Below, piece after piece: positions 1 to 64,000 of a DNA stretch of 64,000 bases; position 1 is the stretch's first letter; each line of letters opens with the position of its first letter. The position numbers and the translations under genes are program-made. Source of the DNA: an uncultured Bacteroidales bacterium (GTDB lineage Bacteria; Bacteroidota; Bacteroidia; Bacteroidales; UBA932); NCBI GenBank assembly GCA_900319405.1, contig ONOH01000004.1:1-64000 (forward strand), given 5' to 3'. The notes under the pieces are model-generated. The model saw nothing but the letters and a program-made list of their open reading frames with translations, had not been told where the DNA came from and made no database searches.

Positions 1-235
1 GAAGCAGATTCCGACACATATCTACGGTACCAAGCTGACACTGGCACTGGTGGACCTGAAGCTGAAGGAATACAGGGTTGAAGGCATTCCGATGCATGTG
101 GTACAACCAAGGGACGTGGTCCAGCTGGGCCAGTTTACCTGCCAGTTCATCCATGTGAGTCACTCCATCGCCGGTTCCTGCGCCATCGCCATCACCTGCC
201 CGGCGGGCACGGTGGCCCAATGGCCGGACTGGTAG
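1..235 (+). pseudogene. Ribonuclease J fragment (5' end outside window, 3' end lost)
   Basis: Reading from base 2 gives an uninterrupted frame whose residues match the metallo-beta-lactamase core of RNase J, the 5'-3' exo/endoribonuclease of RNA decay. I see IPTHIYGTKLTLALV, then MHVVQPRDVVQLGQF and FIHVSHSIAGSCAIAIT, which in the family lead into a G-T-V-x-H-T-G-D-F-K metal-binding stretch. Here the match stops after C-P-A-G-T-V (about base 210). The frame then runs into unrelated residues and a stop at 233-235, so the second half of the catalytic domain and the whole C-terminus are missing. The breakpoint coincides with the truncated end of the convergent TonB receptor. The fragment is either a real rearrangement product or an assembly join. 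Identification is by recognition of the family motif order, not by search. Confidence 0.75.
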
Positions 236-1962
236 GTAAAGAAGGTATTGACACCCAGGTCTTTCTTCTTGGCGCTGAAAACGGTGTACTCCAACCGGAC
301 ATTGACGATGTGCCTGCGGTCAAACTTGGCCGGGAAGGATTTCCCCTCGTTGATTTCCGGGAAGGTACGGTCTGTCTTGGAAAGCGTATAGGCCACCTTG
401 CCCTCCAGTCTGTCCAAGTCCAGCTCATAGAGCAACTCTATTCCCTTGGAGTTGCCGGTGCCGGTTTTGATTTCATCCCTCCATCCAGCCACCGCCGTAC
501 TGAACAGCTGTGTGGCGTCTTTGAAAAAGATGAGATGATCCATCTTTTTCAGGTACGCCCCCACCGTAAGCCTGTGCTTCTTTCCCGTAAAGAAAAGCCC
601 GGCATATACCTGGGAGGCGGTTTCCGGGGCAAGCCGGGAATCGGACGGGACCAGCAAGTCCAGCGACCAGCCCAGCGGAATGCCTTCCAGCGTATGGTAG
701 TACTGCACTGTTCTGTCATAGGTCGCTTCCAAACCCAGGAGATCCTTAACCAGATAAACCTTTCCAGACAGGGACACTTCCGGGTCAAAAGACTTGAGGG
801 CATTCCCCGGGTAGGTTCCTTTCCCGGAAGTGAACAGGTTCACTCTTCCGGCCACCATCAGTTCGTATCGGCCTTCCTTGGCCTTTCCCACTTGTGCATG
901 GGCTGTCACCAGGAGCGTATTGGACGGGCTGGAGCCTCCCGTAGTAAAAGAAGCCAGTCTGCCTTTGAGCCCCGTCTGCACCGTCCAGCCGGAACCGCCT
1001 TCCCAGATGGCCGTACTCCTTGCACTCAATTCCTTGAGCCCGCTCTGAAGGTTCAGGGCGTTGTCTTGCCCCGCCAGGGTTTTGTCCATCCCCTGGTAGT
1101 TCATAAAGCGGTTGGCCGAAAGGCCGGACTCCAGCCTCCAGGGGGAATCAAATGACACTTCGTGAGCAAGGGACGCCACCACATTGCTCCAGCCCATCCT
1201 GTCCCGGGAGGTTGAACCATACGTATAGCCGTACGAGTCCAGGCTGTAGAAGCCTGAGAGCGAGAGGCTTTGTCGGGGACTTATCTGCCATTTGAATTTT
1301 CCATAGGCATCCCCAACCATGGCCGTGATATCAGAAATCCCGTCCATGGCGCGGGTCATCCCTTTCACCGCCTGCAGTTCCCATCCCACAGGGCTGAACC
1401 GGACCGCGCCCAGAAAGGACAACTTGTCTTTGACGATGGGCGTGGAGATGTGCCCTCCCAGGATGAAGGGACTGGCCGAAACCCCGCCGGAGAGCTTGTC
1501 GAAATTCCCGTCGCGGGTGCTCACCTTAATGTGGGAAGAAGTCAGGTTGCCCTCTTCCGAGGAGAATCCGCCCACCATGAACCGGGTGTCGGAAACGATG
1601 TCCGGCGAATAGGAAGTGGAGAAGCCCAGGATATGGCCGGAACCGTATAGCGGAACTCCGTCTATGGTAATCACATTGCTGCCCAGATTGCCCCCACGGA
1701 CATAAAGGGCCGATGAGCCTTCAGCCCCAGTGGCCACGCCGGGAAGCGTCTGGATATACTTGATGGCACTCCCGTCTCCCAGCGGTGTAATCAGCGCCCT
1801 TACATCCGAAGACTTGACCGCCCTCGTTCCCGTGCGAGGCTGCAGGTCGGCCGTGATCCGGGAGGCGCGGATGGTGTCCCGAAGCGTTTCCTGGGCAGGG
1901 AGGGCAGTCCCTGTCAAAGCCAACGCGACCAGTACTGTAACTATTCTTGCCGGTGTATTCAT
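160..1962 (-). CDS. TonB-dependent outer membrane receptor, C-terminally truncated
   Basis: 600 aa. A signal peptide (about residues 1-23, ending ALPAQ) is followed by a plug domain with the usual elements: residues near GDGSAIKYIQTLPGV, LYVRGG and NVITIDGVPLYG. A long alternating beta-barrel follows. Receptors of this type import large ligands through the outer membrane and pair with a lipoprotein such as the DUF4249 protein encoded directly upstream; the TGA of that gene is immediately followed by this ATG. The barrel ends abruptly after SGHWATVPAGQ, where family members normally have several more strands and a terminal aromatic residue. The last dozen residues lie over the RNase J fragment read in the other direction. 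I therefore regard the 3' end as lost, not as a natural short form. Function as a transporter is doubtful in this state. Confidence 0.85.
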   Translation of the reverse strand: MNTPARIVTVLVALALTGTALPAQETLRDTIRASRITADLQPRTGTRAVKSSDVRALITPLGDGSAIKYIQTLPGVATGAEGSSALYVRGGNLGSNVITIDGVPLYGSGHILGFSTSYSPDIVSDTRFMVGGFSSEEGNLTSSHIKVSTRDGNFDKLSGGVSASPFILGGHISTPIVKDKLSFLGAVRFSPVGWELQAVKGMTRAMDGISDITAMVGDAYGKFKWQISPRQSLSLSGFYSLDSYGYTYGSTSRDRMGWSNVVASLAHEVSFDSPWRLESGLSANRFMNYQGMDKTLAGQDNALNLQSGLKELSARSTAIWEGGSGWTVQTGLKGRLASFTTGGSSPSNTLLVTAHAQVGKAKEGRYELMVAGRVNLFTSGKGTYPGNALKSFDPEVSLSGKVYLVKDLLGLEATYDRTVQYYHTLEGIPLGWSLDLLVPSDSRLAPETASQVYAGLFFTGKKHRLTVGAYLKKMDHLIFFKDATQLFSTAVAGWRDEIKTGTGNSKGIELLYELDLDRLEGKVAYTLSKTDRTFPEINEGKSFPAKFDRRHIVNVRLEYTVFSAKKKDLGVNTFFTYQSGHWATVPAGQVMAMAQEPAME

Positions 1963-3273
1963 TCAAAATATTATTAATTTGTGGGGAAAACTCCTTATGC
2001 AAGATTTCTCGGCCCAAGTAATATTCTCCGCTCCGAAAATTCCTACGCCACCTGTAATGTTGGAGTAAATGTTATTGGTGTCGTAGGTGGACAGGACAAA
2101 GTTGTCCCTGGACAGGTTACGGATGTGCAAATCCCGAAGGAAAGCGTCGTACTCGTCCGAAAGGAAGCGCACTTCTATCAGGAATGGCTCTACCCCAACA
2201 AGGTAATTGGAATAATCTCCCAAAATAAGGAAACTGCCACTGGTAGAAAGGTAGCTTGTCTTGAAGTCCTCCTCCGTCAAGCCATTTGAAAAGCCTTCCG
2301 GCTGGTCTATCCTCACAAATCCCTTATGCAGCGGGAGGTCCGGGCACATATAAGGTATCCATTGGGTATAATTGAGCAGATAAGTACTCCTGTAAAACTC
2401 ATGGTATTGACCAGCATACTCCTGGTACATTCTATCGATTTTTGTCATGGAATTGACCGGGACATTCACAATATCCATATCCGTCACCTTGCCGGGGATA
2501 ATGTTGAAGTTGTCTGCACAGGGATGGTCAGTAGCCACAACATCACAGTAAGGTTTCGGGGAAGGGATGAATGGCAAATCGGAGAACGCAAAGGGAGTGG
2601 AAAATTCCACGAAGTTCTCTGGATAATAGACCACTATGGAATCCCGCCGTGGGTAAATCCACATCTTGCAAGCTTTGCTTCCTGTAGGGACATAGGCTTT
2701 CACGGGAAAAACGGCGTCCTCCGGGAACTCAACTCCTTTCATATTCCCACGGTGAAACTCCTCTTCCGTAACCATCCTGGCAGTTGCCAGCTCGGCCGTA
2801 ATCGCCCTTAAAAAGGTTGAATCTCTGTCGCTGTCGTAAAGACCCGTTCCATCGTGCAAAGACTTCGTATTCAGAACCAGGCGCATATCCTCCGGGAAAG
2901 TAGTGGTGGCCCATATCTCCTCCTTCCCGGGAAGAGTAATGGATAGCCGGTAGCTTTCGCCGAAGTCGGGTTTAAAACGGGTTTCCCACAGAAGCCCTTC
3001 CTGCCGGTGAAAATCGGCCACCTTGAAAAGATTACCATTCTTTTGAACCAGCTGCAATTCCACCTTGGCATCGGCCACCGGCTCGTATCCTTCGGCGCTG
3101 AGTCTTTTCATGTGGTATAGCCGGAGCGTCTGCACCGTGTCCATCTTAAGGACGCAGTCCACCACCAACGGCAGTTCCTCACCCGTATCCATGTCAATGT
3201 CCTCCACGCAGGACGCGAGGAGGAACACCAACATCAAAACCCTAATACAACTAAAAGGACGTTTCATTATCAT
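1963..3273 (-). CDS. DUF4249-family outer membrane lipoprotein
   Basis: 436 aa with a lipoprotein signal (MLVFLLASC, lipidated Cys about residue 22). The N-terminal part (LPLVVDCVLKMDTVQTLRLYH, then DAKVELQ) and the C-terminal GGVGIFGA motif are typical of DUF4249 proteins, which in Bacteroidetes are encoded next to TonB receptors and are thought to act as surface ligand-binding partners. The gene overlaps the preceding lipoprotein gene by 4 bp (ATGA) and is followed without a gap by the receptor, so the three are one operon read leftward. Ligand unknown. Confidence 0.85.
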   Translation of the reverse strand: MIMKRPFSCIRVLMLVFLLASCVEDIDMDTGEELPLVVDCVLKMDTVQTLRLYHMKRLSAEGYEPVADAKVELQLVQKNGNLFKVADFHRQEGLLWETRFKPDFGESYRLSITLPGKEEIWATTTFPEDMRLVLNTKSLHDGTGLYDSDRDSTFLRAITAELATARMVTEEEFHRGNMKGVEFPEDAVFPVKAYVPTGSKACKMWIYPRRDSIVVYYPENFVEFSTPFAFSDLPFIPSPKPYCDVVATDHPCADNFNIIPGKVTDMDIVNVPVNSMTKIDRMYQEYAGQYHEFYRSTYLLNYTQWIPYMCPDLPLHKGFVRIDQPEGFSNGLTEEDFKTSYLSTSGSFLILGDYSNYLVGVEPFLIEVRFLSDEYDAFLRDLHIRNLSRDNFVLSTYDTNNIYSNITGGVGIFGAENITWAEKSCIRSFPHKLIIF

Positions 3274-3689
3274 TCTTCTTTCTTGAGAACAGCTTTCGCT
3301 CCATTATCTTTGTACTGGAAGACAAGACGGTCTTTCGCCGATTCTATGAGTTCGAATGTATAGGCGCGATCGGCAAGCACCACAAACGATAATCTGTCTT
3401 CAGAAATCATCCCGCCGAATCTGCTGAAATAATGGATGTCTTTATATTCTTCATAGTACCTGTTTTCCCCAGGGCGGGAAATAAAAAAATCTTCCACGCC
3501 TTTGTAGAAACGGACCGTGTCATTGACGGCAAACGTATTATCGTGCATAATAACGATTTCACCGGTTGTTGAGGTCACCAGCCATTTGCCACTTATGCCG
3601 TCCAAATCATATTCAATGGCAGGCTGTTTGGTGCAGGAGAATGCCAGAAATACGGCAACGACGACCAGCGCGTGATAGAAATGTTTCAT
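3270..3689 (-). CDS. Small lipoprotein, first gene of the receptor operon
   Basis: 139 aa from the ATG at 3687-3689. That start gives a clean lipoprotein signal (VVVAVFLAFSC), whereas the longer upstream reading has none. The mature protein is a compact beta-rich sequence (ISGKWLVTSTTGEIVI, then short strands), reminiscent of a small lipocalin-like barrel, but I cannot assign a family. A TATATTTG box (3712-3719 on this strand) lies 22 nt before the start and is a good candidate for the -7 element of the operon. The stop overlaps the DUF4249 start. Confidence 0.7.
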   Translation of the reverse strand: MKHFYHALVVVAVFLAFSCTKQPAIEYDLDGISGKWLVTSTTGEIVIMHDNTFAVNDTVRFYKGVEDFFISRPGENRYYEEYKDIHYFSRFGGMISEDRLSFVVLADRAYTFELIESAKDRLVFQYKDNGAKAVLKKEE

Positions 3690-4370
3690 AGTAGGTGTAT
3701 TTTTATGTTTACAAATATAAATAATAATTCTTGCAAATATGCCGCTGCCCTCTGCCTCCATCGTTTTCCCCATTACATTACTTGCAGGATTTCCGCTGGT
3801 TATGCTCCACGCACAGCAACTGGCAGTTCCAAGATTCGTGTTTTTGGCCATAAGCAGCGCCTCGTTGGCATCGGCCATTATTCGATTGCAGCTTCAGAGG
3901 GCACAAAAAAAGGCGGGACCGTTTCAAATCCACACCAGAGGCCCTGAGAAGCCGCAAAATGAATAAGTCGTGTCCACGCCAAAGCGCAGACATTTACTGA
4001 CTCATTCGGCTTTCGCTTTAGAAATTTCTCAGGTTTCTGGTGACCGAATAAATAGCAAATGCTATGTTAAATATGTCTGCAATACTCGTTATCTGGATAT
4101 TGCAAAGGCAAATATAATGAATTTCGCTTACACCGCGAAATAATTGCACCCATAACCTCACCCGAAGGATACAGGCCAATGGTACCCAGTTCCAGTGGCA
4201 GTCCCGATGCCGACGTCCATCAAGAAGGCGGTACTTGCTCGCCTGTCTGTTTGGTCTCGGGCAAGGTCTTCACTATTTCAATAACGAATCCATCAACAAT
4301 CAATTAACGAGACGGTTGTAGCATCCTGCACAAAATCAACATCCCGACACTCACTACGCATAAATAAAGC
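3690..4370. other. Non-coding 680-bp stretch, left flank of the mobile element
   Basis: No reading frame here has recognisable protein features. Short open frames exist at 3739-3966 (+) and 3778-3993 (-) but look like chance. The stretch holds the promoter of the leftward lipoprotein operon (about 3712-3719). At 4039-4049 it has the 11-mer GGTGACCGAAT, the inverted copy of ATTCGGTCACC at 7766-7776 beyond the integrase. This may mark the left boundary of the mobile element. Confidence 0.5.
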
Positions 4371-4745
4371 ATGAGACCGTTACAAAACATATTGGACATA
4401 TATCAATTCTCTTCCTTCATAAACGAAGGGAAGAGCGACTATTCTTCTTTACCTTGGTGGAAAGACTGCATATACCAGGTTAAGATGCAGTTATTGTCCG
4501 ACAAAACCACCACCAGTGATAATCTCCGCCAGAAGGCCAGGGATTATGCAAGCAACTATATCGCCATACAGACAGAACTCCCATACATCGAGAAGGACCA
4601 GTTCTTAGATGCTCTTGCTGACCAGGTGGAGAAAGAACTTGAAGATGTCTCATTTGACCAGCGCCCTCTTGCCAGCGTGGCCGCTCAAAAGGCAAGGACA
4701 AGCATTCAAGAGAGACCAGAAGAAATGTTCATAAAACTGAGATAA
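4371..4745 (+). CDS. Hypothetical protein of the mobile element
   Basis: 124 aa, mostly helical by composition, with many Lys, Glu and Gln and no signal peptide or membrane segment. The C-terminal half (KEELEDVSFD-like stretch and AAQKARTSIQERPEEMF) is charged and could form a coiled coil. I do not recognise the family. It lies between the presumed left boundary and the recombinase genes and has the same lower-GC codon use as they do, so it is probably element cargo or a DNA-processing accessory. Confidence 0.5.
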   Translation: MRPLQNILDIYQFSSFINEGKSDYSSLPWWKDCIYQVKMQLLSDKTTTSDNLRQKARDYASNYIAIQTELPYIEKDQFLDALADQVEKELEDVSFDQRPLASVAAQKARTSIQERPEEMFIKLR

Positions 4746-4875
4746 CTGTTGCGCTTTCCGTTTATTACGGCTACATTCGCATAGATTGCTTTAGTCCCCG
4801 GCTGTCTTATCTGGGATGAGATTTCGAAATCTTGGAAGCCTCGGTGCATTCGTGCGCTGGGGCTTCGCTCTTTTA

Positions 4876-4930
4876 TGTCCCCTTGTCCCGCCTGTCCAAG
4901 TCTGGGACAAGTGGGACAAATAGGACAATT
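4876..4930. repeat. 3+3 array of TGTCC / GGACA motifs
   Basis: TGTCC occurs at 4876, 4884 and 4893 and its complement GGACA at 4905, 4914 and 4923. Spacing is 8-9 bp within each half, and the two halves face each other. The right half reads as three 9-bp direct repeats (GGGACAAGT, GGGACAAAT, AGGACAATT). The layout resembles iterons or a cooperative operator and lies in the largest non-coding gap inside the element (4746-5012), where nothing else is apparent. Confidence 0.6.
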
Positions 4931-5012
4931 TCTCACGACAAATCGTCATTCCCCTCACTTACGGCGCAATTCGCGCTGTAATAAGTCATAGAGTAAAACC
5001 AATGAATGTCAT

Positions 5013-5183
5013 ATGAAAAGAGCTATTAATCCCAAAGAGCGCCGATTGCTCGCTAGCATTATCCTATCTGGTCTGTGTGCCAATTCTTATTACCATTTTA
5101 GTCCAGCACTTCACGTCAAAGATTCCATTGACTTACTGAACCGGTTACTATCTGCACTTGACGAGTCTCAGGAGGTGAAATAA
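5013..5183 (+). CDS. Small hypothetical protein of the mobile element (56 aa)
   Basis: Starts MKRAINPKERRLLASIIL and ends in a helical LLNRLLSALDESQEVK tail. This basic N-terminal helix followed by a leucine-rich segment is plausible for a small DNA- or protein-binding factor. It sits 85 bp upstream of the serine recombinase on the same strand and keeps the element's codon use. Support is only that the frame is open with sensible composition and is correctly placed. No function can be assigned. Confidence 0.45.
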   Translation: MKRAINPKERRLLASIILSGLCANSYYHFSPALHVKDSIDLLNRLLSALDESQEVK

Positions 5184-5268
5184 GTCAAAGAGAGAAAACA
5201 CCTCGAAAACGAGCGTGGTGAAAACGCATTACAGACTTAAAACAACTCAAATCCAAAACAACCCAAAA

Positions 5269-5916
5269 ATGAAGGCAGTTATCTATGCACGAGTTTCCTC
5301 GACCGGGGAACGCCAATCGACAGAACGTCAGATTCTCGACCTGACAGCCTATGCTGACAAAAACAGCATTGAAGTAGTGAATACTTTCGAAGAGCGCATA
5401 AGCGGCGCGAAAAAGAACCGTGACCGTTTTGTACTGAATGAGTGCCTTACCTATGCGGTAGAGAATGGTATTGACATCATCCTTATCAGTGAACTGTCCC
5501 GCCTGGGACGAAATGTTGATGAGGTTTTGGCCAACATCCGCTTCTGTAAGGACAACCACCTGAACATCTATTTCCAGAAGGAGGGATTCTCCATCTATGA
5601 CAAGGACAACAAGGAAAACCCTTTCGCCACCATTATGGTCGCTGTCTTGGGCACGGCAGCTTCATTGGAGCGTGAATCCATATACTGGCGCTTATCTAGC
5701 GGCCGGAAAGTCTATGTGGCCAAGCATCTCAAAGAGACAGGGAAGACAGGTCTTGGCCGCAAGCTTGGATACCGCAAACCCAAGGAAGTCTATGAGGAAG
5801 CCTACAAGGAGGTGATCAAGCTTCTCAAGAGGGGATACCCAATCCGCCAGACGGCGAAACTTGCGGACGTGAGTGAAAGTACGGTGAAGAAGGTAAAGGC
5901 CATGTTCTCGTTATAG
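5269..5916 (+). CDS. Serine recombinase (resolvase/invertase family)
   Basis: 215 aa. The N-terminal catalytic domain shows YARVSS with the nucleophilic Ser at about residue 9, then STERQ and a conserved DIILISELSRLGRN block holding the arginines of the active site. A C-terminal helix-turn-helix (RQTAKLADVSESTVKKVK) fits resolvase-type DNA binding. It would catalyse short-range inversion or resolution between dimer sites. I start at the ATG at 5269 because the motif begins there; the longer in-frame start at 5215 adds a low-complexity lead. Its size matches small resolvases, not the large transposon serine recombinases. It is followed by the excisionase-like and integrase genes. Confidence 0.85.
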   Translation: MKAVIYARVSSTGERQSTERQILDLTAYADKNSIEVVNTFEERISGAKKNRDRFVLNECLTYAVENGIDIILISELSRLGRNVDEVLANIRFCKDNHLNIYFQKEGFSIYDKDNKENPFATIMVAVLGTAASLERESIYWRLSSGRKVYVAKHLKETGKTGLGRKLGYRKPKEVYEEAYKEVIKLLKRGYPIRQTAKLADVSESTVKKVKAMFSL

Positions 5917-5999
5917 GGGGCTATTGTGGCCTACTCCATATGATCGGGGACACCTTTGTTATATTTAAAGAGAATGTAAAACTCTAAAATGTATAATAT

Positions 6000-6362
6000 A
6001 TGAATCAGATTAATCAAACTGGAAGGAATAAGGTCCCTGTCCCAATGGACCTTATTCTTAATGACAAGACAGCAGGAAGTATAAACTACCTCCTGTTAGG
6101 GCTTCGCTATACAATCAAGAACATTGTAAAGGAAGCCGTTGAAGAAGTTATCCTTGAACAGAATTACAAGGCGTTGGACGAAGATAGAACGCTTACGGCC
6201 AAAGAACTCTGCGAAAGGTGGAGTATCTCTCCTAATACCCTCCGATCCTGGGAGATAGACAAGAAAATTGCTCCCCTCCCGCTTAATGGAAGGAAGAAGA
6301 TTTATTCTATGAAAGATGTCCTTGCCGCAGAATCAGCAGGTTATATAAAGCATATTTCATAA
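6000..6362 (+). CDS. Excisionase-like helix-turn-helix protein
   Basis: 120 aa. The C-terminal half (TAKELCERWSISPNTLRSWE, then GRKKIYSMKDVLAAE) is a winged HTH of the MerR/excisionase type often found beside Bacteroidetes integrases. The N-terminal half looks like a helical dimerisation region. It ends 10 bp before the integrase start, so the two are very likely cotranscribed, and it probably directs excision by bending the attachment site. Confidence 0.75.
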   Translation: MNQINQTGRNKVPVPMDLILNDKTAGSINYLLLGLRYTIKNIVKEAVEEVILEQNYKALDEDRTLTAKELCERWSISPNTLRSWEIDKKIAPLPLNGRKKIYSMKDVLAAESAGYIKHIS

Positions 6363-6372
6363 TCTCTTTGTT

Positions 6373-7737
6373 ATGAGCAAGATACAAATCAGAACCACAA
6401 AGAAAGTTGGGGAGACTCCTCTATATATGAGGATGAAGATTGATGATAAAGCTGTCTGGGTGAATCTTATGCTTAACGTTGATATTGAAAAGTGGAACGC
6501 TGCGGCTTCCAGCGAAAAGAAGATTAGCAATCTCCTGGACAAGTTGGGGCATTCAAAGAAGATTTCAGATATTGAGTTTGCCATCAAAGACCTGAGAAGA
6601 AGGCATCGGCTGACCAAGGAGACAGTATCTGCAGCAGTAGACAGTATTGTCCTCGCTGAAAAGAGGGCCGTTCTCCTGGAACAGGAAGAACGCAGAGAGA
6701 AGTTTGTAAAAAACTCCAAATACAACTTCCGGAACTCTCTGGATTATTATGTGAATAGCGCCGTGGACGGAAGCAGAAGACACTCTTATGGAGATAGTTT
6801 TGCTCATTTCTCCTTGAATATTCTTAAGCAGTTCCGGAGGATTATGTTTGAATACCTTGATTCACACCCTTTTGAGTGGGCCGATATCAATAAGCCTCTT
6901 GTAGATGGTTTTATCGCCTATCTTGAAGACTATGGTTATTGTAAAAGTACCATCCAGCGATATATGGGTGCCTTCCACGCATTTGTCCTATATGCAGAGA
7001 ACCAGGGCTGGCACACAAATACCACAGCAAAGGCATACATCAGATATGCTCCTGCGCGTGATGAAGATATGAAGGATAAGATATACTTGTCAAAAGAAGA
7101 AATCCAGGCGCTGTATGATATGAAACTGACCGGGTTTGATGAACAGGTTAGAGATGTTTTCCTTATCGGGTGTTATACGGGATTGAGATATAGTGATCTC
7201 TGTCGGATAACGAAGTCTTGTATTGGAGAAACGGCCAGCGGGACACCCGTTCTCCGTCTCATCCAGCATAAGACCAAAGCACCAGTTATCATCCCCATCC
7301 TAGATGACAACCTTATTGTCCTCTTGAAGAAATATGATTACAACGTGCCCAAAATCCTGGATGTTAGTATCAATAGAAACATAAAGAATACACTAGCCAT
7401 ACTCTCCTGCAAAGTACCGTCCTTGGCAAAGAAGGAGAGAACAATCCTGACGCTACCAGAGAAGAAGATGGAGAAGGAGGCGAGAGAGAAGGGCCTGGAA
7501 CCATTTGAATATGATAAGGAAGGACACCCTCTCAAAGAGAGGTGGGAAATGGTTTCCCTTCACACAGCGCGCAGAACTTTTATCACTAATGTCTATCTCT
7601 CCGGAAAGTTCTCTGTTGAGTTCATGATGTCATTGAGTGGTCACAAGAAGTATGATACCTTCAAAAAATATGTAAGACTCTCACTTGATGAATATGCTGA
7701 TGACATTGCCAAGAATGCAGATAACTGTCTGTTTTAA
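6373..7737 (+). CDS. Tyrosine recombinase (integrase) of the mobile element
   Basis: 454 aa with the Bacteroidetes integrase layout: an N-terminal arm-binding domain (about 1-110), a SAM-like core-binding domain (about 115-225) and the catalytic domain (about 235-450). The catalytic residues are visible: Arg272 in YTGLRYSDLC, His397 and Arg400 in LHTARR, His424 in SLSGHKK and the nucleophile Tyr433 in FKKYVRLS. It would integrate and excise the element. An array of GGTCAC repeats begins 2 bp after its stop codon, which fits arm-type sites for this enzyme. Nothing suggests inactivation. Confidence 0.92.
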   Translation: MSKIQIRTTKKVGETPLYMRMKIDDKAVWVNLMLNVDIEKWNAAASSEKKISNLLDKLGHSKKISDIEFAIKDLRRRHRLTKETVSAAVDSIVLAEKRAVLLEQEERREKFVKNSKYNFRNSLDYYVNSAVDGSRRHSYGDSFAHFSLNILKQFRRIMFEYLDSHPFEWADINKPLVDGFIAYLEDYGYCKSTIQRYMGAFHAFVLYAENQGWHTNTTAKAYIRYAPARDEDMKDKIYLSKEEIQALYDMKLTGFDEQVRDVFLIGCYTGLRYSDLCRITKSCIGETASGTPVLRLIQHKTKAPVIIPILDDNLIVLLKKYDYNVPKILDVSINRNIKNTLAILSCKVPSLAKKERTILTLPEKKMEKEAREKGLEPFEYDKEGHPLKERWEMVSLHTARRTFITNVYLSGKFSVEFMMSLSGHKKYDTFKKYVRLSLDEYADDIAKNADNCLF

Positions 7738-7738
7738 G

Positions 7739-7798
7739 CGGTCACTATTTGGTCACTCTCCCCGGATTCGGTCACCTATCGGTCACCATTTCCGGGGA
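7739..7798. repeat. Four GGTCAC repeats plus an enclosing inverted repeat
   Basis: GGTCAC starts at 7740, 7751, 7770 and 7781, giving 11, 19 and 11 bp between starts, so each pair lies on one face of the helix. The last two are inside an 8-bp inverted repeat, TCCCCGGA (7759-7766) and TCCGGGGA (7791-7798). ATTCGGTCACC at 7766-7776 recurs inverted at 4039-4049. I read this as the integrase arm-site region or right end of the element. No target-site duplication is visible. Confidence 0.6.
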
Positions 7799-7926
7799 TT
7801 TATTATACCACACGCTTATTGTGATTAACCAGTTGAACTATAGATTGTTCGGTAGCCCAAAACAACTCATCGTAGCCACCGATAAAAAAACTCCCGCTCT
7901 GGGCACACAAAAAAGGTGACTCAAAA

Positions 7927-7974
7927 TGACATGAACCCCGAAAGTCAGACAAAAAACTTTCGGGGTTCATGTCA
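7927..7974. terminator. Strong bidirectional hairpin
   Basis: A perfect 19-bp inverted repeat (7927-7945 and 7956-7974, arms ending in ATGAACCCCGAAAGT / ACTTTCGGGGTTCAT) encloses a 10-nt A-rich loop. It lies between the rightward integrase and the leftward 41-aa peptide gene, so it probably terminates both. There is no long T run, so its role as an intrinsic terminator is an inference from position and stability. The surrounding gap, 7799-8007, holds nothing else I can support. Confidence 0.6.
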
Positions 7975-8007
7975 CTTAGAATACCCTCTTTGGAGTCACG
8001 GCTTCGA

Positions 8008-8133
8008 TTAATCGTCAGGAGCACCCTCGTAGTAATAATCGTCTGAGCTCTCAAGGATACTTCGCTCCTGCTCGAACTCAAACGTTTCGCACTTCGGAGA
8101 GAGATAGCGTAAATTGGTTTTGCTGTTCTCCAT
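8008..8133 (-). CDS. Small peptide P1 of a three-member family (41 aa)
   Basis: Reads MENSKTNLR, then YLSPKCETFEFEQERSILES, then an acidic, Tyr-rich tail ending EGAPDD. The middle 20 residues align without gaps to the peptides at 31709-31858 and 61047-61193: Y-x-[SA]-P-[KE], a hydrophobic at position 9, E at 14, [RN]-[SC]-[IV]-[LM] at 15-18. A TATTTTTG box (8148-8155 on this strand) lies 14 nt upstream. No signal peptide is present. Unlike the other two, no lipoprotein gene follows it; the hairpin at 7927-7974 and the mobile element come next. Function unknown. Confidence 0.6.
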   Translation of the reverse strand: MENSKTNLRYLSPKCETFEFEQERSILESSDDYYYEGAPDD

Positions 8134-8262
8134 AATTGTTATTTTTGCAAAAATAAAAAAATTTCTTACAACACTGACATAGTTGACACGCAGATCTTTC
8201 TTCGGAGAAGCTTGCCCATGTCCGGAATTATCATTTTTTTCATTTGAACAGTTCCTACACAA

Positions 8263-8521
8263 ATGAAAATTTCATTCCTTCCAGTCGCTCTTCTGGGCGG
8301 GTTGTGAGAAAGAGCCACAATTATCCGCCGTTCCGGACCCGGGAGGCCATTTGTCATCCATGTGATCCAATTCCGGAAGCGGCACCTTCGATTTCGCGAA
8401 CTACGCGACAGCCCCCTGGACCGTCGGGATCGAAGCGGAAAACTGCGCTACCATCTGCACATCCGGCGATTCCTTCTTCGTGAATCCCGGCATTGCCGAC
8501 CGCGAATTCGAAGAAGACTAG
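8263..8521 (+). pseudogene. Broken small lipoprotein gene
   Basis: The ATG at 8263 opens a lipoprotein signal (MKISFLPVALLGG). One extra G in the run GGGCGGG then shifts the frame; the +1 frame continues GCEKEPQLSAVPDPGG, completing the lipobox Cys. A TGA interrupts it after HLSSM, and the same frame goes on SNSGSGTFDFANY to VNPGIADREFEED and a stop at 8519-8521. One insertion and one nonsense change therefore separate this from an intact protein of about 85 aa. It is transcribed divergently from peptide P1. Family unknown. Confidence 0.6.
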
Positions 8522-8572
8522 TCAGGACGTCTGGAATCTACACGAGAGCCATATTCCTTGCCTGCTTCTAAT

Positions 8573-8650
8573 GTCCGAATATCTGGGACGATAGGCGCAA
8601 ATTTGGCTTGAAACGCGCCCGCTGTCCCATTCTTTGGGACGTTAGGAGCG
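8573..8650. repeat. Pair of GTCC...GGAC palindromes with GATAG-type tail
   Basis: Two copies of the pattern GTCC(C), 8 nt, GGGACG[AT]TAG, then GC within three bases start at 8573 and 8623, 50 bp apart. The second abuts the stop codon of the leftward GDPD gene. The same pair, 51 bp apart, occurs at 47882 and 47933. Confidence 0.65.
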
Positions 8651-9457
8651 CTAATACACGATGGGAAGCTTGTTGTCTTTGATGTACTGCATCATCTCCT
8701 GCGGGATGTCGGTGCAGAGGTAGTCGGATCCCATCAGGAAAGCGAGGTGGGAATCGGCGCATTTCTGGCCGGGCCAGAGACTGACCAGCAGGCCATTATC
8801 GTGGGCATACTTCACAGCTGCGCGGCTGGAACCGTTTACCGTGGCCGCCAAACGCTTGATGCCCAGCGCCTTGCAGAGATCTACCGTCTCGTGAGTGCAA
8901 GGCTTTCCGGTAATATACATCACCTCGGCGTCGGGATGATGGGCCCGCAGGTAAAGCAGCGGCCGGGGGTCGAAGGAAGTGAATACGAAGAGGGCATCCT
9001 TCGGCTTGGCGGCCATGACCATGGTATAGATATCCTCGCAAAACTTGTGCAGCAACGGTTCGGGATAGTGCTCCGGACCGGTCTTCATCTCAAACTCCAC
9101 GTACAGGTTCTCGCAGCCTTTGAAAAAATCCAGCACGTCTTCCAGAAACGGCACGGGATTACCCTTTTTGGTGGTGATGGAGCGGATGTAGGCCGATGAG
9201 AGTTCCTCTACCCGACCGCTGCCGGTGGTGGTGCGGTCCAGCAGTCCGTCGTGAATAATCACGTATTCCCCGTCGGCGGTGATATGGATGTCGGTCTCGA
9301 AACCGTGGCATCCGGCCGCGTAAGTGGCCTTGAAGGCAGCCAGCGTATTCTCGTCCTGCTCGGACTGTCCTCCCCGGTGCGCAAGCATCCTGGGCTGGGC
9401 CGAAAGCGTCGCCGCGCAAAACAGCGTCAGGAATGAAAGGGTCAGTATGCGTTTCAT
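8651..9457 (-). CDS. Secreted glycerophosphodiester phosphodiesterase family protein
   Basis: 268 aa with a signal peptide (cleavage after TLSAQ, about residue 21). The GDPD core is complete: His27-Arg28 in LAHRGG, ENT, Glu54 and Asp56 in GFETDIHIT, and His69 in VIIHDGLLDRTT. The enzyme hydrolyses glycerophosphodiesters to glycerol 3-phosphate and an alcohol in a TIM barrel with a metal ion. It is the last gene of a leftward operon after a GH2 enzyme (20 bp gap) and a beta-propeller lipoprotein, so the natural substrate may be a glycosylated phosphodiester. That is inference from context only. Confidence 0.9.
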   Translation of the reverse strand: MKRILTLSFLTLFCAATLSAQPRMLAHRGGQSEQDENTLAAFKATYAAGCHGFETDIHITADGEYVIIHDGLLDRTTTGSGRVEELSSAYIRSITTKKGNPVPFLEDVLDFFKGCENLYVEFEMKTGPEHYPEPLLHKFCEDIYTMVMAAKPKDALFVFTSFDPRPLLYLRAHHPDAEVMYITGKPCTHETVDLCKALGIKRLAATVNGSSRAAVKYAHDNGLLVSLWPGQKCADSHLAFLMGSDYLCTDIPQEMMQYIKDNKLPIVY

Positions 9458-9477
9458 AAAAATGGTTTTTAGTTTAT

Positions 9478-12180
9478 TTACAGGATCTTTTCGGCCACGT
9501 TCCAGCCTTCCACGTGGATGAGGGGCTTGGCAGGGGCATCGGCACGGGCGATTTCCAGCGTTACCGTCTGCGATTCGCCGGGCAGCAGGGTGAAGTAGTT
9601 GTCGGTGGTGAAGGTATAGGGCACCGGCAGCCCGTCGTCCCCCAGCAGGAGCACTTCGTTGAAAAAGGCGATTTTTCCGGAGCTGTTTTTCAGCGTTACG
9701 TCAAAATAGAGATTGTCTTGGTCGCTGCGCCTGCGAAGGGTGGACCGGAGGGTGGCGGCGGGCATCTCCTGCAGGCTTTGGAAACCGGAGGCGCAGGGTC
9801 CGGTCAGGGTGTCGGGAACATAGCCGTCGATGGATCTCCAGTAGAAATTGCGGGAAAGGACCGTTCCCTTGGCATCCCTGAGCTCCAGGGCGATGAAGTG
9901 TACCGGGGTAATCTTTTCGGGGAAGTCGATACGTACCACGTCGCAGGCTACGCCATCGGCCGGAACCGCCACGTCTTTTTGGACGAAGGTGCCCAGCTTT
10001 CTGCTGTTCAGGTCGTAAAGACGGGCCGTCACGCTGAGGCCGGAAAGCGGACTGAGCCTGTCGTTATAGACGGAGACCGTGTTCTTGAGGTAGTCGAACT
10101 GCACGTGGACGGGCTCCAGGGCGTGCATCGTGTGATAAAGCGCCGCCGTAGGAACCAGGTACCAGTCCCACATATGGTTCTTGACCATGGGGATGGGGCT
10201 GGCGTGGCTCCAGAACAGGGTTCCGGAGCAGAAACGGTCTCCGTATTCCAGTTTGTTGTAGTTCCACACATCCCAGATGGCCTTGGCATTCATCGCGCCC
10301 AGCAGCTGGGTCTTCCAGCCGTACTCCTTGATGTTTTTGGATTCCCCGTATTCATCGGCCAGGGCCTTGACCACCGTGGTGACTTTGCCGAAACCGCTTC
10401 CGTCCAGGTAGTCCCACACGGACTTGTCCATCGGCCAGATCTCTTCCGGGCGCAGGAAGCGCTGCAGGGAGGTGTAATGGGGCAGTCCCGTGAAACCATA
10501 TTCGGGGTTGAAGCCGTTGACGCGGCTGCCGCGCGGGGAGGCCTTGTCCAGGTAATGGAGCATAGGGTTCACCTGGACATAGGGGCTTCCGTCGTGGATG
10601 CCGTCGCACTCGCTCTCCTGCTGCCACGGGCGCGTACCGTCCAGTTTTTCGATCAGTTCCCGGGTGCCGCTGACCTCGGTGCTTTCGTTGGAAGCCACAT
10701 AAAAGGCCACGCAGGGGTGGTTGCGCACCCGCTTGACACTGGATTCCACATTGGCAAAATAGGTGGCCCGGTCGTGCGGATGGCGGGTGTCACCGGTCAT
10801 GAAGAACTCTTCCCACACCAGGAATCCGTACTCGTCACAGAGCTGATGGAAGTAGTCGCTCTCCACAATTCCGCCGCCCCACAGGCGCAGGAGGTTGAAT
10901 CCGCACTGGGCGCTCAGCCGCAGCACCGCCGCCATCCGCTTGTCATTGTCTTTCAGCATGGCTTCCGGAATCCAGTTGCTGCCGCGGATGAAAACAGGCT
11001 TCCCGTTCACCATGAACACCTTGCTGCCGTCCGGGGTTTCGCGGGTGGCCCGGATTTCCCGGATGCCAAAGCGGGTGCAGCTTTCGTCGCTGAGCACCTC
11101 CCCGTCAAACACTTGCAGCTTGAGGGAGTAAAGCGGCTGCTCTCCCTTGCCCAGGGGCCACCAGAGGGCCGGATTGTCTATATGGACGGGTTCAAACGCC
11201 ACTTCCTGCACCTCTTCCCTGTACAGCTCCACGGTTTTCTCGAAGGTGAGGGGCTTCTCCAGGCCGGGGCCGGTAATCTCTCCCGCCACGCGCGCCGGGT
11301 GCCGCTTGGGACTGTCCACATAGCGGCTGCCCACTTCCACGCTGATGTCCAGGTCTGCGGCGTCGTAGCCGGGGTGGGCCAGGCGGGCCTTGACAAAGGG
11401 ATGCCGGACCGTCACTGCGCCGGTGGAGTACAGGGAAATGCTGCGCCAGATGCCCGTATTGCGGTCGCGGACGCCGTCCCAGAAAGTGAAGTCCCAGCCC
11501 ACGCTCATCAGCATGGTGGAGTTGAGGCCGATATTCCCGTCTCCCCCGTTGTTGTACTCGCCGGGAGCACCCCAGGTCTTCTTGCCGGGCCGGCCGGGGA
11601 AATCCACGGGATAGACCAGCACCGCCAGGGCGTTGCGGCCGCCGATGTTGGCAAACTCGGTAATGTCGATGTCGTCGTCTCGGAACATTCCGGTGAGGGT
11701 GCTGAAAAGGTGCCCGTTCAGCCAGAATTCCGCCCGGTAGTTGACCCCTTCCGGGTGCAGCCAGACTTTTTTGCCGGCATAGCTTTCCGGAAGGTCGAAT
11801 TCCGTACGGAACCAGTAGGTATAGTAGCCGCGGCCCACTTCGTTGATGTCCGGAATGAGACCCTTGGACAGGCGGTTGTTGTCGGAGAAATAGGGGTCCG
11901 GGAGGATTTCGTTTTCCACCAGGTTCGTCAGGACGGTCCCGGGAACGCGGGCGTCGAGCCAGGCGCTGTCGTCAAAGCCCGGCTGCGAGAGGGCTTCGCC
12001 CCGGGCCGGGGCCTCGTCCTGTCGGCACATTTTCCAATCGGCCTGTCCGCCGTGGCCCTTTCTGGAATCCAGATAGATGTGGCCGGCTTTGCGGGCATTG
12101 TTAGGAGAAATGGCAGCAGAAAGCGCCAGCGGAAGAAGCAGGCCTGCCAGAAACAGGGCTTTTTTGAAAACGGTTCTCAT
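9478..12180 (-). CDS. Secreted glycoside hydrolase family 2 (exo-beta-glucosaminidase or mannosidase type)
   Basis: 900 aa with a signal peptide (about 1-22). The order is a jelly-roll sugar-binding domain (about 60-230, RAEFWLNGHLF), an immunoglobulin-like domain, the TIM barrel (about 370-650) and further beta domains. The barrel shows GSNWIPEAM, NLLRLWGGGI and, as the probable acid/base, Glu in FYVASNESTE; the Glu in NGFNPEYGF is the probable nucleophile. The large size and the WGGGIVESDYF region resemble exo-beta-D-glucosaminidases and beta-mannosidases more than beta-galactosidases. Its first 4 bp overlap the stop of the preceding lipoprotein gene. Substrate specificity is not decided by the sequence. 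Confidence 0.85.
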   Translation of the reverse strand: MRTVFKKALFLAGLLLPLALSAAISPNNARKAGHIYLDSRKGHGGQADWKMCRQDEAPARGEALSQPGFDDSAWLDARVPGTVLTNLVENEILPDPYFSDNNRLSKGLIPDINEVGRGYYTYWFRTEFDLPESYAGKKVWLHPEGVNYRAEFWLNGHLFSTLTGMFRDDDIDITEFANIGGRNALAVLVYPVDFPGRPGKKTWGAPGEYNNGGDGNIGLNSTMLMSVGWDFTFWDGVRDRNTGIWRSISLYSTGAVTVRHPFVKARLAHPGYDAADLDISVEVGSRYVDSPKRHPARVAGEITGPGLEKPLTFEKTVELYREEVQEVAFEPVHIDNPALWWPLGKGEQPLYSLKLQVFDGEVLSDESCTRFGIREIRATRETPDGSKVFMVNGKPVFIRGSNWIPEAMLKDNDKRMAAVLRLSAQCGFNLLRLWGGGIVESDYFHQLCDEYGFLVWEEFFMTGDTRHPHDRATYFANVESSVKRVRNHPCVAFYVASNESTEVSGTRELIEKLDGTRPWQQESECDGIHDGSPYVQVNPMLHYLDKASPRGSRVNGFNPEYGFTGLPHYTSLQRFLRPEEIWPMDKSVWDYLDGSGFGKVTTVVKALADEYGESKNIKEYGWKTQLLGAMNAKAIWDVWNYNKLEYGDRFCSGTLFWSHASPIPMVKNHMWDWYLVPTAALYHTMHALEPVHVQFDYLKNTVSVYNDRLSPLSGLSVTARLYDLNSRKLGTFVQKDVAVPADGVACDVVRIDFPEKITPVHFIALELRDAKGTVLSRNFYWRSIDGYVPDTLTGPCASGFQSLQEMPAATLRSTLRRRSDQDNLYFDVTLKNSSGKIAFFNEVLLLGDDGLPVPYTFTTDNYFTLLPGESQTVTLEIARADAPAKPLIHVEGWNVAEKIL

Positions 12181-13106
12181 CGGTATTCCAACTTGGTTTT
12201 TATCAGTTTGTATTTACTCACCATCCCGTTGTGGCTTTGCTCGTGGGATTCGCTGCGGGTGTTCAGGGCCAGATACCTTTCCCCGCCGATGAAGACAAAG
12301 CCCGGCGCGGCGATGTACCAGTGTTCGCCGGCCTCGACCCAGCGGTTCAGCCCGCACGGGAGCTCGCGCAGGAAGGGGCCGTCGGCCAGATAACAGCGGA
12401 ACACGCAGGCATCCGTGGTGCCGCCGTGGGTATTGTAATAGGTAGGGAAAAGCAGATCGTATTTTTCATCCACCTTGCAGGCGGCATTGTTATACAGGAA
12501 ATCCCCCGCCAGCACTTCTTCGGCGGTGCCCAGCGGATCTCCGTCCAGGGTGAATTCGGACAGGGTCATCCTGCGGTTCTTATAGTGCTCCTGCGTCTGG
12601 CGGGAATACAGCTTCATCTTTCTGCCGCGGGGCACCAGTACATTCTGGGTGTCGTGCTTAAAGTCGTACAGGAGCCGGCGGCCGGTAAACGCAATCCCGT
12701 CCCTGGACTTCCACAGGAACAGACAGTGCCTGCCTTCCTCCATCTGGCTGCCCACCAGGCGAAAAGGCCATTCCTTATCCTCCACCAGGCACACCGACGA
12801 CTCGATGAGCGCGTCCATCACCCTGCCTTTCATCCGGTAGTGGAAGCCGTCGTCCGATTCGGCCAGGTACAGATTCTGGCTCCATTCGTCTTCGGCCACG
12901 CCGCTTTTCTCATTGCCGGAAAAATACATCCTGTACGTACCGTCCGGCAAGCGGATGATATTGAAATAGTTGATGAGCCCCATCCCAAAATCGGCATTGG
13001 ACGCGATCTCTATGGGCGGTTCGGGAAAACTGACGCCGACAGGCACTTTCCCCCCGCAGGAGCAGAATGCCACGGAAACCAAGGCCAAAAGCAGGATTTT
13101 TTTCAT
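12177..13106 (-). CDS. Lipoprotein with five-bladed beta-propeller fold (GH43/GH130-like)
   Basis: 309 aa with a lipoprotein signal (LVSVAFCSC). The sequence alternates short strands with acidic turns typical of furanosidase/phosphorylase propellers: GTYRMYFSG, LYLAESDDGFHY, LFLWKSRDG, DLLFPTYYNTHGG. I cannot point to a full set of catalytic carboxylates, so whether it cleaves or only binds a sugar is open. It is the first gene of the leftward operon with the GH2 enzyme and GDPD. A TATATTTG box (13126-13133 on this strand) lies 19 nt upstream. Confidence 0.65.
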   Translation of the reverse strand: MKKILLLALVSVAFCSCGGKVPVGVSFPEPPIEIASNADFGMGLINYFNIIRLPDGTYRMYFSGNEKSGVAEDEWSQNLYLAESDDGFHYRMKGRVMDALIESSVCLVEDKEWPFRLVGSQMEEGRHCLFLWKSRDGIAFTGRRLLYDFKHDTQNVLVPRGRKMKLYSRQTQEHYKNRRMTLSEFTLDGDPLGTAEEVLAGDFLYNNAACKVDEKYDLLFPTYYNTHGGTTDACVFRCYLADGPFLRELPCGLNRWVEAGEHWYIAAPGFVFIGGERYLALNTRSESHEQSHNGMVSKYKLIKTKLEYR

Positions 13107-13114
13107 CTCCGGGG

Positions 13115-13160
13115 TGTTTTACATACAAATATAGTCAATATCTTTGTAGGATAAGAATCT
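13115..13160. promoter_or_regulatory. Divergent promoter region between the GH2 operon and the sigma-factor operon
   Basis: A TATATTTG -7 box for the leftward operon is at 13126-13133 (complement), and TATCTTTG for the rightward operon is at 13139-13146. Both match the Bacteroidetes TAnnTTTG consensus. Neither has a good TTG 19-20 nt upstream, so the -33 elements are weak. The boxes lie 5 bp apart, so the two promoters must compete for polymerase. Confidence 0.6.
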
Positions 13161-13229
13161 GAATGAAAAGTTTTTTAACATTTTCCCGCCTTGTGCGTCT
13201 GATATTTACAAGCGCTTGGAAGACAGATT

Positions 13230-13712
13230 ATGAAAAAAGCATTCCTAACCCTATTATTGACCCTGGCCACCCTGCTCTCTGCGTGGGCGGGAAAGCCCTC
13301 CCAACTGGCCCGGCTGGCCCGGCAGTACAAACACCTGGACGGTTTCGAGATGGTTTCCATCGGCCCCCTGGGTACGGCTCTTCTCAAAGGGACCGTCCGT
13401 TCCGCCGCCAACAAGCAAGACCGCGAAGCCCTGAAGGTCTTCAGCGACATCAAACGCCTCCTGGTGGTGGATTTCTCAGACATCCAGGCCGATAAAAAAG
13501 CCACATTCAGCGCCAAAGTGGAGAAAATCCTCTCCGGTATGGATCTCATTATGGAAGCCAAAGACGACGGCGAAATCGTCCGCATCTACGGCGTCGAGAA
13601 AGGAGACAGCGTCCAAGACTGTATCATCTACAGCAGCGACGGGGACCTCGTCGTCACCCAGGGGAGCATCAGCCTGAACCAATTGGGAGACTTGATCGCC
13701 GCCACCCAATGA
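13230..13712 (+). CDS. DUF4252 protein (first copy)
   Basis: 160 aa with a signal peptide (cleaved after LSAWA). The body has the DUF4252 pattern: FEMVSIGPLG, LLVVDFSDI, and the segment LIMEAKDDGEIVRIYG, which recurs almost unchanged in the protein at 14505-14990. Function of the family is unknown; members are secreted and often encoded with ECF sigma factors in Bacteroidetes. It overlaps the sigma gene by 4 bp, so translation is probably coupled. Confidence 0.8.
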   Translation: MKKAFLTLLLTLATLLSAWAGKPSQLARLARQYKHLDGFEMVSIGPLGTALLKGTVRSAANKQDREALKVFSDIKRLLVVDFSDIQADKKATFSAKVEKILSGMDLIMEAKDDGEIVRIYGVEKGDSVQDCIIYSSDGDLVVTQGSISLNQLGDLIAATQ

Positions 13713-14176
13713 CCTCCGCTGCGTTCCATAGCACCTGGCTGCCCCTTCAGGGCCAATTCTACCGAATCGCCTTTTACATCCTCGAAAACGAGGCCGATGC
13801 GAAGGACGCCGTGCAGGAGCTGTACCTGAAACTCTGGAACATCCGGGACCAGCTGGACATGATCCGGAACCCTGCCGCCTACGGCTCCCTCCTGATGAGG
13901 AACCTCTGCATAGACCGCATCCGGAAAGCCCGTCCCGCGGAACCGCTCCGGGACGATCTGGCCTCCAAAGCCCCGCCGGACGAGGACCTGGAACAGCGCG
14001 AGGAGCTGCGCGAAGTGATGAAAAGGCTGGAAAGCCTGCCCGAAAGCCAGCGGAAACTCCTCACCCTCAGAGTCATCAAAGGCCTTTCCTACGAAGAAAT
14101 CAGCCAAAAGACGGGACTCAGTCCCCTGAACATCCGGGTGCAGGTGAGCCTGGCCCGCAAAAAACTCAAGCCATGA
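13709..14176 (+). CDS. ECF-type RNA polymerase sigma-70 factor
   Basis: 155 aa. Region 2 is visible as NEADAKDAVQELYLKLWNIR and region 4 as LPESQRKLLTLRVIKGLSYEEISQKTGLS followed by an arginine/lysine-rich recognition helix. It directs polymerase to a small regulon. It is sandwiched between the two DUF4252 genes and followed, with 4-bp overlap, by a one-span membrane protein that is the likely anti-sigma factor, so the system is probably autoregulated. Confidence 0.9.
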   Translation: MTSAAFHSTWLPLQGQFYRIAFYILENEADAKDAVQELYLKLWNIRDQLDMIRNPAAYGSLLMRNLCIDRIRKARPAEPLRDDLASKAPPDEDLEQREELREVMKRLESLPESQRKLLTLRVIKGLSYEEISQKTGLSPLNIRVQVSLARKKLKP

Positions 14177-14505
14177 AAAAGATCGAAGACATTGAAAAAC
14201 TGAGCGCAGAAGACCTCCGCAGGATCGGGGCCGATGAAAGCATCCCCCTTCCGGAAGACCTGCAGGTGAGGCTTCCCCGGCCGGCCGCCCGCTACTGGAG
14301 CATCGCCGCCGCCGCTGCGGTGATGGTCGGCATCGCCGGCTGGAGCCTCAGCCGCCCCGCCGAGCCGCGGGACACCTTCGACGATCCCTATCTGGCCTAT
14401 GCCGCCGTGGAGCAGGCGCTCGCCAAGACATCGGCCCGCGTGCATGCCGCCGGCGAAAAAATAGAAGAAACAGAAAAACTTATCGATCAATTAATTTACT
14501 GGTAA
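14173..14505 (+). CDS. One-span membrane protein, probable anti-sigma factor
   Basis: 110 aa: a cytoplasmic N-terminus of about 45 residues (MKKIEDIEKLSAEDLRRIGA), one membrane segment (YWSIAAAAAVMVGIAGWSL) and a short extracytoplasmic helix. The position behind an ECF sigma gene with overlapping stop/start and the cytoplasm-membrane-periplasm topology fit an anti-sigma factor. No recognisable zinc-binding anti-sigma motif is present. The next gene starts on the last base of its stop codon (TAATG). Confidence 0.65.
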   Translation: MKKIEDIEKLSAEDLRRIGADESIPLPEDLQVRLPRPAARYWSIAAAAAVMVGIAGWSLSRPAEPRDTFDDPYLAYAAVEQALAKTSARVHAAGEKIEETEKLIDQLIYW

Positions 14506-14990
14506 TGAAAAAATTATTTGTCATACTCGCCTTCCTTTCCCTGAGCATCGCCGCCTTTGCACAGAATGGCAGGGATATCTACAACAAGTACTCCGACCTT
14601 CCCGGGGTGGAAGCCGTCTATATCTCATCCGCCATGTTCCGGATGATTGGCCGCCTTCCCGACATCGAAGTCGCCTCCGGCAAAGACGTCAACCTGTCGT
14701 CCCTCATCAAATCCATGAGCGGCTTCTATGTCCTGAACGCTCCGGACAGCGCCGTAGGCGACCGCCTCCATACCGATGTGAAAAAGTACATCGACTCGGG
14801 CAGCTACGAGCTCCTTATGGAAGCCAAGGATGACGGAGAGGTGATGCGGATGTACAGTCTGGGGGACGAAAAAACCGTCCACTCCCTGGTCATCCTCGCA
14901 AAGGAAAAGGATGAAACCTCCTTCATCTGCATCGACGGCAAAATGAACCGTGAAGAACTGGAAAACATCCTGGCCGAAACGAGCAGGTAG
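14505..14990 (+). CDS. DUF4252 protein (second copy)
   Basis: 161 aa with a signal peptide (cleaved after IAAFA). It shares the motif LLMEAKDDGEVMRMYS with the first copy and the same overall length, so the two are diverged paralogues bracketing the sigma/anti-sigma pair. This copy has more acidic and serine residues in the middle. It is the last gene of the operon and is followed by a three-hairpin intergenic element. Confidence 0.8.
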   Translation: MKKLFVILAFLSLSIAAFAQNGRDIYNKYSDLPGVEAVYISSAMFRMIGRLPDIEVASGKDVNLSSLIKSMSGFYVLNAPDSAVGDRLHTDVKKYIDSGSYELLMEAKDDGEVMRMYSLGDEKTVHSLVILAKEKDETSFICIDGKMNREELENILAETSR

Positions 14991-15004
14991 CCCGCCCCTG
15001 ATCC

Positions 15005-15097
15005 TATAATGCGCTGAATATTAGCGCGTTATAGAAAATCCTCTGCACTTTTTGCGCAGAGGATTTTCAGTAAATGATTGATTGACAATCATTTACT
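15005..15097. repeat. Three-hairpin element, copy 1
   Basis: Left hairpin 15005-15033 (11-bp stem, one G-T pair), constant central hairpin 15034-15068 (CCTCTGCAC, T loop, GCGCAGAGG), right hairpin 15069-15097 (TAAATGATTG/CAATCATTTA). It lies between convergent genes 15 bp after a stop codon and probably ends transcription from both sides. Confidence 0.75.
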
Positions 15098-15106
15098 GAT
15101 TTCAAA

Positions 15107-17251
15107 TTACCAGCCTATGGTGACGGGAACGCCGTCGGGGCTGTTGGGGAAGCGCAGGAAGAGGGTGCAGCTGGACGGGTCCCAGCGGGCGACGGTCCCG
15201 GAGGCATCATCGGCCACGACGGAGGCCCCGACGGGCTGGCCGGCGACGGTAATGGCGGATGGAGCCGAAGGAAGGAGGATGCGGGTGACGTTGTAGGTGT
15301 CGGCCGGACCCTTGCAGAGGTAGGAGAAACCGCGGCGGCTGCGTTTTTCTTCGTAGGCGCGGCTCGCGGCGGCGAGGATGCGGGGGGCCTTCCCGGAGCG
15401 GGCCACATCATAGAAAAGGGCCTGGGAACCGGGCGGGACCTCGCGGCGGGTATAGACCGGAAGCGCGGGGTCGTACAGGTCGATGAGGCAGCCTTCGGCC
15501 ACGAAGGGCGTGTCCACGGGGCTTTCGTCCATTACCGCCACGATGCGGTACGGACCGCGCTCCAACACCAGGGCATTGCCCGTCTCCAGGGGGCCGATGC
15601 ACCTTTCCACCGCCTCCAGAAGCGGCTTTTCACCGCCATCGGCCAGGACAAAGTCGGAGGGGTCCTGCCTGAGCACCGTGAGGCTGCCCCGTCCCACGGG
15701 ATACTGGCCCTCCGCGACGCCGGCAGGAAGGCCCAGAAGACCGAAAAGATGGTCCGATGGTGCCGCAAAGGCGTTTTCACCGCTGTTCCACCATTCCTCA
15801 ACGCGCTGGAAGGGGTCGGTATCCGTGGCGCAGTACACCAGGTTTCCACCGTTTCGGACCCAGGAAGCCAGATGCGAATGGGCCGCAGGGTCCAGCGGCT
15901 TCATATTGGAATAGGTCATCAGAAGCGCATCCACACCTTCCAGCGCCCGCTCATAGCCCAGGTTCTCCAGGTGCGTGATACCCACCGGGCAGCCCCGCTT
16001 GAGAAGCGGAAGCGCCAGGCCGAAAAAGCCCGACAGCGAGGAATCCCGCTGGAACATGAGCGAATTGGCCATCAGCACCGAAACGCGCGAAGGCCGGGCC
16101 GGAGCCGCCGGCATCTGCTGCAGGGCATGGGTCATCACCTGCATCATGGAGGCGTAATCGGCCGGGATGCGGGACTTCGCGTCGGAGCCGGGGCTCACCG
16201 GATACAGCCTCTCGTAGATGCGCTCGGGCCAGGGCATAATCTCGTAGGAGTCCACCTGGGGATACAGCAACTGGGCCGTGAAGGTGGCCTGGTAGTTGCG
16301 GCGGAAGTCCTCCCAGTCGCGGGGGCGGTCTTCGATGGGGTCGGTCAGCAGCCAGATGCGGCGTCCGGTGGGAGCGGTCATCGACACCATGCAGCCATAT
16401 TCCAGGAAAGCCGTCTCGAACACACGCTCGCGATAGACTCCGCCATAGCGATTGGGCACCCGCGAAGTGCCGGTCCAAACCTGGGCGATGTAGCCGTCCA
16501 CGCAGGGAAGCGAGGCCAGTGAGGCCTCGGGGCTTACAATCTGCCACTGCGTATAGTTGATGAGCGAGTGCGTGGGCACATAGCAGCGCACGTCCCGGCC
16601 CAGGCTCCTGCCATACTCCTTAGCATAGGTAAACGCCTGGTCCAGAGCACGATAATAAAGATGATACTTGAGCTTTGCCGTCAGGTATGCGGCTTCGGGA
16701 GACGCTTCCTGGGGGCGCCAGGGAGTGCCGTAAAAGGCCGTCCACTCCCGCTTGAAGGATTCGGAATAGCCGGCGGCCTGCCAGAATTCCGGCTCTTCCA
16801 GGAAGATGTGGTCCACCCCGGCGTCGATCACGCGCTTGATGTGGCGTTCTTTGAAATAGCGCAGGTAATTCTCCGTGGGAACGATATAGGGCACCATCGG
16901 CCCGTGCCAGAGCGTGTCTCCGGCGGCATTCACCTGTCCCTCGTCCAGGTGCTGCCGTCCGTCCCACTCCCCGGTGAAATAGTCCTTGTAGTTGCCCCAG
17001 GCGATACCGGTCATAAAATGGGTCTCGTACCCCCGCGCGCGCCAGGAGGCCAGTCGCTCTTCGAGTGAACCGCCCTGGGCCGATCCCGGGTTTCCGCCCA
17101 CCCCATAGACCATCACGGCATCGGCCCGGTTGTCCAGCGTAGGGCGCCAGCCCTGGGAGGTCTGGAAGGTGGTTTTAACATTGTCCGGGGAAGGGGAAGC
17201 ACAGGCAGCAAGAAGAATCAGGACAAGGAAGGAGGGGAAAATGCGACGCAT
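15107..17251 (-). CDS. Lipoprotein with TIM-barrel glycosidase-like fold
   Basis: 714 aa from the ATG at 17249-17251, which gives a lipoprotein signal (FLVLILLAACAS); an earlier in-frame ATG at 17299 adds 16 residues and spoils it. The N-terminal half (about 50-400) looks like a TIM barrel: ADAVMVYGVGG, HFMTGIAWGNY, DAGVDHIFLEEPEFW with acidic residues at a strand end, then CYVPTHSLINYTQW. The middle resembles a glutamine-amidotransferase-like domain of the kind found in GH42-type enzymes (DALLMTYSNM, LASWVRNGGNLVY), and the C-terminus is beta-rich. I infer a secreted glycoside hydrolase or sugar-binding protein but cannot name a GH family. It is read against the preceding DUF4252 operon and appears to be a single gene. 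Confidence 0.55.
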   Translation of the reverse strand: MRRIFPSFLVLILLAACASPSPDNVKTTFQTSQGWRPTLDNRADAVMVYGVGGNPGSAQGGSLEERLASWRARGYETHFMTGIAWGNYKDYFTGEWDGRQHLDEGQVNAAGDTLWHGPMVPYIVPTENYLRYFKERHIKRVIDAGVDHIFLEEPEFWQAAGYSESFKREWTAFYGTPWRPQEASPEAAYLTAKLKYHLYYRALDQAFTYAKEYGRSLGRDVRCYVPTHSLINYTQWQIVSPEASLASLPCVDGYIAQVWTGTSRVPNRYGGVYRERVFETAFLEYGCMVSMTAPTGRRIWLLTDPIEDRPRDWEDFRRNYQATFTAQLLYPQVDSYEIMPWPERIYERLYPVSPGSDAKSRIPADYASMMQVMTHALQQMPAAPARPSRVSVLMANSLMFQRDSSLSGFFGLALPLLKRGCPVGITHLENLGYERALEGVDALLMTYSNMKPLDPAAHSHLASWVRNGGNLVYCATDTDPFQRVEEWWNSGENAFAAPSDHLFGLLGLPAGVAEGQYPVGRGSLTVLRQDPSDFVLADGGEKPLLEAVERCIGPLETGNALVLERGPYRIVAVMDESPVDTPFVAEGCLIDLYDPALPVYTRREVPPGSQALFYDVARSGKAPRILAAASRAYEEKRSRRGFSYLCKGPADTYNVTRILLPSAPSAITVAGQPVGASVVADDASGTVARWDPSSCTLFLRFPNSPDGVPVTIGW

Positions 17252-17337
17252 AGAACCATTTTTTTGTAAAGATAACCATAAATTGGGATATTTTTTCACA
17301 AAAAAAACTTAACTTTAAAGATTCAAATGAATATGTT

Positions 17338-18621
17338 ATGAAAAAGTTTCTCTTCACCCTGACGGCCATTGCCCTGGTATTGTGCCTGGCCGCTTCCTGT
17401 TCGGATAAAAACAACTCCCTTAGCTCCAAGGAGAAGGCCGACGGCTGGCAGCTCCTGTTCGACGGAGAAACGATGGACGGCTGGCGTGACTTCGGCGGCA
17501 CCGCCCTCACGGGTCCCTGGGAAGTGGAAGACGGCTGTATCCGGGCCGAAGGAGAAGGGGACGACGCGAACGGCTACATCGTCACCGAGCGGGAGTTCGC
17601 CAACTTCCACCTCAAGTGGGAATGGAAGATTTCCCGGGGCGGCAATTCCGGCCTCATCTACCACGTAGTGGAAGCCCCCCGGTACCGCGTTCCCTACGTG
17701 ACGGGCCCCGAGTATCAGCTCATCGACGACGACAACTGGGAAGAGGTGAACGGCTATCCCCTGGAGCCCTGGCAGCGCTGCGCCGTGGATTACGCGATGT
17801 ACGTCCCGGACTTTGAAACCCGCCTCCTAAAACCGGCCGGGCAGTGGAACGCCTCGGAGATCATCTTCGACAACGGCCACGTGACCTATCTCCTCAACGG
17901 CAAGGTTACCGTGGAATTCGAAGCCTGGACTCCGGACTGGTTCCAGCGCAAGAACTCCGGCAAATGGGAGAACGCCCCCGAATACGGCCTTGCCCGCAGC
18001 GGACATATCTGCCTGCAGGACCACGGCTATCCTGCCTGGTTCCGCAACATCAAAATCAAGGAACTTCCCGTCAAGCCGGCCGAAAAAGACCTCTTCAATG
18101 GCAAGGACCTCAGCGGCTGGACCCTCTACGGTAAAGACAAGTGGTATGTGGAAGGCGGTGAACTTGTCTGCGAAAGCGGGGAAGACCACTCCGACTACGG
18201 CTACCTGGCCACCGATGAGTATTACGACGATTTTGACCTCACGGTGGAATTCAAGCAGGAAGCCAACGGCAACTCCGGCGTATTTTTCCGCAGCACCGTC
18301 ACTCCGCCCGCCACCGTCTCCGGCTGGCAGGTGGAAGTCGCTCCTAAAAACAACGATACCGCCGGCATCTACGAATCCTACGGCCGCGGCTGGCTGGTCC
18401 AGATTCCCGACGAGAAGGAAGACATCCTCCGGGAAGGAGAGTGGAACACCCTTCGCATCCTGGCCCAGGGAGACCGCGTTCAGACCTGGCTCAACGGAGA
18501 GCCGATGGTGGATATCACCGATGCCAAGGTAGGTGCCGGAAAGGGCCGCATCGCCCTTCAGATCCACGATGGCGGCGGCATCAAGGTACGCTGGCGCAAC
18601 CTGCATATAAAGACCCTGTAA
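17338..18621 (+). CDS. Lipoprotein with two DUF1080 (3-keto-disaccharide hydrolase) domains
   Basis: 427 aa with a lipoprotein signal (CLAASC). Two copies of the DUF1080 concanavalin-like fold follow one another. Each starts G-W-x-L-(F/Y) (WQLLFDGETMDGWRDFGG and LFNGKDLSGWTLYGKD) and holds FHLKWEWKISRGGNSGL / FDLTVEFKQEANGNSGVFF. DUF1080 enzymes cleave 3-keto-glycosides after sugar oxidation; whether both domains are active here is not clear. A TAACTTTA box near 17313 may be its promoter. It leads a rightward operon with a phosphodiesterase (10 bp gap) and a NagB-like protein. Confidence 0.85.
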   Translation: MKKFLFTLTAIALVLCLAASCSDKNNSLSSKEKADGWQLLFDGETMDGWRDFGGTALTGPWEVEDGCIRAEGEGDDANGYIVTEREFANFHLKWEWKISRGGNSGLIYHVVEAPRYRVPYVTGPEYQLIDDDNWEEVNGYPLEPWQRCAVDYAMYVPDFETRLLKPAGQWNASEIIFDNGHVTYLLNGKVTVEFEAWTPDWFQRKNSGKWENAPEYGLARSGHICLQDHGYPAWFRNIKIKELPVKPAEKDLFNGKDLSGWTLYGKDKWYVEGGELVCESGEDHSDYGYLATDEYYDDFDLTVEFKQEANGNSGVFFRSTVTPPATVSGWQVEVAPKNNDTAGIYESYGRGWLVQIPDEKEDILREGEWNTLRILAQGDRVQTWLNGEPMVDITDAKVGAGKGRIALQIHDGGGIKVRWRNLHIKTL

Positions 18622-18631
18622 ACACTTTGGT

Positions 18632-19843
18632 ATGAGACGATTGCTTCCCTTCCTGCTGGCCGCCCTCCTGTGTGGTTGCAGAGCCCAGGACCACTACACC
18701 GTCATCATTTCCCTGGACGGAAACCGCTGGGACTATCCCGACTATTACGAGATGCCCTTTTTCGACTCCCTGGCCACGGTGGGCGTCAAGGCCCGGATGG
18801 AAGCGTCGTTCCCCTCCTCCACCTTCCCCAACCACTACACCATGGCCACCGGCCTGGTTCCGGACCACAACGGCCTGGTAAACAACAGCTTCTGGAACCC
18901 GGAAACGCAACACGGCTACTCCCTCTCCGACCCGGAGTCCCGCTACGACCCCCGCTACTACCTGGGAGAGCCCGTCTGGATTACCGCCCAGAAGCAGGGC
19001 GTCAAGTGCGGCGTAATCTATTGGGTGGGGTCGGACATCCCCATCGGCCCGGAAGGGAATGCCTATCCCAGCTATTACCGCAAATGGGACGAGCAGCCCC
19101 ACTGGAATTTTGACGAGCGGGCCGATGAGATCGTGCGCCTGATGAGCCTTCCCAAGGAGGAGCGCCCGCGCCTTGTGATGGGCTATTTTGACGAGCCCGA
19201 CCACCAGGGCCACGTTTACGGTCCTTTCTCGCCCGAAACCAAGGCGATGGCCGAAAAGATGGACAGCCTGATGCACGCGCTGTATCTTCGGCTGAAAGCC
19301 CTTCCGCACGGAAAGAAAATCAATTTCATCCTGGCCGGAGACCACGGAATGACGGAGATTTCCCCGGAACGCTTCATCGCCTGGTACGATGTGATTCCCC
19401 AGGAATGGACAGAGCGCATCGTAGGCAACCTTCCCACCAGCATCTGGGTAAAGGAAGGCTATGTGGACAGCCTCTATAACCGGCTTTCCCGCATCGAGCA
19501 CCTGAACGTATGGAAACACGGGGAAGTACCTGAGTATCTGCATTATGGCACCTCCAACCGCCTGGGAGACCTCATCGTCTGTCCGGACCTGGGCTGGCAA
19601 TTCAACTTCGCCCCTTCCTCCAACCGGGGAGCCCACGGCTTCGACAGCAAGGAAACAGACCTGATGGTGGCCTTCCGCGCCGTAGGGCCAGATTTCAAGG
19701 TCGGTTATGACGCTCCCTTCACCGAAGGCGAAAAATCGGCCTTCCGCAACATCGACCTTTACCCCATGCTGTGCAAACTGCTGGGGGTGAAACCCGCGCC
19801 GGTGGACGGAAAACTGGAAAGAATTCAACACATCCTCAAATAA
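18632..19843 (+). CDS. Lipoprotein of the type I phosphodiesterase/nucleotide pyrophosphatase family
   Basis: 403 aa with a lipoprotein signal (LLAALLCGC). The alkaline-phosphatase-like core has metal-binding Asp29 in VIISLDGNRWD, the nucleophile Thr64 with Asn67 in SFPSSTFPNHYT, GYFDEPDHQGH, and AGDHGMTE near residue 230, with a final His in GAHGFDS. Such ectoenzymes cleave phosphodiester or pyrophosphate bonds outside the cell. The stop codon shares its last base with the next start (TAATG), so coupling to the NagB-like protein is likely. Confidence 0.9.
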   Translation: MRRLLPFLLAALLCGCRAQDHYTVIISLDGNRWDYPDYYEMPFFDSLATVGVKARMEASFPSSTFPNHYTMATGLVPDHNGLVNNSFWNPETQHGYSLSDPESRYDPRYYLGEPVWITAQKQGVKCGVIYWVGSDIPIGPEGNAYPSYYRKWDEQPHWNFDERADEIVRLMSLPKEERPRLVMGYFDEPDHQGHVYGPFSPETKAMAEKMDSLMHALYLRLKALPHGKKINFILAGDHGMTEISPERFIAWYDVIPQEWTERIVGNLPTSIWVKEGYVDSLYNRLSRIEHLNVWKHGEVPEYLHYGTSNRLGDLIVCPDLGWQFNFAPSSNRGAHGFDSKETDLMVAFRAVGPDFKVGYDAPFTEGEKSAFRNIDLYPMLCKLLGVKPAPVDGKLERIQHILK

Positions 19844-21768
19844 TGGCAAAACACTTCACTCTTCCCTACGAAGGCGGACTGATTGACAAGAATCTGCCGC
19901 AGGGCATACTTCATTCCTACGAAAGAATCTGGACCCACGTGTATCCGGAGTCCCGCCCTGCCTCTTATAAAATAGCCGACTATATCGTCGAATCCATCAA
20001 CGCCCACTCCGGCAGGCCGTTCCGGCTGGGACTCACCACCGGTTCCACGCCCACGTCCCTGTACAACGAGCTGGCCCGGCGCTGCCGAGATGGAAAGGTG
20101 TCGTTCAAGAACGTGGAAATCGTCTCCATCGACGAATACTACCCTTCGTCCAAGGACGAGGCCCAGAGCCGCAATCACCTCCTGCACGAGGCACTGCTGG
20201 ACAAGGTGGACATCCTCAATGAAAACATCCACATCCCCGACGGAACCGTCCCCGAGGAGAACGTGAGCAGCTATTGCGCCCAGTTTGACACGATGGCCCG
20301 GGGACTGGACCTTCTGGTTATCGGCGTGGGTGAGCTGGGCCAGGTGGGCTTCAACGAGGCCGGCTCCAACGAAAAAACGCGCACCCGCGTCGTGCGCCTC
20401 TCCTACGCTTCCCGCAAGCGCCAGGCCGACAATTTCAACAACGACATATCGGCCACCCCCGACAAAGCCATCACTCTGGGTATCAGCACGATGATGAGCG
20501 CCCGGAAGATTATCTTGATGGCCTGGGGAGAGAGCAAGGCCGCGGCCGTAAAAGCCATTTCGGAAGGGCCGATGACGCCGGACTGCCCCGCTTCGCTCCT
20601 GCAGGACCACGACCACATCTCCCTGTATGCCGACGAAACCGCCGCCAGCCTCCTCACGCGCAGCGTGGCGCCATGGCTGGTGGGGCCATGCGACTGGACA
20701 CCCAAGTTCATCCGCAAAGCCGTTGTCTGGCTGTGCGAAGTCAGTGGAAAACCCATCCTCAAGCTCACGGAAAAGGACTATCTGGACAACAACCTGAGCG
20801 AACTCCTGGAAGTGGCCGGTCCTTTTGACAAGATCAACATCGACGTTTTCAACGACTTGCAGCACACCATCACCGGCTGGCCCGGCGGCAAGCCCAACGC
20901 CGATGACAGCACGCGCCCGGTGAAGGCCACTCCCTTCCCCAAGACCGTCCTCATCTTCTCCCCTCACCCCGATGACGATGTGATTTCAATGGGCGGCACC
21001 TTCATCCGCCTGGCCTCCCAGGGACACGACGTTCACGTAGCCTACCAGACCTCCGGCAACGTAGCCGTTCACGACGACGTTGTGCTCCAGCATTTGGACG
21101 CCGCTTTTCAATTGGGCTTTGCCGACAAGTTCGCAGAAGTGAAGGCCCTGGTGGAGAGCAAGATTCCCGGAGAGCCCGAACCCCGCGCCCTGCTGGAAAT
21201 GAAAGGCGCCATCCGTCGTTCCGAGGCCCGCAGCGCCGTGCGCTCCTTCGGCCTCTGCGACGACACCAACGCCCACTTCCTCAACCTCCCCTTCTACGAG
21301 AGCGGCGGCATCAAGAAAAACCCCCGCACCCAGGCCGATGTGGACATTATCAAGGCCCTCATCCTCCGGCTGAAACCCCATATGATCTTTATGGCCGGAG
21401 ACCTGGCGGATCCCCACGGAACGCACCGTGTGTGCACCGAAGCCGCGATGGAAGCTCTGGACCAGCTCCGCGAGGAGGGGAACAAGTGGATGGAAGATCT
21501 CCACGTGTGGCTGTACCGCGGCGCCTGGATGGAGTGGGAACTGGGTCGCGTGGATATGGCCGTTCCGCTGAGTCCCGACGAGGTGGTGAAAAAACGTCAC
21601 GCCATCTTCCGCCACCTTTCGCAGAAAGACATCGTCCCCTTCCCTGGAGAGGATCCGCGCGAGTTCTGGCAGCGCGCTGAAGAGCGCACCCAGAACACAG
21701 CCCGCCTCTACGATCACCTGGGTATGGCCGAATACCAGGCCATCGAAGTCTTCCTCAAACTCTATTAG
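19843..21768 (+). CDS. nagB: Glucosamine-6-phosphate deaminase-like protein with C-terminal PIG-L deacetylase domain
   Basis: 641 aa, the two-domain form usual in Bacteroidetes. Residues about 1-290 are the NagB fold (GLTTGSTPTSLYNELARR phosphate loop, SIDEYYP). Residues about 360-641 are an LmbE/PIG-L deacetylase with FSPHPDDDV and ADPHGTHR as metal and catalytic motifs. NagB converts glucosamine 6-phosphate to fructose 6-phosphate and ammonia. The active-site segment that reads G-N-D-G-H-I-A-F-N-E in E. coli is G-E-L-G-Q-V-G-F-N-E here, so the Asp and His of ring opening are replaced. Deaminase activity is therefore uncertain; an amino-sugar role remains likely. The start at 19843 is chosen because it begins the conserved sequence and overlaps the preceding stop. 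Confidence 0.8.
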   Translation: MAKHFTLPYEGGLIDKNLPQGILHSYERIWTHVYPESRPASYKIADYIVESINAHSGRPFRLGLTTGSTPTSLYNELARRCRDGKVSFKNVEIVSIDEYYPSSKDEAQSRNHLLHEALLDKVDILNENIHIPDGTVPEENVSSYCAQFDTMARGLDLLVIGVGELGQVGFNEAGSNEKTRTRVVRLSYASRKRQADNFNNDISATPDKAITLGISTMMSARKIILMAWGESKAAAVKAISEGPMTPDCPASLLQDHDHISLYADETAASLLTRSVAPWLVGPCDWTPKFIRKAVVWLCEVSGKPILKLTEKDYLDNNLSELLEVAGPFDKINIDVFNDLQHTITGWPGGKPNADDSTRPVKATPFPKTVLIFSPHPDDDVISMGGTFIRLASQGHDVHVAYQTSGNVAVHDDVVLQHLDAAFQLGFADKFAEVKALVESKIPGEPEPRALLEMKGAIRRSEARSAVRSFGLCDDTNAHFLNLPFYESGGIKKNPRTQADVDIIKALILRLKPHMIFMAGDLADPHGTHRVCTEAAMEALDQLREEGNKWMEDLHVWLYRGAWMEWELGRVDMAVPLSPDEVVKKRHAIFRHLSQKDIVPFPGEDPREFWQRAEERTQNTARLYDHLGMAEYQAIEVFLKLY

Positions 21769-21773
21769 GTTAT

Positions 21774-21868
21774 TTCATAAACGATTGACACTCAATCGCT
21801 TATGAAAAATCCTCTGCACTTTTTGCGCAGAGGATTTTCCGTAAATGATTACTATGCAATCATTTACG
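21774..21868. repeat. Three-hairpin element, copy 2
   Basis: Left hairpin 21774-21806 (CATAAACGATTG/CAATCGCTTATG), central hairpin 21806-21838, right hairpin 21840-21868 (GTAAATGATT/AATCATTTAC). It begins 6 bp after the nagB-like stop and its right hairpin includes the last two codons and stop of the convergent OhrR-like gene. Confidence 0.75.
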
Positions 21869-22315
21869 CGTTTCAGCCAAGGTTTGGATGAGGTCGTCGA
21901 GGGTTTGAAAGAGGGCGGGGGCCGATTCGGGGGTAATGCTGTGGCAGGCAACTGCCTTGCCCACTTCGAAGGGGATACATTCCGACTTCTTTTCCAAGAC
22001 GCGACCCTTGGGGGTAAGGCGGACAATCACCTGACGGGCATCGGCCTGGCCCTTGCTGCGGTTCAGAAGCCCAGCCGCCTCCATTCGCTTGAGGAGCGGC
22101 GTCACGGTATTGGTCTCCAGGAAGAGTTTTCTGGCGATATCGTTCACCGGCTGTCCGTCCTTTTCCCATAGCACCATCATGACAAGGTATTGGGGATAGG
22201 TGAGGCCGATAGCGCTGAGCAGCGGATGATAGGCCTGTGTTATCAGCCGGGAAGCGGTGTACAGCCTGAAACAGAGCTGCTTATCCAATTTCAGTTGCTC
22301 CTGCATAAGCATCAA
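21860..22315 (-). CDS. MarR-family regulator of OhrR type (peroxide-sensing)
   Basis: 151 aa with a winged helix (PQYLVMMVLWEKDGQPVNDIARKLFLETNTVTPLLKRMEAAGL). The N-terminal segment LCFRLYTASRLITQAYHPLL carries Cys15 exactly where OhrR proteins have their organic-peroxide-sensing cysteine; further Cys residues follow near 112 and 124. OhrR represses peroxide-defence genes until the cysteine is oxidised. It is the last gene of a leftward operon with a glutathione peroxidase (4-bp overlap) and a bacterioferritin-like gene. Two matching palindromes flank that operon's promoter, so autoregulation is likely. Confidence 0.85.
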   Translation of the reverse strand: MMLMQEQLKLDKQLCFRLYTASRLITQAYHPLLSAIGLTYPQYLVMMVLWEKDGQPVNDIARKLFLETNTVTPLLKRMEAAGLLNRSKGQADARQVIVRLTPKGRVLEKKSECIPFEVGKAVACHSITPESAPALFQTLDDLIQTLAETRK

Positions 22316-22926
22316 AGCATTTCTTCGATGTCCTTGGCGAAGTCCTTGGGCTCGGCGACGGGAGCGAAGCGTTTGACGACGGTGCCGTCACGGGACACGA
22401 GGAACTTGGTGAAGTTCCACAGGATGTCGCTGTCCTTTTCCACACTCTTGCTCAGTCCTTTGAGCATTTTCTGAGTGGCCTTGGCCTTGAAGCCGTTGTA
22501 CGTCTCGGTAGGAGCCTGTGCTTTCAGGTACTCGAAGACGGGTTCGGCGTTGGGGCCATTGACATCGGTCTTGGCCATCAGCGGAAAGGTGACGCCGTGG
22601 TTCAGGCGGCAGAATTCCTCAATCTGCTCGTTGGTTCCGGGTTCCTGACCGGCAAACTGGTCGCAGGGGAAGCCGATCACCACCAGTCCCTTGTCCTTAT
22701 ACTGCTGGTACAAGGCTTCCAGACCGTCGTATTGAGGGGTGAAACCACACTTGGAAGCGGTATTCACAATCAGGAGGACTTTTCCTTCATAGTCTTTGAA
22801 GTTTACCTCCGCGCCCTTGTTGCTGCGGGTTTTGAAATCATAAATCTTTGCCATTCTTTCTTCGTTTTGTGCGGCGGCGCCGAGGCCCAGAAAGCCCAGA
22901 ATTACCGCAAGTAATACCTTTTTCAT
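22312..22926 (-). CDS. Glutathione peroxidase family protein, exported
   Basis: 204 aa with an N-terminal signal (LGFLGLGAAAQ). The peroxidase residues are present: Cys60 in NTASKCGFTPQY, Gln94 in FAGQEPG, and Trp in ILWNFTKFLV; a second Cys in GFPCDQF (88) fits the thioredoxin-dependent type. It reduces peroxides. It is encoded 3 bp after the bacterioferritin-like gene and overlaps the OhrR-like gene, giving a coherent oxidative-stress operon. The signal peptide suggests it works outside the cytoplasm. Confidence 0.9.
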   Translation of the reverse strand: MKKVLLAVILGFLGLGAAAQNEERMAKIYDFKTRSNKGAEVNFKDYEGKVLLIVNTASKCGFTPQYDGLEALYQQYKDKGLVVIGFPCDQFAGQEPGTNEQIEEFCRLNHGVTFPLMAKTDVNGPNAEPVFEYLKAQAPTETYNGFKAKATQKMLKGLSKSVEKDSDILWNFTKFLVSRDGTVVKRFAPVAEPKDFAKDIEEML

Positions 22927-22929
22927 TCC

Positions 22930-23385
22930 TTAGAGCTGCTGAACCAGCCAGTTCTGAAGGCCAATGCATTCGATTAAGTCCAGCTGACCCTGCATCCAGT
23001 ACATATCCTGTTCTTCATCCTGATAATAGGCCTTCATAATGTCATAGGTGGTCATATCCTCGGCAAGGGAGAGGGTCACCTGACCCAGCACGGGAACTTC
23101 CTTCACGGAGACAGCAAGATCGGCCTTAATGAATTCCACCACATCTTTGTAGATTTTCTGCTCGGGAGTGGCTTCTACCTTGGGTTCTCCGCCCAGTTCG
23201 ATGATGCGGGCCACCATCTTGTCCACCCATTCAGCTTCTTCCTTGGAGTGGTCGGCATATTTGTCGGCCAGTTTCTTCAGGCCCCAGGAGGCGAAAACCT
23301 GGCTCTGGACCTTGTGTTGACGGGACTGTGCGCTGAGGCCGGTAGCATAGGCCTGCAGGATTTGGCTAGCGTTTTGTGCATTCAT
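22930..23385 (-). CDS. Bacterioferritin-like four-helix protein with altered metal ligands
   Basis: 151 aa from the ATG at 23383-23385; the upstream in-frame extension runs through the promoter. The C-terminus (DEEQDMYWMQGQLDLIECIGLQNWLVQQL region) is clearly bacterioferritin-like. Aligned by eye to E. coli Bfr, the two di-iron histidines are replaced (the E-x-x-H His by Trp in EEAEW, and the His after DEE by Asp), while the neighbouring acids remain. Iron oxidation may therefore differ or be lost. First gene of the stress operon, with a textbook promoter at 23425-23454. Confidence 0.75.
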   Translation of the reverse strand: MNAQNASQILQAYATGLSAQSRQHKVQSQVFASWGLKKLADKYADHSKEEAEWVDKMVARIIELGGEPKVEATPEQKIYKDVVEFIKADLAVSVKEVPVLGQVTLSLAEDMTTYDIMKAYYQDEEQDMYWMQGQLDLIECIGLQNWLVQQL

Positions 23386-23410
23386 AACTGCTGTATTTAA
23401 TGGTTGTTTA

Positions 23411-23461
23411 TATCGTTCACGATACAAAGGTACAACAATTATTTTATATCGCAAGCGATAT
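23411..23461 (-). promoter_or_regulatory. Promoter of the stress operon with two flanking operator palindromes
   Basis: On the minus strand a TTG (23452-23454), exactly 19 nt, then TACCTTTG (23425-23432) match the Bacteroidetes -33/-7 consensus. ATATCGCAAGCGATAT (23446-23461) covers the -33 element and TATCGTTCACGATA (23411-23424) starts right after the -7 element. Both palindromes fit TATCG-4 nt-CGATA. Repressor bound to either would block the promoter; the OhrR-like protein of the same operon is the obvious candidate. Confidence 0.8.
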
Positions 23462-23480
23462 TTTGTTTTTTGAAGGTCTT

Positions 23481-23578
23481 TTCTATAAATGATTGAGCGA
23501 CAATCATTTATAGAAAATCCTCTGCGCAAAAAGTGCAGAGGATTTCATGTAATTCGCTGAAAATCAGCACATTGCGCG
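23481..23578. repeat. Three-hairpin element, copy 3 (reverse orientation)
   Basis: Hairpin 23481-23515 (TATAAATGATTG/CAATCATTTATA), central hairpin 23513-23546 in reverse complement to copies 1 and 2 including the same mismatch, and an imperfect hairpin 23547-23578. It follows the stop of the five-gene leftward operon (23586) and precedes the stress-operon promoter. Confidence 0.75.
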
Positions 23579-23585
23579 ACGAAAC

Positions 23586-26111
23586 CTAGAGGCGGGCGAC
23601 GATGCCGGCGATCTGATCTCCGAGGCCGATGGTGTAGCCTTCCGAGCAGAAGAAAAGGCGGTTGAAGCTGTCGGCGACCACCACCAGCGGGAGGCGGCCG
23701 GTGCCGGCGAGTTTCTGGTCGGCGGCGATGGCGGCACGGATACCGGCCGAGTCAACGCCCAGCACGATGGGAATATCGTTCGGGATGGCACCGTATCGGC
23801 CCTCCATCGCTTCCTTCTTGAGACGCTCCAGGGCTTCGGCCGATTCACACAGGAGCACGATGGGACGGCCCCAGGCGGCAAGGCGCTCACGGGCGGCCAC
23901 CAGGTCGCGAAGAGCGTGGTTGGTGGGTTCCTTGCCCGGATCCAGGATGGCGACCACATAGAAGCCCCGGCCCACGGCCGAAAGCAGGGAACAGTCCATT
24001 TCGCTGCCGTCGGGGGTGAAGAGTTTCTCGGCATCCAGCGAGCCGATGACCGGCACGGCGCCGGTCCCTTCGTCGATACGCAGGGGAACATCGGCCACCT
24101 TGCCTTCCTCGATGCGGAAAAAGAGCATCGATACCGGTACGGAACCGTCGGAGAGACGGTTACCGGACACCAGGACATACTCTCCCGCATCCATCTGGAA
24201 GCCGTCCTTGAAAACGTGGGCCCAGTCAACGCCGCCGCCCATATCCACCTCTCCCTCGTCGAAGGCCATCAGGCGGGGACGGCCGTTCTCGATTTTGGAA
24301 AGAGAGAAATGCGTGTAGTACTGAGGATTGGAGATGGTGGTCGTGGGCTTGAAAGAGAGCTTCAGAACGCCCTTGGGAGAGGCCACGGCCTCGGCCTTGC
24401 CGTCAAAGTGGACGTCCAGCCAATCCTCCCCGTTGCGGTACTGGACCTTGCCGGTCACGGGGTCTTTCTGCGCTTCGATGCCGTTGGCCCGGGCGGCGCT
24501 CACGAAGAAGATGTCGCGGGAGCGGGGGTCGGCCAGGCGGCTTTCAAATACGCCTCGGGGCGAAATGGGAATGCGCCAGGCCTTGGGATCATCGACCACC
24601 GTGATGTTGTCCCTCACCCAGTTCACCATTTCCTCCGGGGTGTTGATTACCTCCAGCATGTGCTCGTAGAAATAGCCGTAGAAGGGCGTGAGGAACTCAT
24701 TCTCCACGCGGGAACCCAGGAAACTGTCGGTGCTGTAATAGTCTTTCAGGTTTTCAAGGGTGATGTCGTGAAGGTCTTTTCCGCTCAGCGACGCCAGTAC
24801 GTTCTTTACACGGACCTGGTTCTCCCAGGTACGGAAATCCTGAATCAGCTTCCAGTTGCCGCGGGCGGGCTCGCCGGCGGGGAAGGTGGCCTCATAGGCA
24901 TGCCGAAGGGAGTCCTCATAGGCAAAACGCTTGTCGTTGGCGGCACGCTGTTCCTCCGTCACTTCCGGAAGGATCACGTTCTCGGGAGGCGGAACGATGG
25001 TAAAAGCCTCGCTGCCGAAGGGGCTGTCCAGCACCACCTTCACTTCCTTTTCCTTGCCGAAGGAGGCGCGGGCGTAGCCATAGGCCCCGTCCTTGGAGGC
25101 CCAGATGAGCATATCGCCCAGGCCGGCGCTGGAGAAGGTGCGGCCGAAGTCGTCGGTGTATTTGGTGACGGCCGGATAGAACTCGGCATAGTTGTAGATG
25201 CAGAAATCCACGCGGGCACCCTCCACGGGGGCACCGTCGGCATCCACCACCGTAAAGTCGATGAGGGCGGTCTTGGCGTAATTGTCGATGAGGTTCACCT
25301 CGGTGAAATTGGGGCTTTCCAGCACCACTTCCTCGGGACCGTCATACTTGCCGAACACCTTGGTGTGCATCAGCATCGCCCGGGAGGCAGGGGCATTGAA
25401 CCAGCCCAGGTTCAGGACCGGCTCGGGCTCGCAGGCCCCCAGGAACCACCACTTGCCGTCGGCCCAGGCCTCCACCCAGGCGTGGTTGTCATCGGTGTGG
25501 GCCCAGCGCGGGGTGTACACCTGCCGGGCGGGGATGCCCACGCTGCGGAGCGCCGTCACGCAGAAAGTGGACTGTTCCCCGCACCTTCCCAGGGCGTTTT
25601 TCACCAGGTTCAGCGGCGAGGAGGTGCGGGCGTCGGAAGGCTGGTAGGTCACTTTCTCGTGGCACCAGTGGTTTACCTCCAGGATGGCTTCCTGCATCGA
25701 CATTCCCTCGATACGGGGCATCAGCTCGCGGGCAAAGACCACACGGGCGCTGTCCAGGCTCTCGTTGTTCACGCGAAGGGGCAGCACGAAGTGGCGGAAC
25801 TCCCGCTCCGGCACATTCCAGCGGTCCTTCAGGGCCAGGGCCGTCCGCACGTTCTCCAGAAAGAATTCGGCGGGATAGTCGGTGACATCGGCCAAAGGCA
25901 TATAGGCGTAGAGGAATTCCAGGGCTTCCTTTTCCTGGAGCGAGATGCCCGAAGGGAGGGTCATAAAGGGCTTCAGGGCATTGTTATGGGCCGCAATACG
26001 GGCTTTGTAGTCCTCGGAGACGGTGGCGCGAAAAGACGCGTCCTGGATAAAGTGGGACTGGCAGGAGGCCAGCAGCAAAAGGGCGCCAAGGCCCAGAATT
26101 AATCTTTTCAT
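23586..26111 (-). CDS. Transglutaminase-fold lipoprotein (second of a tandem pair)
   Basis: 841 aa with a lipoprotein signal (ALLLLASC). The transglutaminase-like core lies at about 110-235: Cys177 in GRCGEQSTFC and His210 in DDNHAWVEAW are in place. The third position, usually Asp in a W-x-x-D-P motif, reads FLGACEPEP, so an acidic Glu or the Cys may stand in. The rest is beta-rich with an immunoglobulin-like segment (DFTVVDADGAPVEGARVDF) and a C-terminal thioredoxin-like stretch (VVAILDPGKEPTNHALRDL). It may hydrolyse or cross-link peptides at the cell surface. It is last in the C10 peptidase operon and overlaps its paralogue by 4 bp. Confidence 0.8.
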   Translation of the reverse strand: MKRLILGLGALLLLASCQSHFIQDASFRATVSEDYKARIAAHNNALKPFMTLPSGISLQEKEALEFLYAYMPLADVTDYPAEFFLENVRTALALKDRWNVPEREFRHFVLPLRVNNESLDSARVVFARELMPRIEGMSMQEAILEVNHWCHEKVTYQPSDARTSSPLNLVKNALGRCGEQSTFCVTALRSVGIPARQVYTPRWAHTDDNHAWVEAWADGKWWFLGACEPEPVLNLGWFNAPASRAMLMHTKVFGKYDGPEEVVLESPNFTEVNLIDNYAKTALIDFTVVDADGAPVEGARVDFCIYNYAEFYPAVTKYTDDFGRTFSSAGLGDMLIWASKDGAYGYARASFGKEKEVKVVLDSPFGSEAFTIVPPPENVILPEVTEEQRAANDKRFAYEDSLRHAYEATFPAGEPARGNWKLIQDFRTWENQVRVKNVLASLSGKDLHDITLENLKDYYSTDSFLGSRVENEFLTPFYGYFYEHMLEVINTPEEMVNWVRDNITVVDDPKAWRIPISPRGVFESRLADPRSRDIFFVSAARANGIEAQKDPVTGKVQYRNGEDWLDVHFDGKAEAVASPKGVLKLSFKPTTTISNPQYYTHFSLSKIENGRPRLMAFDEGEVDMGGGVDWAHVFKDGFQMDAGEYVLVSGNRLSDGSVPVSMLFFRIEEGKVADVPLRIDEGTGAVPVIGSLDAEKLFTPDGSEMDCSLLSAVGRGFYVVAILDPGKEPTNHALRDLVAARERLAAWGRPIVLLCESAEALERLKKEAMEGRYGAIPNDIPIVLGVDSAGIRAAIAADQKLAGTGRLPLVVVADSFNRLFFCSEGYTIGLGDQIAGIVARL

Positions 26112-28609
26112 TTTTGTTCAAGTTTACGGGCGATGGCGGCCAGCTGGGCGCCCATCCCGATAGTATATCCTTGTGAAGTGAATACGACATCCTGTGTTCC
26201 GGCGTTGCCCAGAACAACCAGCGGGAGCCGTTCGGCGCTGAGGTTCAAGTCTTTGCAGAGGCGGGGAAGGATATCCCCCTCGCTGTCCAGCACAAAGACT
26301 GCCGTGGAGGGGAGAATGCCGTAGCGGCCCTGTTCTATCTCGCTGTGCAGGCGGTCCAGCTGGGCCTGGCTGGTGGTTACCAGGAAGATGGGGCGGCCCC
26401 AGGCTTCCAGGACGGCCTTTTCCTCGGCGATATCGTGCAGCACGTGGTTGGTGGGCTCCATCCCCACGTCCAGGACGGCGGCGGCGTAGTAGCCACCATC
26501 GGCCACGTTCAGGAACTTGCCGGGCTCGAACCGGCCCTCCACCCTCAGCTCTTCCAGCACGGTTTCAATGACCACGGGCACTTCCAGGCTTTCTCCGGCC
26601 GATACGTGGAACAGCGTCACGGTAACGGGCGTGGAACCGTCGGAGAGGCGGTTTCCGGAGGTGAGGATGTAGTCCCCTTCCGGAAGATCATTGGTCATAC
26701 CGAAGCGCCGGCCCTCACCGGGGAAGCCCAGAAAGACCATCTGCGCCCGGCCGTCCACGATGCGGCTTACCGTATAATGGCGGCCATATTCAGGTTTGTC
26801 AATGCCCTCCACAGGCGTATAGGTAAGATCAACGTGGCCGGTGGCCACGTCGGCCTTGTCTCCGGAATAACGGAGCGATCCGGTATTGCGGTCCATGCGC
26901 ATCTCCACACCGAAGGTGCGGGCGAGGGCGATGGCCAGAAGGTCACGGGAGCGCGGATTGGCCCAGCGGCTCTTCCACACGCCAACGGCCGACATAGGGA
27001 TGTCCCAGAACAGGGGATCCTCATCCACGTGGATATTCTCATCCACCCACTTCACGATGGCCTCGGCATTGCCTTTGAAGACGGCCTGCGTCTCGGCCGG
27101 GATATTCTTCAGGAACCAGCCCTTGTAAGGGGTGAGGAATTCGTTTTCGATACGGGGGGCCAGGATGGATTCGGTGGCGCTGTAGCTGTCCCAGAGCACC
27201 TCCGGGGTGACATCCGAGAGGTCCTTTCGGGAAAGGGAGCGAAGGAGGTCCACGGCGCGGAGCTTGTCATCGGCCTCCATCAGGAAGCGGGTGATGACCG
27301 GGCCGTTTCCGCAGGCGCCCTCCACCAGGGAGACGGCTTCGGCGGGAAGCGCGTTGTCCTCCACGAACTGCCGGGCGAAGGCTCGGTCCGGGAAAGTGGC
27401 CATATAAGCCTTGCGCACGGAGTCTTCGTAGGCCATTTTGCGGTCGTTGAGGGCACGGAGCTCCGGGGTCACTTCGGGAAGCACTACCTGCTCCGCCGGC
27501 GGGACAATGTCTATCAGTTGCGAGCTCACCGGACGGCCCGTGGGACTGTCAAGGGTCACGGTGACGTTCTTGTCTTTGCCGAAGCGAACGCGGGAAAAGC
27601 CGTAGGCCCCGTCCTTGGACGCCCAGGCAAGCATATCCCCCAGGCCGGCCGACAGCGAGGTCTCTCCCTTGCCGTCCGTGTATTTGGATACCGCCGGGAA
27701 GAACTGGGAGGAGTTGTAGATGCAGAACTCCACGCGGGCGTCCTGAACAGCCTTGCCGCCGGCGTCCACCACCCTGACGGTGGCCTGGGCGCACTTGGCA
27801 TAATTGCCGATGAGGTTGATTTCCGTGTAACCCGGGGTGCGAAGGACCACTTCTTCAGGGCCGTCATACTTGCCAAAAACCTTGGTATGGGTGAGCATCG
27901 CGCGGGAGGCCGGGGCGTTGAACCAGCCCAAATCCAGCACCGGCTCGGGCTCGCAGGCGCCCAGGAAGCGCCACTTGCCGTCGGCCCAGGCTTCCACCCA
28001 GGCGTGGTTGCTCTCGGTGTGGGCCCAGCGCGGGGTATATACCTGGCGGGCCGGGATGCCTACGCTGCGGAGGGCAGCCACGCAGAAAGTGGATTCCTCG
28101 CCGCATCGGCCCAGGGCATTCTTGAGGGACGCCAGCGGGGCGTGCGTGCGGCCGTCGGACGGCTGATAGGTCATCATCTCGTGGCACCAGTGGTTCACCT
28201 CCAGGATGGCCTCCTCCATCGAAAGTCCCTCCACGCGGGGCTTCAGCATCCGATAAAACACCACGCGGGCGCTGTCCAGGTCTTCGTTGTTCACGCGAAG
28301 GGGCAGTACGAAGTGACGGAACTCGCGCTCGGGGACCTTCCAGCCCATTTCCTCGCGGGCTTTCAGGCTGGCACGCACGTTCTGCAGATAGAAATCGGCC
28401 GGATAATCCGTGACATCGGCCAGCGGCATATAGGCGTAGAGAAACTCCAGCGCCTCCCTTTCCGGGGCCGATATCCCTTCGGGAAGGGTCATGAACGGCT
28501 TCAGCGCGCCGCCCTGCGCCTCCATCCTGGAGACATAGTCATCATGAAAAGGATTCCCGCCGCAGGAAACCAGCAGCAGGAATACCATCGTGTAGAGAAA
28601 GTGTTTCAT
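26108..28609 (-). CDS. Transglutaminase-fold lipoprotein (first of a tandem pair)
   Basis: 833 aa, lipoprotein signal (FLLLVSC). It is colinear with the next gene product over its whole length: the same ALKPFMTLPEGIS start, EVNHWCHEMMTYQPSD, GRCGEESTFC, NHAWVEAW and FLGACEPEP core, and the same C-terminal VLDVGMEPTNHVLHDI segment. The catalytic Cys and His are conserved, the usual Asp is not. Duplication with both copies kept suggests different substrates or a heteromer. It begins 1 bp after the C10 peptidase stop. Confidence 0.8.
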   Translation of the reverse strand: MKHFLYTMVFLLLVSCGGNPFHDDYVSRMEAQGGALKPFMTLPEGISAPEREALEFLYAYMPLADVTDYPADFYLQNVRASLKAREEMGWKVPEREFRHFVLPLRVNNEDLDSARVVFYRMLKPRVEGLSMEEAILEVNHWCHEMMTYQPSDGRTHAPLASLKNALGRCGEESTFCVAALRSVGIPARQVYTPRWAHTESNHAWVEAWADGKWRFLGACEPEPVLDLGWFNAPASRAMLTHTKVFGKYDGPEEVVLRTPGYTEINLIGNYAKCAQATVRVVDAGGKAVQDARVEFCIYNSSQFFPAVSKYTDGKGETSLSAGLGDMLAWASKDGAYGFSRVRFGKDKNVTVTLDSPTGRPVSSQLIDIVPPAEQVVLPEVTPELRALNDRKMAYEDSVRKAYMATFPDRAFARQFVEDNALPAEAVSLVEGACGNGPVITRFLMEADDKLRAVDLLRSLSRKDLSDVTPEVLWDSYSATESILAPRIENEFLTPYKGWFLKNIPAETQAVFKGNAEAIVKWVDENIHVDEDPLFWDIPMSAVGVWKSRWANPRSRDLLAIALARTFGVEMRMDRNTGSLRYSGDKADVATGHVDLTYTPVEGIDKPEYGRHYTVSRIVDGRAQMVFLGFPGEGRRFGMTNDLPEGDYILTSGNRLSDGSTPVTVTLFHVSAGESLEVPVVIETVLEELRVEGRFEPGKFLNVADGGYYAAAVLDVGMEPTNHVLHDIAEEKAVLEAWGRPIFLVTTSQAQLDRLHSEIEQGRYGILPSTAVFVLDSEGDILPRLCKDLNLSAERLPLVVLGNAGTQDVVFTSQGYTIGMGAQLAAIARKLEQK

Positions 28610-28610
28610 T

Positions 28611-30482
28611 CTAGTTCACGGTGATGAACGTGGTGATTTTTTCTTTATCGGGGATACTCACCGTAATCTTGTATTCTCCGGCCGCGGATAAACGGACGTG
28701 GTAATCGTCCATCGTATAGTCCGTACTTGTTCCTCCGGGAGTGGTAACGGTCCACGTTGCCGTGTGATACTGGTAATTGTGATTGGTGAGCTGGAACACA
28801 AAGTAATCACCCACGCTGTACGAAGCTTCTGTTTTGATGAAGGCGGCAGGGAAGAAAGGAAGGGAGGTTAAACCGGATAACGAATTTGGCGCATAAAAAG
28901 GATAATAAGTGGCACCGGATGCCTCCTTATAATACAGTTGTATCCCCTGCCCCAACGCGGGAGAAGGCGAAGTAACGGAATGACCCGGGTATGAAGTCCA
29001 GCCACTGTTGACAGGCAAGCCATCAACGGAAATAATTGAAACATAAGATGATACGCTGTTATCGGCATTTGATATCCCAGCATAGATGTTTCCAGAGAAA
29101 CTGGCACTTCCCAGGTTATAGAAATTGGTGATTGAAAAATTAAGTGTACCGGTATTGTATCCGCTTGAATACTGCATTCCACCATTATTGCCATATCCCA
29201 TCATGGGTAAAAGGTGCGAGGAGGAAGGATTGGGATAAAAGTCGACAAGGGCAGAATGATTTCTGTCGAATTCATCCTGAACACCAGTATAGTAATAGCC
29301 ATTGCAACTTCCTCCCCATCCCAAGTTGAAATGGAACACCAGATCGTCTCCATATGAAGCAAATCCGTCTGCAACATAAGAATGGCCCGCATCTTCCTCT
29401 GTTCTTCCGCTGTACAGGACAGGATGCTGGAAGATTTGTTCTTTTAACAACGCCTCCCATTGTGCGTCCGGATAGTTAATCTTGCTTACTAAACGGGCCG
29501 TATTGTTATATCCCATCACGGGACCCACCCGCATGGGAATATACGAAGCAACTCCGCTGGTTCCGGCGTCTTTGTCATTATACTTAACTTGAAGAAGCGT
29601 CCCGATATCATAAACCAGGCGGGCCAGATTTTCGCCTAAAGGGGTCAGTGTAACGTATCCTTTTGCGGCGCCGGTATAATAGGTCTGATATATTTGCTCA
29701 TACGTGGAAAAAAAACCGGTATATCCATTGATCTGACTATAGAAGTCATGCGAGCTCGCGAGCGCCTTAAGGGCAGCCCAATTATATTCTGTCCCCAACT
29801 CATGGGACGGAATCTCAACAGTCTGTCCATTTGCAGAATTATAGGTATATCCTGCAACCGTTCCGCTGGCAGAAGATTTATTGGCCGTTCCAAACCAGGC
29901 CATGATTAGTGATGTCGCCAACGGAACACAACCACATACCGCAGTATAACTTTGTCCCGCTACATCCGGACAATAATAATTTGCCGGGTTGGTCTGGTCC
30001 CACTCATTGGTGCGAGAGCCCAGATACTCATCTGTAAACCCAGAATCGATGGGAGAGGCTGCTTTGGTGTCTTCAAAAGCGCTCCAGCGCCGCCGGATTT
30101 CCAAAGTGGCAGGGGAAACACTACGACACTGTTCCTTTAACTGTTCCATCCAATAGCGGACATTCTCCGGCATGCCTTCCACCTTGAAGGGATTCTCGAA
30201 AGAGAAACCCAGAACCGGCCGCACATTGTCGTTGCCGGCAACAATCACAAAACCGCCTTTCTCACGGGTCACCACATAAAATGCAGGATTTGTGGCTCCC
30301 TTTGTCTTCTCATATTCGCCGTCCCAGACAACAGTCAGTTTGTCCGGACCGGCCGCCTTGGTCGCAGGTTGCGCAGCAAAAACCTTTGAAGCCACCTGGA
30401 GGGCTTTCTCCTTGGAAACGGGCCCGGCATAGGCCATTGCTCCTGCAAGGGCCAGAATGGTCATTATAAATACTTTTTTCAT
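28611..30482 (-). CDS. C10-family (streptopain-like) cysteine peptidase with pro-domain
   Basis: 623 aa. Signal peptide about 1-19, then a Spi-like pro-domain (GGFVIVAGNDNVRPVLGFS at about 76-95) that keeps streptopain zymogens inactive. The mature enzyme starts near residue 150, with catalytic Cys185 in AVCGCVPLATSLIMAW, catalytic His near 374 in DAGHSYVADGF, and NLGWGG. About 200 C-terminal residues form beta-sandwich domains. C10 enzymes are secreted broad proteases (SpeB, Bacteroides Bfp). It lies in an operon behind a small peptide and a fimbrillin-like lipoprotein and before two transglutaminase-fold lipoproteins, suggesting a surface protein-processing unit. Confidence 0.9.
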   Translation of the reverse strand: MKKVFIMTILALAGAMAYAGPVSKEKALQVASKVFAAQPATKAAGPDKLTVVWDGEYEKTKGATNPAFYVVTREKGGFVIVAGNDNVRPVLGFSFENPFKVEGMPENVRYWMEQLKEQCRSVSPATLEIRRRWSAFEDTKAASPIDSGFTDEYLGSRTNEWDQTNPANYYCPDVAGQSYTAVCGCVPLATSLIMAWFGTANKSSASGTVAGYTYNSANGQTVEIPSHELGTEYNWAALKALASSHDFYSQINGYTGFFSTYEQIYQTYYTGAAKGYVTLTPLGENLARLVYDIGTLLQVKYNDKDAGTSGVASYIPMRVGPVMGYNNTARLVSKINYPDAQWEALLKEQIFQHPVLYSGRTEEDAGHSYVADGFASYGDDLVFHFNLGWGGSCNGYYYTGVQDEFDRNHSALVDFYPNPSSSHLLPMMGYGNNGGMQYSSGYNTGTLNFSITNFYNLGSASFSGNIYAGISNADNSVSSYVSIISVDGLPVNSGWTSYPGHSVTSPSPALGQGIQLYYKEASGATYYPFYAPNSLSGLTSLPFFPAAFIKTEASYSVGDYFVFQLTNHNYQYHTATWTVTTPGGTSTDYTMDDYHVRLSAAGEYKITVSIPDKEKITTFITVN

Positions 30483-30485
30483 TGC

Positions 30486-31694
30486 TTAGTCCTCCAGTAA
30501 TAAAATGATACCCTTCTGCATATCGGAAGAAACCATCCAGGCAGCATTGTCCGATTTGCGAATTACTCTATAGGTTGACGTAGCGGGGGCCGTATAGGTC
30601 GCACCGGCCACTGACTCTACGGACACATCGTCGTAAGTTGTGCCCAAGTCCAGCACATAAGGAGTTCCTATCGCATAATACTTGCCGAGTGGAAGACTCT
30701 GTAGACGAACGTATCGGGACGTTCCCACATCCGTGTTTACCGCATACTGGCAGGTAACTTTATCAAAAGCGAATGCATCCAGCAATCCGGAAGTGCCAAT
30801 GTTGCCAAAATAGCCAAAGGAGGTCTGATCCAGGAACGCACCCTTTATCTGTTCCGTGAAATCAAAGGAGGGCATCGCAAGGATTTCATTCCGCTTGATT
30901 TCGTTGTCTGGTGTAGATTTCGCGGATTTTACCATCGCCATATCATCGGCATTCCTGAATTCTACCAGAAATCCACCCGTGAGGGCACCCGGAGGCAGCA
31001 TCATGTAGAACGGTCCGGTTTGGGCAGAACCTTCCAAAGAAACCACCTGGCTTTCCAGGCTGGTAACCGGATCCATTGTCAAAGCAGGAGTGTCCGTGCC
31101 AAGGGTCAGCGTGCCGCTTCCGCTCAGTGCTTCCGTTCCCCTGGTCTGGATTCGAACCCCTTTCATGGAAGGGTCTGCGTTAAGGGAGAAAGAAACTGCC
31201 CCCAAAGCATTTTTGAAGGAGAAAACATCTGTCACCCCATCCACTTTGGCGATGGCAAGATTGGCGCCGTTTCCAAAACTGTTTTTTGTAAGTATCTGTG
31301 TCTGTGGAAGGACTACGCTGACAGATTCACCACTTAATCCCGTCGCCGAAGAGGCCGGATAAACGGCGTAAAAGGGACCTTCGCCAGAGAGGGCGGAACC
31401 AGAAAATGTAGCCTGAGTTGTTCCAGCGCCTTCCGAAAGAGTATACACGACCCCCGAAGGATTGGAAGCATTGAAAATCTTAACCTGGTCGCCGGTGGTC
31501 CAAAGAACGGAAACCCCATCAAGGGAAGTCTTGGTGTCCGTGGCTTCAATCTGCGCCTTGATAACCATCTCCTCGGCAACGTCCGTCTTCTGGCCTTCCC
31601 TTACAAATGGTTTTCGATAATCGATTTCTACTATCGAATTACAGGCAACGAGGGCAGGTATAAGCGACAAAAAAAGAAAACTTGTTTTTTTCAT
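30486..31694 (-). CDS. Fimbrillin-like (Mfa/FimA-type) lipoprotein
   Basis: 402 aa from the ATG at 31692-31694, giving a lipoprotein signal (FLSLIPALVAC). The sequence has the usual two-domain fimbrillin signatures: WTTGDQVKIFNA, FYAVYPASSATG, SVVLPQTQ, DVFSFKNALGAVSFSL and a final FYMMLPPGALTGGFLVEF. Such proteins form or cap surface pili, or act as stand-alone surface lipoproteins. Its start lies 14 bp after the stop of the small peptide gene and the C10 gene starts 3 bp after its stop, so it belongs to that operon. Confidence 0.75.
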   Translation of the reverse strand: MKKTSFLFLSLIPALVACNSIVEIDYRKPFVREGQKTDVAEEMVIKAQIEATDTKTSLDGVSVLWTTGDQVKIFNASNPSGVVYTLSEGAGTTQATFSGSALSGEGPFYAVYPASSATGLSGESVSVVLPQTQILTKNSFGNGANLAIAKVDGVTDVFSFKNALGAVSFSLNADPSMKGVRIQTRGTEALSGSGTLTLGTDTPALTMDPVTSLESQVVSLEGSAQTGPFYMMLPPGALTGGFLVEFRNADDMAMVKSAKSTPDNEIKRNEILAMPSFDFTEQIKGAFLDQTSFGYFGNIGTSGLLDAFAFDKVTCQYAVNTDVGTSRYVRLQSLPLGKYYAIGTPYVLDLGTTYDDVSVESVAGATYTAPATSTYRVIRKSDNAAWMVSSDMQKGIILLLED

Positions 31695-31708
31695 AAGCGG
31701 CTCCTTTT

Positions 31709-31858
31709 TTAAAAGATGGGCAAGAATGTCGAATCCTCCCATTGTCCGGGATTGGGAGTCGGATTAAACGTCTCTGTGCTAGAACCACCCAGAAGGACGC
31801 AATTCTCAGGCAACAGCGTAATCGGAAGCACCTCCGGCGCTAAATAATTTTTTTTCAT
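31709..31858 (-). CDS. Small peptide P2 of a three-member family (49 aa), operon leader
   Basis: Reads MKKN, then YLAPEVLPITLLPENCVLLG, then a Gly-Ser-Thr-Pro tail ending STFLPIF. The 20-residue motif aligns without gaps to P1 and P3. Here a Gly-Gly follows position 19, recalling double-glycine leader peptides, though P1 and P3 lack it. A near-perfect promoter (TTG at 31908-31910 complement, 19 nt, TATATTTG at 31881-31888) lies 22 nt before the start, so this is the first gene of the five-gene C10 operon. No signal peptide or membrane segment. Function unknown. Confidence 0.65.
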   Translation of the reverse strand: MKKNYLAPEVLPITLLPENCVLLGGSSTETFNPTPNPGQWEDSTFLPIF

Positions 31859-31880
31859 AGGCTTGATTGGCTAATTCATA

Positions 31881-31910
31881 CAAATATAGGCATCCTTTTT
31901 CATTATTCAA
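31881..31910 (-). promoter_or_regulatory. Promoter of the P2/C10 peptidase operon
   Basis: TTG (31908-31910), exactly 19 nt, then TATATTTG (31881-31888) on the minus strand, matching the Bacteroidetes consensus at every defined position. It drives the 49-aa peptide and presumably the four genes after it; no gap in that operon exceeds 14 bp. The remaining gap to 32021 shows nothing else. Confidence 0.8.
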
Positions 31911-32021
31911 ATTCTCATTCGATAAAAACGGGAGCCTTCTCCCGCCTGGAGGATTTTGCGAGATACGTAATGAGTTGATGGTCAGCCGATTGGCTAAAAT
32001 TCCACACAAGACTCCAGGGGG

Positions 32022-33302
32022 CTAGAATGTGAAGCGGTAACCGAAAGTGAAGTCGAAAGACAGGGGATGAAGCGAGTAGTAGGATTCGATTTCGCCGGTT
32101 CCCGGAAGGTGCCAGCTGAATCCAGGCTGCAGAAAGACGGCCCCGTGGCGGAACAGCTGGTACTGGACCCCCACCCCGGCCGTGACCGACCAGCGGAAAT
32201 CCTTCACCTGCGGGTTCTGGACCAGGTTCTCCGAATGATTGTCCCCGATGTAGCTGCGCGTATTCTCCCGGGAACCCACCGCCGCCTGGAAAAGCGGACC
32301 GGCATTGAGGCCAATACTGAGCGCCCTCCACCGGAACGCCGTCCACTGCAGGTTCAGCGGGATGCCCAGGTAGTACAGGTGGCGGGTGGTATTGGTGGTG
32401 GTTTCCCCCGAAACGGTGGAATAGTCGGAACGGAGCACCGTATAAGTGAGTCCGGTTCCCACGCTCCAGTGCGGCGTAAACGCATAATTCACGCCCAGGC
32501 TCAGCCTGAGGCTCTGCCGGTGGGAGGACTCCGTGTCGCTGGCCCTGTTCCGGCTGAGCATCCATACGTTCACATCGTTCCCCGCTTTGGTAAAGCCGAC
32601 CGGCATCCCCGGATGGGAGGGAACGCCGTAGCCACTGCTGGCAGCGTGCGCCTGCGCCAGATAGCCCCCGGTCGAAAGCTGCAGCGACACGCGGCCGGGA
32701 GCCTTTTTGGGTCGATGGGAAGGCTTCCGATCCTCCGGCGCATCGGGTCGGGACGGATTCGGTGCAGGCTCGGTAGCAGGGATGGCCTCTTTCGAATCGG
32801 CTCCACCCTTCTCCGGTCCCGCCGCATCCGCTGCCTCGTTTGCATCCCCCGAACCGCTGGCGGCCGATGCCGGAGGTGGCGCGTCGTACGCATTTTGGCC
32901 CAATTCTGCGTTTGTCGGGGCACCCGGGTGGTCTGACAAACACGTTTTTGGCTCTTTTTGCGCTTGTCGGGACACTTCCGGCCGGTCCGGGGCCGACAGG
33001 TCGGTGTCTATCGGCGAATCAGCCGGCGAGGAGATATCAGTCTGCCCCCCTATGGGGACGATATCGGCCTTGGCGAGCGTATCTCCGGGGACGGCGGAGC
33101 CCTGCGGCGAGGGTTTCCAGAGGAACACGGTCAGCACCACGGCAGCGGCTGCCAGAAGGCCGCCGGCGGCGTACCACCAGCCCGCTGCGATGCGTCGTTT
33201 GGGAGAAAGGCCGGCCTGGACCGCGTCCCACAGTCCTTCCGGTGCCGCTTCCTCGAAGCCCTCCAGGAGGGTGGGAAGGGATTCTGTCCACTTTTTACTC
33301 AT
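32022..33302 (-). CDS. Inner-membrane anti-sigma-like domain joined to an outer membrane beta-barrel
   Basis: 426 aa. Residues 1-40 are a cytoplasmic segment (LEGFEEAAPEGLWDAVQAGL), 41-62 a membrane span (WWYAAGGLLAAAAVVLTVFLW), and about 63-210 a long Pro/Ala/Asp/Glu-rich linker. From about 215 there is an outer membrane beta-barrel of PorT/OmpA-like style ending in SFDFTFGYRFTF with a terminal Phe. It starts 8 bp inside the end of an ECF sigma factor gene, so it is the likely anti-sigma partner. The topology would let one chain link the outer membrane to a cytoplasmic sigma factor. Confidence 0.7.
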   Translation of the reverse strand: MSKKWTESLPTLLEGFEEAAPEGLWDAVQAGLSPKRRIAAGWWYAAGGLLAAAAVVLTVFLWKPSPQGSAVPGDTLAKADIVPIGGQTDISSPADSPIDTDLSAPDRPEVSRQAQKEPKTCLSDHPGAPTNAELGQNAYDAPPPASAASGSGDANEAADAAGPEKGGADSKEAIPATEPAPNPSRPDAPEDRKPSHRPKKAPGRVSLQLSTGGYLAQAHAASSGYGVPSHPGMPVGFTKAGNDVNVWMLSRNRASDTESSHRQSLRLSLGVNYAFTPHWSVGTGLTYTVLRSDYSTVSGETTTNTTRHLYYLGIPLNLQWTAFRWRALSIGLNAGPLFQAAVGSRENTRSYIGDNHSENLVQNPQVKDFRWSVTAGVGVQYQLFRHGAVFLQPGFSWHLPGTGEIESYYSLHPLSFDFTFGYRFTF

Positions 33303-33873
33303 ATTCCTTCAGATATTGGTTGATTTGCCTGGCGAGGGAAGCCCGCGCCCGGAAAAATTGCGAGGCCGAGGAATCTTCCTTGATTCCCAGCAGCGACGCC
33401 ACTTCCTTATGGGATTTCTGTTCAAAGACCACCAGGTTGAACACGGTCCGGTAACCGTCCGGCAGGGCCTTGATAAAGCCCTGGAGCACCGCGGGCGGCA
33501 CTTTTTGGACATCGGCCACTTCTTCTTCCGGGAGCTCCGGCAACGCTTCCACAAAGCGGAGCCGGCCCTGGGAGCGGAGCCATTTGAGCGCCCGGTTCAC
33601 GGTGATGCGGGCGGCCCAGGCCTTCAGGCTTCCCTCCCCTCGGTATTCGAAACGGGGCGCCGCGTCAAAAATCTGCAGGAAGGCATCCTGCAAAATATCC
33701 TGCGCCGATGCGCGGTCCGGGACATAGCGGGAACAAACCGCCGTGAGGTACCCGGCGTAGCGCTCATAGAAGAGGCGCATTCCTTCGGGCTCCCTGCGGC
33801 GGAGGCTTTCCAGCAGGCTCTGCTCACTGCCGGCTCCTGAACTGAAAATTCTTTGAGGCGGCGGCGCCTTCAA
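33295..33873 (-). CDS. ECF-type RNA polymerase sigma-70 factor
   Basis: 192 aa. Region 2 is seen in ASAQDILQDAFLQIFDAAPRF and GSLKAWAARITVNRALKWLRS, and region 4 in LPDGYRTVFNLVVFEQKSHKEVASLLGIKEDSSASQFFRARASL. The start at 33873 lies 50 bp inside the preceding NigD-like gene; a later in-frame ATG at about 33780 would cut into region 2 and is less likely. It is followed, with overlap, by the membrane protein that probably controls it. Confidence 0.9.
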   Translation of the reverse strand: MKAPPPQRIFSSGAGSEQSLLESLRRREPEGMRLFYERYAGYLTAVCSRYVPDRASAQDILQDAFLQIFDAAPRFEYRGEGSLKAWAARITVNRALKWLRSQGRLRFVEALPELPEEEVADVQKVPPAVLQGFIKALPDGYRTVFNLVVFEQKSHKEVASLLGIKEDSSASQFFRARASLARQINQYLKEYE

Positions 33874-34501
33874 GGGTGGTCCATTTTAAGGTTAATGTCG
33901 TATGTTTTCCCTGCGTGTCGGGAAGCAGGGGGTTGATGTCAAAATAAATGAGGGCGTCTCCCTTTTCAAGGGCCGCGTCTCCGTTGTCAAAGTGGACGAG
34001 GGTGAGCTCAAAGGTGTTTTCTTCTTCCGGGCTCCGGTAGAGAATCAGGGTGTGCGGAATTTTCCCTTCTCCCCACCAGGCCGAATAGTGAACCGTCAGG
34101 AAACCGTCTTCCACGCTGGTCATCCAGTCGTCCAGGATGTCCAGGCCCACACGGTTTCCCGCCCCATTGTATCCTTCCGACGTGTCCGGCAGGTTGTCGC
34201 CTCCACCCCGCTCGATTTCGTCCATCCAGTGGATATAGCACTCGGATTTCTCCTCTTTCAAGGAGATTTGGCAGATGATGCGCTGAAGACCTTTGTAGGG
34301 ATGGTCGTAATTGACAGGATAAACCCTGGTATCCTCGTCCAACTGAAAGAAAATGCGGCCGGCGGCATCCTGCTTCACGGTCACGATGGCCGATATCGGA
34401 TCCTTGACCGAAGTGGCGGAATCCTCCCAAGCGTCATAAGCCCCTTTGCTGCAGGCTGACAGCAGGACGGATGCCAAAAATATGTATAAAAGTCGTTGCA
34501 T
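33824..34501 (-). CDS. NigD-like lipoprotein
   Basis: 225 aa with a lipoprotein signal (FLASVLLSAC). The two-domain NigD pattern is visible: a first beta-barrel (IFFQLDEDTRVYPVNYDHPYKGLQRIICQISL) and a C-terminal beta-sandwich (FLTVHYSAWWGEGKIPHTLILY). NigD-like proteins are found widely in Bacteroidetes, but their role is unknown. The gene heads the leftward sigma/barrel operon and overlaps the sigma gene by 50 bp. Confidence 0.75.
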   Translation of the reverse strand: MQRLLYIFLASVLLSACSKGAYDAWEDSATSVKDPISAIVTVKQDAAGRIFFQLDEDTRVYPVNYDHPYKGLQRIICQISLKEEKSECYIHWMDEIERGGGDNLPDTSEGYNGAGNRVGLDILDDWMTSVEDGFLTVHYSAWWGEGKIPHTLILYRSPEEENTFELTLVHFDNGDAALEKGDALIYFDINPLLPDTQGKHTTLTLKWTTLEGAAASKNFQFRSRQ

Positions 34502-34619
34502 TCCTAATCCTTAAATCCGGAAAAAGGGGAATCTTGCACGAAAATAGAAAAAATTTGCGAATACCGTGCAAGATTGCACCACAGGCCGGGTTATCATTGT
34601 GAACTGAAACTAAAGAGAC

Positions 34620-36095
34620 ATGAAAAACACCCGTATTTTTGCAGCGTTTGTCCTGCTCCTCGCCCTTTCCTGTTCCAAGAGCGGAATGTGGGATGGAGGG
34701 CCTATGGCCGCAGATAAGAGTTTCACCGACATGCCTGAGATTCCCGCAAGCGGAGACCAGGCCGATCCCATCCGGGAAAATCCCTTTGTCAAAGTGGCCG
34801 ATCAGCCGGCCTCGTCCTTTTCCATCGATGCCGACGGCGCCGCCTATGCCTATATGCGCCGGTCCGTCAACGAGGGGCGGCTGCCCGACAGGAACTTTGT
34901 CCGGATTGAAGAGTATCTGAACTACTTCACCTTCCATTACCCGGAACCCGAGGGGGAAGAGACGCTGGCCGTCAACGGTGAAATCGGCCCCTGCCCCTGG
35001 AATCCTTCGCACGGGCTGCTGCGGCTGGGCCTGAAAGGCAAGTCCCTCAAGGAGAGCGAGATTCCCGCCGCCAACTACATTTTCCTGGTGGACGTTTCGG
35101 GGTCGATGAACGGGGACGACCGGATCGGCCTGGTACGGAGCGGGCTGGTGAATATGGTGGACCATCTGCGCGCCCAGGACCGCGTGGCCATCATCACCTA
35201 CTCCGGAAAGGTGCGGAAACTGCTGGAATCCACCCTGGTCTCCGAGGGTAGGGAGAGCATCATAAGCGCCATTCGGGGATTATCGGCCAGCGGTTCCACA
35301 GCAGGCGGCGAGGCTATGAAGATGGCCTATGAAGAGGCGGCGGCGCACTATGTCCAGGGCGGCAACAACCGCATCATCATGTGCACCGACGGGGATTTCA
35401 ACGTAGGCGTTTCGTCCACCACCGAGCTGGTGGAAATGGTGGAAAGCTACCAGGACAAGGGGATCTACCTTAGCATCATGGGCTTCGGCATGGGCAATTT
35501 CCAGGATTCGCGGATGGAAAATCTGTCCAACCACGGAAACGGAACCTACACCTACATCGACTCCGAAGAGGAGATGATGAAGGTTTTCGTGGAGGAACGC
35601 AGCCACTTCTACAGCGTGGCCAACGACACCAAATGCCAGGTGCGCTTCAACCCCGAGACGGTGGACAGTTACCGACTCATCGGCTATGAAAACCGCGTCA
35701 TGACCAACGAGGAGTTCGAAGACAGCGGGAAGGATGCCGGTGAAATAGGGGCCGGACAGACGGTGACGGCCCTCTACGAGCTGATTTATAAAGAGAATCT
35801 GGAAGAAGGCTACTCCGTGGGCACTTTCGAGGCCCGCTACAAAAAGTCCCTCAAGGACAAGGAGAGCCGTTCGCTTTCGGTGCCCCTCCAGCAGTCCTGT
35901 ATCATTAGCGGGGATCTGGTCTTCGCTTCCGGCGTGGCCTGCTACGGCCTGGTGCTGCTGGATTCCCAGTACAAGGGAGATGCCAGCCTGGAAATGGCCG
36001 GCAAGTTGGTTGGCCAATGCATCGCTCCGGGCGACAAGGACAGCTGGCGCGCCCGCTTCCTGGCCCTCATCGAAAAAGCCCAAAGCCTGAAATAA
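34620..36095 (+). CDS. Von Willebrand factor type A domain lipoprotein (YfbK-like)
   Basis: 491 aa with a lipoprotein signal (LLLALSC). The N-terminal region (FSIDADGAAYAYMRRSVNEGRLP, FVRIEEYLNYF) is typical of YfbK-type proteins. The VWA domain (about 155-330) has a full metal-ion adhesion site: DVSGSMN, then GSTAGGEAM and CTDGDFNVG. The C-terminal part matches DUF3520. Role in Bacteroidetes is uncertain; likely protein-protein contacts at the cell surface or periplasm. It is divergent from the NigD-like operon. Confidence 0.85.
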   Translation: MKNTRIFAAFVLLLALSCSKSGMWDGGPMAADKSFTDMPEIPASGDQADPIRENPFVKVADQPASSFSIDADGAAYAYMRRSVNEGRLPDRNFVRIEEYLNYFTFHYPEPEGEETLAVNGEIGPCPWNPSHGLLRLGLKGKSLKESEIPAANYIFLVDVSGSMNGDDRIGLVRSGLVNMVDHLRAQDRVAIITYSGKVRKLLESTLVSEGRESIISAIRGLSASGSTAGGEAMKMAYEEAAAHYVQGGNNRIIMCTDGDFNVGVSSTTELVEMVESYQDKGIYLSIMGFGMGNFQDSRMENLSNHGNGTYTYIDSEEEMMKVFVEERSHFYSVANDTKCQVRFNPETVDSYRLIGYENRVMTNEEFEDSGKDAGEIGAGQTVTALYELIYKENLEEGYSVGTFEARYKKSLKDKESRSLSVPLQQSCIISGDLVFASGVACYGLVLLDSQYKGDASLEMAGKLVGQCIAPGDKDSWRARFLALIEKAQSLK

Positions 36096-36130
36096 CGCGT
36101 GCCGAGGCGGCAAGTAAATACGCCTTGCGG

Positions 36131-39100
36131 CTAGAAATCCATTCCGAAAACGAGATCCACGGACCAGGGTTTTTCCTGGCCCGTGTACTTGTACCAGGAG
36201 CCGCCCAGCCAGGAGAAGGAAACGCCCAGGGTGGAGTCGAAGGGAAGGATGAGTTTGGCCAGGCGGGCCGTAAGGTCGGCCCCGGCGCTCCACAGGTTTC
36301 CTTTGGAGAAGCCGGTGAAGTCTGCGTGCGGGGTGAGGAGGAAGTGGGTGATGTAGGCGACTCCGGGAATGTTGAGGTCTCCCAGGTAGATGGGGATGGC
36401 ATAGTCGGCCGTCACTTTCCACTGGAGGGGGCTGGCCTGGGCCAGCACGGAAGAGACCGGGGAGTCGAAGCCCCGGGGCAGGGTATTCACGGCCATTTCC
36501 CCAAAATACAGTTCCCTGGAGACAATCTGCTGCTGGACCATTCCCGTCAGGCGCAGCCCCTGGGTTTTCCAAAGACCTGGCAGGTAGCCGTACAGATAGG
36601 CATAGACGTTGGGGGTGAACTGCCCGGAGAGGCCGGGACGGAGGCTGGCACCGAGCTCCGCGCCGATCCCCAGCCGGGGATACTCCTGACGGGAGCCTTT
36701 GGACAGGGTGGCATAGCCGCGGACGGAAGCCTTGAAGCGGGACATAAGGACGTTGGCGTCGGTGCCCACCTGGTCGGTGATGCGCCAGCGGGTCTTGAGG
36801 CCTGCGGGGCGCCTGGAAACGGTCCAGACCACGGGATCCGGGGCGTAGAAGTTATTGGAAAGCGTATAACTAAGCTGGGGAACAAAGCCATAGTTCACAC
36901 CAAAACGCTTGATGCTCAGGGGAACATAGACTCTCAAAGCGGCTTCCACCAGGGGGTCATTCCTTAAAAAAGCGCCGGTTGTCTGGTCAACGATAACTTT
37001 CTGGTCGTACTGGTTCAGGAAGTACTGGCGGGCGCGGCGGTCCCCCACATCCACGCTAGCCTCAAATACGGGATATTGGCCCGAGTACACCAGGCGGGCG
37101 TGGAAGGCGTTGCGCCAGTTGCGGGAATCGTCGGGGCTCCGGTGCAGGCTGTAGCCCACCATCCCGGAGAGCGTTCCCAGCGTGTTCTGGAAAAAACCGC
37201 TGAGGCCGACAGAGGCCGTCTCGTAGGAAAAATCCATGCTGCCTTCCTTCACCGCGTCGTAGTTCACATACAGCGGTAGCCAGGAGTGTAAACGTAAGGG
37301 ATTCAAGAACTTATAATAGCGTTTGGGGGCGCTCACCGGAACGGCCGATGTAATATCCGGCAGCGGCCCCAGTGCCTGTTCCTGTGCGCGGAGGGCGTCG
37401 GCCAGGAAGTACGGGTGGGTATCGGCATAATTCACCTCGCGGGGGGAGAGGGCGTTCAGGGGCGTCCGGTAGATCCGGGTCCCTTCCAGCGTCTGGGATA
37501 CCGTATAGAGATGCGTTCCGTCATCCGTCGGATCGGTGGTTCCGTAACGCGTGGAGGTCATTTGCAGGAGGCGGCCGCTCCGGGGAAAATAGTGGTAGAG
37601 CTCGTTCACGCCGCTGCGGTCCGAAATCCATTTCAGGCAGCCCTCCCCGCTTCCCAGGTTCACCACCTTCTGGATCCCGGGCGGCAGAACCTCCTCCCAG
37701 GCATTCTCCGGAGTGATGCGGTAAAGGCCATAGCCGTCGGCCGATATGCCCGTCAGGTAGATGTCTCCCTCCAGCCAGCCGAACTCGCAAGGCTGGATGC
37801 CGTCCGGGGTGCGCACCCTGCGCAGCGCTTCTCCGCTTTCGGCCGAGAGCACCGCCACGAAGGCGCTTCCGTCCGGGAGGTACTCGGCCACGGCCAGCAG
37901 GCTTCCGTCCCCGGAGGGCTGCGGGTTGTGGTAATAGTGTCCGGCAGCCAGGTCACGGGCCTTTCCCGTCCCCACGTCGTAGTAAGAGATGACCGAGCTT
38001 CCGCTCAGTTTCCAGCGCGGATGCAGCCGCATTTCGGACCAGTAGAGGCGGTTTTTCACCGGTTCATAATGGAGTGGAGATGCGGTGGCGTTCATCTGCA
38101 TCACGTGGCGCACATGCCCATCCCGGAGGCAGACCATCTCGGGAGCCCGCAGGGGACCTTCCCGCAGGGCGTAAAGGCTGCCGTCGCTGGTCAGGCGGGG
38201 CGAGGTGTAATTCATCGGGAAGGGCTCCGGGGGCGTTATCGGCGCCATCTCCAGGAACGGGGCGCGGGCGGCGGCATCGGCCTGCCAATGGGCGTTGACC
38301 GTGTCCAGAATCTCGCGGAAAGTGGCGTTGAAGGGCTTTCCGCCGGTTTTTTGTTTCAAGGTATTCCGGAAGGCCGACGACAGGAGCCAGGGCCGACGGC
38401 GACCGTTTTCGGCCGTTTCCTTCATCAGGAAGGGATTGCCGCTGAGGTAGCGGGCACCGGCCACGGCAAGATAACCCACGGTGTAGTAGTCCGGCGTAAT
38501 GTGCTTGAAGGAGCCGTAGCGCCAGCGGAACCAGTTTCGGTAGTCTCCCTGGTCCAGGGCCACCCGGTAGTAGTTCAGGAAATCGGCCGTGCGGGCACGC
38601 GAGCCCTTCCACAGGCCGGTTTCGGCGGCCACGGCGTCTCCTTCTCCCAGCGACAGGCCCAAAAAGGTTTCATAGACCACGGGATTCCAGATTTCCCCGC
38701 TCAGGATGTTGAAAAACTTGAAGTATTTGCGGCTGCCCTGTTGGAACTGCGCCTGGTGCCGGGGTTCGTGGGCGGCCAGCTGGATGGCCCAGGGTGTCGG
38801 GTCCGCACCCAGGGCATTGGGCAGGGTGTACAGGTCCATACGGCGGGGCGCCCAGCCCACCGAACCATTGGAAAAAGGGTTGCGGGTGTGCAGGACTACC
38901 GGCATTTTGCGGCGTTGCCCCTCCCCGGGGGTGAGGCCGTAGCTGCGGCCCATCGGTACGCGGAACTGCTCCAGCAGGCGGCCATAGTTGCGGGCCAGGG
39001 AATCGGCCCCTGCAGGGTAAATGAGCCGATAGTGGGGCGTTTCGAGGGTGTACCAGCGAAGGTGGCCGGGGTCGTCTCCTGCCTGGTAAAACTGCGCCCT

Positions 39101-39154
39101 CAGGGGGATGGCGGCCAGGGCAAGGAGCAAGACGATGAGCGCAAAACGTTTCAT
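36131..39154 (-). CDS. Zincin / beta-propeller / outer membrane beta-barrel fusion protein
   Basis: 1007 aa from the ATG at 39152-39154, signal peptide ending IPLRAQ. Residues about 25-300 resemble a gluzincin peptidase: AAHEPRHQAQF gives H-E-x-x-H, with GLSLGEGDAVAAETG downstream as a possible third ligand. Residues about 310-600 form WD40-like/TolB-like propeller repeats (YTSPRLTSDGSLYAL, PQPSGDGSLLAVAEY, LKWISDRSGVNELYHYF). Residues about 640-1007 are an outer membrane barrel ending in SVDLVFGMDF with a terminal Phe. I infer a surface or periplasmic peptidase anchored by its own barrel. Zinc ligands beyond the HExxH are not certain. Confidence 0.75.
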   Translation of the reverse strand: MKRFALIVLLLALAAIPLRAQFYQAGDDPGHLRWYTLETPHYRLIYPAGADSLARNYGRLLEQFRVPMGRSYGLTPGEGQRRKMPVVLHTRNPFSNGSVGWAPRRMDLYTLPNALGADPTPWAIQLAAHEPRHQAQFQQGSRKYFKFFNILSGEIWNPVVYETFLGLSLGEGDAVAAETGLWKGSRARTADFLNYYRVALDQGDYRNWFRWRYGSFKHITPDYYTVGYLAVAGARYLSGNPFLMKETAENGRRRPWLLSSAFRNTLKQKTGGKPFNATFREILDTVNAHWQADAAARAPFLEMAPITPPEPFPMNYTSPRLTSDGSLYALREGPLRAPEMVCLRDGHVRHVMQMNATASPLHYEPVKNRLYWSEMRLHPRWKLSGSSVISYYDVGTGKARDLAAGHYYHNPQPSGDGSLLAVAEYLPDGSAFVAVLSAESGEALRRVRTPDGIQPCEFGWLEGDIYLTGISADGYGLYRITPENAWEEVLPPGIQKVVNLGSGEGCLKWISDRSGVNELYHYFPRSGRLLQMTSTRYGTTDPTDDGTHLYTVSQTLEGTRIYRTPLNALSPREVNYADTHPYFLADALRAQEQALGPLPDITSAVPVSAPKRYYKFLNPLRLHSWLPLYVNYDAVKEGSMDFSYETASVGLSGFFQNTLGTLSGMVGYSLHRSPDDSRNWRNAFHARLVYSGQYPVFEASVDVGDRRARQYFLNQYDQKVIVDQTTGAFLRNDPLVEAALRVYVPLSIKRFGVNYGFVPQLSYTLSNNFYAPDPVVWTVSRRPAGLKTRWRITDQVGTDANVLMSRFKASVRGYATLSKGSRQEYPRLGIGAELGASLRPGLSGQFTPNVYAYLYGYLPGLWKTQGLRLTGMVQQQIVSRELYFGEMAVNTLPRGFDSPVSSVLAQASPLQWKVTADYAIPIYLGDLNIPGVAYITHFLLTPHADFTGFSKGNLWSAGADLTARLAKLILPFDSTLGVSFSWLGGSWYKYTGQEKPWSVDLVFGMDF

Positions 39155-39180
39155 ATCCTGCAAAATTAGGCTTTTTTCCG

Positions 39181-39188
39181 TAAATTTG
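39181..39188 (+). promoter_or_regulatory. -7 box close to a start codon
   Basis: TAAATTTG lies only 7 nt before the ATG at 39196, so transcription would begin at or within a base or two of the start codon. The -33 position reads CTG, not TTG. Confidence 0.55.
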
Positions 39189-39195
39189 CAGGGTT

Positions 39196-40149
39196 ATGAA
39201 AGAAAGAATTCTTATCGGCCTGGCCTGTCTGATCTGCCTTGCCGCCTGCGGGAACAAAAAGCAAGCGGGCGGGCCGCCGGAGGGCCGCCACTTCCCTTCT
39301 GCGGTGGTTCCCATCATGATGGAGGAGCCCCGGGAGCGCATGGACTGGCTGGTACAGCACTTCTGGGACCGTTTCACCGCCCCCGACAGCCTGTATCTCT
39401 GCGACTCCCTCCACATCAACGGTGTGGAGCGCGGGGAGCTGGAAAAGCAGATGGGATTTTTCGCTACGCTGCAGCAGCAGGTGCCGCCGGAAAAGGGCTC
39501 CAAGGCGATGGAAAGAATGTTTTCCGGAATGGAAGGCTTTCAGCTTGCGCATCCTTCCGGCAATCTTTTCGAGGAAGTTAACGCGCTGGTGGCCAAGTAT
39601 TTCTACGATCCCAATTCCCCCGTCCGGAGCGAGCAGCTCTACCTCCCTTATGCGCGGCTGATGGCCGGGTCCAATCTGGTATCGGCCCCGGAAAAGCAGC
39701 GCTACGAGTGGGAAGCCCGAACCTGCGCGTTAAACCTTCCCGGAACGCCGGCTACGGACTTTGCTTTCATCGATACCGAAGGGCGACGCCGCACGCTCTA
39801 CGGCATCAAGGCCCAACTGACCCTCCTCATCTTCGGAAACCCCGACTGCAAGGCCTGCCGGGAAATCCAGCAGTCCATTCAGGAGAGCGAGTCCCTCTCC
39901 CGCGCCATTGCTTCCGGGCAGCTGAAAGTAGTGGACATTTACATCGACCAGGACATCGACCTCTGGAAAAAGCGGCGGGAGAGCTATCCCAAAACCTGGA
40001 TCAACGGTTACGACCCGGACTTTACCATCCGAACCGACCTCCTTTACAACATCCGCGCCCTTCCCTCCCTGTACCTGCTGGATGCCGACAAGACGGTGCT
40101 CCTGAAAGACTGCACCCCCGACCGCCTCTTCGCCTCCCTGGGACTGTAA
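39196..40149 (+). CDS. DUF5106 / thioredoxin-like lipoprotein
   Basis: 317 aa with a lipoprotein signal (LACLICLAAC). The first half (MDWLVQHFWDRFTAPDSLYLCDS, then a helical region ending VRSEQLYLPYARLM) is a DUF5106 domain. The second half is a thioredoxin-like fold with the redox motif CKAC in IFGNPDCKACREI and a cis-Pro region ALPSLYLLD. Such proteins are thought to act in periplasmic thiol chemistry. Monocistronic by position; convergent with the next gene. Confidence 0.85.
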   Translation: MKERILIGLACLICLAACGNKKQAGGPPEGRHFPSAVVPIMMEEPRERMDWLVQHFWDRFTAPDSLYLCDSLHINGVERGELEKQMGFFATLQQQVPPEKGSKAMERMFSGMEGFQLAHPSGNLFEEVNALVAKYFYDPNSPVRSEQLYLPYARLMAGSNLVSAPEKQRYEWEARTCALNLPGTPATDFAFIDTEGRRRTLYGIKAQLTLLIFGNPDCKACREIQQSIQESESLSRAIASGQLKVVDIYIDQDIDLWKKRRESYPKTWINGYDPDFTIRTDLLYNIRALPSLYLLDADKTVLLKDCTPDRLFASLGL

Positions 40150-40161
40150 CGTGCTGGGGGG

Positions 40162-41709
40162 TCAGCGGACGTCGAAGGCCCAGATGATGGCTTCTTCGTA
40201 AACCTCTCCGGGGCGGAGCACGGTGGTGGGGAAATCGGGACGGTTGGGGGAATCGGGGCAGTGCTGGCACTCGATGGCTACGGCGTCATAATCCTCGTAA
40301 GCGCGGCCGGATTTGCCTTCCGGGCAGCCTTTGAGCCAGTTTCCGGTATAGATTTGCACCGCCGGCTGGGTGGTGAGCACTTCCAGGTGGCGGCCCGAAG
40401 TGGCGGCCCACAGCTCTGCCGCCGGGCTCGGCTGGCCGGGCATCGCACCGTCGATGAGATAGCAGTTGTCATAGCCCTTGCCGTATTTGAGGGCGGGGAA
40501 ATCGGCCTTTATATCCTGGCCGATGGGCTTGGCCTCCACGAAATCCATCGGGGTGCCGGCCACGTCCTGCGGCTCTCCCTGCGGGATGAGGGTCTGGTCG
40601 GTGGGAAGCCACTGCGAGGCGTTGAGCTCCAGTTTGTGCTCCAGGACGCTGCCGGAGGCCTCTCCGTCCAGGTTGAAATAGACGTGGTTGGTGAGGTTCA
40701 CCACCGTGGGCTTGTCGGTCTGGGCCGTGAGGATGAGTTTGAGGGAATTGTCTTCTCCCCAGGTATAGTGCGCAACGGCCTTCAGGTTGCCGGGATAGCC
40801 GGCCTCGCCATCGGCCGAATAGTACAGGAATTCTACTGAGTCTCCCTCAATGCGGCTTTCCCAAACCTGGTTCTGGAAACCCTTGGGGCCGCCGTGGAGG
40901 TGATTGGGGCCGTTATTGACGGGAAGGGTATATTCCACGCCGTCCAGAGTGAACCGGCCCTTGGCGATGCGGTTGGCATAGCGGCCGGGGACCTTGCCGG
41001 AGCAGGGGCCGTCGGCAAAATAATCGTTGGCATTTTTATAGCCGATGACTACGTCTCCCAGCTTGCCGTCGCGGTCCGGGACCACGATGGAGACGATGCC
41101 GGCTCCCACGCTGCACAGCTGTACATAGGCACCGGAGGCGTTTTTGAGGGTATATAGGAAGATTTCCTTCCCGTCGGGCGATGTGCCCCAGCGTTCTTTG
41201 CTTATCATGGTCTTGTGTTTTTTACGGTAAATGACAAATTCAAAGGAAAAGCCGGTTTCCGGATCCGTGTGGGTTTCGGACGTGCTTTCGCGCTCCCAGA
41301 CGGCGGGGTCTATCTCCGGGAAGAAGACATCGGCATCCGGCAGCACGGTGTGTACGTGGGTGATGTAGAGTTTGTCCATCTCCGGCAGGGCGGCTTTGTA
41401 AACGGAGGCTCCGCCCATGATGAAGCACTTTTCGGCCCCGGTCTCTTCGGCCTCCTTATAGGCCTCGTCGAAACTGTAGACGCAGGAGACATCCGGAATG
41501 GAGTCGCCGCCCAGGTTCAGTACGATGTTCTTCCGGCCTTTAAGCGGACGGAAGGGCAGGGAGAAGTAGGTGGTGCGCCCCATGATGACCGGGAAGCCTT
41601 TGGTGGTGTTTTTGAAGTATTTAAGGTCTTCCGCGATGTGCCACGGAAGTTGGTTTTTGATGCCGATACCCCAGTTGTCGGCCACGGCGACAATCAAACA
41701 TTTTTCCAT
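40162..41709 (-). CDS. Dihydrofolate reductase fused in frame to aldose 1-epimerase
   Basis: 515 aa. Residues 1-166 are a complete DHFR (VAVADNWGIGIKNQLPWHIAEDLKYFK, VIMGRTTYFSL, CFIMGGASVYKAAL) making tetrahydrofolate. Residues from 172 (MISKERWG) are a complete GalM-type mutarotase (HLHGGPKGFQNQVW, NLTNHVYFNLDG, GYDNCYLID, AIECQHCPDSPN) that interconverts sugar anomers. They are joined by YRKKHKT with no stop. A run of six A lies at the junction; one A fewer would end DHFR at a TGA overlapping the epimerase ATG (ATGA), the usual separate layout. Fusion, frameshift polymorphism or sequencing error all remain possible. thyA lies 10 bp upstream. Confidence 0.85.
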   Translation of the reverse strand: MEKCLIVAVADNWGIGIKNQLPWHIAEDLKYFKNTTKGFPVIMGRTTYFSLPFRPLKGRKNIVLNLGGDSIPDVSCVYSFDEAYKEAEETGAEKCFIMGGASVYKAALPEMDKLYITHVHTVLPDADVFFPEIDPAVWERESTSETHTDPETGFSFEFVIYRKKHKTMISKERWGTSPDGKEIFLYTLKNASGAYVQLCSVGAGIVSIVVPDRDGKLGDVVIGYKNANDYFADGPCSGKVPGRYANRIAKGRFTLDGVEYTLPVNNGPNHLHGGPKGFQNQVWESRIEGDSVEFLYYSADGEAGYPGNLKAVAHYTWGEDNSLKLILTAQTDKPTVVNLTNHVYFNLDGEASGSVLEHKLELNASQWLPTDQTLIPQGEPQDVAGTPMDFVEAKPIGQDIKADFPALKYGKGYDNCYLIDGAMPGQPSPAAELWAATSGRHLEVLTTQPAVQIYTGNWLKGCPEGKSGRAYEDYDAVAIECQHCPDSPNRPDFPTTVLRPGEVYEEAIIWAFDVR

Positions 41710-41719
41710 ACAATTCTAT

Positions 41720-42514
41720 TTAAACGGCCACGGGAGCCTTGATGGCAGGCCAGGGGTCGTATCCTTCCAGGGTAAAATCTTCATAAGTGAAGTCAAAAAG
41801 GGACTTCACCTCCGGATTCAGTTTCATGACGGGGAGCGGGCGGGGCTCCCGGGAAAGCTGGAGGGCCACCTGATCGAAGTGGTTCCGGTAGAGGTGGGTG
41901 TCTCCGGTGGTGTGGATGAACTCCCCGGGCCGAAGTCCGCACACCTGGGCGATCATCAGCGTCAGGAGGGCGTAGGAGGCGATGTTGAAGGGAACGCCCA
42001 GGAAAACGTCGGCGCTGCGCTGGTAAAGCTGGCAGGAGAGTTTTCCTTCCGCCACATAGAACTGGAACAGGCAGTGGCAGGGCGGAAGGGCCATTTTGTC
42101 CACCTCTCCGGGGTTCCAGGCACTCACCAGCAGACGGCGCGAATCCGGACTTTTTCGTATCATCTCCACCACCTGCGAGAGCTGGTCTATGCTGCGGCCG
42201 TCGGGAGCGGGCCAGGAGCGCCACTGGTGCCCATACACGGGTCCCAGCTCCCCGTCCGGGCCGGCCCACTCGTCCCAGATGGTAACCCCGTGGTCCTGCA
42301 GGTATTTGACGTTGGTGTCTCCCGCAATGAACCACAGAAGCTCGTAAATGATGGATTTAAGGTGGACTTTTTTGGTGGTGAGGAGGGGGAAGCCGTCGGA
42401 GAGGTTGAAGCGCATCTGGTAGCCGAACACGCTCTGCGTGCCCGTTCCCGTGCGATCCTGCTTCATCACGCCGTTTTCCCGGATATGTCTCAGGAGGGTC
42501 AGGTACTGTTGCAT
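41720..42514 (-). CDS. thyA: Thymidylate synthase
   Basis: 264 aa from the ATG at 42512-42514 ([15 protein letters not shown]); the longer in-frame start reads through the promoter. Conserved elements are [12 protein letters not shown], the catalytic Cys in [31 protein letters not shown] and the DTHLYRNH dUMP site. It methylates dUMP with methylenetetrahydrofolate, producing dihydrofolate for the DHFR encoded directly downstream. A TATTTTTG box lies only 4 nt before the start codon. Confidence 0.95.
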
Positions 42515-42518
42515 ACCA

Positions 42519-42549
42519 CAAAAATAAGAAGAAATCACTATCTTTGCAA
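42519..42549. promoter_or_regulatory. Overlapping divergent promoters of thyA and the NSS transporter
   Basis: On the minus strand TTG (42547-42549), 20 nt, TATTTTTG (42519-42526) serves thyA, with the box ending 4 nt before its ATG, so the message would be leaderless. On the plus strand TATCTTTG (42539-42546) serves the transporter, whose ATG is 18 nt further on. The two footprints overlap, so only one can be used at a time. Confidence 0.7.
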
Positions 42550-42564
42550 ACAAGGTATAGCACA

Positions 42565-43905
42565 ATGGAACCTATGAAAGCAAGAGAGCATTTCGGCAGC
42601 CGGATGGCGGTCATTATGGCGATGGCGGGAAGTGCCATCGGCCTGGGGAACATCTGGCGTTTCCCCTATCTGGTGGGGCAAAACGGCGGAGCGGCCTTCA
42701 TCCTGGTGTATCTGGTCGCGTGCGTCGTCCTGGCCCTGCCCGTTTTCATGGCCGAGGCCATCATCGGCCGGCGCAGCGGCTGCAACTCTTTCGGGGCAAT
42801 GCGAGTCCTGGCGCCCGGCACCCGTTGGAAATGGCTGGCCATGGTTACGGTGATTACGCCGATGCTCATCCTGAGCTACTACAGCGTGGTGGGCGGATGG
42901 TCGGTGGACTATTTCATAAAATCCTGCGCCTTCCGCTTCACCGGCGACACGTCCGGCATCTTCGGCCGGTTCATCTCCTCCACCTGGGAGCCGCTCATTA
43001 CGCATACCGTCTTTATGGCCTTCACAGCCGGAATCGTTCTGCTGGGGGTAAAAAAAGGAATTGAAAAGTTTACCAAGATTACGATGCCGATGCTCTTTGT
43101 GCTCATTGTGGCCATCGTCATCTACGGACTCACGATACCCGGCTCCTGGAAGGGCGTGGAATATATGGTGAAGCCGGATTTTTCCAAGCTGGACGCCAAT
43201 GTGGTGGCCACGGCCATGGGCCAGGCTTTTTTCTCCCTGTCCCTGGGCGTGGGAACCATTCTCACCTATGCCTCCTACATGCAGAAGCAGGAGAACATCG
43301 TCACCTCGGGTGTCTGTACCGCCTCTTTCGACCTGCTCTTCGCCCTGCTGGCCGGTTTTGCGGTGATGCCCGCCGTCTTCGCCGCCGGCATCGCACCGGA
43401 AGAGGGTGCCGGCCTGGTGTTCCAGACCCTGCCCTTTATCTTCAGCCACATGGGCTGGGCCGGAGCCATCGTATCCATCCTCTTTTTCTTCAGCATCCTC
43501 ATCGCCGCCCTCACCTCCTCCATTTCCGTGCTGGAAGTGGGCGTGGCCTATCTGGTGGAAGAAAAGGGCTGGACCCGCGTACGCAGCACCCTGGTGCTGG
43601 CGCTGGCAACCTGGGCGCTGGGTGTTCTGTGCTCCCTCTCCTTCGGCCCGCTTTCCGGAGTCAAACTGCTGGGGCTGGGCTTCTTCGATATCTTTGACAA
43701 TCTCTGTTCCAACTGGCTGATGCCCTTCGGCGGACTCCTGTTCTCCCTCTTCGTGGGCTGGAAGATGTCCAAGGCCGATGTGCGCGACGAGTTCACCAAT
43801 GGCGGCACCCGGAACGTCGGCCTGTTCAACGCCGTGTACTTCCTGCTCCGCTATGTGGCCCCCGTGGGCATTCTGGTGGTCTTTGTCACCAACCTTCTGT
43901 TTTAG
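42565..43905 (+). CDS. Neurotransmitter:sodium symporter family transporter
   Basis: 446 aa with about twelve membrane spans. The signature [24 protein letters not shown] in span 1 carries the sodium and substrate sites of LeuT-type transporters. Such bacterial proteins import amino acids with sodium. I start at the ATG at 42565, 18 nt after the -7 box; an in-frame ATG at 42574 is an alternative. The gene ends 3 bp before mutS, so the two may be cotranscribed. Confidence 0.9.
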
Positions 43906-43908
43906 GAT

Positions 43909-46536
43909 ATGGCAAAGAAAATAGCGGAAGACACACCCCTTATCAAACAATTTTTTGAGGTAAAGGCCCAACATCCGGAAGCCCTGCTGCTTTACCGGGT
44001 GGGAGACTTCTATGAGAGTTACTCGGACGATGCCGTAACGGCTTCCCGGGTGCTGGGGCTGGTGCTTACCAAGAAATCCAACGGGGACAAAGGGCCCATC
44101 GCGATGGCCGGCTTCCCGCATCACGCCATCGAAGGATATCTTACCAAACTCATCCGCGCCGGCTTCAAGGTAGCCGTGTGCGACCAGCTGGAAGACCCCA
44201 AGCTTACCAGGAAGCTGGTCAAGCGCGGGGTGACGGAGATTGTTACCCCCGGCATTTCCTTCGGAGAGGGGATGCTGGAGCAGAAAGAGAACAACTACCT
44301 CTGCGGCCTCACGGTCGAGAAAGACTGCTGTGGCGCCGCCTTTCTGGATGTTTCCACCGGACAGTTCCAGCTGACCCAGGGGTCGCTGGAGTTTATCGGC
44401 ACGCTGCTGGGCTCCCTCAAGCCCAAGGAGCTGGTGGTGCAGCGGGGCTATGAAAAGGGCCTCCGGGAGCGCTTCGGAGACTTTTATACCACCTCCATCG
44501 ACGAGTGGGCTTTCGTGTACGATGCCGCCGTGGAGCGCCTCAAGCGCCAGTTTCAGGTGGAAAGCCTCAAGGGCTTTGCCATCGACCCCTATCCGCTGGG
44601 GGTGTGCAGCGCCGGAGCCCTGCTGGTGTACCTGGAGCAGACGCAGCACGTGGGGCTTAAGAACATCTGCAGCATCGGCCGCATTGACGAGACCCGCTTC
44701 GTGTGGATGGACCGTTTCACCCTTCGCAACCTGGAGGTCTTCCAAAGCGCCGCCGGGGCCGATGGCGTCTCGCTGGTGCAGACGCTGGACAAGTGTTCCA
44801 GCCCGATGGGGGCGCGCCTGCTGCGCTCGTGGCTGGCGATGCCCATCATGGACCTCAAGGAGCTCAACGCCCGCTACGACTGCGTGCAGTACTTTGTGGA
44901 GAATCCGGAGATCCTGGAACAGACACAGATGGACCTGGGAAAGATGGGAGATGTGGAGCGCATCCTGGGGCGTATCGCCACTGGAAAGGCTTTCCCCCGC
45001 GAGGTGATGCAGCTTTCCCGAGCCTTGGCGCTTTCCGGCCCCATCAAAGAACGGCTCAAGGGCAGTGAAGCCCTGGAAAAACTTCTCAAAGGCCTTCGCA
45101 ACTGCGACAAGCTGCTGAAGGAGATTGTGCGCGTAATGGACCCGGAGCCGGCCGCCCAGCTGGGGAAGGGACCCGTTATCGCCCGGGGCGTGGACGGGGA
45201 GCTGGACCAGCTGCGGCAGATGAGCGCCGGCGGTAAGGAATACCTTCTGCAAATGCAGCAGCGCGAGGCTGAGCGCACCGGAATCGCCTCACTCAAAATC
45301 GCTTACAACAATGTCTTCGGCTATTATATCGAGGTTCGCAACACCTACAAGGACCAGGTTCCCCCGGAATGGATCCGGAAACAGACCCTGGTGAGCGCCG
45401 AAAGATACATCACCGAAGAGCTCAAACAGTACGAGGAAACCATCCTGACGGCCGAGGACCGCATCTACGCCATCGAAAGCCGCCTGTACGGGGAGCTCGT
45501 CGGGCGCATCCAGCAACAGATTCCCGACATCCAGTGCAACAGCCGCATCCTGGCCAAACTGGATGTGCTTGCCGGCTTTGCCCAGCAGGCCGCAGAACGC
45601 CATTATTGCCGGCCGTCTATGGATGAAGGACGGGTCCTGGACATCCGGGAAGGACGGCATCCGGTCATCGAAACCCTGATGCCGCCCGGGGAAGAATACG
45701 TTCCAAATGACGTGTATCTGGACGATGAAAAACAGCAGATCATCATCCTCACCGGTCCAAACATGGCCGGTAAGAGCGCCCTGCTGCGCCAGACGGCCCT
45801 CATTGTCCTGATGGCCCAGTGCGGCTCCTTTGTGCCGGCCGCCCGGGCGCAGATTGGCTGGTTCGACAAGCTCTTCACCCGCGTAGGCGCCACGGACAAC
45901 ATCTCCCGGGGAGAGTCCACCTTTATGGTGGAAATGCTGGAAACAGCAATGATTCTCAATAATTTAAGCCGTCGATCGCTGGTGCTGCTGGACGAGATTG
46001 GCCGGGGCACATCCACCTATGACGGAATGTCCATCGCCCGGGGCATCGTGGAGTACATCCACGAATCGGGCAAGGGGGCCAAGACGCTGTTTGCCACCCA
46101 TTATCACGAACTGAACGACCTGGAGGGCCTCTTCCCCCGTGTGAAAAATTTCCACGTAAGCGTGAAGGAAGTGGGCCGGGAGGTGATTTTCCTCCGCAAG
46201 ATCAAGGAAGGCGGAACGGCGCACAGCTTCGGTATCCACGTGGCCCGGATGGCCGGTATGCCGGGGGCCGTGCTGGAAAGTGCCGAGCGCACCCTCAAAG
46301 CCCTGGAAAACAGCGAAAAGCTGGAAGCCATCAGCGCCCTCACGCCCGTGAAGCCGCATACCGTCAAAGAGGGCCGGGTAGAGCGGGACGGGTCCATCCA
46401 GCTTTCCATGTTCCAACTGGAAGATCCCCTGCTGGAATCCCTCCGCGATCGCCTCAAATCTGTGGACCTCAACAATTTAACCCCCCTCCAGGCCTTCGAC
46501 CTCCTGCGCGCAATGAAAGACGAGCTGGGGCTGTAA
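43909..46536 (+). CDS. mutS: DNA mismatch repair protein MutS
   Basis: 875 aa, full length. The mismatch-binding domain shows LLLYRVGDFYESYSDDA with the Phe-x-Glu (here F-Y-E) mismatch reader; then come the connector, lever and clamp domains (YYIEVRNTYKDQVP, ISAERYITEELKQYEE-like). The ATPase has GPNMAGKSALLRQ (about 615-627) and the Walker B region LVLLDEIGRGTSTYDG. It recognises mismatches and, with MutL, starts repair. No defect is seen. Confidence 0.97.
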   Translation: MAKKIAEDTPLIKQFFEVKAQHPEALLLYRVGDFYESYSDDAVTASRVLGLVLTKKSNGDKGPIAMAGFPHHAIEGYLTKLIRAGFKVAVCDQLEDPKLTRKLVKRGVTEIVTPGISFGEGMLEQKENNYLCGLTVEKDCCGAAFLDVSTGQFQLTQGSLEFIGTLLGSLKPKELVVQRGYEKGLRERFGDFYTTSIDEWAFVYDAAVERLKRQFQVESLKGFAIDPYPLGVCSAGALLVYLEQTQHVGLKNICSIGRIDETRFVWMDRFTLRNLEVFQSAAGADGVSLVQTLDKCSSPMGARLLRSWLAMPIMDLKELNARYDCVQYFVENPEILEQTQMDLGKMGDVERILGRIATGKAFPREVMQLSRALALSGPIKERLKGSEALEKLLKGLRNCDKLLKEIVRVMDPEPAAQLGKGPVIARGVDGELDQLRQMSAGGKEYLLQMQQREAERTGIASLKIAYNNVFGYYIEVRNTYKDQVPPEWIRKQTLVSAERYITEELKQYEETILTAEDRIYAIESRLYGELVGRIQQQIPDIQCNSRILAKLDVLAGFAQQAAERHYCRPSMDEGRVLDIREGRHPVIETLMPPGEEYVPNDVYLDDEKQQIIILTGPNMAGKSALLRQTALIVLMAQCGSFVPAARAQIGWFDKLFTRVGATDNISRGESTFMVEMLETAMILNNLSRRSLVLLDEIGRGTSTYDGMSIARGIVEYIHESGKGAKTLFATHYHELNDLEGLFPRVKNFHVSVKEVGREVIFLRKIKEGGTAHSFGIHVARMAGMPGAVLESAERTLKALENSEKLEAISALTPVKPHTVKEGRVERDGSIQLSMFQLEDPLLESLRDRLKSVDLNNLTPLQAFDLLRAMKDELGL

Positions 46537-46583
46537 GCCGGCGCACCGGGAGCGGAGGAAAGGGGGCTTCAAGGATTTTTTAC

Positions 46584-46591
46584 TATCTTTG
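46584..46591 (+). promoter_or_regulatory. -7 box close to a start codon
   Basis: TATCTTTG lies 6 nt before the ATG at 46598, again predicting a leaderless or nearly leaderless message. No TTG is found at the -33 distance. Confidence 0.5.
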
Positions 46592-46597
46592 TGGTTT

Positions 46598-47920
46598 ATG
46601 AAGCGTGTGCTTGTCATAGCCTATTACTGGCCGCCGTCCGGAGGGTCGGGGGTGCAGCGCTGGGTGAAGTTTGTCAAGTACCTGCCTGACGAGGGCTGGG
46701 AGCCGGTGGTCTGGGCTCCGGAAGGGGCCGATTACCCTTCGCTGGACCCCTCCTTCGAGGCCGAAGTGCCATCCTCCGTGGAGGTGCTTCGCGGACCCAT
46801 TTGGGAGCCGTACGCCGCCTACCGCAAGCTCACCGGGGCCAAGAGCACGGAGGTGACGGAGATTTCCTCCGGACCCAAAAGCTTCAAGCAGCGGCTTTCG
46901 CTGTGGATTCGGGCCAATTGCTTTGTTCCGGACCCGCGCGTGGGCTGGGTGCGACCGTCCGTAAAACGCCTCCGGAAATATCTGAAAGAGCATCCGGTAG
47001 ACGCCATCGTCACCACCGGACCGCCGCATTCGGTACACCGGATCGGCCTTCGGCTGCATCGGGAACTGGGCATTCCCTGGGTGCCGGATTTCCGCGACCC
47101 GTGGAGCCGGATGTACTATTTGAAATACCTGCCGATGACTCCGCTCGCCCGGCGACGGCTGTGCGCGATGGAGCAGGAGGTGCTGGATTCCTGCAGCACC
47201 GTCCTGGCCTGCACGCCGCTGGTGCAGGAGGAGTTCCAGGCACAGACCCGGACCCCTGTCGCCAACATTACCAACGGCTATGACGAGGAAGACTTCATCG
47301 GCCCCGCGCCCGTAGCGGACGGGCATTTCAACCTGGTGCACACCGGGCTTTTCGCGGCCGACGGAAACCCGCTCGCGCTGTGGAAGGTGCTGGGAGAACT
47401 GGCCGCCGCAGAGCCGGGGCTGCGGGAGGCGCTCCGCATCCGCCTGGTGGGAAAGGTGGACCGGGAGGTGCTGGAAGCCCTGTCGGCCGCCGGACTGGAA
47501 GCTAACGTGGTGGCCCTCGGGCCGATGAACCACGCCGATGCCGTACGCGAGCAGCGGGGCGCCACCGTGCTCCTGCTGCCCCTTCGCAACGACCCGCAGT
47601 ACCGTCCCATCCTGCCCGGGAAGCTCTTTGAATACCTGGCGGCCCGCCGGCCCGTGCTGGGGATTGGCCAGACGGACGGCGCCATGGCGCGCGTCCTGGC
47701 CGAAACGGCGGCCGGCAGCACCCTGGACTGGAACGATGCCGATGGTCTCCGCACCTTCCTGGCCGATGCCTGGAAGCAGCACCTTGCCGGAGGCGTTCCC
47801 GCCACGGCCGGGGATATCGGCCCTTATTCGCGTCGTGCCACGACCCATGCCCTGGCCGCTTTGTTGGAAAGTGTCGCCATCGTCCCCAAAAATGGGACGA
47901 TAGAAGCAAAAAACCCTTAA
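46598..47920 (+). CDS. Glycosyltransferase, GT4-like
   Basis: 440 aa from MKRVLVIAYYWPPSGGSGVQRW. The N-terminal Rossmann-like domain has the Gly-rich loop; the C-terminal domain carries NLVHTGLFAADGNP, RIRLVGKVDREV and LPGKLFEYLAARRPVLGIG, the nucleotide-sugar-binding E of GT-B enzymes. It probably transfers sugars to a surface polysaccharide or lipid. The last 15 codons (IVPKNGTIEA region) are formed by a copy of a palindromic repeat, so the natural C-terminus may have been replaced. The YfhO-type gene follows 52 bp later. Confidence 0.85.
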   Translation: MKRVLVIAYYWPPSGGSGVQRWVKFVKYLPDEGWEPVVWAPEGADYPSLDPSFEAEVPSSVEVLRGPIWEPYAAYRKLTGAKSTEVTEISSGPKSFKQRLSLWIRANCFVPDPRVGWVRPSVKRLRKYLKEHPVDAIVTTGPPHSVHRIGLRLHRELGIPWVPDFRDPWSRMYYLKYLPMTPLARRRLCAMEQEVLDSCSTVLACTPLVQEEFQAQTRTPVANITNGYDEEDFIGPAPVADGHFNLVHTGLFAADGNPLALWKVLGELAAAEPGLREALRIRLVGKVDREVLEALSAAGLEANVVALGPMNHADAVREQRGATVLLLPLRNDPQYRPILPGKLFEYLAARRPVLGIGQTDGAMARVLAETAAGSTLDWNDADGLRTFLADAWKQHLAGGVPATAGDIGPYSRRATTHALAALLESVAIVPKNGTIEAKNP

Positions 47921-47958
47921 AATGCTGTTAACGTCCCAGTTTTTGGGACGATAGCAGC
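47882..47958. repeat. Second pair of GTCC...GGAC palindromes with GATAG tail
   Basis: GTCCCCAAAAATGGGACG with ATAGAAGC starts at 47882 inside the 3' end of the glycosyltransferase frame; GTCCCAGTTTTTGGGACG with ATAGCAGC starts at 47933 in the intergenic gap. The distance is 51 bp, the same arrangement as the pair at 8573/8623. Confidence 0.7.
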
Positions 47959-47972
47959 ACCAAGATGACAGC

Positions 47973-50597
47973 ATGAAAAGTATCGTGAAAAATATCGCCG
48001 TCGGCCTGGGCGTGATAGCCCTGTTCCTGGCGCTGAGTTACGGTTTTGTGCCGCAAGTTCTGGACGGTAAAATCGTGAACCAGAGCGACATCTCCGGCTT
48101 TGTGGGAATGTCGCACGAGATGTCCGAGTGGAACAAGACCCACCCGGACAATCCCACCTACTGGACCGATTCGATGTTCGGCGGAATGCCCACCACGGCC
48201 ATCTCCACCCAGAACAAGGGAGATTACACGCAGTGGATTTACGATTTGCTGCTGCTGGGAAAGCGGCCCGCCACCTACCTGTTCATTGCCCTGCTGGGGG
48301 CATTTCTGCTGTTCCTGGCCCTGGGGGTGAACTGGGTCGTGGCCCTGGGCGGGGCGGTGGCCATCGCCTTCTGCAGCTACAATTTCCAGATTATCCAGGT
48401 GGGGCACAATACCAAGATGCAGGCCATTGCTTTCATGCCCTGGGTGCTGGCGGCGCTGGTGTATACGTACCGGGCAGCCAGCGGGCAGGCAAAGGGCTTT
48501 TGCTCCGCGTCGCTTCGCGACCCTGTACGGGCAAATACTCCGCAAAAGCCCTTTGCCTGGTCGGAAATGCTGCTGGGTGCCGCTCTGTTTGGGATTGCGC
48601 TGAGTATGCAGATCAAGGCCAATCACCAGCAGATTACCTATTATCTGGCTATTGTGGTGCTGCTGTATGCGCTGGTGGAGCTCATTCATACCATTCGGAC
48701 CAAGGCGTGGAAGCCCTTTCTCACGGCTTCGCTTCTGCTGCTGGTGCTGGGCGGGGCCGGCATCGCCACCAATGTGAACAAGTTGCTGCCGCTGGCCAGA
48801 TATACGCCGCAGACGATGCGCGGCGGGTCGGAACTGACCAAGGAAGGCTCCAACGCCAAAGGCCTGGACCTGGACTATGCCACCTCCTGGAGCTACGGCT
48901 GGGAGGAGCTCCCCAACCTGATGATTCCCAACTTCAACGGCGGGGCGTCGGCCGGGGCGGTGAATCCGGAGAAATCGGCCACCATCAAACTGCTGCGCCA
49001 GGCGGGACAGAAGAAACTCAAGGAGACCGCCAAGGCCCTGCCGCTTTACTGGGGTCCGCAGCCTTTCACCGCCGGGCCGATGTATATGGGTGCCATCACG
49101 ATCTTCCTCTTCGTACTGGGACTGGGGTTGTACCGCGGCCGCGAAAAGTGGTGGCTGCTGGCGGCGACCGTCCTGGCTGTACTGATGGCGGTAGGCAGTC
49201 ATTTTATGGCCTTTACCGAGCTCTGTTTCAAGTATTTGCCGCTTTACAACAAGTTCAGGACGGTGTCTATGGCGCTGGTGGTGCTGCAAGTGACGCTGCC
49301 GGTTCTGGGCTTTGTCACCCTGGACCGCATCGTGAAGGGTGAATACGAGCTCAAGACCTTCCGGAAGAAGGGCATCATCGCGTTTGCCGTCACCGGCGGT
49401 TTCTGCCTGCTGTGCTATCTGGCGCCGGGGCTCTTCGGCTCCTTCGAGAGCGAGGCCGACGCCGGGATGCAGGATGTGTTGGTCGAGGCGCTGGTGGAGG
49501 ACCGCATCGCCCTGTTCCGCTCCGATGCCCTGCGCTCCCTGCTGCTCATTTTTGCAGCGGTGGGCCTCATCGTGTGGGCCCTTTCGCCCAAGGGACAGAC
49601 CGGACACGCGAAGGTCTTCGCCGGACTGGGCCGCAGAGGGATGGCCGCCGCCGGCATCTGTCTGCTGCTCACAATCGACCTTTTCGCCGCGGGAAAGCGC
49701 TACCTCAACAGCGACCATTTCACTACCCCCAAGGACTTCAGCAAACCCTTTGCCGAGCGTCCCGTGGACCAGATGATCAAGGCCGATGAGGACCCGCAGT
49801 ACCGGGTGTTGGACCTCACGGTGAACGTGTTCAACTCCTCCATTCCTTCCTACCACCACAAGAGCGTGGGCGGCTATTCGCCCGCCAAGCTGCAGCGCTA
49901 CCAGGACCTCATCGAGCATTACCTGACGGGCGAAATCAACGGCCTGTACAAGCGGCTGAACGAGGCGGACGGCCTGGAAGAAGTGGGACAGTGGATGGCC
50001 GATGGAACGCCGGTTCTGAACGCCCTCAACACCCGCTACGTGGTGCTGGGTGCCGATTATCCGCCCCTCGTGAACGAAGCCGCCTTCGGTCCCGCCTGGT
50101 TTGTGGACAGCGTGGTGGAGGCCGCTACCCCGGACGAGGAAATCGCCCTGCTGGGCAGCGTGGACCTGCGCCGCCAGGCTGTCTTGGAGCGATCCTTCGC
50201 TCCCGCTGTCATTCTGAACGACAACGAAGAATCTGACTTTATCGAAATGACCTCCTACGCCCCCAACGAACTGCATTACAAGTACTCCGCCTCCTCGGAG
50301 CGCCTGGCGGTCTTCTCCGAAATCTACTACCCCAACGGCTGGACACTCACCCTTCGGTCCTCGGGCGAGTCCGGGACATCGGCATCGGCCCCAAAACAGA
50401 TCCCCCTCCTTCGGGCCGACTGGACCCTTCGCGCCGCCCTCCTGCCGGCCGGCGAGCACGAGCTGGTGATGACTTTCCTGCCCGAAAGCTACCGCACCGG
50501 AGCGATCGTCTCCCGCATCACCTCCATCGGCCTGCTGCTGCTTCTGCTCCTGGCCGTCGGCCTCGCCTTCCTTCCCGCCACGCGACGCGACCCATAA
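47973..50597 (+). CDS. YfhO-family multispanning membrane protein
   Basis: 874 aa with about a dozen hydrophobic spans and a long C-terminal soluble region. The start (ALSYGFVPQVLDGKIVNQSDISGF, then DSMFGGMPTTA) is the usual YfhO beginning; in other bacteria YfhO-type proteins glycosylate teichoic acids or lipids. Codons 173-195 (KGFCSASLRDPVRANTPQKP) derive from a 70-bp palindromic repeat, and the segment SFAPAVILNDNEESD near residue 745 derives from another genomic repeat. Both keep the frame open. Probably works with the preceding glycosyltransferase. Confidence 0.8.
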   Translation: MKSIVKNIAVGLGVIALFLALSYGFVPQVLDGKIVNQSDISGFVGMSHEMSEWNKTHPDNPTYWTDSMFGGMPTTAISTQNKGDYTQWIYDLLLLGKRPATYLFIALLGAFLLFLALGVNWVVALGGAVAIAFCSYNFQIIQVGHNTKMQAIAFMPWVLAALVYTYRAASGQAKGFCSASLRDPVRANTPQKPFAWSEMLLGAALFGIALSMQIKANHQQITYYLAIVVLLYALVELIHTIRTKAWKPFLTASLLLLVLGGAGIATNVNKLLPLARYTPQTMRGGSELTKEGSNAKGLDLDYATSWSYGWEELPNLMIPNFNGGASAGAVNPEKSATIKLLRQAGQKKLKETAKALPLYWGPQPFTAGPMYMGAITIFLFVLGLGLYRGREKWWLLAATVLAVLMAVGSHFMAFTELCFKYLPLYNKFRTVSMALVVLQVTLPVLGFVTLDRIVKGEYELKTFRKKGIIAFAVTGGFCLLCYLAPGLFGSFESEADAGMQDVLVEALVEDRIALFRSDALRSLLLIFAAVGLIVWALSPKGQTGHAKVFAGLGRRGMAAAGICLLLTIDLFAAGKRYLNSDHFTTPKDFSKPFAERPVDQMIKADEDPQYRVLDLTVNVFNSSIPSYHHKSVGGYSPAKLQRYQDLIEHYLTGEINGLYKRLNEADGLEEVGQWMADGTPVLNALNTRYVVLGADYPPLVNEAAFGPAWFVDSVVEAATPDEEIALLGSVDLRRQAVLERSFAPAVILNDNEESDFIEMTSYAPNELHYKYSASSERLAVFSEIYYPNGWTLTLRSSGESGTSASAPKQIPLLRADWTLRAALLPAGEHELVMTFLPESYRTGAIVSRITSIGLLLLLLLAVGLAFLPATRRDP
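48488..48557. repeat. Palindromic repeat inserted inside a reading frame
   Basis: Perfect 16-bp inverted arms, GGCAAAGGGCTTTTGC (48488-48503) and GCAAAAGCCCTTTGCC (48542-48557), enclose 38 nt that hold a smaller hairpin (GTCGC-TTC-GCGAC). The whole element is translated as part of the YfhO-type protein, in a loop between membrane spans. Confidence 0.75.
50191..50234. repeat. GATCCTTCG...GAAGAATCT repeat inside a reading frame
   Basis: GATCCTTCGCTCCCG, then TGTCATTCTGAACG and CGAAGAATCT. The same modules recur at 54590-54666, 58336-58399 and partly at 57970-57997. Here they encode part of the YfhO-type protein near its C-terminus. Confidence 0.6.
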
Positions 50598-50683
50598 CAC
50601 GTTGTCTATCAACGTGTTATAGAAAATCCTCTGCGCTTTTTGCGCAGAGGATTTTCTATAATCGACTGGTTCTCAGTCGATTA
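50594..50683. repeat. Three-hairpin element, copy 4
   Basis: Left hairpin 50594-50620 (TAACACGTTG/CAACGTGTTA) includes the YfhO stop codon; the central hairpin 50620-50658 is a perfect palindrome around CTTTTTG; right hairpin 50659-50683 (TAATCGACTG/CAGTCGATTA). It lies between convergent genes and ends 4 bp before the mrp stop codon. Confidence 0.8.
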
Positions 50684-50687
50684 CGGA

Positions 50688-51749
50688 TTAGACGGTAGCA
50701 ACAAGCCGGGCGGCGAGCTCCCGGAAGGCTTGGCTGTCGGGACGGTCCAGGAGGGCGACGGGGGTGCCGTCATCGGCCCCTTCGCGGATGTCCTGTACGA
50801 GGGGGATCTGCCCCAGGAAAGGGATATCCAAGTCTGCCGCCATCTTGGAGCCGCCGTCCTTTCCAAAGAGGTAGTATTTCTCCTCGGGATGGGCCGCCGG
50901 AGTGAACCAGGACATATTTTCCACCAGGCCAAGGATGGGTTTTTGGACCTGCGGGTTGCGGAACATATTGGCTCCTCTCAGGACATCGGCCAGGGCCACC
51001 TGCTGCGGGGTGGTGACGATGACGGCCCCGCTCATCGGCACGTCGCCGATGAGGGAGATGTGGATGTCGCCGGTGCCGGGAGGCATATCGATGAGGAGGA
51101 AGTCCAGCGGACCCCAGACGGTTTGCAGGATGATTTGCTTGAGGGCGGTGGAGGCCATCGGCCCGCGCCAGATGAGGGCCTGCCCGGCCTGGGAGACGTG
51201 TCCCACGGAGAGCCATTTCACGCCGTACTTCTCCACGGGGACGAAGAGATTGGTGTTCTCGTCTTCGCCTTCCATCTCGATGGTGACGCCTTCGGTGCCG
51301 GTCATCGTGGGAATGGAGGGGCCGTACACATCGGCATCGGCCACGCCCACCCGGTAGCCCAGACGGGCCAGGGCTACGGCCAGGTTCACCGTGACGGTGC
51401 TTTTGCCTACGCCGCCCTTGCCGGAAGCTATGCCGATGATGTGGCTTACCTCACGCAGCTGCTCCAGGTTGAACTCGATGCCCTTGGGAGCCGGTTTGGC
51501 GGGCTCCTTGACGATGGTATCCACCTCGATGACGGTGCCGCCGGGCAGATGCCGGTACAGGCAGGCCTGGACAGCGCCCACCAGATAGTTCTTCAAAGGG
51601 TCCGGCCGCTTGGGAAAAGCCAGGGTGATGTGCACCTTGCCTTCTTCGATGTCAATCTTTTCCACCAGGCCCAGCGCTACAACACTCTGGTCCTCTTTGC
51701 CGGGATGCTGCACCTGCTGCAGCCATTGCCGTATTTCGTTCTGATTCAT
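50688..51749 (-). CDS. Mrp/ApbC-type iron-sulfur cluster carrier ATPase
   Basis: 353 aa from MNQNEIRQWLQQVQHPG; the longer upstream reading goes through a repeat element. An N-terminal MIP18-like (DUF59) domain (VVALGLVEKIDIEEGKVHITLAFP) is followed by the P-loop GKGGVGKSTVTVNLAVAL with the deviant Walker A Lys, and IDMPPGTGD. The two-Cys metal-binding motif common in this family is not evident, which is common for short Mrp forms. It loads Fe-S clusters onto target proteins. Confidence 0.88.
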   Translation of the reverse strand: MNQNEIRQWLQQVQHPGKEDQSVVALGLVEKIDIEEGKVHITLAFPKRPDPLKNYLVGAVQACLYRHLPGGTVIEVDTIVKEPAKPAPKGIEFNLEQLREVSHIIGIASGKGGVGKSTVTVNLAVALARLGYRVGVADADVYGPSIPTMTGTEGVTIEMEGEDENTNLFVPVEKYGVKWLSVGHVSQAGQALIWRGPMASTALKQIILQTVWGPLDFLLIDMPPGTGDIHISLIGDVPMSGAVIVTTPQQVALADVLRGANMFRNPQVQKPILGLVENMSWFTPAAHPEEKYYLFGKDGGSKMAADLDIPFLGQIPLVQDIREGADDGTPVALLDRPDSQAFRELAARLVATV

Positions 51750-51774
51750 TTTTGTTGCGTATGGTGTTTGGTCG

Positions 51775-51865
51775 GCAAACGACTGATTATCAATCGTTTG
51801 CTGAAAATCCTCTGCGCAAAAAGCGCAGAGGATTTTATATAACACCCTAACTGTCAGGGTGTTAT
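51775..51865. repeat. Three-hairpin element, copy 5 (reverse orientation)
   Basis: Hairpin 51775-51801 (GCAAACGACTG/CAATCGTTTGC), perfect central palindrome 51802-51837 with A5 loop on the plus strand, hairpin 51839-51865 (TAACACCCT/AGGGTGTTA). It lies between the S46 peptidase stop and the mrp start, both leftward. Confidence 0.8.
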
Positions 51866-51871
51866 GCGATG

Positions 51872-53944
51872 CTAATCGGCGAAGCTGAGTTCGGCGATGA
51901 TGTTGTGGGCCTTTCCGTACTTTTCTACCAGCCAGAGGACGTAGCGGATATCTACGCAGATGCAGCGCTGGAGGTCGGGCTCGAACATCACGTCGGAGCT
52001 CATGCTCTCCCAGTTGCCATCAAAGGCCAGGCCGATGAGTTCTCCCCTGGCGTTCAGGACCGGGGAACCGGAGTTGCCGCCGGTGATGTCGTTGTTGGTG
52101 AGGAAGCAGGTGTGGAGGGTGCCGTCTTTGTCGGCCCAGCGGCCATAATCCTTGGCCAGCAGCAGTTCCTTGAGGCCGGGAGGAAGGATGAATTCGGGGT
52201 CGTTGGGGTTTTCCTTCTCCAGAAGGCCCTTGGCGGTGGTGTAGTGCAGGTACTTGAGGCCGTCCTTGGGACTGTAGGGCAACACCTTGCCGTAGGTGAG
52301 GCGCATGGTGGAGTTGGCGTCCGGGTACATGGCCTTGCCTTTCTGCCATTCCAGCAGGGCGGCGGCAAAGTTCTTGCGGCTCTTGTTATAGGCGTTCTGG
52401 TCCAGCAGGGCCTGCTTCTGGTAGCGGGCCATCAAGGGCATCATAATCTGCGAGTAGCAGAGGATGGCGGGGTCCTTCATCAGCGCATCGGCAGGGGTGG
52501 CCTGCAGTTTTTCATAAGAGGTGAAGGCGCTGTTGTCGAAGAGGTCTTTCACATAGTCGTCCAGATTGGCGGTGGCCATATCCGGGAACAGGAGGTCTTC
52601 CTGGGCAGCCCTTTGCCGATAGAAGTCCAGCAGGGCCACGGCTTCCTTGCGGTCCAGGGCTTCCACGTAGTCCCTGTATCGGCCCTGAACGGCCTTCTTG
52701 GCATTGGCGAGGGCTTCCATGCTGTCCTTGCCGGCCTGCAGGTCACGGCCGTAGGCGTTCATCAGGGCGGCGGCCATTCCCACCAGTTCGATACGGTAGG
52801 GAGCCTCGGTGATCAGGGTGACGGCCTTTTCGTCATCGGCACTGGCCTTGATGAAGGCGTCAATCTCGGCCACGGGGTCTCCGTAGCGGGCCTTGCGCTC
52901 GGGATAGGCTTCGATCCAGGCTTTCAGCGCAGCCTCTTTCTCCTCTTCCCGGCCGATGATGTTGAGGTTCTCGAAGGCCAGTTCTTCGCCCTGCCACTTC
53001 TTCCAGCCGTTGGCGCTGCCGGCATACTTGTTGGCGTACTTGAGCTGGACGGAAGGGTCGGCGCACATCGCTTCCCACATAATGTCCTGACGGACAGTGC
53101 GGGCGTCGATGCGGACGCGGTTGGTTGCAATCATATTATTGAGCTGGGTGGCCGTCTGGTAGCGCTGGGTGCGGCCGGGATAACCCATAATCATCGCAAA
53201 ATCGTTCTCCTTCACGCCGCCGGTGGCGATCTTAAGGCTGCGGGCGGGCTTGTAGGGGACGTTCTCCGGGCTGTACTCGGCGGGGAGGTTGTCGCTTCCG
53301 GCATAGACGCGGAACATAGAGAAGTCGTTGGTATGGCGGGGCCACATCCAGTTGTCGGTTTCTCCACCGAACTTGCCCAGGGATGCCGGAGGGGCGCCCA
53401 CGAAGCGTACGTCGCGATAGGTGCGGTACACGATGAGGTAGTGTACGTTGTCGTTGTAGAAACCGGTGACGGTGACGCGGCAGCCGGGATTGGCTTCCCG
53501 GGCGGCCTTTTCGATATCCTCGGCTTTGGCGCCTTTTTTCTCAATGGCCTCGGTGACGTCTTCCATCTTGACCAGGAAAGTTACCGTGAGGCCCGGGCAG
53601 GGAATTTCCTCTCCGAAGTTCTTGGCCCAGTAGCCATCCATCAGGTAGTTGTGCTCGTCGGTGGACAGGCCCTGGATGCTGCTGTAGCCGCAGTGATGAT
53701 TGGTTACCAGGAGGCCCTGGGCCGATATCATTTCTCCGGTGCAGCCCCCGCCGAAGTGCACGATGGCGTCCTTGAGGGAGGTTTTGTTGATGGAGTAAAT
53801 CTCCTCGGGGCTGAGGCGGCAGCCAGCCGCCTTGAGGTCTTTGCCATTGAGTTGTTTCAGGAGGGGCAACAGCCACATTCCTTCATCGGCCATGGCGCTC
53901 ACCGTGAGGGCGATACCGGCCAGAAAAGCAAGAATTTTTTTCAT
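51872..53944 (-). CDS. S46-family dipeptidyl peptidase (DPP7/DPP11 type)
   Basis: 690 aa with a signal peptide ending SAMA. The chymotrypsin-like triad is complete: His84 in LVTNHHCGYSSIQ, Asp in GGETDNWMWPRHTNDF and Ser in TGGNSGSPVLN, separated by the large helical domain typical of S46. These periplasmic exopeptidases remove dipeptides from the N-terminus and supply asaccharolytic Bacteroidetes with nutrients. The S1-pocket residue that separates DPP7 from DPP11 cannot be assigned here with confidence. Transcribed alone, with a three-hairpin element just after its stop. Confidence 0.92.
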   Translation of the reverse strand: MKKILAFLAGIALTVSAMADEGMWLLPLLKQLNGKDLKAAGCRLSPEEIYSINKTSLKDAIVHFGGGCTGEMISAQGLLVTNHHCGYSSIQGLSTDEHNYLMDGYWAKNFGEEIPCPGLTVTFLVKMEDVTEAIEKKGAKAEDIEKAAREANPGCRVTVTGFYNDNVHYLIVYRTYRDVRFVGAPPASLGKFGGETDNWMWPRHTNDFSMFRVYAGSDNLPAEYSPENVPYKPARSLKIATGGVKENDFAMIMGYPGRTQRYQTATQLNNMIATNRVRIDARTVRQDIMWEAMCADPSVQLKYANKYAGSANGWKKWQGEELAFENLNIIGREEEKEAALKAWIEAYPERKARYGDPVAEIDAFIKASADDEKAVTLITEAPYRIELVGMAAALMNAYGRDLQAGKDSMEALANAKKAVQGRYRDYVEALDRKEAVALLDFYRQRAAQEDLLFPDMATANLDDYVKDLFDNSAFTSYEKLQATPADALMKDPAILCYSQIMMPLMARYQKQALLDQNAYNKSRKNFAAALLEWQKGKAMYPDANSTMRLTYGKVLPYSPKDGLKYLHYTTAKGLLEKENPNDPEFILPPGLKELLLAKDYGRWADKDGTLHTCFLTNNDITGGNSGSPVLNARGELIGLAFDGNWESMSSDVMFEPDLQRCICVDIRYVLWLVEKYGKAHNIIAELSFAD

Positions 53945-53971
53945 TGGTTACAGTTATTTGTGCAAAGTTAA

Positions 53972-54586
53972 TCAAAATAGCGAAGGTTCCAACTCTTTTA
54001 CGTGGAAGGATTTGCGGTGGAGAGGGGTGTAGCCGTGCAGGCGGATGGCTTCGACATGTTCTGCCGTGGGGTAGCCCATATTGCGCTCCCAGCCGTACTG
54101 GGGGTAGTCCAGGGCCAGTTTTCGCATACACTCGTCCCGGTAGGTCTTGGCCAGGACCGACGCCGCGGCAATGCTGGCGTAGGTGGCGTCCCCGTGCACC
54201 ACGGTCCGGTAGTCTCCGAATCCGTACGGGCCGAAGGGGCGGAAGCGATTGCCGTCAACCAGAAGGAACTCCGGCGCGGGGGCGAGCCTCAGCACCGCCC
54301 GCTGCATCCCCGTCACCGAAGCCCAGAGGATATTGAGGCGGTCGATTTCATCGGCCTGGACGGCCTCCACCGCCCAGGCGACGGCCTCGGCTTCGATGAT
54401 GGGCCTGAGCGTCTCGCGGGCTTTTTCGCTCATTTTTTTGGAGTCGTTCAAGAGCGGGTGGTGGAAATCTGGCGGAAGGATTACCGCGGCGGCATAGACC
54501 GGACCGGCCAGGGGGCCCCGACCGGCCTCGTCACAGCCCGCCTCCATTCTTCCGGGCTCCATATATGGCTTCAGCTTCGGTTTCAT
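53972..54586 (-). CDS. rnhB: Ribonuclease HII
   Basis: 204 aa. The catalytic acids are seen in GCDEAGRGPLAGPVYAAAV, in LLVDGNRF and in KTYRDECMRKLA, with the C-terminal HRKSFHV motif. It cuts RNA in RNA-DNA hybrids and single ribonucleotides in DNA. The 5' flank up to the divergent CPBP gene is filled by a repeat (54590-54666). Confidence 0.95.
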   Translation of the reverse strand: MKPKLKPYMEPGRMEAGCDEAGRGPLAGPVYAAAVILPPDFHHPLLNDSKKMSEKARETLRPIIEAEAVAWAVEAVQADEIDRLNILWASVTGMQRAVLRLAPAPEFLLVDGNRFRPFGPYGFGDYRTVVHGDATYASIAAASVLAKTYRDECMRKLALDYPQYGWERNMGYPTAEHVEAIRLHGYTPLHRKSFHVKELEPSLF

Positions 54587-54589
54587 TTC

Positions 54590-54666
54590 TATGACAGATC
54601 CTTCGTCGCCGCGCTCCTCAGGATGACAAAAGGGAGCCTGTCATTCTTCGCTTCGCTCAGAATCTT
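54590..54666. repeat. GATCCTTCGTCGCC...CTTCGCTTCGCTCAGAATCT repeat
   Basis: A 31-base block starting ATCCTTCGTCGCCGCGCTCC and ending AGGATGACA is identical to one at 58339-58369. It is followed after 11 bases by TGTCATTCTTCGCTTCGCTC and AGAATCT. The two halves are each imperfect palindromes. It occupies the shared upstream region of rnhB and the CPBP gene. Confidence 0.7.
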
Positions 54667-54702
54667 TGCAAATTTCGTTAACTTTGTGAAAAATAACAAA
54701 CG

Positions 54703-55512
54703 ATGGCATCAATTAAAGAAATGTCTTTTTGGAAGTGGCTGGGGCTGCTTTTTTCCGGGTTTTTCCTGGCGGGGTTGCTGTATGGTTTTGCCGGACTCGT
54801 GGATTTGGTTCCGCGCGGATGGCTGTTCTGCCTGCTGTGTCTGGCCGTTTCGCTGGCCATGCTGATTCTGTACGCCGTTTTTGTGAGGTGGTTCGAGTCG
54901 CATCCCGCGATGGATCTGCCCCTGTGGAAAGCGGGCGGGGATACGGGACTGGGGCTGGGAATCGGCCTGGGGTATTTCTGCGTGGTGACGGGCGTTCTGG
55001 CGCTGGCGGGAGCCTACAAGATGACGGGCTTCGGTGCTCCGGCGCTGGAACTCCTCTGCTCCTTTTGCTTTTTTGCCGTAGTGGCCGTGGGAGAGGAGAT
55101 TATGTTCCGCGGGGTGATTTTCCGCTGGGTTGACGAGAAATGGGGCTTCGTGCCGGCGCTCCTCGTGTCGGCCCTGCTGTTTGGCCTGATTCACATCACA
55201 AACCCCAACGCGACGCTGTGGAGCAGCGTTGCCATCGCCATCGAGGCGGGATTGCTGCTGGGTGCGGCCTACAAATGGAGCGGCACGCTGTGGCTGCCCA
55301 TCGGCATCCATTGGGCATGGAACTTCGCGCAGGGCAACATCTTCGGCTTTGCGGTGTCCGGGCAGGAGGCCGGGAAAAGCCTCGTGCAGGCGCAGGTCGG
55401 GGGGGCTGACTGGCTCAGCGGCGGCGCTTTCGGGGCCGAGGCTTCCGTGGTGGCCGTCGCGGCGGGACTTTTGCTGTCGGCCTGGTTCATTTACCGCATT
55501 TATCGTAGATAA
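54703..55512 (+). CDS. CPBP-family intramembrane metalloprotease
   Basis: 269 aa with about seven membrane spans. The Abi/CAAX motifs are present: EEIMFRGVIFRWV (Glu-Glu-x3-Arg) near residue 128, and FGLIHITNPN with the second-site His, then IGIHWAWNF. Such proteases process prenylated or membrane peptides, or act in bacteriocin self-immunity; here there is no bacteriocin cluster nearby. A TAACTTTG box (54679-54686) lies 16 nt before the start. Confidence 0.88.
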   Translation: MASIKEMSFWKWLGLLFSGFFLAGLLYGFAGLVDLVPRGWLFCLLCLAVSLAMLILYAVFVRWFESHPAMDLPLWKAGGDTGLGLGIGLGYFCVVTGVLALAGAYKMTGFGAPALELLCSFCFFAVVAVGEEIMFRGVIFRWVDEKWGFVPALLVSALLFGLIHITNPNATLWSSVAIAIEAGLLLGAAYKWSGTLWLPIGIHWAWNFAQGNIFGFAVSGQEAGKSLVQAQVGGADWLSGGAFGAEASVVAVAAGLLLSAWFIYRIYRR

Positions 55513-55515
55513 CTA

Positions 55516-55545
55516 TTGCTTTTGAGCGAAAAATCCTTATATTTG
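55516..55545 (+). promoter_or_regulatory. Promoter of the EF-G2 gene
   Basis: TTG (55516-55518), 19 nt, TATATTTG (55538-55545): a full match to the Bacteroidetes consensus. The start codon follows 40 nt later, so this message has an ordinary leader. Confidence 0.8.
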
Positions 55546-55585
55546 CAGACTGCGTTGAAAACAAGCAAAAACAATCCATACACAG

Positions 55586-57724
55586 ATGAAAACTTACACA
55601 ACCAAAAACATCCGCAACGTGGTCCTCATCGGCGCTCCGCGCAGCGGTAAAACCACCCTCTCCGAGGCGATGCTCTTCGAAGGAAAGGTTATCGACCGCC
55701 GCGGCAGCGTAGAAGACAAGAACACCGTCTCCGACAACACTGAGTTTGAGCAGACCAACCAGAAGTCCATCAACGCCACCCCCCTGTACGCAGAGTTCGG
55801 CGGCTGCAAGATCAACTTCATCGATGCCCCGGGTTCCGACGATTTCTCCGGCGGCGCACTGTCTGCTTTCAAGGTGGTGGACGCCGCCGTCATGGTGATG
55901 AACGGCACCGCCGGCATCGAGGTGGGCACCACCCTGTTCGCCCGCTATGCAGACCAGTACAGCGTGCCGATGGTGATTGCCGTGAACCAGATGGATCACG
56001 ACAAGGCCAACTGGGACGGTGTGCGCGCTGCCATCAACGAGGAGTTCGGCAAGAAAGCCGCCATTTGCCAGTTCCCGGTGAACCCCGGCCTGGGTCTGGA
56101 GGGCTTCGTGGATGTGATTACTATGAAATTCTACAACCGGAAGAACGAGGAGCAGGATATCCCCGCCGCCTATGCCGACGAGGCCGAGGAACTTCGCGCA
56201 GAACTGATGGAAAAGGCTGCCGAAGGTTCCGACGAACTGATGGAGAAGTTCTTCGACACGATGGAGCTGAGCACCGACGAAATCCGTGAAGGCCTTCGCC
56301 TGGGCCTGAAGAAGGGAGAGACCATCCCCGTCTTCTGCACCGCCGCCAAGGAGAATGTCGGCGTCAGGCGCCTGATGGAATTCGTGGTGAACGTAGTTCC
56401 CTCCCCCGAAGGAAAGGAAGAGCCCACCGTGGATGGCGGCACCCTCAAGTGCGACCCGGCCGGCCCCGTGGCCCTTTTCATCTTCAAGACCTCTGTGGAG
56501 CAGCACCTGGGCGAGGTTTCCTACTTCAAGGTGATGAGCGGTACCCTCAACGAGGGTGCAGACCTGGTGAACCCCGAAACCGGCAACGGTGAGCGCCTGA
56601 GCGCCATCTACGCCGTGGCGGGTGCCAAGAAGGAGAAGGTGAGCCAGATTGCCGCTGGCGACATCGGCTGCGTGATGAAGCTCAAGGCCGGAAAGACCGA
56701 TGTCACCCTGGCCCAGAGCGGTGTGGAAGCCGTCAAGCACATGGTGTTCCCGGATGCCAAGTACCGCTGCGCCGTGAAGGCCGTGGACAAGAACGACGAG
56801 GCCAAGGTGGGTGACGCCCTCAACAAGGTGGCCGCCCAGGATCCCACCATCACCGTGGAATACTCCAAGGAGCTGCGCCAGACCATCCTTTCCGGTATGG
56901 GTGAGCAGCACATCAACTATGTCAAGTGGCGTGTCACCAACGAGTTCAAGCAGAACATCGAAATCTACGCCCCCAAGGTGCCTTACCGCGAGACCATCAC
57001 CAAGATTGCCACGGCCCAGTACCGTCACAAGAAGCAGTCCGGCGGTGCCGGTCAGTTCGGTGAGGTTCACCTGCTGGTTTGCCCCTACGTGGAAGGCCAG
57101 GAGGCTCCCAAGAACTTCAAGATTGACGGCAAGGATGTCATCTTCAACTTCAAGAGCCAGGACATCACCGACCTCGAGTGGGGCGGCAAGCTGGAGTTCT
57201 ACAACTGCGTGGTGGGTGGTTCCATCGACCTCAACTTCATGCCCGCCATCCTCAAGGGTATCAAGTCCAAGATGGAGGAAGGCCCTCTCACCGGTTCCTA
57301 CGCCCGCGACATCCGCGTCTATGTCTATGACGGTAAGATGCACCCGGTGGATTCCAAGGAAATCGCCTTCATCATCGCCGGCCGCAACGCCTTCAAGGAG
57401 GCTTTCCGCAATGCCGGTCCCAAGATCCTGGAACCCATCTACAATGTGGACATCATCACCCCCAACGAGTATGTGGGTCCCTGCATGAGCGACCTCAACA
57501 CCCGTCGCGGCATGATTATGAACCAGGATATGGACAAGGGCTTCACCGTGCTCCATGCCCGTGTCCCGCTGGCCGAGTTGTACCGCTACTCCACCATCCT
57601 GAGCTCCCTGACCGGTGGCAGCGCCACCTTCCAGATGAAGTTCGCGGAGTACGTCCAGGTTCCGGCCGAGGTTCAGACCAAGCTGCTGGCCGAATACGCC
57701 GCCCAGGAAGAGGAAGAAGACTAG
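55586..57724 (+). CDS. fusA2: Elongation factor G paralogue EF-G2 with degenerate GTPase site
   Basis: 712 aa with the five EF-G domains, acidic tail EEEED. The GTPase motifs are altered: the P-loop is GAPRSGKTTL, not GHVDHGKTTL; D-T-P-G-H is DAPGS, so the catalytic His is Ser; N-K-M-D is NQMD; and the switch I R-G-I-T motif is missing (INATP). This matches the Bacteroidetes EF-G2 class described in Bacteroides as a translocase that works without GTP hydrolysis and matters under carbon starvation and in the gut. Domain IV (QYRHKKQSGGAGQFGEVHL) is well kept. It has its own strong promoter and is followed by 680 bp without genes. Confidence 0.9.
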   Translation: MKTYTTKNIRNVVLIGAPRSGKTTLSEAMLFEGKVIDRRGSVEDKNTVSDNTEFEQTNQKSINATPLYAEFGGCKINFIDAPGSDDFSGGALSAFKVVDAAVMVMNGTAGIEVGTTLFARYADQYSVPMVIAVNQMDHDKANWDGVRAAINEEFGKKAAICQFPVNPGLGLEGFVDVITMKFYNRKNEEQDIPAAYADEAEELRAELMEKAAEGSDELMEKFFDTMELSTDEIREGLRLGLKKGETIPVFCTAAKENVGVRRLMEFVVNVVPSPEGKEEPTVDGGTLKCDPAGPVALFIFKTSVEQHLGEVSYFKVMSGTLNEGADLVNPETGNGERLSAIYAVAGAKKEKVSQIAAGDIGCVMKLKAGKTDVTLAQSGVEAVKHMVFPDAKYRCAVKAVDKNDEAKVGDALNKVAAQDPTITVEYSKELRQTILSGMGEQHINYVKWRVTNEFKQNIEIYAPKVPYRETITKIATAQYRHKKQSGGAGQFGEVHLLVCPYVEGQEAPKNFKIDGKDVIFNFKSQDITDLEWGGKLEFYNCVVGGSIDLNFMPAILKGIKSKMEEGPLTGSYARDIRVYVYDGKMHPVDSKEIAFIIAGRNAFKEAFRNAGPKILEPIYNVDIITPNEYVGPCMSDLNTRRGMIMNQDMDKGFTVLHARVPLAELYRYSTILSSLTGGSATFQMKFAEYVQVPAEVQTKLLAEYAAQEEEED

Positions 57725-58126
57725 TCCTTCTCTGCCTTTTATGCCCGATCGGCCGCCCCTGCTTTGGGGTGGCCGATTTTGCGTGAGCCGGCGCAGCGGG
57801 GCGGGGCGGCAAATGCGTTTGGGGGCCTGTCAGGCAAGTATGGTGTTTGCGAATCAAGCCAGGGGGGAACTACAGACGGGGCAGAGATGGTAAAGGAGAG
57901 CAGCGAGCGCCCCGTCGGGCTAGCCTCCAAGTTATTGATACATAGCGAGTTGAGGAAACAATCCCGGCTTGTCTTTCTGAATGCAGTGAAGAATCTGCGC
58001 ATCTATGAGTTTCCAGCACAGGCAGCCTCGCAAAAACGGGCGTTTTTGTTGGGATGAGTAGGCGATCGCCTACCCAGGCTCACATTTGGGGCCCTTTTTG
58101 CACAGATGGGTATGCTACTCCCTCAC

Positions 58127-58238
58127 GCGTTTGGGGCCGATTTTGCGTAAGCCATCGCACCGGGGTGGGGCGGCAAATGCGTTTGGGGGCGGTTTTGCGG
58201 GAGCCGGTGCAGCGGGGGGGCGACAAACGCGTTTAGGG
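58127..58238. repeat. Tandem 50-52-bp GC-rich repeat
   Basis: GCGTTTGGGG starts at 58127, 58179 and (as GCGTTTAGGG) 58229, giving units of 52 and 50 bp with the core GATTTTGCG, AGCCGGTGCAGCGGGG-like, GGGGCGGCAAAT. A third, separate unit lies at 57771-57826, and a weak fragment near 58084-58105. Confidence 0.7.
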
Positions 58239-58335
58239 CGATGGAAAGATACAGGCAACAGCCTGTCCGTCTTTGCAAAAACGCCTTAAAATGCTTGGAC
58301 GGGAAGCTGTCGCCTGTTTTTGGGGCCGATTCATG

Positions 58336-58399
58336 GAAATCCTTCGTCGCCGCGCTCCTCAGGATGACAGGCCCTGTCTGAGCGAAGCGAAGAATCTGA
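58336..58399. repeat. GATCCTTCG-family repeat, copy by the LRR gene
   Basis: Shares a 31-base identical block with the copy at 54590-54666, then GCCCTGTCTGAGCGAAGCGA and AGAATCTGATG, which runs to within 5 bases of the leftward gene's stop codon. Confidence 0.7.
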
Positions 58400-58404
58400 T
58401 GTCC

Positions 58405-61050
58405 TTATTGCTGCTGCACGGTCCAGCCGGAGGGGATGCCGCTGCTGCCGGAGGGCCAGGAGACGTCGGTCTTTTTGACGAAGGTGCCGCTGGAGCCGGT
58501 GGGAACCCCGTCAACCCAGTTCTCTAGCGCATTTCCCGCGGAGATGTTGCTGGCGGTGCAGGTAATCTTTTTGAGCGAAGTGCAGCGGCTGAACATCATG
58601 GAATAGCAATACTGGGATAATGTCTGGGCCTTCAGCTCCGGGGACTCTTTGAGGGAGGTGCAGTCGGAGAACATATTCATACAGGAGCTCATTGCCAGGG
58701 TTTGGGCCGATATAGCCGGAGGGTTCTGCAGGGCTGTGCAGCCGGCGAACATCCCCATATAGCAGAAGTTGGCAAGGGTGGAGGCGGGAAGAGCCGTTGC
58801 CTGGGTCAGCGCAGTGCAGCCGTAGAACATACCCTCATAGCAGTTCGGGGCAAGGGTGGTGGCCGGGAGGCTTGGCGCGCGCTCCAGGGCGGTGCAGTTA
58901 AGGAACATGTTCCTGAAGCAGCCGTCGCCTACCGTAGCGGGCCGTATCACCAGCTTTTCGGTAGGATGGCTCTTGAGCTTGTCATTGCCAGAAAAGAGAC
59001 TGGCGAAGGCATAGGGGTCAAGCGTAGTTACGCTAGTGTATGCTCCGCTGCTGATAAGGGAGCATATATCCCCATATACATAGTGAAGGCCGCTGCCGAT
59101 GATGTTTGTGCAGCTGACCGGCCCAACCTCGTGGCCATAAGCCGCGTTGTCTCCCCAAAGACGCAGTTTGTCTCCGGCGCTGAGGGGAATCTCTATCTTC
59201 GCCCGGCTGTCCGTTGTGGCATCGCTCAAAGATATCTCTGCGGCTTTTGAATAGCGCACCTCCAGCTGCTGAGGGTTACTGATGGTGATGGTGCCGTCTT
59301 CGATGGCCTCTATGGTAAGGGGCTCCTGCCCGCCCCAGCCGGCAGGGATGCCGCTCACGCCGGATGTCCAGACGGCACTCGGGTGCTGAATAAAAAGACC
59401 GGAAGAAGGGACTCCTTTTACCCATTCATATGTCCAATCAGTCCAGTGCGTTTTTAAAAGGCAGGTGATTTGCTTCAGATTGGAGCAGCCACTAAACATC
59501 ATTTCATATGCATAAGCGGCACCTTCTTCTGACGGAAGTACAGGAGATGTTTCCAGACTGGAACAATCCTCAAACATAGAAGAATAACAAAAATGTGCAA
59601 GTTCTGTTGCCGGAAGAGCCGGGGCTTTTTTGAGATTGGAACATTTATAAAACATATCCCTATAGCAGGCGTAGCCCAGTGTAGTAGCCGGAAGTTCCGG
59701 AGCTCTGGTGAGATTTTTGCAGCGCTGAAACATTCCCTCGTATGCAGATCTCCCAACCTCTGTTGCCGGAAGCAATATGTTTTTATACGGATGGTTGTAC
59801 ATATATTCTAAACCCAGGAACAAAAATGCGTAAGCCGCTCTTCCTGCTTTTAGCAAAGCCGGATTGCCACTGGTGTTATAAAAGAAAAAGGGATCCCTTA
59901 AGCTTGTTATATTTCCGTACACATACGCATTGTTAGTCATCACAAAGATGGTGCTGTTTCGTGAATCTGGAACGTTAGAGGAGTCATCACCATAAATCTG
60001 GTTTTTCCCGCGGAACGCTACTTTGTCGCCAAGGCTAAGGGGGCCAATTACAATCTCCGAATTACTGCTGCTAACATAATCAGAACCGTTTATGGACCAT
60101 TGGATTTCAAGTTCCTTCGGGTTCTTAATATCTATCCAGCTATTCGTTTCAAGCATCTCAAAGGTAAGGGGGGTCTTGGCGGCATCGTAAAGCGTATTAA
60201 TGTTGTAGTTTATGCCCGCCCTGTAATATTTCCCGTCTTGAAGGGCAGCCTTCTTGCGCAGGGAGTGAACCTGGCCGTTTTCCATTTCGGCAGTAAACTC
60301 ATAGGGAATCTTTTCACCTGCCTTGTTGTTGGAAATGGCTACGTAGAGTTTATTGGTGGGCTCCTCCGGGGTCACGGTAACATAAGCCTCCGTGGCGCTC
60401 CGGCCCACTATGCCGGCTCCGGATATGGTGAGGCGCTTCACCTTTTGTGAGCCGAAAGAGAACTCGTTGATGCTCTGTAGGTTTTTAAAGCTTGCGGAGG
60501 ACAGGGTGATGGCGTCGGTTTCACTGTCTATGGCCTCGACCTGGACCTGGGCCCGGGCATAGTCATAATTCTCTGCAATGTCTTCAAGAGTACCCTTCTG
60601 GCCAATGTAGCTGCGCGCATTCTCGGGGCCAACCAGGTAAAGATTCAGGGATTGTCCCACAGAGAAATTACCGCTAAGGCTTCCCCTGAGGAGGGTGGTG
60701 TTCTCCCCGAATCTCTGGGACTCCAGTTCACCTACCAAAGCATCGCCTTTGTAAACATAAACCTTCTCCTTGAAATCCCAGGTGGATTTCAGGTAGTTTC
60801 CCTCAAGTTCGAGGCCCTTGGTGGCGGCGGTGCCGGAAACGGCGGCATCGGCCTCCTCTTCTATCCAGCCGTCGCCGGTGAGGACGGCCTTGGTCAGGTC
60901 ATCGGCACCACTGGTGGCTTTCACCGTTACGGTCCATACTTTTTCGGCCTCGGGCTGCTGCTCCTCCTGAGGGGCCGGAAGTTCCATTTCTTTGGTGCAG
61001 GAAAAAAGGGCCAGGGCGGCAAAGGCCGCGGTTACGTACAGTGTTCTCAT
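58405..61050 (-). CDS. Surface lipoprotein with fimbrillin-like start and BspA-type repeats
   Basis: 881 aa from the ATG at 61048-61050, lipoprotein signal (FAALALFSC). Residues about 25-300 look like a fimbrillin-like beta domain (VWTVTVKATSGADD, KKAALQDGKYYRAGINYNI). Two blocks of Cys-rich repeats follow, each unit like CYxxMFxxCxxLxxAPxLPATxL (about 425-540 and 700-850), the style of BspA leucine-rich-repeat adhesins. Each block ends with W-x-x-G-V-P-x-S-G-x-F ... G-x-S-G-I-P-x-G-W, so the repeat-plus-cap module is duplicated. Likely a surface adhesin or binding protein. Its first 4 bp overlap the stop of peptide P3. Confidence 0.75.
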   Translation of the reverse strand: MRTLYVTAAFAALALFSCTKEMELPAPQEEQQPEAEKVWTVTVKATSGADDLTKAVLTGDGWIEEEADAAVSGTAATKGLELEGNYLKSTWDFKEKVYVYKGDALVGELESQRFGENTTLLRGSLSGNFSVGQSLNLYLVGPENARSYIGQKGTLEDIAENYDYARAQVQVEAIDSETDAITLSSASFKNLQSINEFSFGSQKVKRLTISGAGIVGRSATEAYVTVTPEEPTNKLYVAISNNKAGEKIPYEFTAEMENGQVHSLRKKAALQDGKYYRAGINYNINTLYDAAKTPLTFEMLETNSWIDIKNPKELEIQWSINGSDYVSSSNSEIVIGPLSLGDKVAFRGKNQIYGDDSSNVPDSRNSTIFVMTNNAYVYGNITSLRDPFFFYNTSGNPALLKAGRAAYAFLFLGLEYMYNHPYKNILLPATEVGRSAYEGMFQRCKNLTRAPELPATTLGYACYRDMFYKCSNLKKAPALPATELAHFCYSSMFEDCSSLETSPVLPSEEGAAYAYEMMFSGCSNLKQITCLLKTHWTDWTYEWVKGVPSSGLFIQHPSAVWTSGVSGIPAGWGGQEPLTIEAIEDGTITISNPQQLEVRYSKAAEISLSDATTDSRAKIEIPLSAGDKLRLWGDNAAYGHEVGPVSCTNIIGSGLHYVYGDICSLISSGAYTSVTTLDPYAFASLFSGNDKLKSHPTEKLVIRPATVGDGCFRNMFLNCTALERAPSLPATTLAPNCYEGMFYGCTALTQATALPASTLANFCYMGMFAGCTALQNPPAISAQTLAMSSCMNMFSDCTSLKESPELKAQTLSQYCYSMMFSRCTSLKKITCTASNISAGNALENWVDGVPTGSSGTFVKKTDVSWPSGSSGIPSGWTVQQQ

Positions 61051-61193
61051 ACCAAGTCCTCCCATCCGTCCGGTATACCATCCCCATAATCGGACAACCC
61101 TCCTGTAAGGGATGCTTGCATTACAGAGTTCTCGTGGCAAAATTCCACGCACCGGGCCTCCGGGGCCTCGTAAAAAAGTCTTTTTTTGTCCAT
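61047..61193 (-). CDS. Small peptide P3 of a three-member family (48 aa)
   Basis: Reads MDKKRLF, then YEAPEARCVEFCHENSVMQA, then a Gly/Asp-rich tail ending IPDGWEDLV. The motif aligns without gaps with P1 and P2. Its stop overlaps the start of the large surface lipoprotein (ATGA), which strongly suggests translation and coupling. No clear TAnnTTTG box is found upstream (CATTTTTG near 61223-61230 is the closest). The ending GIPDGW also echoes the G-I-P-x-G-W cap motif of the protein encoded behind it, perhaps by chance. Confidence 0.7.
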   Translation of the reverse strand: MDKKRLFYEAPEARCVEFCHENSVMQASLTGGLSDYGDGIPDGWEDLV

Positions 61194-61364
61194 AAGGCGT
61201 TTCGTTTTTTTGGTTCGTCTGCCGCAAAAATGCCATTTCCCGCGCAAACCGATGTCTCAAATTGACAACTCTTTGTCTCATTCTGACAATTTCTGCATTT
61301 TTTGGCCCGAAAACGCCTGTTTTTGCTGGCGACGGACAGAAGGTCCGCCAAAAAAGATGTCCCC

Positions 61365-61582
61365 GAAAGCATACAGACATTCGAGGACATCCGCATGGAT
61401 GGCTATGTTTACGTGGACAACTCCTCCGATGTTCCGGGTCTTCGTTTCGGCAATGTCATAGACGCCGCCCATGCCCGAAGCGGCCCTGGAGCAGATTGAC
61501 CGGAAGGGCAACGACAAACCCTTCCTCTCCGGCGGGAGGGGGAATCATCCGCATCGAAGGCTGGAAGGCCGAGCGCAGCTGA
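61365..61582 (+). pseudogene. Remnant of a PD-(D/E)XK-type AAA ATPase gene
   Basis: Near the 5' end the frame reads SIQTFEDIRMDGYVYVDN, matching the opening of the large Bacteroidetes family whose members begin G-I-Q-T-F-E-x-I-R-x-x-x-Y-V-Y-V-D-K-T before the P-loop. About 60 bases later another frame reads ALEQIDRKGNDKPF, the C-terminal A-x-x-Q-I-x-x-K-x-Y motif of the same family, then a third frame gives IIRIEGWKAE and a stop at 61580-61582. The 400-odd residues between are gone. An internal deletion plus frameshifts make this clearly non-functional. Confidence 0.6.
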
Positions 61583-61596
61583 GTCCGGTCTCTAAT

Positions 61597-63605
61597 TTAT
61601 TTCCAGGCCGCGGGGATGCTGCTGTAGTTGGTAAATCTGGCGTTTACCGGGGCATAGCAGCCTGACGTACCGTAGGGACCGTCCCCGCCATAAGTGTAGT
61701 TCCAAAGGTCGGGCACGGTTCCTGCGACACCGCCAGAAGAACCCAATTGCTGGCCGGCACCATAAAACGCGGATGTGAAATTCGGTGACACGCCGGCAAA
61801 GCGGTTCGCTTTGGTAATGCCGCTGGCCGGGTCGATAAAAATACCCGCGCTAAGCTTCATACGGGGGCACGTGTTGAATGCACTGGCGAGTCCCCGAAGC
61901 TTGGGGTTATAGGCGAGCAGCCTGTCCGGAGCGTTTCTGATATCGGTTCTGTAAAACATGCGGGCAATCGTTTCCAGATTCTTGAGATTCCTGAAAAGGC
62001 CGACAGGAAGCGTTCCCGTCAAACAATAGTTATAATCAAAGAAATCCGACAAGTCGGTAAGCTTTTCATTGTTGACAAAGAAATCTCCCGAGACGATATT
62101 TCCGGAAGCGGAGGGGTCGGCTATAACACAATCATTATAACCAACGAAGAAGTTGGCTGTTTCCAAATGGGGGTTGTTCTGGAAAAGCTTGGCGGGGAGG
62201 TAGCCCCGGTGGGCTTTGTTGAATGCTCTCTGAAAAGCTCTGTTGGCATTCTTAAGATTCGGAGCCTCCCACAGCAGCCGCTCGGGAATCAACTGGCCGT
62301 TAGACTGCGCCACAAGGCCGATACCGACCGCTTCGGTACCCCATCCGCTCCCCCATATAAGAACACAGGCCCGCAATCGAAGTTAATACAGGCTTGTCCT
62401 TTAAAAGCAAGGGGGGGACTTTCCCTGTCATCCAGATATTATAAGTGAAGGTGTAGTTCATATCCTCCACCTTTTTGCAGTTCCAAAACAGTTCCTCCGG
62501 AACGAAATATCCGGATGAATCGCCCGTCAGGCCATTGCAGTATGCGAAAGTGTAATTAAATCTCTTCGCCTCTACACAGTCCTCGAAAAGCGTTCCCGGG
62601 GTTGGGAGCCACCATTATCTCTATCGGCGCCGAAGACTGGGATGCCGGGTCAAGCGCCAAGGATATGAGTTGCCGGGTCCGGATTTTGACCACTTTTTCC
62701 TTTGTGACTTCATTGGCTCCGCTTCCCCGCGTGCCCGTTATGCGGACGTAGATGACTCCGCGCTCGGTGGGGGTTGTCGAGAAGGATCTCCCGTCGGAGG
62801 AAACGGTGCTGGTGTAGGGAAGATCGGTCACGCTTCTGTCGTGCCAGTTAGTCTCATCCGTACTCCATTCGTACTTGTACTCGGGCGCAGGTTTGGCGCT
62901 GGAATAGACACTGAACGAGGCCTGCTCGCCTCTCCAGACAATGATGCTGTCCTTGCTCGGGGTGAAGTCGAACTTGGGGAAGAAATATTCCCCCTCGTAG
63001 CGCTGCAGCTTCTGGCCATCGATGAACACGGTGGCATTGAGCAGATTCGGGACACCCATATTGTCGATGAAAACCTTGCTGCAGGCCGGGAAGCGGAGCC
63101 ATTTACCGTTTTCCTTCAGTTCGAGCCTGCGGGTGGTTCCGTTGCTGAACGTCAGGATCAGTGTCAACTTCTCCTGCGTCATCGGAAGGGCGAAAAGGGT
63201 GAACGAACGGGCCTGGGTCTTGCTCAGTTGAATGCCGCTGCCCAAATCCAGGCTCACCGATCTCTCCGGGCTGTAGATGGTCGTGTCTGAGCAGTTTACC
63301 GAATTGTCCCCGGCAGCGTCAATCTCCACCGAGAAATCGCCCGCCATATTCGAATCGGCACTCCTCAACTCCAGTTTTGTCAGTAGCGTCCCTTCCGGAA
63401 TCTCGCTGTCGGCCAGGGTCTTGAGCGAAATGCGAAACGCTGTCACCAGGGGCTTGAACTTCAGCCTCACCTTGGTCCGCGGCGTTTCATCCTCGCTCAT
63501 GGCGACGGCGTACATGCAGGCGTGGTTCATGTCCGGTCTGTACTCGGTGCGGCTGCTGTTCCACGAGCCCCCTGCTCTGAAGGAACGGTGGCCGGTATAT
63601 CCAGG
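61597..63605 (-). pseudogene. Frameshifted, 5'-truncated surface protein gene
   Basis: Three frames join into one protein. From about 63605 the frame reads PGYTGHRSFRAGGSWNS through KVRLKFKPLVTAF (fimbrillin-like) and DSIIVWRGEQASFSVY. One extra base near 62595 shifts it (VAPNPG to TLFEDCVEAKRFNYTF). A second extra G near 62350 shifts it again (GLCSYMG to SGWGTEAVGIGLV), ending IPAAWK. The C-terminal half has repeats such as NYTFAYCNGLTG and LPVGLFRNLKNLETIARMF, like the neighbouring surface protein. No start codon or signal peptide is found before 63605; the AraC gene ends 14 bp upstream. Two indels, or sequencing errors, plus loss of the 5' end. Confidence 0.7.
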
Positions 63606-63618
63606 GAAGCGGGAGCTT

Positions 63619-64000
63619 TCAGGAGGTGGCGGCGCTGCGGTAGGCCGAGGGGGACATGCCGTACTGCTCCTGGAAGAGTCGGTTGAAGGTGGAGCGGGAG
63701 GAGAAGCCGGCTTCTTCGCTCACGGCCTGGACCGAGACTTCGTTGGCGGAAGAGAGGGCCTCGGCTGCCCAACGGAGCCGAAGGTGGTTGATAAAGTTGC
63801 TCAGGGTGAGTCCTGCGCACTGTTTGACGGCGTTGGAAAGGTAAGTGCGATTGGTTGCCAGGCGGGCGCAGAGCTCGTCCCGGCCCAACTCGGGATTCTT
63901 GAACAGTTCTTCCCTTTTCATCAGGGACAGGAGCGAGGCGTACAGCGAAGCCTCGGGCGAGGACTGTTCGCCGATGTGCTCCACCATCTCTTCCTCGGCC
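63619..64000 (-). CDS. AraC-family transcriptional regulator (C-terminal part, runs off the window)
   Basis: The visible 126 residues contain the AraC double helix-turn-helix: LGRDELCARLATNRTYLSNAVKQ, FINHLRLRWAAEALSS, then VSEEAGFSSRSTFNRLFQEQYGMSPSAYR with the conserved second-HTH signature. Sensor domains and start lie beyond 64000. In Bacteroidetes such regulators, sometimes fused to tetratricopeptide or two-component modules, control surface-protein loci. Regulation of the adjacent broken surface gene is possible. Confidence 0.88.
   Translation of the reverse strand, partial: AEEEMVEHIGEQSSPEASLYASLLSLMKREELFKNPELGRDELCARLATNRTYLSNAVKQCAGLTLSNFINHLRLRWAAEALSSANEVSVQAVSEEAGFSSRSTFNRLFQEQYGMSPSAYRSAATS

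Follow-up and report, generated by a model that had tools for sequence, protein, structure and literature searches.

The 64-kb window, that is, the whole stretch of Bacteroidales DNA analysed here, contains five elements built on a single plan, a central hairpin set between two outer ones. All five elements announced by a first-pass annotation of this DNA were recovered with this architecture and are described below.

15005-15098, plus strand (T-loop on plus): element 1, hairpin, centre at 15037-15065, hairpin; the convergent genes end at 14990 (plus) and 15107 (minus).
21774-21868, plus strand (T-loop on plus): element 2, centre at 21808-21836; the convergent genes end at 21768 (plus) and 21860 (minus).
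23481-23578, minus strand (T-loop on minus): element 3, centre at 23516-23544; 3' of the gene at 23586-26111 (minus) and upstream of a ferritin-like gene; its second hairpin is imperfect.
50594-50683, plus strand (T-loop on plus): element 4, centre at 50625-50653; convergent with the mrp-like gene at 50688-51845 (minus).
51775-51865, minus strand (T-loop on minus): element 5, centre at 51806-51834; 3' of the peptidase S46 gene at 51872-53944 (minus).

Elements 4 and 5 form an inverted pair bracketing mrp, and the TAA of the left hairpin of element 4 is the stop codon of the plus-strand gene ending at 50597. The central paired block consists of AATCCTCTGC...GCAGAGGATT extended by 1-2 bp and is longer than initially described. 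Stable folds are obtained with both strands of the elements. In the centre the stem is followed by GGATTTT; a terminator scan of positions 13000-25000 flagged none of elements 1-3. Rfam returned no match at the gathering score in the window, and assignment to a known RNA family was dropped on this account. An uptake-sequence function was also discarded, all seven exact matches to either centre 9-mer in the window being located inside elements, with no solitary half-centres.

At the scale of the genome, the element proves to be a multicopy family. This 2.13-Mb gut bacterial genome (G000 hereafter) carries at least 46 three-hairpin elements, 44 with a near-identical centre and two decayed copies. 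The centre had been described as constant, which holds with one reservation: a GCAC/GCGC variant, containing a single A-C mismatch that reads as G-T on the opposite strand, is found in 28 of the 44 copies and in three of the five elements of the window (centres 15037, 21808 and 23516). The proximity to stop codons reported for the window extends to the whole genome, a single intragenic copy being the exception. Using a home-made codon-usage gene caller trained on the window, the 43 intergenic copies were distributed between convergent (25) and codirectional genes (18), none lying between divergent genes, and a stop codon was located within 15 bp at 54 of the 68 neighbouring gene ends. The T-loop strand had been equated with that of the upstream gene on the basis of two copies, for which this is correct; genome-wide, the orientation rule is ruled out by the 18 codirectional intergenic copies, nine of which are sense and nine antisense. 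Judging from sequence and position, the elements probably act at 3' ends or as terminators. The central AAAATCC...GGATTTT hairpin could provide convergent genes with a shared, orientation-independent 3' end, and copies would survive between such genes because of this service.

Comparison with related genomes separates the fixed parts of the element from the variable ones. The dyad TAA-N4-YTGA-NNN-TCAR-N4-TTA is common to the elements across species, and the centre and a terminal inverted repeat (TIR) are species-specific. The sister genome RUG13929 has the same centre as G000. Its elements are closed by a TIR, with ends of the form GTGGC...GCCAC, and GTGG is positioned exactly 4 nt before the dyad TAA at 41 of 56 ends. 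The G000 copies, in contrast, have no TIR, and GT[AG]G occurs within 12 nt outside the TAA at only 8 of 88 ends, so that a REP foot is not a feature of this genome. TIRs of 6-10 bp are conserved in relatives; their pairing amounts to sequence conservation and is not clearly above partner shuffling except in G019, in a data set in which the centre filter kept 28 of 33 G005 elements and which did not extend to G021, G006 and G081. In G005, 60 model matches were obtained, with elements arranged in tandem arrays. Dyads reach 87 in G030 and are at control level in some genomes (4 against 4 in G013). The first-pass annotation had named outer hairpins lacking the centre, in random positions, as evidence against its reading; elsewhere in the genus there are indeed dyads that lack this centre, and many of these belong to elements built around a different one. 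The centres of G006, G081 and G034 are unlike the G000 centre; within G006 and within G081 they also vary from copy to copy. The empty-site comparison yielded no clean empty site and no target duplication, nor was any excision, insertion or cleavage seen; at the element-less site of G028, an ordinary-looking terminator hairpin stands in place of the element.

A further association is found elsewhere in the genome. Elements of the same plan flank the gene of a Y1/HuH REP-associated tyrosine transposase (RAYT) in G000 and in many congeners, and they are therefore grouped with the REP/REPIN elements: the repeat lies on either side of the transposase gene, if not at all loci, and is present again in other parts of the genome. 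The G000 match to PF01797 (C55:50615) sits between element copies at C55:49983 and C55:51737, and PF01797 matches adjoin elements also in G034 and G028. This type of RAYT is present in a single copy in G000 and occupies the same locus in G019, with both neighbours shared (81 and 72% identical); G062 shares one neighbour (81%), and the RAYTs of these three orthologous loci are 59-62% identical. The copies flanking the RAYT gene and the dispersed ones are written in the same dialect in G000, G019, G062 and G023.

Thirty PF01797 loci with a usable open frame were then scored with one strict detector. An element was within reach at 15 of 20 type-A loci and none was detected at the other five; elements occupied both sides at 10 of the 20, or 11 counting G000, whose second copy is in L042. 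By the same detector, two of 10 type-B loci had one element and none had elements on both sides. These types were assigned by a loose motif, G072 (B) falling among the A3 rows and G036 and G070 (A) being doubtful, and the open frame of G008 was probably mis-picked. As controls, block shuffles gave no hit in five rounds and mrp loci gave one in 24, a set made of more distant members only. For RAYT relatives in a sister genus (g27), the three-hairpin plan was not detected; of their four loci, the one examined (L217) has other repeats on its flanks. In G005, G030, G077 and G081, no match to PF01797 reached E <= 1e-5, for which incomplete assemblies may be responsible. An accessory gene of 183 aa had no notable match in Pfam or NCBIfam, and its structural model (pLDDT 44) was useless.

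These associations weigh on two explanations that give the RAYT no part. The elements could be ordinary bidirectional terminators, non-mobile, that owe their palindromic flanks to mutation alone. Their position and their A-tract/T-tract hairpin are those expected of terminators, in G003 and G028 the 3' end of mrp carries ordinary terminator-like hairpins, and the divergent centres of G006, G081 and G034, variable between copies in the first two, are readily accommodated. A single centre sequence in 44 copies, a TIR and dyad common within each genome, the tandem arrays of G005 and the copies that enclose RAYT genes are not, which makes this explanation quite improbable. The terminator or 3'-end stabiliser first proposed is retained for its placement and unsupported as a stand-alone new class, since RAYT genes have elements built on this plan at their sides. 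Very improbable is a MITE moved by another DNA transposase acting on the TIR, the RAYT being merely a frequent neighbour. The conserved TIRs of the relatives would suit such an element; the G000 copies are nevertheless numerous without any TIR, and dispersed copies match the dialect of the RAYT-flanking ones, PF01797 being the sole transposase family searched.

The protein itself is consistent with a RAYT. The predicted fold of the one protein modelled (pLDDT 89) has as its top PDB match 4er8_A (E 3.5e-5, TM 0.63 on the target), a complex of E. coli TnpA-REP with a REP hairpin; by sequence, the G000 RAYT had no match in the PDB. The NCBIfam model REP_Tyr_transpos is matched with an E of 9e-12, and four Y1 proteins score 45-49 bits (E ~1e-12; 45 for the G000 RAYT) against NF047646, below its curated equivalog cut-off of 80 bits. 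H73 and H75 of the HuH motif are invariant in 19 rows; in G000, G019 and G062 the residue between them is T or A (in G000, T in place of a hydrophobic residue). Y133 and N137 of the catalytic tyrosine motif are equally invariant in the 19 rows; among 17 type-A rows, two have NNH and one NNA in place of NNP. The G000 protein is 309 aa long, with DHTH, YNYNNP and an F where most RAYTs carry W.

The outer arms of the elements covary far beyond chance. In G000, both-side changes affect 250 cells against 104 (sd 9) in shuffles, the covariation score is 0.329 against 0.142, and the paired fraction of N4 is 0.65-0.67 against 0.32-0.33. The claim that the outer stems differ yet stay paired is thereby confirmed for the covariation and limited for the pairing, only 34 of 88 outer hairpins genome-wide being paired at all four variable positions. 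Strong as it is, the covariation is peculiar to this genome. In RUG13929, N4 is unpaired (0.21 against 0.29 shuffled) and pairing of inner arm with inner arm is at the shuffled level; in G005 the values are 0.26 and 0.27, the data on relatives including, for G005 and G062, some spurious elements assembled from halves of two adjacent tandem copies. The arms are unpaired in close relatives even in copies at shared sites, loci that were picked because they contain the centre and that therefore establish the existence of shared sites but not their frequency.

Such covariation had been attributed to selection on structure. At the RNA level, the elements would be structured 3' UTR or terminator RNAs whose outer stems are held by compensatory mutation and whose link to the RAYT is incidental. 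The strength of the covariation, the position behind stop codons and the stable folds on both strands are in favor of this attribution. RNA pairing should, however, favour G-U on one strand, and outer-arm mismatches are G-T and A-C in similar numbers (104 and 95, p 0.57), and on this count strand-specific RNA selection is rejected; neither direction is preferred for the T strand, the arms are unpaired in a sister with the same centre, and pairing in G000 is all-or-none per hairpin instead of site by site. The attribution is not upheld, and RNA-level selection is rather unlikely as the explanation. Whole-hairpin rewriting, by template switching or RAYT processing, is favoured over base-by-base RNA selection because pairing is all-or-none, extends outside the TAA of the dyad and is free of bias between G-T and A-C. 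One-arm hybrids account for 17 of the 44 copies. Outside the elements, perfect hairpins with a stem of at least 9 bp number 10 in 227 kb of G000 and 11 in 89 kb of RUG13929 (4 and 0 for stems of at least 11 bp). On such few counts a genome-wide excess in G000 is unsupported; perfect hairpins are not clearly commoner there, and the idea that template switching rose across the genome is therefore unsupported as well.

REP/RAYT systems are best known from Proteobacteria. The present elements share with REPINs/BIMEs and their RAYT (TnpA-REP), or REPtrons, a centre enclosed by two inverted repeats that carry hairpins, an extragenic placement at 3' ends, a flanked Y1/HuH transposase gene, species-specific sequences and, in RUG13929, ends that mostly start with GTGG. 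They differ by the missing GT[AG]G foot in G000, the three hairpins with a terminator-like centre, and the conserved TAA-N4-YTGA dyad with a hypervariable N4 and arms apparently rewritten to perfect palindromes. The accessible text of PMC6006769 gives Y---NP as the catalytic tyrosine motif of class 2 Y1 transposases. Its subclass 2.6 (RAYT group 5; median 179 aa; NH[LIV]H, WQ, YIH[QN]NP) is close in including Bacteroidetes and in that its genes have "atypical secondary structures" at their flanks, which lack GT[AG]G and recur in the genome. The RAYTs described here are, in contrast, 303-367 aa long, with [DN]HxH (EHFH in one row), an F that mostly replaces W, YxxNN and a long domain at the C terminus; the G000 protein is set apart from subclass 2.6, as outlined in that text, by length and motifs. 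From the same portion of PMC6006769, the "double foot" REPs of subclass 2.4 (5' GT[AG]G and its 3' complement) recall the RUG13929 ends and come with a similar tyrosine motif, YIxNNP; that subclass differs by its median of 194 aa, WQ and REPs within the gene, and no three-hairpin plan is stated there. The TIRtrons (TIRYT), in the accessible part of PMC3733652, likewise combine RAYT-like genes with long flanking TIR structures and moderately abundant repeat families; Bacteroidetes are not named in that part, nor is a dyad-centre-dyad plan. A title and abstract search of the non-subscription literature found no REP/RAYT element in Bacteroidales, which is no claim of absence from print; in the portions available, the nearest reports are the Bacteroidetes remarks of PMC6006769 and the CGTC repeats of PMC3733652.

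Taken together, the elements are probably non-autonomous, REP/REPIN-like members of a Bacteroidales RAYT system, a reading that includes recognition, spread and hairpin rewriting. The mobile palindromic element with exchangeable arms first suggested is borne out in being multicopy, palindromic and variable in its arms from copy to copy; mobility, cleavage and termination are what we infer from sequence. The RAYT would recognise the dyad as a single-stranded hairpin; it would have spread the copies and perhaps rewrites them still. In the G000 lineage, the elements may have lost the TIR and the GTGG foot, and single hairpins may have been rewritten in one step to perfect palindromes. Template switching during replication, or processing by the RAYT, would have done this and would produce the apparent covariation. 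A bolder proposal, put forward tentatively and with less than even confidence, is that the RAYT/REP architecture itself changed in this lineage, from a TIR-closed, GTGG-footed element with an unpaired dyad to three free-standing, fully paired hairpins, by one-step rewriting in which the enzyme or hairpin replication copies arm onto arm.

This system would extend REP/RAYT to a group of uncultured Bacteroidales in which the element has an unusual three-hairpin form, the RAYTs are long, and each species has a dialect of its own, distinct even where sites are shared. Covariation this strong is normally taken as proof of a functional RNA. The sister genomes, with the same centre and either paired or unpaired arms, offer a natural contrast for probing whether it can come from hairpin rewriting instead of RNA selection. 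If true, arm copying would generate textbook covariation without RNA selection, the TIR being destroyed on the way.

The five three-hairpin elements of the window, reported in the first-pass annotation, were all recovered at their positions, together with an mrp-like gene enclosed by the last two:

15005-15098, three-hairpin element
21774-21868, three-hairpin element
23481-23578, three-hairpin element
50594-50683, element 4
50688-51845, minus strand, mrp-like gene
51775-51865, element 5, inverted relative to element 4

These elements belong to a family that extends over the whole source genome (G000; 2.13 Mb, 59 contigs, 89% complete). A genome-wide pattern search permitting up to three mismatches detected 44 copies of the centre AATCCTCTGC-NN-TTTTT-NN-GCAGAGGATT, each with two mismatches at most, and the reversed pattern gave no match in the same search. 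The covariance model advocated in the first-pass annotation, built from these 44 centre-bearing copies, added two decayed ones in G000 (C22:114131 and C23:25120). When all 44 copies are aligned, the outer hairpin follows approximately the consensus ATC-NN-TAA-NNNN-YTGA-NNN-TCAR-NNNN-TTA-NN-GAT, in which TAA, TGA and their partners are almost invariant and the N positions are free.

With the exception of one copy inside an open frame, the G000 copies occupy 25 convergent and 18 codirectional gaps and no divergent one. Divergent gaps make up 5 of the 19 gaps of 60 bp or more in the window; at that fraction, finding none of 43 copies in them would have a probability of about 2e-6 (our arithmetic). 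The proximity to stop codons claimed for the window holds genome-wide: 54 of 68 adjoining gene ends lie within 15 bp of an element, 12 gene ends terminate at a TAA that belongs to the hairpin, and the 18 adjoining start codons are at a median of 56.5 bp. The agreement between the T-loop strand and the upstream gene, noted for two copies, was not upheld in general, as codirectional copies are divided into 9 sense and 9 antisense. The intragenic copy is in frame within a transporter-like, presumably MATE-like, ORF (L032, reverse strand 713-2338); an element is found at the same place in UBA2716 and RGIG9187 (both flanks) and in UBA3764 (one flank).

The covariance model has matches in 7 of 36 congeners and in none of 24 genomes of other genera. 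The bare dyad TAA-N4-YTGA-N3-TCAR-N4-TTA, searched with one mismatch at most, matches in 61 of 61 genus genomes (2-87 each; reversed control 0-4 per genome), this count being at control level in some of them (4 and 4 in G013) and including non-elements such as sites upstream of a ribosomal-type gene. At L158, L166 and L169, in three congeners, a dyad of similar form (CAACCAGCTGA-NNN-TCAG... or a variant) recurs near a gene that presumably encodes a ribosomal protein, and may be an unrelated conserved leader. In the relatives examined, the elements are closed by a species-specific terminal inverted repeat (TIR), and the centre likewise has species dialects, varying even between copies in G006 and G081.

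Terminal inverted repeats and centres by genome
TIR CTGGTC: G005
TIR GTGACAG: G061, G062
TIR GGTGACA: G019
TIR GTGGC: RUG13929
TIR GCGTnAAATG-like: G006, G081
Centre CCTCTGC: G000, RUG13929
Centre CCTCGGC: UBA2716, UBA3764
Centre CCTCGTTC: G061, G062
Centre TTTCTCGTTC: G019

At 41 of 56 ends in the sister genome RUG13929, the dyad is preceded at a distance of exactly 4 nt by GTGG, the known tetranucleotide foot of REP elements. G000 is without a REP-type foot, GT[AG]G lying within 12 nt of the dyad at 8 of 88 ends. Elements of G005 also occur in tandem, two or three in a row, with a spacing of roughly 124-155 bp (L077-L082).

A candidate enzyme is found next to the elements. PF01797 (Y1 transposase) is present in 32 of 61 genus genomes; G000 has two such genes, one of them between two elements on contig C55, and in G034 and G028 the gene adjoins the sole covariance-model match of the genome. 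The second G000 gene (C42:16996, L191) belongs to a different type, and no element was detected beside it. Genes of type A, whose products measure some 310 aa and share a SNTGSEYDI-like motif in the C-terminal part, are often flanked by dyad-centre-dyad elements. A single strict detector found an element at 15 of 20 type-A loci, on both sides at 10 (11 if the second G000 copy, in L042, is counted), and none at the other 5; for type B, an element lies at 2 of 10 loci and on both sides at none of the 10. No match arose in shuffles, and 24 distant mrp loci gave 1. Running against the link with the enzyme, G005, G030, G077 and G081 have elements or dyads but lack a PF01797 match at E <= 1e-5, for which the incompleteness of their assemblies may be a reason.

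Modelled with AlphaFold2 (pLDDT 89), the G000 protein finds its best structural match in E. coli TnpA-REP bound to a REP hairpin, which is consistent with a REP-associated tyrosine transposase (RAYT). The NCBIfam REP transposase model matches it with an E-value of 9e-12 and a score under its cut-off; also atypical is the W position of the RAYT motif, occupied by F in most rows, by W in G028 and by L in G026. Both neighbour genes of the locus are common to G000 and G019 (81 and 72% identical) and one to G000 and G062 (81%). The G000 RAYT is 59% identical to that of G019 and 62% to that of G062, and a companion gene 61-72%. This companion (L042:604-1155, minus strand, 183 aa) has no recognised family and sits, in G000 as in G019 and G062, between the RAYT and the upstream element. 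Of 392 further genomes drawn from the order, the type-A profile is matched at E <= 1e-20 in two, which belong to a single sister genus; the two same-genus genomes listed in the draw have no match. In that sister genus (L217), a RAYT relative is surrounded by a different kind of element, a GTGGCACTGATTTTTCTAA repeat that occurs in either orientation and in at least six copies.

The matched changes claimed for the two arms are strong in G000: 84.8% of cells are paired vs 73.5% after shuffling, 250 cells are changed on both sides vs 104, and the covariation vanishes when the partner is slid by 1-3 columns. The N4 positions are paired at 0.65-0.67 in G000 vs 0.32-0.33 with shuffled arms, but at 0.21 vs 0.29 in RUG13929, whose centre matches that of G000, and at 0.26 vs 0.27 in G005; small sets spread more (0.12 to 0.46, shuffled 0.19 to 0.34). 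Pairing in relatives is found in the TIR, at positions 5-8 in 0.67-1.0 of copies (G005, G061, G062, G019) and at positions 4-8 in 0.75-1.0 in RUG13929 vs 0.25-0.48 in G000. The selection on structure originally put forward is not supported by the arm pairing of G000, which RUG13929 lacks; hairpin rewriting is favoured.

Pairing in G000 tends to be all or none: the four N are all paired in 34 of 88 hairpins (15.5 expected under independence) and none in 10 (1.4 expected), whereas a binomial fits RUG13929. By copy, both arms are paired in 16, one in 17 and neither in 11. Pairing outside the TAA climbs alongside that of N4, from 0.9 to 2.6 of 3; arm differences are mostly transitions (64 of 96, hairpins with at most four differences), and G-T and A-C mismatches are even (104 vs 95). 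Taken together, these features suggest that whole hairpins were rewritten and then decayed symmetrically. All-or-none pairing would equally result if old copies were mixed with new ones, and is thus in itself no proof of one-step events. Rewriting could proceed by template switching, described in PMC8794818 as producing perfect stems in a single event, or alternatively by RAYT processing. Perfect hairpins elsewhere in G000 are in no clear excess, which argues against a general mutator.

Twelve pairs, drawn from loci picked for holding the centre, match on both flanks between a G000 copy and one of RUG13929, UBA2716, RGIG9187 or RGIG3283; their arms differ and the centre is reversed in 5 of 12. 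In one unpaired G000 copy (L037:5695), an arm visibly resembles its RUG13929 counterpart. The change of dialect in concert at shared sites could result from new copies replacing old ones or from in-place rewriting. No clean empty site, of the kind that the first-pass annotation had proposed to look for, was found; at the mrp 3' end, G003 and G028 have ordinary-looking terminator hairpins.

Within 50594-51865, the mrp gene is bracketed by inverted elements 4 and 5, and its orientation relative to its neighbours flips among species, one way in G000, G061 and G062 and the opposite in G019, RUG13929 and G028, the last without elements at mrp. These flips suggest that inversion has occurred repeatedly, perhaps through recombination of one element with another. 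A second element-bracketed inversion, beside that of mrp, is observed in G062 (L206, 855-2670): with the neighbour shared with G000 as reference, the segment carrying the RAYT and its companion, enclosed by two elements, points the other way.

Between the two natures initially envisaged, a terminator or 3' end stabiliser and a mobile palindrome, the elements are best described as a RAYT-associated, REP-like family, a variant of the known REP/RAYT kind. Their presence, their placement, their linkage to the RAYT and an arm pairing found in G000 and missing from its relatives are established, whereas the mechanism of rewriting is inferred. They would be mobile and acted upon by the RAYT enzyme; a role at the 3' end of genes is probable, and they may contribute to termination.
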